From a virus: a DNA stretch of 24,286 nt. The notes under the pieces are model-generated. The model worked only from the letters and a program-made list of their open reading frames with translations. It was not told the DNA's origin and ran no database searches. Position numbers and translations under genes: made by a program. Each line of letters opens with the position of its first letter. The stretch's first letter is position 1. Shown here in pieces: positions 1 to 24,286 of the stretch. The stretch lies in IMG/VR virus record IMGVR_UViG_3300030105_002982, positions 1-24,286 of that record. The stretch is one strand, 5' to 3'.

Positions 1-365
1 TTACCTAAATAATTTAATGTTTGAGGTGTAATTGCTAGTTGAGCTCCTTGTTGTAAAGTAATCGCTGAATAACCAACATCTAGTACTGGTAATTTAGCTG
101 TACCTCTTGGTAGCGTAGCTAACTTGTACTTCATTATTTGTGATTCTTCTGGAAATGCTTCTAATAAAGGCATTCCATCTATAGCTTCACCATAAAATGC
201 TGATCCAGATGGATGGTTTGGATTATAAAGTGTATAATCTATTTCATCATCTGCTAAAGCAAATTGTGTTATTCTAAAGGCACCGTTATTAGCTGCTAAT
301 AGCTCTCTTCCCTTTGTTGTTAAGATAGCGTCAACTGTTATTACTGAATTATTTAAATATCCCAT
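1..365 (-). CDS. Virion structural protein, N-terminal part (runs off left edge)
   Basis: The ATG at 365-363 opens a frame that stays open for 121 codons to the left edge, so the C-terminus is missing. The protein begins MGYLNNSVITVDAILTTKGR and continues with ITQFALADDEIDYTLYNP and a segment rich in small and acidic residues. I recall this N-terminal pattern from conserved hypothetical or structural proteins of marine T4-like phages, but cannot attach a defined function. It is the next gene after the 1755-residue virion protein, separated by 42 bases that hold two copies of the ATATTTATA motif. That suggests it starts its own transcription unit. The start is supported by the A-rich, Shine-Dalgarno-free upstream sequence shared by its neighbours. 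No signal peptide or membrane segment is visible. The structural role is inferred from context. Confidence 0.7.
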   Translation of the reverse strand, partial: MGYLNNSVITVDAILTTKGRELLAANNGAFRITQFALADDEIDYTLYNPNHPSGSAFYGEAIDGMPLLEAFPEESQIMKYKLATLPRGTAKLPVLDVGYSAITLQQGAQLAITPQTLNYLG

Positions 366-378
366 TGTTTAATTTTTA

Positions 379-406
379 TATAAATATTGTTATATGTTAT
401 AAATAT
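379..406 (-). promoter_or_regulatory. Tandem ATATTTATA motifs before a virion gene (candidate late promoter)
   Basis: Two copies of ATATTTATA (minus strand) lie at 387-379 and 406-398, 19 bases apart, in the 42-base gap before the start at 365. Spacers to the ATG are 13 and 32 bases. The same nine-mer recurs before four other genes. It shares TAT..ATA with the T4 late promoter TATAAATA but differs in the centre. The promoter function is inferred. Confidence 0.4.
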
Positions 407-407
407 G

Positions 408-3400
408 TTACTCTATTAGTTTTTTATCTCTTAGGTCACGAATTACTTCATCTGGCGTAACTTCCAGCTCTATTATTGGATATTCCGGTTTAAGAATACC
501 ACTAGGCGTATTATCTGATTTTAATAGTGGTTTTATATATTCAATAAAACTACCTGAAGTTTCCATAATTGTTGTTGAACCTGTTGCATTTGCTCCTGTT
601 GAAGGACCAGTACCATCGTTATATGTTAATATATTATTGTCCGAAGATACGAACTCTTTTACGGTAGGCAACGAACCATATGGAAACACTCTATCTACTA
701 TTACTGAGTTAGGTGCATCTACATATCTTCTAATTAAGAAGAAATTTAAATCAATAGATGATGCAATAGGTCTATCAACAGTTAATCTAAGTTTATCTAT
801 ACCATTTATTATAAAATTCTGTTGTGGTGTAAGTACTGTGATTACTTTGTAAGAATACCTTTCATCATTTTGAAATCTAATTTCATCATTAATTCTAAAT
901 TCATATGGTACATTAGGTAATGGCCATGCTGTATCTTGTGGTTCTAAACCTCCTGGGAAGTTATTGTTTGCTGATGCAGTATAAGGTAAATATCCTTGAT
1001 AGTAACCTAAACCATAACTATTATTTCCATTAGGTGATTGTAATTCTAATATTGTATTTTGAAGTGTTACTGTTCCTGTTGGTGAGCCTTCTGTAAATGA
1101 TACAACTACATCATCTGTGTTTGCAAATGGGTTTGCATAATATGAAACATTACCACCATTTTGTAAATCATTAAAAAACGATATTGTTGCCCAATTATTT
1201 GAAGCATCAACATCTACTGCTGATATAGTTCCTGTCCAACTACGATTACTATTACCTACTACTTGAGCATACATTGTACCTAATGGTTGACTTGCACCAG
1301 TTGCTGTTTCTAAATTTGTAAGTATAGCAAGGGCTGAACCATTAGCTGCTGTTGTTCTTAAAGCTATCTGATTTGAACCTTCTTGATTATTAATTGTATA
1401 ATCTGAAGTTAACGTGAAAACTAAATCTGTATTAACAGTTCCAAATCCTGCATTTTCTAAGTATAATTTTTCAAATGTTATTGTATCACCCGCTACAAAA
1501 CCATTAGCTGTAGCAAGGTTTGAACTTAAAGTTGCATTTGTGATTGTAATTCCATCAGATGAAATACCAAATAAATTGCCAAATACTTGACCTTTTCCTG
1601 ATGTCGTTTGTGGGTATAAAAATCTAGTAGTTTGGTTAGTTGCAGTTACTGCATTTCTAGCTGCATTCCAAGTTTGACTGTTATTAGGAGTTAATCGTAA
1701 TGAACCACTTGCATTATTCCACATTATTTGTCCTACTGGTGGTTCGCTTATAATTGATGTTTGATCAAATGGTGTACTATTATTTCTCATTTGATATTGA
1801 AATTCATTGGCTGCTGAAGAACCGGATGTAAAATTCCAATATGGGAAATTTAAAGCATTAGATTGTAAACTAGATGCTGCTTGGCCTCCTATTACATTCA
1901 TTGATACATAAGGACCATCTGATGGTATATTTGTTGTATATGGTACTGGATTTGAATTTGAACCCCCACTTGCACCATCTGAAAATTGTGGTAAGTATGT
2001 TGGGTTAAATCTATTTCTTTGAGCTTCTCCGGTTTGTCCTGAACCATCTAATCCCCCTACTTCAGTATCATATTCACCTACCATTTGGAATCTATATCTT
2101 CTTCCAGATACTAAATCTACATTTGATTCAAAAGCAAAATCATAAGTTACATATTGTACTTTACCTACAGTATATCCTGCACCACTTAAATAATTTTCAA
2201 TGTCATTAGCTTCAACTTCATATGTGTATTCTGTCTTTTGAGCATTAAAACCAACGTTATCAGATAGTGACCATAAAGGTACCACTGCTATATCACCATT
2301 TGGAGTACCATCTATATCTCCAAAATAAAATGTCATTGTAGGTTCTTGATATCCTTGTGGTGAAGCATTAGATAACCATTGGAATGGTTCGTCTGTCCAT
2401 TGAGCCGTTCCTAATTCTAAATCTGTGTTAGTTGTAGATTCAAATCTAAATGATACTGTACCTACATCACCTGCTTTATATTTTGTTTTTTTCTTATTTT
2501 GTTTTTTAACAAATTTCTTTGTTTTATATCTAGATGGGAATGTTGATGGTTGAACAAACGTTCCTCTAATTTGATAATCATCACTTAAATCTGTTGAACC
2601 TGAACCTAATGGATCTGCTGTAAAGAAAACTTCACCTGGATTACCAAAATATTCTGTACCAAATACATCTGTTGGTGCTGTATATGGAGTTGCGATTGAT
2701 GATGTTATAATAGGTAATTCAATTACACCATTTACATCTGGATTTGCTCTTTTAACACCCCAACCTGATCCTGAAGATATTGTAAACCTAGTACTATCAA
2801 AAGCACCTGGAACTTGAGGCATTATTTGTGTTGTTTGTGTTGCTATACCCTGAGCAATGTTAAAATAATTTACATTAATAGCATTTTGTTCTTGTGATAG
2901 CTTATTTGAACCCTGAGATGTCATATCATATTCTATATATGATGATGTTACATTTGATATTTGTTCTGCGTTACCAGCTATTGGAATTGCTTGTGCAAAA
3001 TCGTTAGCTGATGTTTGAGAATATAATAATGGTATCGCTTGTTTTCCTACTTTAAAGGTAGATTGAAAACCATTTAAAGCATCAAACTGTGTTGATCCTG
3101 ATACTTGATTAATACCTACTTGACCTAATCCTCCTTCATCCCATGTACCTAATACATCAAATGCTGTGTATTCTGATAGTAATGGGTTTAAAGCATCTCC
3201 ACCAGCATTAATCATATACAATATATTAAATTGTGTTTTTGAATTTACTACTGGATATGGGTCTGTTACTTGATCACAATATGCTAAATAAGCTCTCTTG
3301 TAATCTATAACGGGTGAATTACCAAACCCACCTTCTAATCCTATTATTGAATTATAATTGTATGCTGTTGTAAATGATCCAACATATCTATTATTTAACC

Positions 3401-5675
3401 AAGAATCTGTTGTATAATTCGATTCTGGTACTGTAGATTTTCTAGCTGAACCTGATAGTATCTGTTGAAAATTAGTAGGATCATAAGGATCTGTTTGATA
3501 TTCAACTAATTGTATGTTTTTATTATTTCTTTCTTGTACTACATTATTTAATAATGGTTGACATTCAGGCGCATTTGAAAATCCATCTGTGCCTTTATAT
3601 GAGTTATCTATAAATGTAGGTACTCTACCATCTCCACCTTCTTGTGAAGCAGCATTGTTAAATTCTAATGTATATTCGCTTACAACAAGTGAATTTTGAA
3701 CTAAAGATGCTAAATCTGATCCAGATGTAACTGATAAAGATAAATTTAAGCAATCTTGAAATGTTATTGATGATGAAGGCAATACAAAACTTGTTGTAAT
3801 TGCTACACCATTATTCCCATAATCACCACCTAAAGTAATAAATTCTTCTGTGTGTAATGGTGAATCTGATTCTTTAGGTACATTAGTTGGATAATTACCT
3901 TTATATATGTTTATTGAAGCTGTAGGCCATGATGTCCCATCTCCTTCTTCACCTTCACCATAAACTGGTGTAGCAGGTGAAATAGCATATGTTGAACTTG
4001 CATCATCATATTTTGCACCATCATCACTACCTGTCCAAGCATTTAACAACATTGAAGCTGTTACATAAATATCTTCAGTTGGTAATTGATTAAATACATA
4101 AAGACCATCTATAGATTCACTAAGTGAAGATGATAATGATAAATAAACATCACTTATCCTTGAAGAATATATGTCTATAGGTGCGGTTCCTGCTGCTGTT
4201 GGAGAATTTAATTCTAATGTAAATGTTTGAGATGAAACATCATCTGATGCAGATACTGTTCCAGGTAATGCTATAAATGTAGCATTAAATCCCTCATTTA
4301 TTATTGAAAAATTAGGTACTCCAGTTGAACCTGTATAATCTAATCTAACAGGTTGGTTATTATTTATATTTACTGTTGCTTTATATTCTACATAAGTATC
4401 GAGTTGTGCCCATAATCCAAATTGACATGATCCAGTTGCTGCTGTTCCATCAGCAGATGTTGTATCAAAATCACTTGAAGTAAATGACCACTCTCCTTCA
4501 AAAAACTTAACTGAATTTGAAAATAAAGGGTTAGTATTTAATTGTGTTGTTTGTTCTTGTGATACTTTACCTATTAATTGCGCACCATTAAATGAAGCAG
4601 ATATCGCAGCATTATTAGCTGGAGGCCATGTTCCATTAATTTGTGGTGTATTAACTGTAAATGTCCAGTAATCTGGAGATTCAGCCATTGATGCAATTGT
4701 ATAAGCTGCTGAGTTATTTGTAAATCCAACTTCGGAAAGAACAATTTGACCCATTGGTTTTCCAGCATTACCAGATTGGCTAATGTTGCTTATAACAAGA
4801 CTTAAATTTAATCCTGTACCACTTTGTCCTGTATTGTATGTAATAGATGTCACACTCGCTGCTGTTGCATTGTTAGCTGCTACTTTTGCGTTTGTAGGAT
4901 CTCCTCCTGCTATCGATGTATTCCAATTTTTATCAGCGTGTGCATTTGCTCCTCTACCTTCAACTTCTGAAGTTTCTAAGTAAATATTCCAAAGTGAACC
5001 CACTACTGGTGGTGTTCCTAATGAAGAATATTTTGTATAAACCCATGGACGTATTTGTCTTTGACCATCAATTATTGAAAATGAACCTGAGCTAAATGAT
5101 TGTGATACTAAAAATTGATTGTTAGGTTGGTCTAAATTACCAACTATACCTTGTTGTTTTACATTGTAAACATTATTAAAAGGTATTATACCATTATTAG
5201 TTGCTGTGCCTTCATTAAAAATCTTTCCAACAGGAAGAAATGGTTGTGTTCCCACACCTGATCCCGTTTCGGTTAGCATATATAATTTGTAAGGTCGATG
5301 TAAATACGCGTTATATTGCGTGTGATTAGAATCTCCCGGACCAGCATCTGTTGGCGTACCTACTGGTGTAGTATTAGCTGGTTGTATGCCTCTATAAATC
5401 CACAATTCTTGATCATCTTCTATGGGAATTGAAAAACCTGGGTTACCAGCAGAAAAACTTGCCGAATTATATACGGCTGAGCTTTGATAAGTAATTGCTT
5501 GACCAATAGATTTAATTTTGGCTACCGTATTTAAATCCGTAATTGGGAAATTCTTACTACTAGTTAGTAATGCGTTCATATCTGACACATTAACTATGGT
5601 ATTGCCCTCAGATCCTACTAAGATTTGATTCGTATCTTGTTTATAGTAGTAATTTACTTGTGGTTGTACAGCCAT
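408..5675 (-). CDS. Giant virion structural protein (1755 aa), probable tail fibre or baseplate appendage
   Basis: This is a 1755-residue protein with no signal peptide or membrane span. It is rich in Ser, Thr, Asn, Gly and short SGS-type turns, the composition of beta-rich phage fibres. No domain is recognised with certainty. Residues about 1049-1067 form a striking basic patch (10 Lys in 18 residues: YKTKKFVKK then QNKKKTKYK) in an otherwise neutral to acidic chain. It is followed by a beta domain rich in aromatic residues. Residues about 1376-1430 (GFVAGDTITF, then DLVFTLTSDY) weakly resemble a beta module repeated in the 2281- and 510-residue proteins. The end (VTPDEVIRDLRDKKLIE) is charged and helical. 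The start codon overlaps the stop of the upstream nucleotidyltransferase-fold gene as TAATG, implying coupled translation. Position beside baseplate genes supports a virion role. Tail fibre versus baseplate component cannot be decided. Confidence 0.75.
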   Translation of the reverse strand: MAVQPQVNYYYKQDTNQILVGSEGNTIVNVSDMNALLTSSKNFPITDLNTVAKIKSIGQAITYQSSAVYNSASFSAGNPGFSIPIEDDQELWIYRGIQPANTTPVGTPTDAGPGDSNHTQYNAYLHRPYKLYMLTETGSGVGTQPFLPVGKIFNEGTATNNGIIPFNNVYNVKQQGIVGNLDQPNNQFLVSQSFSSGSFSIIDGQRQIRPWVYTKYSSLGTPPVVGSLWNIYLETSEVEGRGANAHADKNWNTSIAGGDPTNAKVAANNATAASVTSITYNTGQSGTGLNLSLVISNISQSGNAGKPMGQIVLSEVGFTNNSAAYTIASMAESPDYWTFTVNTPQINGTWPPANNAAISASFNGAQLIGKVSQEQTTQLNTNPLFSNSVKFFEGEWSFTSSDFDTTSADGTAATGSCQFGLWAQLDTYVEYKATVNINNNQPVRLDYTGSTGVPNFSIINEGFNATFIALPGTVSASDDVSSQTFTLELNSPTAAGTAPIDIYSSRISDVYLSLSSSLSESIDGLYVFNQLPTEDIYVTASMLLNAWTGSDDGAKYDDASSTYAISPATPVYGEGEEGDGTSWPTASINIYKGNYPTNVPKESDSPLHTEEFITLGGDYGNNGVAITTSFVLPSSSITFQDCLNLSLSVTSGSDLASLVQNSLVVSEYTLEFNNAASQEGGDGRVPTFIDNSYKGTDGFSNAPECQPLLNNVVQERNNKNIQLVEYQTDPYDPTNFQQILSGSARKSTVPESNYTTDSWLNNRYVGSFTTAYNYNSIIGLEGGFGNSPVIDYKRAYLAYCDQVTDPYPVVNSKTQFNILYMINAGGDALNPLLSEYTAFDVLGTWDEGGLGQVGINQVSGSTQFDALNGFQSTFKVGKQAIPLLYSQTSANDFAQAIPIAGNAEQISNVTSSYIEYDMTSQGSNKLSQEQNAINVNYFNIAQGIATQTTQIMPQVPGAFDSTRFTISSGSGWGVKRANPDVNGVIELPIITSSIATPYTAPTDVFGTEYFGNPGEVFFTADPLGSGSTDLSDDYQIRGTFVQPSTFPSRYKTKKFVKKQNKKKTKYKAGDVGTVSFRFESTTNTDLELGTAQWTDEPFQWLSNASPQGYQEPTMTFYFGDIDGTPNGDIAVVPLWSLSDNVGFNAQKTEYTYEVEANDIENYLSGAGYTVGKVQYVTYDFAFESNVDLVSGRRYRFQMVGEYDTEVGGLDGSGQTGEAQRNRFNPTYLPQFSDGASGGSNSNPVPYTTNIPSDGPYVSMNVIGGQAASSLQSNALNFPYWNFTSGSSAANEFQYQMRNNSTPFDQTSIISEPPVGQIMWNNASGSLRLTPNNSQTWNAARNAVTATNQTTRFLYPQTTSGKGQVFGNLFGISSDGITITNATLSSNLATANGFVAGDTITFEKLYLENAGFGTVNTDLVFTLTSDYTINNQEGSNQIALRTTAANGSALAILTNLETATGASQPLGTMYAQVVGNSNRSWTGTISAVDVDASNNWATISFFNDLQNGGNVSYYANPFANTDDVVVSFTEGSPTGTVTLQNTILELQSPNGNNSYGLGYYQGYLPYTASANNNFPGGLEPQDTAWPLPNVPYEFRINDEIRFQNDERYSYKVITVLTPQQNFIINGIDKLRLTVDRPIASSIDLNFFLIRRYVDAPNSVIVDRVFPYGSLPTVKEFVSSDNNILTYNDGTGPSTGANATGSTTIMETSGSFIEYIKPLLKSDNTPSGILKPEYPIIELEVTPDEVIRDLRDKKLIE

Positions 5676-6211
5676 TAACTCGTTGGTTTATTGTTATAAA
5701 TATAGTCAGACATTTTCTGTAATCCAAGGGTATATTTACCTTCTTTTTCCATTTTTTGTCTCCATTTAAAAGATTTATTAGGTTTAGTATATTTATTTTG
5801 AAATAATCCAGGAAATATCTCTTCTCCTTCGAATTTTTTTATAATATGTTCTTCACCTCTTATTTTTTCTACTTCATTGAAATTACTAATTCTTTTATGA
5901 GGTAGGAAAGTTTTGTCATATATTTTATCTTGCCATACAATATCTACTAATAGCCAGTGTTTAAACCCTATTTTTATACCTTCATCTAATACATATTTTA
6001 AGTCATCAGGGTATTTAAAATTACCAGTTAATATTATATCAACATCCCAAGTTTGTGTTCCTTCTATAGTTCCCCCAGCTATGTAAACTTCAAATTGGTC
6101 TAGATATTTGGTTTCTTTAAATGAATTCCACCAAACTAACACCGCTTCTGTTGTAGGTCGTTCCCAAGGTCTACTTGTAGATATTTCTCCTATTCTATAT
6201 AACTGGTTCAT
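5675..6211 (-). CDS. Nucleotidyltransferase-fold protein
   Basis: This 178-residue soluble protein carries the signature of the DNA polymerase beta-like nucleotidyltransferase superfamily. The sequence YIAGGTIEGTQTWDVDIIL (residues 43-61) matches the hG[GS]...Dh[DE]h pattern, with G46-G47 and carboxylates D56 and D58. A third carboxylate, D90, sits in the next hydrophobic strand (HWLLVDIVW). All three metal-binding acids are therefore present and the enzyme could be active; its substrate cannot be read from sequence. The C-terminal 70 residues are Lys- and aromatic-rich. It lies between two giant virion genes, 11 bases after the 2281-residue gene, and its stop overlaps the next start (TAATG). 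That makes it co-expressed with virion proteins. The upstream region (AAAAGATTAAATT) lacks a Shine-Dalgarno sequence. Alternatives: an inactive fold recruited as a structural or assembly factor, or a host-modifying transferase. Confidence 0.6.
   Translation of the reverse strand: MNQLYRIGEISTSRPWERPTTEAVLVWWNSFKETKYLDQFEVYIAGGTIEGTQTWDVDIILTGNFKYPDDLKYVLDEGIKIGFKHWLLVDIVWQDKIYDKTFLPHKRISNFNEVEKIRGEEHIIKKFEGEEIFPGLFQNKYTKPNKSFKWRQKMEKEGKYTLGLQKMSDYIYNNKPTS
5695..5703 (-). promoter_or_regulatory. ATATTTATA motif before the 1755-aa virion gene
   Basis: The motif lies within the last codons of the nucleotidyltransferase-fold gene, 19 bases ahead of the ATG at 5675. It is the only one of the six copies inside a coding region, where it encodes part of DYIYNN. 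The promoter role is inferred from recurrence. Confidence 0.35.
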
Positions 6212-6222
6212 AATTTAATCTT

Positions 6223-9200
6223 TTATGGATTTGATCCAAATCCTCCACCATTATTTCCTTGGTCTTCTACTTGAAAATATTGTGTTATTGAACAAAATTG
6301 ACCTAGTTGACTTGGGTTCGATATGTTTATTATTGTTATGTATGCTGTTCTACTAAATAGACTTGAATTACCTCCACCTGTATATCCATTTTGTACTGTA
6401 AAAGTAACATTAGGATAAATACCTGTACCTGTTTGTGTTACATTAGCTGAAGGGGTAAGATTAGTTACCCAACCGAATCCATCAGCATATGTTAATTCAA
6501 CTTTCCATTGACCTGATTGATCTGTCATGCTAATAGCTGATGATAATGTTCCATTACCACTGTTAGAAAGGTTTGATATTCCGAGCCCACAACTAAGAGT
6601 TATTAGGTTTGGATTATTTCCTGATGGGTTTGATGTTTGAGATAAGTTAACATTAGTTGCTGTTGGTACTGTAAATTTAGTAAATGATAAAGGTATTCTT
6701 TCAGCCGATGCTGTTATTGATCCTGTAAAGAATTGTAAATCTGTTGCTCCTAAATTTCCTAATGTAGATGATGCACTTAATATTAAAAATGTTGAACCAC
6801 CGTTTCCTCCAGTATCTCCAGCATTCATATACCAAGGGTATGTACTTACTTGATATGGATTAAGATCATCATTGTTTGTTTCGTTTGAACCTGTATTAAA
6901 GTTATTTAATGGGTCATATAAAAATCCATTTCCAATACCGGTTTCAACTAAACCTCCATCATTTGTTATATCAAACCAATTAGCTGTTGCCCATCCTCTA
7001 AAGAAGGATTCAGTTGAAAATAAAGACGTTGCTGAATCTGATTCTGGTGGGAAATAACCTTGTGCTACTGATCTTGTAATTCCTGATTCATGTACTACAT
7101 TTGGATCTACTCCAGATGATGTAGCATAATAAACAAATTGTCCACTTGCACTAAATGAGAAATCATAAAATAACTCATCAAATGATGTTACCGCCTCTGT
7201 TGATGGCTCTTGGTTTACAAATATTAATGCACTGTTGTTTGTGTTATTTAATTGGTTTTGTAGTGATACATTACTTATAAAATAATTTTCAAACCCATCA
7301 TCTAATAAAGTATTAAGATAATCTGCTGCTCCTGTTAACGTATAAGTAATAAATCGTGAATCTTGAATAAACGATAATGTACCTTCTCCATTAATGTCTT
7401 CTTCAGACATTTTTATATATTTTACCTTATTTGAAGGTACAGGATCTAATTGTTGTGTACCTAATACTAAAGTAAGTGCAGCACTAGCAGCTGTAATACC
7501 TGCTGTTACTAATGCTGTTTGTTTTATATTTATCGTTCTATCACCATTATATTTTTTAGTTACACCTGAAAATAAATCATCTGCTCTAAGTGTTAATACT
7601 AAATCATCTCCTGGATTACCAATAAGAGCTTTTGCAATTGTAACTGTATCTCCTACATCATAAAGTGCGCCTTGAACTGTTGCTTGAATAGTTGCTACGC
7701 TTTGAGCATCTACAACAACTGTAAATCGTGCATTACCATCTCCTGTTCCTGATGTAGTTGCTACTACATTTGTATATGTACCGTTTGTAGCTAATGTTAC
7801 ATTAGTTGAAATTGCGTTAGTTAAATTGTTGGTTTTTATTATAAAAGATGTATCAACAAAAGAAGCTTTATTTAATGAAAAATTATTTGTTCCTGGGTTA
7901 AAATTTATAAATGATAATTCTATTATACCACCAGCTCCTTGTGCACCTGGTCCTGTATATGTAAAATCTGATACTCTATAATTTCCTCCACCATTTGCTA
8001 CATTATTTGTAATAGCTAAGTTTGGATTTAATGCTCTTCCATCTCCTGGAAAAGATACAGTATCTGCCCAAAACCAATTATTCCCATGTTGAGGTTGGAA
8101 TTGATTTGCATCACTTATAAAATCATTTTCTTTAATAGTGTTATCATTAAACCATTGTATGTAAAAGAAATAATCAATCCTTGCATCCTGTCCAAAAAAT
8201 GCTTTACATGGTTCTGTCTGTAATATACCAGGTGTTAAAACGTTTATAAATTCACCATTATAAAATTCTCTTTGATCAAATCTTTGTAAGTCATATGGTG
8301 CTTGACCATAAACATTAGATGTTGATTCTGTAATACTAGAACCCATAGGCATTCCAATACCTAATTGTGTTTGTAATGGTTCTGTAAATTGTTGAACAAC
8401 TCCTGGGTATAATTGAGCAAACATTGAAGCCGAAACTTCTGCTGCTGTTTTACCACTATAAGGACCTTCATTTAAAGTAAATGTAGTTCTATATGAAGCT
8501 GTTACATTTGATTGTGGTTCAGGTACTGCTGATAAAAATGGTATAAATTGTGGAAATGATGATGTATTAAAAGTACCAGTACTAAAAATAGTTTGAATGG
8601 CTGTTACGTCCATATCCCAATAACCATCCTTATTTGGTGATGATGAATTAACTGCCCCTACTTCTAAAATTAAATCTCTATCATATGATGCTGGGAATCC
8701 AGCTGCAATTAAGGCTGTTTGTGATATTGTTATTGTTTCACCAATATTATAATCTAAACCTATATCTTCAATTACACACCTTACATTAATAAAGTTGTAA
8801 TTATTTGAATTATTAACTTTAATTGTAATTCCTGTTCCATTACCACTTGTTGATGATGGCGACATTACTACACTAACGCCACTTGCTCCTGCTACTCCAC
8901 CTGAATTAGGTTGTTGATTAATTGTCAATTGAGTACTCTGTAGAAGAGGTGGTGATATATAATTAAGTGAATTAACTTTATATTTAGCTTTTATATCTCT
9001 TTGATATTGATTTTTATCAGGATTATATACTTTGTTTATAAAGTTAGTTGTTTGATCAAATTCAACTTCTAAACTATATTTACCTGGATTTTGAGCCATT
9101 GAAGCACTTGCTCTAGTAATTGGATTAAATATGTTTGAATTATAATCCGTAAGAGGTGCATTACCTAATGTTAATGAATCTGCAAATATCTTAGTAGCTG

Positions 9201-12200
9201 TAGCTCCATCTTGACTGTTAAAGGCAAAATATCCTAACGATGAAGACGCAACTGATGTTGATGCTATCGAGCTTGTAAAGTTATAAGTATAAGTAAATAT
9301 CTCATTTGATTCACTAATAGGAGCGGCAAATATATTATTAAATGGTTCAAATGCACCACCTGTTCCTCCACTATATCTATAAATTGAAGAACCACTTGCA
9401 AAGTTTTGCTGTGGGAAATCTGATGTTCCTAATGTAGGTGCTAAGTTGTTTATACCAACTACAATATTTACATCGTTAGCTACGGATGTTGGTGAACCTG
9501 GTGTTGCTTGTAATGCATTAATAGATGCTGATATTGACGCTGAGGATAATGTAATTATTTCTCCTATAGCATATCTACTACCTGTTAGTATTACTTGAAA
9601 CTCCGTAATTTGATTTGATTTAAGTAAAGGTATAAATGTAGCTCCGTTTCCAGATCCATTAGTTGTTCCTAATATTGCAGTTGTTCCTCTACCATTGTTA
9701 AAGTTAACTGTATCTTGTGCTGCTGATGCTGATATTACCTGGTCATTAATTAATGTTATTCCTGGTCTTTCTTTAGCATAGTGCACATTATAATCTCTTG
9801 CGAATGACTTAACAGAACCCGAATATTCAGGTACAGTATAAGACATTGAAGGTGGTGCTTGTTTATTTCTTTCTAATAAATTTTGTTTAATTACTACACC
9901 TGAACTTAATGTTGTTCTAGCAGGCGTAAAATCTTCTATCATTTTAAATAATGAATTATCAAAGAATTTAATTAATCTAATAAAATCATTTAAATCATAG
10001 CTACCAATGTATTTTTCAAAATATTCGTCTCTTAATTTATCTAATGCTGGATATGAATCTATTGATTCAGATATCTGTCTTGGATCACCTATGTATTCAC
10101 CTAAATTAAAATCACCTATTTGAGCAATTATGTCATCATTGATTTGATTTTGTGGTGAAAAAGCAACCTCTAAATAGTTAACACTTGGATTACTACCACT
10201 TGGGTATTCATTCTGTTGTACTGATCTATATGGTGATAATGTTGAGCCTGAAGGTATTACTGTATTAACTAAACGTATCTTATCAGATATTCTGTTTTTT
10301 ATACCTCCTGGTGTTTGATTATAATATATAGATTCTGTATTCTGTGACCAACTACCTGTGTCATTTCCTATTATATGAAAATCACTAGTATTTGGACTTC
10401 TAAATGATTGTGTTATATCCCAAGATCCTGTTATTTTAGGGTGTATTGATTGTCTACTAGATGTATTTAATTCTGTACCTAAATCTGCCCTAAATATTAA
10501 TTCTTGTGGTGTTGAGTTGATTGAGTTACCTTGTGTTGAGTATGGATTTACAACATAGTCATAAAATAAGCTTTCACTTAATACTACATCCCAATATCTT
10601 ACTTCTTGTAAAGAACCGGTTAAAGGTAAATAATCAATACTAGCAGCACCATATATATCTTGACCATATACTGCTAAACCATAATTTGATGTAGGTACTG
10701 GTCCTAATGTTAACGCACTTGCACTTGGGAAATATGATTTTTCTACTGACGTCCAATATTGAGGGTCTGTAATGTCTACTGATTTAACAGCTTTAAATCC
10801 TACTCCCTCTCCTATTCTATTAGCACCATAAATGTAAGCCTTTTTTGTAACTGCATCGTCATAATCAAATGATGCCTGTATTGACCACCAACCTCCATCG
10901 AAGAATGGTAAATCAATTTGTGCAAATTTTTCTTTATTATGTCCTACAGATCCTTCAGGGTAAAATCTTAATTGCCCATATGAATTATTATTAATCGGTA
11001 CAGAACCGCTATAAGATCCACTTTGGAATCCTGACCCTGTATATGAAAGCGTTATAAATGCTTTATTTGTATCACCTACCCAAACATTCTGATAAAAAGA
11101 TGATGTTGGTATTCCTGGTGTTTTAAATCTAAATTGTATTGATTGTGGGGACTTAGCAGGTGTTTCAGCTGATTCTATCCAACTATTATTCATCTGAAAT
11201 GATGAAGTAAGTGCTGTGTAATTTTTTATACCTTCTAAATGTAAAGCATAGTTAAATACTTCTTGTTTTAAATCCCAATCTTGTGTAAAATCCCTATCTC
11301 TACCTCCAAATTCGCTTACTCTTAAAATTGTAGACGGAATTCCATATGAAGTTATTAACGCTTTTAGTCCACCTACTGTACCTTTTTTCTTAAGTAAATA
11401 AGGTAAATTATGGTAAACACGCTTATATAACTGCTGGTCTACTTCGTTTAATGGGACTATATCATTCGATGCTGATATTGTATTATTCACGTATTCAAAC
11501 CCAGAAGGCGTGTTAACTACGCCACCTATTGAACCTGTCATGTTGGGGAATGGGAATGCACTACCTGATGGTGTTATTCCTAAAAATGCGGTATATAGAT
11601 CGTCAGTATTAAAGTTACTAGAATAAAGTTTTACACCAAAATCTCTAATTGCGTCAGCAACTAAATCCCTTGATATACCATAATCTAACCTGTTATCAGC
11701 ATTAAATCTATTTGTTAAATCTTTAGTATATAACCAAGTATTATCATACTGTTGAGCAACCATATCAACGAATAAATCATATTTAGCGTTGCTTGGATCT
11801 GATCTTAAATATTCTGGTATTGTGTTATATAAATAATCAGGATTTTCATCATCATATCTTGATGCTGTTCCTGCTTGTCCTAACTCATCAGTTGCATTTC
11901 CTAACCAATCTATTGCTTCAGTACTACCTGTAGTTGCTAGAATATAAGGAGGTGCGGATGTTGTTTTAGGCCATGATTTAGCTGATCCACTATTATAGTA
12001 TAAAAAATATTCATACCCATCAAAGTGTTTAGTTATATCTTCTACCTGAGCAGTTAGTACTGCCTTGCTTGAACTATATTCAATATTTACAGATGCATTA
12101 GGTATAACAGCTATTGAATTTGTAAGTCTTTCTATTAGGCCTACTTTATAACTGAAATTTTCTAATCTTGTAAATGCTGATGAAAAGTGAACGAAGTTTT

Positions 12201-13068
12201 TATAATCAGTATAATCTACACTAATATTAACTTCAGTTCTATCTAATATATTATTTAATTGATCAAATGAACTAGTTAAATCTGTGCCAACTAATGTATT
12301 AAAATCAAATGATTGCCCTGATGCACCTTGTTGACCTACTACATTTATACTATAATTAGGCCCTGATATTATTTGAAAGTCATTTGGTTCAAATTCAGGA
12401 TATGGTATTGTTACATTATATGCTTGTGAGACAGATATTTCTTCTACTACCCACAATGTTGTTTTTTGTTGAAATTGAGTAGGTAATGGATCATATAATT
12501 TAATTAAAAATGATACTTCGTTTGTTGTAGTATCTACTTTAAAGTTATTTGATATTACTTGTTGATCATTTCCAAAATTAAGTAAAAAATCTAAAAAATA
12601 TTCAGATTGTTCTCTTGCTGTTTGAAATTGATTACCAACTTCAACCATAACTTCATCAGATATGGTATTACTCTTTAATCTTAATTCCGTTCTATCACTA
12701 CTTATTTCACTAATGTAGTAATTTATGTTAATATCCGATGCTAATAGTCTTCTATAAAAATTATAAGTAGAAAAATAATTACCGGCATTATATCCTATTT
12801 CATTAATATCTTCAGCTGGATATAAACAAGTATCTCCTTCAATAACGGAATAACTTGTTACTTCTGCTGCTCTAATATTTGGATCTACCGGATATATTAA
12901 ACTCTTATTTTCATCGTAAGCATAATATTCAATGTAATCTGTTGAAGATGAAAAAGCAGTATCTAACCTTGAGGACGATATTAAGATGTTATCATCTTCA
13001 GTATATTGTTGAAATTCAAAAGTAGTTGGATCTACTTGAACAATAATTGGTTTATTTTCTTCTTCCAT
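6223..13068 (-). CDS. Giant mosaic virion protein (2281 aa) with gpI-like segment, LamG-like domain and repeated beta modules
   Basis: This is the largest gene in the window. Several parts can be made out. Residues about 545-590 read YKRVYHNLPYLLKKKGT, then GLKALITSYGIPSTILR, a segment common to large phage tail proteins and reminiscent of the P2 gpI wedge family. Residues about 640-842 look like a LamG/concanavalin-type domain ending in the typical LQEVRYWDVVLSESLF. Residues about 1025-1068 contain FDNSLFKMIEDFTPART and a LERNK end. Three copies of a beta module (GxGxG start, then GxxYxxGDxxTI) lie near residues 1134-1187, 1404-1474 and 1770-1832. The C-terminus (about 2135-2275, ending SITQYFQV) resembles a BACON-type carbohydrate-associated beta-sandwich. 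The gene starts one base after the 173-residue gene stops. I infer a baseplate-attached, glycan-contacting tail protein. Domain calls are by eye. Confidence 0.75.
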   Translation of the reverse strand: MEEENKPIIVQVDPTTFEFQQYTEDDNILISSSRLDTAFSSSTDYIEYYAYDENKSLIYPVDPNIRAAEVTSYSVIEGDTCLYPAEDINEIGYNAGNYFSTYNFYRRLLASDININYYISEISSDRTELRLKSNTISDEVMVEVGNQFQTAREQSEYFLDFLLNFGNDQQVISNNFKVDTTTNEVSFLIKLYDPLPTQFQQKTTLWVVEEISVSQAYNVTIPYPEFEPNDFQIISGPNYSINVVGQQGASGQSFDFNTLVGTDLTSSFDQLNNILDRTEVNISVDYTDYKNFVHFSSAFTRLENFSYKVGLIERLTNSIAVIPNASVNIEYSSSKAVLTAQVEDITKHFDGYEYFLYYNSGSAKSWPKTTSAPPYILATTGSTEAIDWLGNATDELGQAGTASRYDDENPDYLYNTIPEYLRSDPSNAKYDLFVDMVAQQYDNTWLYTKDLTNRFNADNRLDYGISRDLVADAIRDFGVKLYSSNFNTDDLYTAFLGITPSGSAFPFPNMTGSIGGVVNTPSGFEYVNNTISASNDIVPLNEVDQQLYKRVYHNLPYLLKKKGTVGGLKALITSYGIPSTILRVSEFGGRDRDFTQDWDLKQEVFNYALHLEGIKNYTALTSSFQMNNSWIESAETPAKSPQSIQFRFKTPGIPTSSFYQNVWVGDTNKAFITLSYTGSGFQSGSYSGSVPINNNSYGQLRFYPEGSVGHNKEKFAQIDLPFFDGGWWSIQASFDYDDAVTKKAYIYGANRIGEGVGFKAVKSVDITDPQYWTSVEKSYFPSASALTLGPVPTSNYGLAVYGQDIYGAASIDYLPLTGSLQEVRYWDVVLSESLFYDYVVNPYSTQGNSINSTPQELIFRADLGTELNTSSRQSIHPKITGSWDITQSFRSPNTSDFHIIGNDTGSWSQNTESIYYNQTPGGIKNRISDKIRLVNTVIPSGSTLSPYRSVQQNEYPSGSNPSVNYLEVAFSPQNQINDDIIAQIGDFNLGEYIGDPRQISESIDSYPALDKLRDEYFEKYIGSYDLNDFIRLIKFFDNSLFKMIEDFTPARTTLSSGVVIKQNLLERNKQAPPSMSYTVPEYSGSVKSFARDYNVHYAKERPGITLINDQVISASAAQDTVNFNNGRGTTAILGTTNGSGNGATFIPLLKSNQITEFQVILTGSRYAIGEIITLSSASISASINALQATPGSPTSVANDVNIVVGINNLAPTLGTSDFPQQNFASGSSIYRYSGGTGGAFEPFNNIFAAPISESNEIFTYTYNFTSSIASTSVASSSLGYFAFNSQDGATATKIFADSLTLGNAPLTDYNSNIFNPITRASASMAQNPGKYSLEVEFDQTTNFINKVYNPDKNQYQRDIKAKYKVNSLNYISPPLLQSTQLTINQQPNSGGVAGASGVSVVMSPSSTSGNGTGITIKVNNSNNYNFINVRCVIEDIGLDYNIGETITISQTALIAAGFPASYDRDLILEVGAVNSSSPNKDGYWDMDVTAIQTIFSTGTFNTSSFPQFIPFLSAVPEPQSNVTASYRTTFTLNEGPYSGKTAAEVSASMFAQLYPGVVQQFTEPLQTQLGIGMPMGSSITESTSNVYGQAPYDLQRFDQREFYNGEFINVLTPGILQTEPCKAFFGQDARIDYFFYIQWFNDNTIKENDFISDANQFQPQHGNNWFWADTVSFPGDGRALNPNLAITNNVANGGGNYRVSDFTYTGPGAQGAGGIIELSFINFNPGTNNFSLNKASFVDTSFIIKTNNLTNAISTNVTLATNGTYTNVVATTSGTGDGNARFTVVVDAQSVATIQATVQGALYDVGDTVTIAKALIGNPGDDLVLTLRADDLFSGVTKKYNGDRTINIKQTALVTAGITAASAALTLVLGTQQLDPVPSNKVKYIKMSEEDINGEGTLSFIQDSRFITYTLTGAADYLNTLLDDGFENYFISNVSLQNQLNNTNNSALIFVNQEPSTEAVTSFDELFYDFSFSASGQFVYYATSSGVDPNVVHESGITRSVAQGYFPPESDSATSLFSTESFFRGWATANWFDITNDGGLVETGIGNGFLYDPLNNFNTGSNETNNDDLNPYQVSTYPWYMNAGDTGGNGGSTFLILSASSTLGNLGATDLQFFTGSITASAERIPLSFTKFTVPTATNVNLSQTSNPSGNNPNLITLSCGLGISNLSNSGNGTLSSAISMTDQSGQWKVELTYADGFGWVTNLTPSANVTQTGTGIYPNVTFTVQNGYTGGGNSSLFSRTAYITIINISNPSQLGQFCSITQYFQVEDQGNNGGGFGSNP

Positions 13069-13069
13069 A

Positions 13070-13591
13070 TTAATATGATGAATTGCTATTTGCTACGCCA
13101 CTATTAGTTACACTAGAAGGGGCATCAGTTAAATTTGGGTTTTCGTTGTCGTTACTTTTTACTATATTATTTAGATTTTCAAATTCATCTTGTGATAAAC
13201 GTTGTTGATCACCTCCTGTAACATCTAAATTTAAAGCCTCACCTGTTAAAGCTTCAGCTTTTTCAACTTGAGCTTGTAATAAATCTGTTCTAAGTTGAGT
13301 AATTTCTTTTTGTAGTGCTTCTATTATTTCATTATCTTTATCAAAATCAATGTATTCAGCACTACTTTTAATTAAATATTCATGAGAATTTGTAGCTCCA
13401 AAAGATGGTATTTCATAAAATAATTCGTTATATTTTTGAAAAAATTCTTCTACAGTAAAGGTCGCAGCAATCTGTTCAGTGACAGAAACGACACCTAACT
13501 GACTAAAGTTGGTGTCTATTATTTTTGGATATTCTGTTTTAGAATATACTTTTCGTATGAGGTCTACCCTCTCTTTTGATGCATTTCCCAT
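13070..13591 (-). CDS. Probable virion or baseplate-associated coiled-coil protein
   Basis: This 173-residue soluble protein has three parts. The first is an N-terminal region of about 80 residues with the motif FTVEEFFQKYNELFYEIP. The second is a heptad-rich helix at about residues 86-116 (EIIEALQKEITQLRTDLL), likely a coiled coil. The third is a Ser/Asn/Asp-rich, probably disordered tail ending SGVANSNSSY. I recall similar short proteins beside the large structural gene in marine phages but know no assigned function. It sits 9 bases after the DNRLRE-type gene and one base before the 2281-residue gene. This suggests a partner, adaptor or assembly chaperone for that protein, which is an inference from position. 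The start (MGNASKERV) follows an A/T-rich spacer without a Shine-Dalgarno sequence. Confidence 0.6.
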   Translation of the reverse strand: MGNASKERVDLIRKVYSKTEYPKIIDTNFSQLGVVSVTEQIAATFTVEEFFQKYNELFYEIPSFGATNSHEYLIKSSAEYIDFDKDNEIIEALQKEITQLRTDLLQAQVEKAEALTGEALNLDVTGGDQQRLSQDEFENLNNIVKSNDNENPNLTDAPSSVTNSGVANSNSSY

Positions 13592-13600
13592 TCTACAATT

Positions 13601-15133
13601 TTAACCGTTAACTACTTTAAAGTAGTAATTCTCATCTAATACTACTGTGTTTCCAGCTACTTCAGTTTGTATTAATATATTATAATATCTTTCAGGCTCC
13701 AACCCATTCATATAAACAGTGAAGAAACTACTTGTCGCATCACAACTTATTTGAGTGTATTTTTTATCAAATTCTACTACGAATTCGTTTGTGTCTAAAT
13801 CTTTAATAGCATAATAAGAAGATGTTGTAAGAGCATGTTGTTTAGTATCAAGTGAAGACGTTACAAATGTCCTAGCTGGAAATTCGGGTCTAACATTTAA
13901 TCTAAATTGATTAATACTTTCACTATAAAATACACCGGCATTATTATCTAAAGCGCAATATATATCTGGTGTGTTAATTACATCTAACTGTTGAATATCA
14001 TGTGTTGATAGTGTAACAGTAGCATCTGTTGTAAATCCAGATACTTTACCTGCTAATGCAGTATTCAAAGAAGTAAATGACCATGTAAGTACATCTCCTG
14101 CTTTATATCCTAAACCTAATTCTTTTACAAATATGTTTACCATTGAAGAACTATTAAATGTAGCTCCAAATGTAGCTCCAGACCCATTCATTGTAGGTGC
14201 TGGTAGTGATTCTGTAAACGAACATGAAATTGAACTTGTTAAAGTTGGATTTGTATAGTTAGGAGGTGCAGATGCAGTTAATGTTCTTCCATCTTTAAAA
14301 TCACCACTACTAGTAGCATATGTGAAATCAACCCATCTAAATTCTAATTGTGGTGGATATATTGTGTTTGTGTCTACTGAGTAAAAACTTAATTGTGGAG
14401 ATTGTGCTCTTAAATTAGTAAATTCTAATTCTTGCTTAAGTATAAATCCGTCATTATTAAATACATCAAGACCTGCTCTATCTACTCCAACTGCTGATGC
14501 CGAGTACCACATAGTAACTATGTCTGATACATCTACATCAAAATCTTTTGAACTTCTTAATGTGTACTGTTGGTATGATTCTGATATGTTAATTTCAGTT
14601 CCAGTTGGTCTTTGATAACCTCCTGAACCTGTATACCATGAACCACCTGAACCAGTTGCTAATGCTTTTGCATTACTCCAAGTTGGATCATATGAACCTG
14701 TTGATCTTGGAGACCAACCTGCTACAGGCCATACATCTGCTGATCCTGAAAAGTCTTCAAATTTCCAACTTACACCTGAGAAGTTTTGTAATTTATCTAA
14801 ATATTGTCCTGATCCATTATTCCATGATGATGAAACAGCATATACATAAACCTTAGTATCTATAATCATATTAGTAGCTTTTGCTACATATAATCTTAAG
14901 CGAGAGTCCCAAGTATCCCAGGCAGCACTACCTGTTACTTTCATTACATTATTAACGACATCTATAATTTGATCATTGTCAAATTTAACTAATGATCTTG
15001 CTACTTGTGATGTAGGATCCCTGTTAACTACCAAGTTAGAAACATCTAATATAGCGTCTAACCCAGTGTTCATTGCTGGGTAAGCACTGTATAACGATGC
15101 ATCTTTTTCGGGAAATATTTTATATACTGCCAT
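13601..15133 (-). CDS. DNRLRE-type beta-sandwich virion protein
   Basis: The first 270 or so of its 510 residues fit the DNRLRE family, carbohydrate-binding-like beta-sandwiches found on surface and phage proteins. The N-terminus runs DASLYSAYPAMNTGLD, then ARSLVKFD near residue 46. It continues with the pair LRLYVAKA...VYVYAVSSSWNNGSG, DVSDIVTMW near 201, and LSFYSVDTNTIYPPQLEFRW near 248-267. Residues about 315-378 hold one copy of the same GxGA...GYKAGD beta module repeated in the 2281-residue protein. The last 70 residues (FTVYMNGLEPERYYNILIQT) resemble a small Ig/FN3-like domain. It begins two bases after gp6 and is followed closely by the 173-residue gene, so it belongs to the baseplate operon. 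Probable role: a peripheral baseplate or fibre subunit that contacts cell-surface glycans. The role is inferred; the N-terminal fold call is fairly firm. Confidence 0.7.
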   Translation of the reverse strand: MAVYKIFPEKDASLYSAYPAMNTGLDAILDVSNLVVNRDPTSQVARSLVKFDNDQIIDVVNNVMKVTGSAAWDTWDSRLRLYVAKATNMIIDTKVYVYAVSSSWNNGSGQYLDKLQNFSGVSWKFEDFSGSADVWPVAGWSPRSTGSYDPTWSNAKALATGSGGSWYTGSGGYQRPTGTEINISESYQQYTLRSSKDFDVDVSDIVTMWYSASAVGVDRAGLDVFNNDGFILKQELEFTNLRAQSPQLSFYSVDTNTIYPPQLEFRWVDFTYATSSGDFKDGRTLTASAPPNYTNPTLTSSISCSFTESLPAPTMNGSGATFGATFNSSSMVNIFVKELGLGYKAGDVLTWSFTSLNTALAGKVSGFTTDATVTLSTHDIQQLDVINTPDIYCALDNNAGVFYSESINQFRLNVRPEFPARTFVTSSLDTKQHALTTSSYYAIKDLDTNEFVVEFDKKYTQISCDATSSFFTVYMNGLEPERYYNILIQTEVAGNTVVLDENYYFKVVNG

Positions 15134-15135
15134 AA

Positions 15136-16980
15136 TTAAAATAGTGTTACTACTCTACCTTTAATATCGGTATTTGGATATTTTAATTCAAAAATACTAG
15201 GATCTAATGAAGGGAATATTGTGCCGTTTTGATTAGCACCATTCATATCATAAGCCCATTCTGAATATCCTGTTCCAGTACCTGCTTTATTGGTAAAATT
15301 GATTTGTTTTACTGTTTGTACACCATCTATTGCATCTAATAATACAAATAGATCGGGTGTGATTATTGGTTGGTTAACTTGCCACATATCTAATTTAAAA
15401 TAATTTTGTAATGCACCTATACATCTCTGTAATACTTGGTTGTTATTATAATTTGGATATGTTATTATTTCAAAATCAATAGCAAAATTAATAATGAATG
15501 CATCTTTAATACTAATAGTATCTCCGATCATTCTATACTCATTTAAATATGTTTTTAAATTGTTTTTTAAAGTAGTTGAAGCGGTAGTTAATTGGCTTAG
15601 GTTATTTTGTGATAACACATAAATATCTAATGTTGTTGATGCTTCATCTGCTTCTGGTTTTTGTGTAAATGCTTTAGATATAATTCCGAACTTACCAGGC
15701 ATACTTAATGATCTTACTAAATAATCATCTTGCGTTACGTTTCTTAACTGCGTTGAAAAGTTTGAAATTGCATTTTGTCTAATTTCTTCTATTGTATCTC
15801 CATCTTTACCACCAGAGGCTGCTACTGGGTTATTAGCTGCTATTGAGTTAAATACATACTGTGCTGTTACTTGATTTAATGACCCATCGTTAAATTGTAT
15901 TGTGGAAGTATTTACATTATTTAAAGAATTAGCTAATATGTTAGAAGTTACTCCACCACCTGTTAAATATCTTACTGTTAAAGATGTGTTTGTAGGTGTT
16001 GTTCCGTAAGTATTTGTAAATATAAAATTAGTTGGACTATATGCTGTTGTTAATTTATCCTGTCCAAATGGTAAACCTAAACCTACATTAAATGGGTTTG
16101 GTATTACTGTTTCTGTTGTTGTAGCTGGTGAACCTGCTCCAAATTGTAATTGTAAACGTTGGTTTGTTAATACTCTAGTTGCAAACCTATTTTGTACTGA
16201 TTTTGTTTGTAACAAATATGGTGCATCTGTATCTAGGTAAGTATTAGGATCATTAAGGTTAGTATTTCTTATACTATCAAAAACTAAATCTTGTCCTAAG
16301 TAATCTACTTCATACCAATTGTTACCATCTGTATCTATAACATCTATAATACTTGCTATTTGAGCACCATCAATATTTACAGTTGCAAATTCTACTGGGG
16401 CTCCAAAAGTGAATGTTTTAGAAACTATCTTTCCTGAAAATGCTCTAGCAGATTTTTTTAATAAATAATAATCCGGCACTCCTCCTGATACTTGAGCAAT
16501 TGTTACTGTTGTTGGGTTGCTTGAACTTGATACATTAAAATCTATTGGATCTTCAATTGTAAATGTTTGGGATGTTCCCGTTCTTGTTGAAATTTGAGTA
16601 TTAGCGTTAACATATAAAGCATAATCATAATCTGGTTCTGCTATTCCTCCTACTAATTTTCTAGGTACCTGTTGATAAACGTCAACTGTTGTAGTTGCTA
16701 AACCTGTAGTTTTAGGTTTGTACCCATACATATAGGCCATGTCATACAGATTGTTTGTTTGACGAGCGTACTGTAAATAATTTTCTTGTATTTGGTTATC
16801 TAAATAAAAGGATAACACATCACCTACATACGCTGCTTGCTCTATAAACATCATTCCTGGTGATGTTGTTGAAAAGTCAGTATATGTTGTAGGGAAATAA
16901 GTCTGAGAATAGTTAATCAATTGATTTCTATACTGTGAAAAATCCTTATTTATATAATTTATGTTTCTATTAACTGCCAT
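15136..16980 (-). CDS. 6: Baseplate wedge protein gp6 (baseplate J family)
   Basis: The 614-residue protein is a clear relative of T4 gp6 and the baseplate J family. It forms the ring that ties baseplate wedges together and rearranges when the tail contracts. The N-terminus shows the hallmark NYINKDFSQYRNQLINY, then YFPTTYTDFSTTSPG, MMFIEQAAYVGDVLSFYLDN and QIQENYLQYARQ. The middle contains GGKDGDTIEEIRQNAISNF and a run characteristic of J proteins (TQDDYLVRSLSMPGKFG). The C-terminus carries DTISIKDAFIINFAIDFEI and NYFKLDMWQVNQPI, as expected for the wedge-interacting domain. Length is close to T4 gp6 (about 660 residues). Its ATG overlaps the gp25 stop as TAATG, the usual gp25-gp6 adjacency of contractile tails, so the two are translationally coupled. 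Confidence 0.93.
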   Translation of the reverse strand: MAVNRNINYINKDFSQYRNQLINYSQTYFPTTYTDFSTTSPGMMFIEQAAYVGDVLSFYLDNQIQENYLQYARQTNNLYDMAYMYGYKPKTTGLATTTVDVYQQVPRKLVGGIAEPDYDYALYVNANTQISTRTGTSQTFTIEDPIDFNVSSSSNPTTVTIAQVSGGVPDYYLLKKSARAFSGKIVSKTFTFGAPVEFATVNIDGAQIASIIDVIDTDGNNWYEVDYLGQDLVFDSIRNTNLNDPNTYLDTDAPYLLQTKSVQNRFATRVLTNQRLQLQFGAGSPATTTETVIPNPFNVGLGLPFGQDKLTTAYSPTNFIFTNTYGTTPTNTSLTVRYLTGGGVTSNILANSLNNVNTSTIQFNDGSLNQVTAQYVFNSIAANNPVAASGGKDGDTIEEIRQNAISNFSTQLRNVTQDDYLVRSLSMPGKFGIISKAFTQKPEADEASTTLDIYVLSQNNLSQLTTASTTLKNNLKTYLNEYRMIGDTISIKDAFIINFAIDFEIITYPNYNNNQVLQRCIGALQNYFKLDMWQVNQPIITPDLFVLLDAIDGVQTVKQINFTNKAGTGTGYSEWAYDMNGANQNGTIFPSLDPSIFELKYPNTDIKGRVVTLF

Positions 16981-17396
16981 TATGCAAAGTTTAGTGTTAA
17001 GTCATCTGTAATTCCTGTGTTTGTAACCGAATAAAATAATTCTACTGTTACATTATTGTTATCAGTATTTTCCGGTCCACCATTAACATTTAATTCATTT
17101 AATATTATATTAGGAAATTCAGTTGTTAGCTTTGATTGTATATCCTCTATTAAATAGTCTATATTTTCTGTAGCAATTTGTGAAAAAACAAATTTTCTTA
17201 AGCCCCCACCAAAAGCAGGATTACCTGGTCTTTCGCCTGGGTTTGTTAAGAAATAATTTATTAAATTACTTTTTATTGCTTCTTTCGTTGTATAATTTGG
17301 AGTAAATACCCCACCCTCGTTAAAAGGTATATTAACACCAATACCTACTCGAGATCTTGTGTCGTTAGGAAATTTATTTATTGCTCCAAATGCCAT
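16980..17396 (-). CDS. 25: Baseplate wedge protein gp25 (GPW/gp25 family)
   Basis: The 138-residue protein belongs to the GPW/gp25 family, the wedge component that nucleates sheath assembly and is homologous to type VI secretion TssE. The family signature is plain at residues 55-66, GERPGNPAFGGG, followed by LRKFVF. A downstream amphipathic helix (IEDIQSKLTTEFPNI) leads into the C-terminal strands with the LNLNF-type end (TDDLTLNFA). Length is typical (T4 gp25 is 132 residues). It starts six bases after the 120-residue gene and ends in a TAATG overlap with gp6. No Shine-Dalgarno sequence precedes the ATG; the upstream sequence is A-rich. Together with gp6 this fixes the window as the baseplate region of a contractile-tailed phage. 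Confidence 0.93.
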   Translation of the reverse strand: MAFGAINKFPNDTRSRVGIGVNIPFNEGGVFTPNYTTKEAIKSNLINYFLTNPGERPGNPAFGGGLRKFVFSQIATENIDYLIEDIQSKLTTEFPNIILNELNVNGGPENTDNNNVTVELFYSVTNTGITDDLTLNFA

Positions 17397-17402
17397 ATCT
17401 TA

Positions 17403-17765
17403 TTATTTACTTTGCATCATACCCATTATTTGATCCATGCTTACATTCCCTTCAGGTAAACTAGCATTTGGGGATTGTGTATCCATACCTGCTGTTACTT
17501 GCATAGGCACATTTGCTGATGTAGCATTTAATGTTCCGTTTGCTCCTGGTCTCATACTATCTAAAACTCCCATCATGTTTTCCCTTAATTTTAACTTATC
17601 AGTTTCAGCTAATGGTGCTGAAGATACTGCTGGGGCATGTGTAGTAGATGTTATAACTTGTGATTGGGGATTTTTAATAGCCTCTAGTAAAATATCCTTC
17701 ATTTCTTCTTGGATAGCTTCTCTTACTGCCGTTTTTACTACGCTTTTTAGTTCACTTAATTTCAT
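17403..17765 (-). CDS. Small virion-cluster protein, function unknown (120 aa)
   Basis: The N-terminal 30 residues (MKLSELKSVVKTAVREAIQE, then EMKDILLEAIK) form a strongly amphipathic helix. A Ser/Thr/Ala/Pro linker and a Met-, Asn- and Gly-rich tail follow, ending MDQIMGMMQSK. No catalytic motif or membrane span is visible. I recall this kind of N-terminal helix from conserved hypothetical proteins of marine T4-like phages but know no tested function. It is the first gene after a 32-base gap that holds an ATATTTATA motif and is directly followed by gp25. It may therefore head the gp25-gp6 transcription unit. A baseplate assembly or structural adaptor role is inferred from position only. The opposite-strand reading frame over this gene is a shadow. 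Confidence 0.6.
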   Translation of the reverse strand: MKLSELKSVVKTAVREAIQEEMKDILLEAIKNPQSQVITSTTHAPAVSSAPLAETDKLKLRENMMGVLDSMRPGANGTLNATSANVPMQVTAGMDTQSPNASLPEGNVSMDQIMGMMQSK

Positions 17766-17784
17766 GTTAAAATGTTTAATTTAT

Positions 17785-17793
17785 TATAAATAT
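17785..17793 (-). promoter_or_regulatory. ATATTTATA motif before the gp25-gp6 gene group
   Basis: The motif is in a 32-base intergenic gap, 19 bases ahead of the ATG at 17765 and followed by an A/T-rich spacer. Spacing to the start equals that before the 1755-residue gene. Candidate late promoter; function inferred from recurrence. Confidence 0.4.
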
Positions 17794-17797
17794 TATA

Positions 17798-19336
17798 TTA
17801 ATCTGCTTTTAAATTGTTTTGTACTATATAAAATGCTAATTCGTCAATTAATATTTGATCTACCGCACTAAATGATGATTCCCCTTTTAAAATTACTATT
17901 CCTTGTGAGTTAGATGCGGTAGCATATCTTCTATATAAATCGCCTACTTGACTTTTAGGGTCTCGTACTACGCCCATTACAAAACCATTTACTATTTTTA
18001 TTAGTGGTGATCCTTGTTCTTCGTCTGATTGTTGTATGCTTAATAATTCATCATTAATTTCTGTCATAGTTATGTCTCCCTCCGTAGCACATTTTTCTAT
18101 CAACCCATCTATCTTTTTTAAATATTTTAATATTAATATTAAAGAAATCAATAAAAAGATCAAGGCTATTAACATAGCTTTTCTTAAATCTTTATTTATC
18201 TCACCAAATTCTTTAAATAGTTCCTTAATATCTTCTAATTTAGCTACTAAACTATAAGGCACACCTACTCCCGGTGGAACTGCTAATGGAAATGCTAGTG
18301 AAGAAATTGTAACATTCATAGTTTTTAACTGTGCTGTTAAGTATAATAACAATGCAGCAATAGCCGTGTTAGCAGCTATTACAATCCATATTTGGTTTAT
18401 TTGTTTAACAACTGAGTTTCTGGTTTTAATTGCTTGTTTTAATAAAGCACCATCAGGGCATCTACCTTCTTCAATTTCTTGAGCATCATTCTTTGCTGCT
18501 AATTTTGTTATACCAAAAATAACTAACAATGATATTGCTAATGGAAGTAACTTGCTTTGAATATTAGAAGCAAAACTTAAAATTCTACCTTTAATAGATA
18601 ATAAAGCTGTTTCTGCTGCTGTTAATCCTATTAATGCTGCTCTTTCAGCTACTGCATTTAAAAGTGCTTTTGCCCTTATTGCTAATTCTTTAGAGGAGGA
18701 ATCAATGTCTATCATCTGTTTGATAGGTAATTCCCCTAATACTTCGCTATTTTGAGTTATTAATGTTTGATAATCAGGTGCTAATCCCTCTTTAGTATAT
18801 AATACAATAGGTTTTACTAAAATTGGAAGGTTTTTAGACTTAATACTTGGTAAAGTAGGAACACCAAATGTAATTTGATATTCACCATTACTATCAGTTT
18901 TAATAGTATTATCTCCCTCTTTATCATATTCGTAATCAATATACTTTACTTTTTCTTTTATTTGTTTATATTTACCAAATATATTTTTCTTACTAGTTTT
19001 ATCATCTTTTTTTACTATTCTAGTTTTAATAACCTGCTTCATTGGGAATAAAGCTAATACCGGTTTTACTTCAACTCCCTCTTCAGGTTGACTAGTTTGT
19101 TTATTTGATATTCTACCTCTAGTTGTAAAAGTAGTTATAACTGGTGTATTATCGTTTACTAACTTTCTAACAGCCTTTGCATCATCTACTAATACTACAG
19201 CTTCATCTATAGGTACCCCTTGAGATTGTGCAAAATTAATTAATATACTTTTAGCTTTAGGGGATGTTAAAAACTGTTTAGCCGCACTAATCAGATTGTC
19301 TTTTAATGACTTTTTATCTTTTTTTTCCTCTTCCAT
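17798..19336 (-). CDS. Three-TM tail protein with carboxypeptidase-regulatory-like domain, function unknown
   Basis: This 512-residue protein has an unusual plan. The N-terminus is basic and helical (residues 1-60). Residues about 66-195 look like a carboxypeptidase-regulatory or transthyretin-like beta-sandwich: TTRGRISNKQTSQPEEGVEV at 71-90, then TDSNGEYQITFGVP at 147-160, split by a Lys-rich insertion. A helical region (about 215-255) leads to three hydrophobic segments long enough to span a membrane, near 263-281, 316-336 and 386-404. These flank a Pro/Gly loop (LAVPPGVGVP). The soluble C-terminus ends in a helix. It lies one base after the gp5-like hub gene. Candidates are a tape-measure or tail-tip protein that inserts in the host membrane during DNA entry, or an assembly factor. 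The sequence does not decide between them. The start lies directly after the hub stop (TAATATG). Confidence 0.6.
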   Translation of the reverse strand: MEEEKKDKKSLKDNLISAAKQFLTSPKAKSILINFAQSQGVPIDEAVVLVDDAKAVRKLVNDNTPVITTFTTRGRISNKQTSQPEEGVEVKPVLALFPMKQVIKTRIVKKDDKTSKKNIFGKYKQIKEKVKYIDYEYDKEGDNTIKTDSNGEYQITFGVPTLPSIKSKNLPILVKPIVLYTKEGLAPDYQTLITQNSEVLGELPIKQMIDIDSSSKELAIRAKALLNAVAERAALIGLTAAETALLSIKGRILSFASNIQSKLLPLAISLLVIFGITKLAAKNDAQEIEEGRCPDGALLKQAIKTRNSVVKQINQIWIVIAANTAIAALLLYLTAQLKTMNVTISSLAFPLAVPPGVGVPYSLVAKLEDIKELFKEFGEINKDLRKAMLIALIFLLISLILILKYLKKIDGLIEKCATEGDITMTEINDELLSIQQSDEEQGSPLIKIVNGFVMGVVRDPKSQVGDLYRRYATASNSQGIVILKGESSFSAVDQILIDELAFYIVQNNLKAD

Positions 19337-19337
19337 A

Positions 19338-20639
19338 TTATGAAGTTTTAACTGTGTTAGACTTAAAACTAGGAATTAAATTTTTAATTTCCTGAAGAAT
19401 AGGCTTTGTTAATCGAGCAGTAGCTCCCGCTGCTGGTATTTTTGGTTCTTTAGCTAAAGCTGAGCATAGGTTTTCTAGTGATGCTACTAAATTTTCAAAT
19501 TGTAACATAAACTTATCTCCTAAAATAACGGACTCTGATGCGTTTTGTTTACCTAAACTTACTATACCTGATGGTGCTAATAAATTTAAATTTTTATATT
19601 GTGATTTTATTGCTAAGTCATCAATCGATTCTAAAACAATGGATTGAGCGGATGACATTAAAATACTTTCTTGACTTGAATTAAATAATAATCTACCTGA
19701 GTTAAAAATTACTTGGGGTTTATTATATGATTTAGGAGATTGAGGTGTAAATTGAATTGTATTTGCAAATGGGACTGTTGATCCTTGAGCATCTTGTCTA
19801 TTTTCAACAGCAACACTAATAGGTATTTGTTGATTAGACGTCATATAAATTGATGCTAAATCATTGTTAATATTTTCAGTTACAGGTATCCAACCTTCAG
19901 CACTTGCGGAAGGGGATTGTCCATTTCTTAATATTGTAATTGGGCTACCATTATCTCCTGATGTTGACCAATTGTTTCTTATTAAACCTTGTGATTTAGA
20001 TGTATTACCTAATCTTATACTATTGCCAAATCTACCTTCTAAAATGTTATCTCCAGCAAAGGGTAAAATAGGGTGTATATTAGACTTTTCAACAAATGTT
20101 CCACCACTTTCTCCATTTAAATCTAATTCAGTTACCTCAGTTGTTGTTCTTCTAACATTACCTGTTTCTATTTGTTGGTATGATTTATTTAAGGATGGAG
20201 ATGTTTGACCATCATTACTAGCAAACATATCTGGATATGCATTGTGGTTAGGTGCGTTCCATATTGATATAGGATTTAAATAATAATAGTTAGCGCTATT
20301 ATTTAATTGTGTATTAGTAGTATCTGGTAGTTTAAATAGTAATACCACCTCATTTACTAAAGGATAATTTTTTAAATGTGGTAATAAAGGCTTAGCAATA
20401 TTATTAACTTTTGACTGATTTATACTAGAGATGGTAGAAGGAACATCCATTAATTGGAATGAAATTGTACCAATACCGTTCCACATACCAGTTTTAGCCC
20501 ATAAGGCTGAATCAGTGTTTAGTGAAATATCAACTACTCGAGCAGTAATTAATTTATCCTTAACATCCTCAATCGACCTAAGATTCGGTCCTTTTGTCTT
20601 ACCCTGACCGAATAGTGATGTAATAGGATTATTAGCCAT
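19338..20639 (-). CDS. 5: Baseplate central hub / spike protein, gp5-like without lysozyme domain
   Basis: The 433-residue protein resembles the gp5 hub proteins of T4-like phages. An N-terminal OB-like region (TARVVDISLN...IGTISFQL, residues 32-63) is followed by the hub hallmark GDNILEGRFGNSIRLG at 196-211. A repetitive beta-strand region at about 308-365 reads QVIFNSGRLLFNSSQESI, then SIVLESIDDLAIKS and GIVSLG. It is likely the trimeric beta-prism or needle, and a helical tail follows. T4 gp5 has 575 residues with an internal lysozyme; here the chain is shorter and I see no lysozyme-like E...D/T catalytic segment. Peptidoglycan cleavage must be done by another protein or is not needed at the tip. 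Its ATG overlaps the preceding stop as TAATG. Confidence 0.78.
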   Translation of the reverse strand: MANNPITSLFGQGKTKGPNLRSIEDVKDKLITARVVDISLNTDSALWAKTGMWNGIGTISFQLMDVPSTISSINQSKVNNIAKPLLPHLKNYPLVNEVVLLFKLPDTTNTQLNNSANYYYLNPISIWNAPNHNAYPDMFASNDGQTSPSLNKSYQQIETGNVRRTTTEVTELDLNGESGGTFVEKSNIHPILPFAGDNILEGRFGNSIRLGNTSKSQGLIRNNWSTSGDNGSPITILRNGQSPSASAEGWIPVTENINNDLASIYMTSNQQIPISVAVENRQDAQGSTVPFANTIQFTPQSPKSYNKPQVIFNSGRLLFNSSQESILMSSAQSIVLESIDDLAIKSQYKNLNLLAPSGIVSLGKQNASESVILGDKFMLQFENLVASLENLCSALAKEPKIPAAGATARLTKPILQEIKNLIPSFKSNTVKTS

Positions 20640-20992
20640 TACTTTTCTTTTTTACTTTCTATACTTTCATTTAACTTGTCTAGTTCAGCTAATAATTCTT
20701 CTTTTTCAGCATCTGATATACCGAAATCATCTCCACCATCTGAATTGTTAACTGCTCTCTGTATAATTGTAGCCATTTTAATTAATTGCTCATCATTACG
20801 AACACCTATTTCTAGATATTCCTTAATAAGTGGTACAATTAAAGTAGCATCGCCAATATCAGCGATTAAGGGTTTTAATTCCGATATTAATCCCGATATT
20901 TGAGTCTCCTTTTTCTTTTGGTTATCATATATCTCACTTAATATATCGGAGAATTTTTTCTTACCAAATACAACACTGTCTAATACTCCCAT
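20639..20992 (-). CDS. Helical late-cluster protein, function unknown (117 aa)
   Basis: This short, mostly helical, charged protein starts MGVLDSVVFGKKKFSDILSE. It has a coiled-coil-like stretch (about 20-50) and an acidic C-terminus (SDAEKEELLAELDKLNE) ending in a Lys-rich tail. It has no membrane span or catalytic motif, and I do not recognise the family. It opens the late structural cluster. An ATATTTATA motif lies 11 bases before the ATG in the 36-base gap after the sigma gene, and its stop overlaps the hub protein start as TAATG. Co-translation with the gp5-like hub suggests a hub assembly partner, chaperone or baseplate adaptor. That is an inference from position. Confidence 0.6.
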   Translation of the reverse strand: MGVLDSVVFGKKKFSDILSEIYDNQKKKETQISGLISELKPLIADIGDATLIVPLIKEYLEIGVRNDEQLIKMATIIQRAVNNSDGGDDFGISDAEKEELLAELDKLNESIESKKEK

Positions 20993-21003
20993 AATGTTTT
21001 TAT

Positions 21004-21012
21004 TATAAATAT
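21004..21012 (-). promoter_or_regulatory. ATATTTATA motif at the head of the late structural cluster
   Basis: The motif is in the 36-base gap between the sigma factor stop (21029) and the 117-residue gene start (20992), 11 bases ahead of the ATG. It would place a promoter exactly between the regulatory gene and the hub genes. Function inferred. Confidence 0.4.
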
Positions 21013-21028
21013 GGATATAGGATAAGTG

Positions 21029-21736
21029 TTAAAACTTACACCAACCGTTTTCTAAGAAGAAAACATATTTAGATTTAAATATCTCGTGTAGTTTATCTGC
21101 TATTTTAGTTATTTTAGGGGTCTTAACATCAACCATCTCGCGAATATAAATGTAAAGTGCCTTTTTATTAAATACTTCTATAGTTTCTCTCTTTCTAAAT
21201 AACTCAAGTATAGCATCTGCTATCTGAGCATCATTCTTTTTAGGGAACAATTCAAAAATATTTTCTGTAGTGTATTCAAGGTACAATTCAATATATTCAC
21301 TTAATTCACTTTTTTCTTTAGCGTAATCCTTAATTTCATATGTGTAAGTAGAATTATCTTTAGTTAAATATTCAACATCTACTTTTTTAATCTTTTTACT
21401 ATAATTCTTAGTGTTATATAATATTAACCAACGTTTTACTATCGTACCAAAATAAGAGTATGCCTTAGCACCTCTTGTTGGGTCAAATAAATGTATTTTT
21501 GAAAGCAAAAATGTTATTATCTCATGCTGTAAGTGCTGAAGATTGTCTACTTCTGTATGGTAAAATTTAAATGTGTGAATGATATTCTCGGTGAGCTTAA
21601 AATAGGGATAATGAATATGCTTAGCATATATATCACTCCTCATTTTAGGACACTCTGTGTTGTTGTAAAGAACTATAGCGTCCTCCGTGTCTTGAGTAAA
21701 ATAATTTTTACTCTTCTTTCTTCTCTTCTTAATCAT
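21029..21736 (-). CDS. 55: Phage late sigma factor, gp55-like
   Basis: The 235-residue protein looks like a minimal sigma factor related to T4 gp55, which redirects host RNA polymerase to late promoters. Residues about 64-107 match sigma region 2: DNLQHLQHEIITFLLSKI, then HLFDPTRGAKAYSYFGTIVK and RWLILYN. The conserved DPTRGAKAYSYF core is typical of the phage late-sigma family. The N-terminus is very basic (MIKKRRKKSK). The C-terminal part has a short helix-turn-helix-like stretch (about 205-222) and a hydrophobic end (VFFLENGWCKF). By analogy with T4 gp55, that end may be a contact for the sliding clamp or a coactivator. Its ATG overlaps the preceding stop as TAATG, and it lies immediately before the late virion genes. 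The sigma call is firm; the clamp contact is inferred. Confidence 0.78.
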   Translation of the reverse strand: MIKKRRKKSKNYFTQDTEDAIVLYNNTECPKMRSDIYAKHIHYPYFKLTENIIHTFKFYHTEVDNLQHLQHEIITFLLSKIHLFDPTRGAKAYSYFGTIVKRWLILYNTKNYSKKIKKVDVEYLTKDNSTYTYEIKDYAKEKSELSEYIELYLEYTTENIFELFPKKNDAQIADAILELFRKRETIEVFNKKALYIYIREMVDVKTPKITKIADKLHEIFKSKYVFFLENGWCKF

Positions 21737-22005
21737 TAGTTAATTTTAAATCGTGAAATACCTTCTTGTATTACCTTTATTTGATCAAAAAACCAACCAA
21801 TTTCATCATCACTTTTGAACGTTCCCTTTTCATCTATTTTTTTAAGACGTTCATCCGCAATCTCAATTTGCTTATTAAATTCTTTAATGTATGCATCATA
21901 TCGAATAACAACATCCTCTGTTTTTTCTACTTTACGAAGTAAATTAAAGGTTGTATATCCTAGAACTGAGGTAAAAATGCTTAAAACTATTATTGCTATT
22001 TCCAT
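21736..22005 (-). CDS. Small membrane-anchored coiled-coil protein
   Basis: This 89-residue protein begins with one hydrophobic segment (residues 3-22, IAIIVLSIFTSVLGYTTFNL) followed by a basic turn (LRKVEK). The remainder is soluble and helical, with a likely coiled coil (about 38-63) and a C-terminal segment rich in aromatic residues (DEIGWFFDQIKVIQEGISRF). The arrangement suggests an inner-membrane protein with its body in the cytoplasm, since positive charges follow the hydrophobic segment. I do not recognise a family. It sits between the HD hydrolase and the sigma factor, three bases after the former and overlapping the latter as TAATG, so all three are probably co-expressed. Lysis or spanin roles are possible but there is no lipobox. 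Confidence 0.6.
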   Translation of the reverse strand: MEIAIIVLSIFTSVLGYTTFNLLRKVEKTEDVVIRYDAYIKEFNKQIEIADERLKKIDEKGTFKSDDEIGWFFDQIKVIQEGISRFKIN

Positions 22006-22008
22006 AAA

Positions 22009-22779
22009 TTATAAATTATCTAACATGTTTTTGAGTCCGGGACTTGATATTGTATTAAGTGCTTTTGTTTTGGTACTCTTATTTGACGTCAATGTATAAT
22101 TTTTCTTTGGCGCCTCCACGCTATTCTTAGAAAACTTTGGTAACCATTCAACTTCAAATTCAATACGAGCAGCTAACATATCAGCTTGATGTAAAACAAA
22201 CGGTAAAGATGTGCGAGGTTTTTGTTCTGGCATGTAAGCTTTTAAATATTTCTCATTTGCTGCATCATATAAACCATCATGAGTCTGAATAGCTATCATT
22301 TCATTAAATGTATAGGATATACCATGTTCTTGAAGTAGGAATAATCCACGATCTGGAACAGAAGCGAAGGCTAGTTTTTTATTAAACATATAATCTTCAC
22401 CTAATTTATCTTGTCTCCATTTATCGGTCTGAGGTATATAAGCTTCATGTTCTGAATCGCCCATTTTGCCTAAGTCATGATTAATAGCTGAGAATACTAA
22501 TTCTTCTTGGGTAAATGTAGTCATATCACAACCAAATTTTTCCCATGTAGCAGACATTGCTAATGCACCACTTACAACACGATTAACGTGATCTACATAA
22601 CCACCAGGAAATGCTGAATGGTATTCTTTCTTATGTGATGCTGGCATTAGTATTATCCTGTCTTCATATTTGTTATAGAAGTCAAGTAATTTACTGCAAC
22701 GTTCTCCAGTAATATGGTTTCCAATATTACCTAAAAATTCCTCCCAATTAGATTGGATTTGTTCTGCTGTTAAAATCAT
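22009..22779 (-). CDS. HD-domain metal-dependent phosphohydrolase
   Basis: The 256-residue soluble enzyme belongs to the HD superfamily. Metal-ligand residues are visible in order: H64 in GGYVDHVNRV, the paired H101-D102 in INHDLGKMG, further His at 152 and 167 (QTHDGLY), and the closing D200 in HQADMLAARIEFE. Known HD enzymes cleave phosphomonoesters, dNTPs, cyclic nucleotides or (p)ppGpp; the sequence does not tell which. The last 40 residues are Lys/Ser-rich and probably flexible. The start follows an A-rich leader (AAAAAAAAACAGGTT) in a 23-base gap after the 62-residue gene. It is followed by the membrane-anchored small protein and the late sigma gene. Likely roles are nucleotide-pool remodelling or removal of a host signalling nucleotide, both inferred. 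All key residues are intact. Confidence 0.82.
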   Translation of the reverse strand: MILTAEQIQSNWEEFLGNIGNHITGERCSKLLDFYNKYEDRIILMPASHKKEYHSAFPGGYVDHVNRVVSGALAMSATWEKFGCDMTTFTQEELVFSAINHDLGKMGDSEHEAYIPQTDKWRQDKLGEDYMFNKKLAFASVPDRGLFLLQEHGISYTFNEMIAIQTHDGLYDAANEKYLKAYMPEQKPRTSLPFVLHQADMLAARIEFEVEWLPKFSKNSVEAPKKNYTLTSNKSTKTKALNTISSPGLKNMLDNL

Positions 22780-22802
22780 AACCTGTTTTTTTTTAATTTA
22801 TA

Positions 22803-22991
22803 TTAATTACCTGCGTGATCCATAGGCTCCATTTCAATCATACTTTTAATTTCATCTACAAGCGTTGATGCTTTAGATATATTAGCCTTGTAAGTTTCAA
22901 TTGGTTCCTGTGTATTCACAATACGATTAAGATTAGTTAATGTAGAATCTAATACATCTAACTTCCTGTTTAATAAATTTCTATTTCTCAT
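22803..22991 (-). CDS. Small helical protein, function unknown (62 aa)
   Basis: The 62 residues predict almost entirely as helix: MRNRNLLNRKLDVLDSTLTN, then a second helix ending EIKSMIEMEPMDHAGN. Hydrophobic spacing would suit a helical hairpin or short coiled coil. No motif is recognised. It is the first gene after the 130-base gap that can form a two-stem RNA and a second hairpin, so its expression may be controlled through that leader. The HD hydrolase follows 23 bases later. The ATG is preceded by ATATAAAAAACAAGTC, A-rich and without a Shine-Dalgarno sequence, like other starts here. Confidence 0.55.
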   Translation of the reverse strand: MRNRNLLNRKLDVLDSTLTNLNRIVNTQEPIETYKANISKASTLVDEIKSMIEMEPMDHAGN

Positions 22992-23007
22992 GACTTGTTT
23001 TTTATAT

Positions 23008-23035
23008 GATATAGGTATTTTTTTACCTTTATATC
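23008..23035 (-). other. Hairpin in leader of the 62-aa gene
   Basis: On the minus strand GATAT-AA-AGGTA-(A6)-TACCT-ATATC forms ten base pairs with a two-base bulge and an A6 loop. It lies 16 bases before the ATG at 22991. No U-tract follows, so it is not an intrinsic terminator. Likely an RNA structure near the ribosome entry site. Seen in sequence; function unknown. Confidence 0.45.
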
Positions 23036-23044
23036 CTTTGTTTT

Positions 23045-23092
23045 AATCCCATTTTTTCTTAAAAACCGAACGTTTCTAAGTTACAAGGGATT
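23045..23092 (-). other. Two-stem RNA structure in the 130-base intergenic gap
   Basis: In the minus-strand transcript, AAUCCC and GGGAUU close an outer six-base-pair stem around an inner nine-base-pair stem (CUUAGAAAC / GUUUUUAAG, loop GUUCG). The inner stem is continuous only on the minus strand, where one pair is G-U; on the plus strand the same position is an A-C mismatch. This favours an RNA made in the gene direction. The AAUCC arm can instead pair with GGAUU at 23104-23100, so two exclusive folds are possible. The rest of the 22992-23121 gap is A/T-rich and holds no supported gene. Confidence 0.45.
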
Positions 23093-23121
23093 TTTGTGTA
23101 ATCCTAATTATTTTGATAAGT

Positions 23122-23541
23122 TTATTTTAATAATTTTTGAATCCCAAATAAATGAGCACATTTCTCATAATCCTCTAGGTCCTCAAAATACTGAACAGCT
23201 CCTTTTAGTGTACTATTTAATAACTTTTTATCAAAACTTATAATAGCCTCAATATCATCATTACTATTTATGTCAATCTGCTCAATATAACTCCAGGCTC
23301 TACTGTAAATTGTAAATTCTGATGCTTCTTTAGTAGATTCCACATTATAATCAGGTTGTTCCCTTTTAAGAAATTTCTCTAATTTTAAATGGAAAACATG
23401 ATGGTTTTGAATTAATTTTACAAACATACCCATCTTAGCATATGGACCTTCCATAAATTCCTTAATTTCTTCTTTAGTTTGTTTATCATCAGGTTCCTTA
23501 CCATCAGAAAATAATTTAAATATTTTATCTTTATCCATCAT
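23122..23541 (-). CDS. Soluble helical protein, function unknown (139 aa)
   Basis: This charged, predominantly helical protein contains two features of note: KEEIKEFMEGPYAKMGMFVK near the N-terminus, followed by a His-rich stretch (LIQNHHVFHLKLEKFL), and a C-terminal half with EDLEDYEKCAHLFGIQKLLK. There is no membrane segment or recognisable catalytic motif. The two clustered histidines and a single Cys are not enough to call metal binding. Two ATGs stand in tandem (23541 and 23538), and the first is taken here. An ATATTTATA motif lies 6 bases ahead. If it is a promoter, the mRNA would be almost leaderless. The 60-residue gene stops 18 bases upstream. Gene identity is well supported by length and by lack of overlap with another frame; function is unknown. 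Confidence 0.62.
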   Translation of the reverse strand: MMDKDKIFKLFSDGKEPDDKQTKEEIKEFMEGPYAKMGMFVKLIQNHHVFHLKLEKFLKREQPDYNVESTKEASEFTIYSRAWSYIEQIDINSNDDIEAIISFDKKLLNSTLKGAVQYFEDLEDYEKCAHLFGIQKLLK

Positions 23542-23547
23542 ATCGGG

Positions 23548-23556
23548 TATAAATAT
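23548..23556 (-). promoter_or_regulatory. ATATTTATA motif before the 139-aa gene
   Basis: The motif is in the 18-base gap between two small genes, only 6 bases ahead of the first ATG (9 ahead of the second). This is the tightest spacing of the six copies. Either transcription here is nearly leaderless or the motif acts at the RNA level. Function inferred. Confidence 0.35.
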
Positions 23557-23559
23557 ACG

Positions 23560-23742
23560 TTAGTCATCTAACTCAGACAACTCACGCTCAATATCTTTCT
23601 TCATATCAACTAATAATTTATATTCTGCAGAAACATCAATCCTATCCTTATTATCAGGGTGGTATTTATATACTTCCTCCATTACTACAACGACTGCTAA
23701 TAAATCGTTAACTAATTCTGTTTTTTGAATTTCTTTACTCAT
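23560..23742 (-). CDS. Small phage protein, function unknown (60 aa)
   Basis: The protein starts MSKEIQKTELVNDLLAVVVV and continues with EEVYKYHPDNKDRIDV and a charged helix ending ERELSELDD. The VVVV run is too short and too mixed with charges to be a membrane span. A helical, perhaps dimeric, regulatory protein is plausible but unproved. It starts 6 bases after the 45-residue gene and precedes the 139-residue gene, so it belongs to a run of small early-type genes. The start follows AAATTAAAAAGTT, again without a Shine-Dalgarno sequence. Confidence 0.55.
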   Translation of the reverse strand: MSKEIQKTELVNDLLAVVVVMEEVYKYHPDNKDRIDVSAEYKLLVDMKKDIERELSELDD

Positions 23743-23748
23743 AACTTT

Positions 23749-23886
23749 TTAATTTAATTTATAATATTTAACTTTTGTTTCTGTTTCTTTTTGCTCCCAT
23801 GGGAGATTATCACCCATTAATTTATTTAACTCTTGAATTCTCTTACTCTCTACAAGAAAATCTATGGTATTTTGCATTACTATCAT
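23749..23886 (-). CDS. Small ORF, function unknown (45 aa)
   Basis: A 45-codon frame starts MIVMQNTIDFLVESKRIQEL and ends KVKYYKLN. It is too short for the usual length cutoffs but fits the gap between its neighbours exactly. Its ATG overlaps the stop of the T5orf172 gene (ATGA), and its stop lies 6 bases before the next start. A second in-frame ATG at codon 4 is an alternative start. Predicted helix followed by a polar, Lys/Glu-rich tail; no motif. The perfect junctions are the main support. Confidence 0.55.
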   Translation of the reverse strand: MIVMQNTIDFLVESKRIQELNKLMGDNLPWEQKETETKVKYYKLN

Positions 23887-24286
23887 GATATATAATCTTT
23901 ACCTATTAATTTTATAGAGGATATTGCCATATCTAAATCTATTTGAAAAAATTCCCTCTGAGAGTTAACGCGATACTCATTTAATGCGTGATGTACTGCG
24001 CCCTCTAATTGTTCCGCGTTAAAACACGCGAAAGCCCATGCTACTTCGTATGGAAGCGCCACACCAGTCGCATTAGATATCTGTTTAGCTCGTTCATCTG
24101 GTGTAAGTTTAGTATATCCTATTTTATAAATACCTGGTTGTACAGGATTTGATAAGACATAAACCCATTGATCACCTTCACCTTTATTTGAAAATAAATT
24201 TCTCTTCTTAGCTGTAAAATATGTAACATCTTCCCAACCATCTCCCTTTTTAGAGGGAGAGATTGTGAAATATGATGCATTTTTAA
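23883..24286 (-). CDS. T5orf172-domain protein (GIY-YIG superfamily), C-terminal part
   Basis: The frame is open from the right edge to TGA at 23885-23883, giving the last 133 residues; the start lies outside the window. The visible part matches the T5orf172/MUG113 branch of the GIY-YIG fold. VYVLSN (fragment residues 41-46) and YKIGYT (53-58) are the two core strands. DERAKQIS (64-71) carries the conserved Arg, a helix EGAVHHALNEYR follows, and the block ends REFFQI. GIY-YIG proteins are typically nucleases or DNA-binding. Phage members are often homing-like or of unknown role. An N-terminal domain may exist beyond the edge. Its stop overlaps the start of the 45-residue ORF as ATGA, so these genes are co-transcribed. 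Confidence 0.75.
   Translation of the reverse strand, partial: KNASYFTISPSKKGDGWEDVTYFTAKKRNLFSNKGEGDQWVYVLSNPVQPGIYKIGYTKLTPDERAKQISNATGVALPYEVAWAFACFNAEQLEGAVHHALNEYRVNSQREFFQIDLDMAISSIKLIGKDYIS

Follow-up and report, generated by a model that had tools for sequence, protein, structure and literature searches.

A probable late promoter element with an altered T4-type box in uncultured viruses and Flavobacterium phage immuto

Placement of the nine-mer in the window

The stretch of marine viral DNA analyzed here (24,286 nt, the window) repeats a nine-mer, ATATTTATA, shortly before several of its genes. Does this word belong to a late promoter that has diverged from the canonical one, or does it act as a signal at the RNA level? 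The first-pass annotation had left both options side by side and had pointed to a gp55-like sigma factor encoded in the window as the possible reader. All six copies lie on the minus strand in sense orientation relative to the genes, at exactly the positions first given for them, and a scan of the whole window yields these six sites only, in agreement with the earlier impression that no copy lies deep within a gene. The distance between the 3′ end of the motif and the start codon measures 32, 13, 19, 19, 11, and 6 nt (copies 1a, 1b, 2, 3, 4, and 5, respectively), which reproduces the range of 6 to 32 nt noted before, and four of the six copies are directly followed by A, as had also been observed.

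The first two copies form a tandem before ORF 3-365, with copy 1b (ATATTTATA-TAAAAA; 379..387, minus strand) at 13 nt and copy 1a (ATATTTATAACATA; 398..406, minus strand) at 32 nt from the start. Two relatives (L271 and L285) have the counterpart of copy 1a ahead of the orthologous gene, also at 32 nt. Copy 2 (ATATTTATAACAAT; 5695..5703, minus strand) is found 19 nt before ORF 408-5675 and is indeed the one copy that falls within the last codons of a preceding gene, ORF 5675-6211; its ortholog is present in L286. The gene downstream of copy 2 (408..5675, minus strand) encodes a 1755-aa protein and is one of two very large genes without a PHROG match in the baseplate/tail region, the other one (6223-13068) encoding 2281 aa. 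Copy 3 (ATATTTATAATAAA; 17785..17793, minus strand), 19 nt before ORF 17403-17765, is situated upstream of two baseplate wedge genes, encoding a gp25-like (16980..17396, minus strand) and a gp6-like protein (15136..16980, minus strand), and the same site was found in relatives. Copy 4 (ATATTTATAATAAAAA; 21004..21012, minus strand) directly follows the sigma gene, 11 nt before ORF 20639-20992. Copy 5 (ATATTTATACCCGAT; 23548..23556, minus strand) precedes ORF 23122-23541 by 6 nt and has a degenerate downstream flank; in relatives, the full element is present before a gene whose product starts with MIDK.

A comparison with shuffled sequences, which had been proposed as a control, gave a different answer for number and for placement. 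Counted across the whole window, the nine-mer is not significantly enriched (six copies, against a shuffle mean of 2.9, with six or more copies in 7 out of 100 shuffles). However, the 45-nt stretches upstream of 20 window genes contain six sense and no antisense copies of ATATTTATA, while dinucleotide shuffles of the same stretches contain 0.13 copies on average and reached six in none of 5000 cases. The frequency upstream of genes thus exceeds what base composition predicts.

Conservation of an extended element in related viruses

Related loci were collected from IMG/VR with the sigma-like protein (21029-21736) as query, which returned 80 loci in a first scan, and many more were added with immuto-like and intermediate query proteins. 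In 81 loci (the 80 plus one), 163 out of 225 copies of ATATTTATA are in sense orientation and no more than 60 nt ahead of a gene, compared to 7 out of 225 that lie antisense upstream of genes, and eight larger contigs have the same one-sided strand bias. Both the marine contigs and Flavobacterium phage immuto follow an extended consensus, (A/C)TATTTATAA-Y-AAA, i.e., ATATTTATAA[T/C]AAAA. The carriers comprise hundreds of uncultured relatives besides the cultured phage immuto, and contigs of the window clade have the element ahead of tail fiber genes.

Behind the sigma gene, the element is retained in 41 out of 46 distinct orthologous gaps. Positions 0–9 and 12–14 are invariant among the gap sequences that retain it; since the alignment was anchored on the nine-mer, only the flank counts as independent evidence here. 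This flank (AAYAAAA) places A+T-rich DNA immediately downstream of the box. The element is found at a median distance of 13 nt from the start codon, with the middle half of the distances between 12 and 15 nt. An A+T-rich word might accumulate by chance in A+T-rich intergenic DNA, and the unremarkable bare count in the window would fit such an origin, but the composition-matched shuffles, the strand asymmetry, and the conservation refute it, which reduces its probability to a negligible level.

Unbiased word search

For every 8-mer, we compared its occurrence upstream of genes with the expectation of a second-order Markov model. Applied to the T4 late genes, for which the answer is known, the same procedure ranks TATAAATA at the top. 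In the late regions of immuto, the top 8-mer is TATTTATA. This word is also in excess upstream of genes in all three contig groups, with 48 observed versus 5.3 expected occurrences in window-like contigs, 92 versus 12.2 in intermediate contigs, and 49 versus 11.3 in immuto-like contigs, while sense TATAAATA is near expectation in each of the three.

These counts bear on the earlier remark that, in the window, the canonical T4 element is correct only when the non-coding strand is read. TATTTATA is the exact reverse complement of TATAAATA, which is why an inverted canonical promoter, firing antisense into the preceding gene, had to be considered. We discarded it and leave it only a very slight chance, as an extra AAYAAA is conserved on the gene side, the element keeps a set position with respect to the start codon downstream, and none of the contig groups is enriched in sense TATAAATA. 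The remark is thus literally correct, yet the relationship is coincidental, and flank and orientation identify TATTTATAA as the sense reading.

A second promoter class with a TTG box

Many small early genes are preceded by a different sequence, TTG-N20-TATATTTAGG(TATCAATAATTAAAA), with a strict spacer of 20 nt (class 1). It occurs in immuto (L088-L091) and in many of the loci L007-L086, L102-L181, and L201-L269, and its −7 box is often preceded by TTCG. When spacers of 15 to 25 nt between TTG and TATATTTA were compared, N20 was found in 104 sequences and each other spacer in 0 to 5. The TTG is present at a single spacing in 82 out of 130, 36 out of 37, and 32 out of 36 sites of three class-1 subtypes. 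The strongest upstream word of the marine set, CGTATATT, had been a candidate coding remnant; this idea was dropped, because the word is the −7 part of class 1 with a TTG at fixed spacing. Separately, ATAAAGGT(T) is strongly enriched close before the ATG, mainly at class-1 genes (L007-L086, L201-L269).

Promoters of the Bacteroidetes sigma-A have the consensus −33 TTTG and −7 TAHHTTTG, with a near-invariant T at −12 and G at −5 (PMC6847099). Class 1, the early class of immuto and its relatives, agrees with this published consensus and is of the same type. No Shine-Dalgarno sites were seen at the window gene starts. Together, the match of class 1 to the host consensus and the lack of Shine-Dalgarno sites suggest that the window virus infects a Bacteroidetes host.

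The late element has no fixed TTG (−33/−35 box) upstream, and the upstream information is low in 61 dereplicated sites. A small TTG excess does exist at a few spacings, e.g., at N=21 (the class-1 register) in 8 out of 118 late sites, and a minority of the late sites may therefore belong to both classes. Copy 5 of the window (23548..23556) is perhaps one of them, since TTG-N20-TATATTTA (spacing read from the sequence) lies ahead of it; it would then possibly combine the late element with a class-1 promoter.

Late versus early genes in phage immuto

The genome of immuto (L088-L091) is complete and annotated. We defined its late regions as the blocks holding virion genes; as these were drawn by hand from the annotation after the motif positions had been seen, the following p-values are indicative. 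Among non-overlapping genes, the element precedes 16 of 53 late genes versus 8 of 122 early genes (p=8e-5), and the reverse distribution is found for the Bacteroidetes-type −33/−7 promoter (2 of 53 late genes versus 30 of 122 early genes, p=6e-4). The genes with the element upstream include those for the terminase, portal, tail sheath, and tail tube, and eight genes of the early region also bear it. An exact copy is absent at the other 37 of the 53 late genes, some of which are located downstream in operons, and the major capsid gene has no clear copy.

With this division, two further explanations can be weighed. The element could be a weak promoter, reduced to a −7 box, that is read by the main sigma factor of the host (with or without an activator) instead of a phage sigma. 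The box does overlap the Bacteroidetes −7 box TAHHTTTG through its ATATTTA core, and the minority of sites with TTG at the class-1 spacing, window copy 23548 included, would fit. However, the element retains neither the near-invariant T-12 nor the G-5 of the host box (PMC6847099), a −33 box is missing at the late sites, and late versus early timing in immuto separates the two promoter classes. We consider this explanation unlikely.

Less likely still is the RNA-level option of the first-pass annotation, under which the element would be A/U-rich mRNA that enhances the translation of late genes or recruits ribosomes to them in a host lacking Shine-Dalgarno sites. The fairly narrow distance to the start codon is what such a signal would produce, and A-rich leaders matter to translation in Flavobacterium (PMC6847099). 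Yet the distance between TATAAATA and the start codon in T4 is equally tight (mostly 24–28 nt), so known promoters can have this property as well. Moreover, the TATTTATA core accumulates at late genes and is underrepresented at early ones. Class-1 leaders have the A-rich stretch as well but lack TATTTATA. The tandem pair of the window and the copy inside the preceding gene also argue against a translational role, which we hold to be improbable.

The sigma-like protein

The candidate reader of the element is encoded at 21029..21736 (minus strand) and is a putative gp55-like late sigma factor of 235 aa. This assignment, already made in the first-pass annotation, is upheld by weak profile matches and a predicted fold. 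The window protein alone gave no match to PHROGs or Pfam at a threshold of 0.001, and a sequence search against solved structures returned nothing meaningful. Within its family, Sigma70_r2 matched 21 out of 29 members with weak scores. The PHROG late sigma HMM (PHROG 234) produced one weak match per whole record in three relatives, and a comparison of the coordinates by hand placed each match on the sigma-like gene. An hhalign comparison with T4-like gp55 resulted in a probability of 81 (E-value 1.2e-5 for one comparison) and was colinear from the N-terminus. Judged from sequence, the similarity to T4 gp55 is weak.

With a shallow alignment, AlphaFold returned a poor model (pLDDT 51), and with a deeper one, a model with a pLDDT of 83.6 and a pTM of 0.49. 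The latter model predicts a sigma region 2 fold at approximately residues 14–112 and a helical C-terminal domain at approximately residues 144–230. It superimposes on region 2 of sigma-B with a Z-score of 10.1 (rmsd 2.5 over 91 residues), and sigma factors make up almost the entire list of chains in the structure comparison. Since helical models can obtain such a Z-score by chance, we give more weight to the uniformity of this list. A Foldseek search against the PDB gave E-values above 0.1.

The C-terminal domain is possibly a region 4. The label comes from the fold comparison alone and is weak, as Pfam gave no region 4 match to this domain alone; structural alignments that span it have a large rmsd. 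Members of the T4 gp55 family have a short hydrophobic and acidic tail at the C-terminus that binds the clamp; the window protein terminates, after this extra helical domain, in YVFFLENGWCKF (window sequence), which is hydrophobic with one acidic residue.

Comparison with T4 and proposed mechanism

T4 late promoters consist of a TATA box followed by AT-rich DNA, without conservation at −35 (PMC2988020). The box is read by gp55, and gp33 together with the gp45 clamp couples late transcription to replication (PMC2988020). The element described here is alike in having a single TATA-like box without a −35 box, A+T-rich DNA downstream, a position in front of virion genes, a narrow box-to-start distance, and a small sigma-2 protein that is encoded by the phage. 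The boxes themselves (TATAAATA in T4 and TATTTATAA here) have six out of eight positions in common, with the middle AA changed to TT. The conserved Y-AAA after the box sets the element apart from the T4 late promoter, as does the distance from box to start codon (about 13 nt versus about 27 nt in T4). The shorter leader would suit hosts without Shine-Dalgarno sites. A variant of the T4 late box has been documented in a T4 relative, Aeromonas phage Aeh1 (PMC2988020), but there positions −13/−12 are altered (a/gC for TA), in contrast to the mid-box change found here. The literature searched does not describe TATTTATA as a late promoter of any phage. As for the sigma factor, it resembles T4 gp55 (PHROG 234) in its region 2, in a similar N-terminal segment, and in a weak but specific profile match. 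It differs in length (235 versus 185 aa) by 50 aa and in the predicted helical domain at the C-terminus.

Our favored explanation, to which we assign a probability of roughly 0.85, is a T4-type late promoter with this motif as its core and with a box that has been altered from TATAAATA to TATTTATAA; the phage sigma is its probable reader. The established features of the element (its position, orientation, conservation, concentration on immuto late genes, and absent −33 box) are joined here by the predicted sigma fold of the neighboring gene. The option of a diverged late promoter, one of the two put forward at first, is thereby strongly supported, namely by the marking of immuto late genes, the lack of a −33/−35 box, the conservation, and the T4 control. 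That the sigma factor at 21029-21736 is the protein that recognizes the element seems likely to us, with somewhat less confidence.

In the proposed mechanism, (A/C)TATTTATAA-Y-AAA would act as a lone TATA box that needs no −33/−35 box, and the gp55-like sigma would read it late in infection together with the host core RNA polymerase. We infer the late timing of expression from the element, as well as a transcription start about 3–6 nt downstream of TATTTATA, from which a short leader (about 1–30 nt in the window) would run to the start codon. In the register of the host −7 box (−12 to −5), the conserved pyrimidine would be at −1 and the next A at +1; with the T4 spacing instead, in which RNA begins about one helical turn past the box, the start would lie three bases further downstream.

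A sliding clamp of the T4 or the bacterial type was searched for with PF02916 and PF00712 in immuto and five IMG/VR relatives (two of about 160 kb and three of 87–114 kb) and was not found, while T4 was positive for PF02916; immuto and its relatives may have a diverged clamp. With a T4-type clamp apparently missing, it is of interest how these phages switch on late transcription. A more tentative idea, possible but not favored, is that a single sigma with region 2 and a region-4-like domain combines the roles of gp55 and gp33 and reads TATTTATAA clamp-free in Bacteroidetes-infecting T4-like phages. Late transcription would then be uncoupled from replication, with the late box having shifted together with the unusual −7 box of the host. 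Immuto is annotated with genes for a family A polymerase and a DnaB-type helicase.

For a large group of marine T4-like phages, most of them uncultured and probably infecting Bacteroidetes, the two classes supply predicted promoters of early and of late genes, from which timing could be read by sequence alone. The late class is also a naturally occurring example of divergence from T4 in both a phage late sigma and the box, for which the cultured pair of immuto and Flavobacterium sp. LMO8 offers a direct test system.

More distant sigma homologs

Two sources of more distant sigma homologs, Microcystis phage Mel-JY01 and LR756508, have neither TATTTATA nor TATAAATA ahead of genes within the tested regions and were dropped as motif sources; sigma and motif are thus not strictly linked. 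Another more distant sigma branch (L182-L200 and L095) has little TATTTATA and a Shine-Dalgarno-like TAAGGAGA upstream of its genes, which suggests other hosts or another late box.
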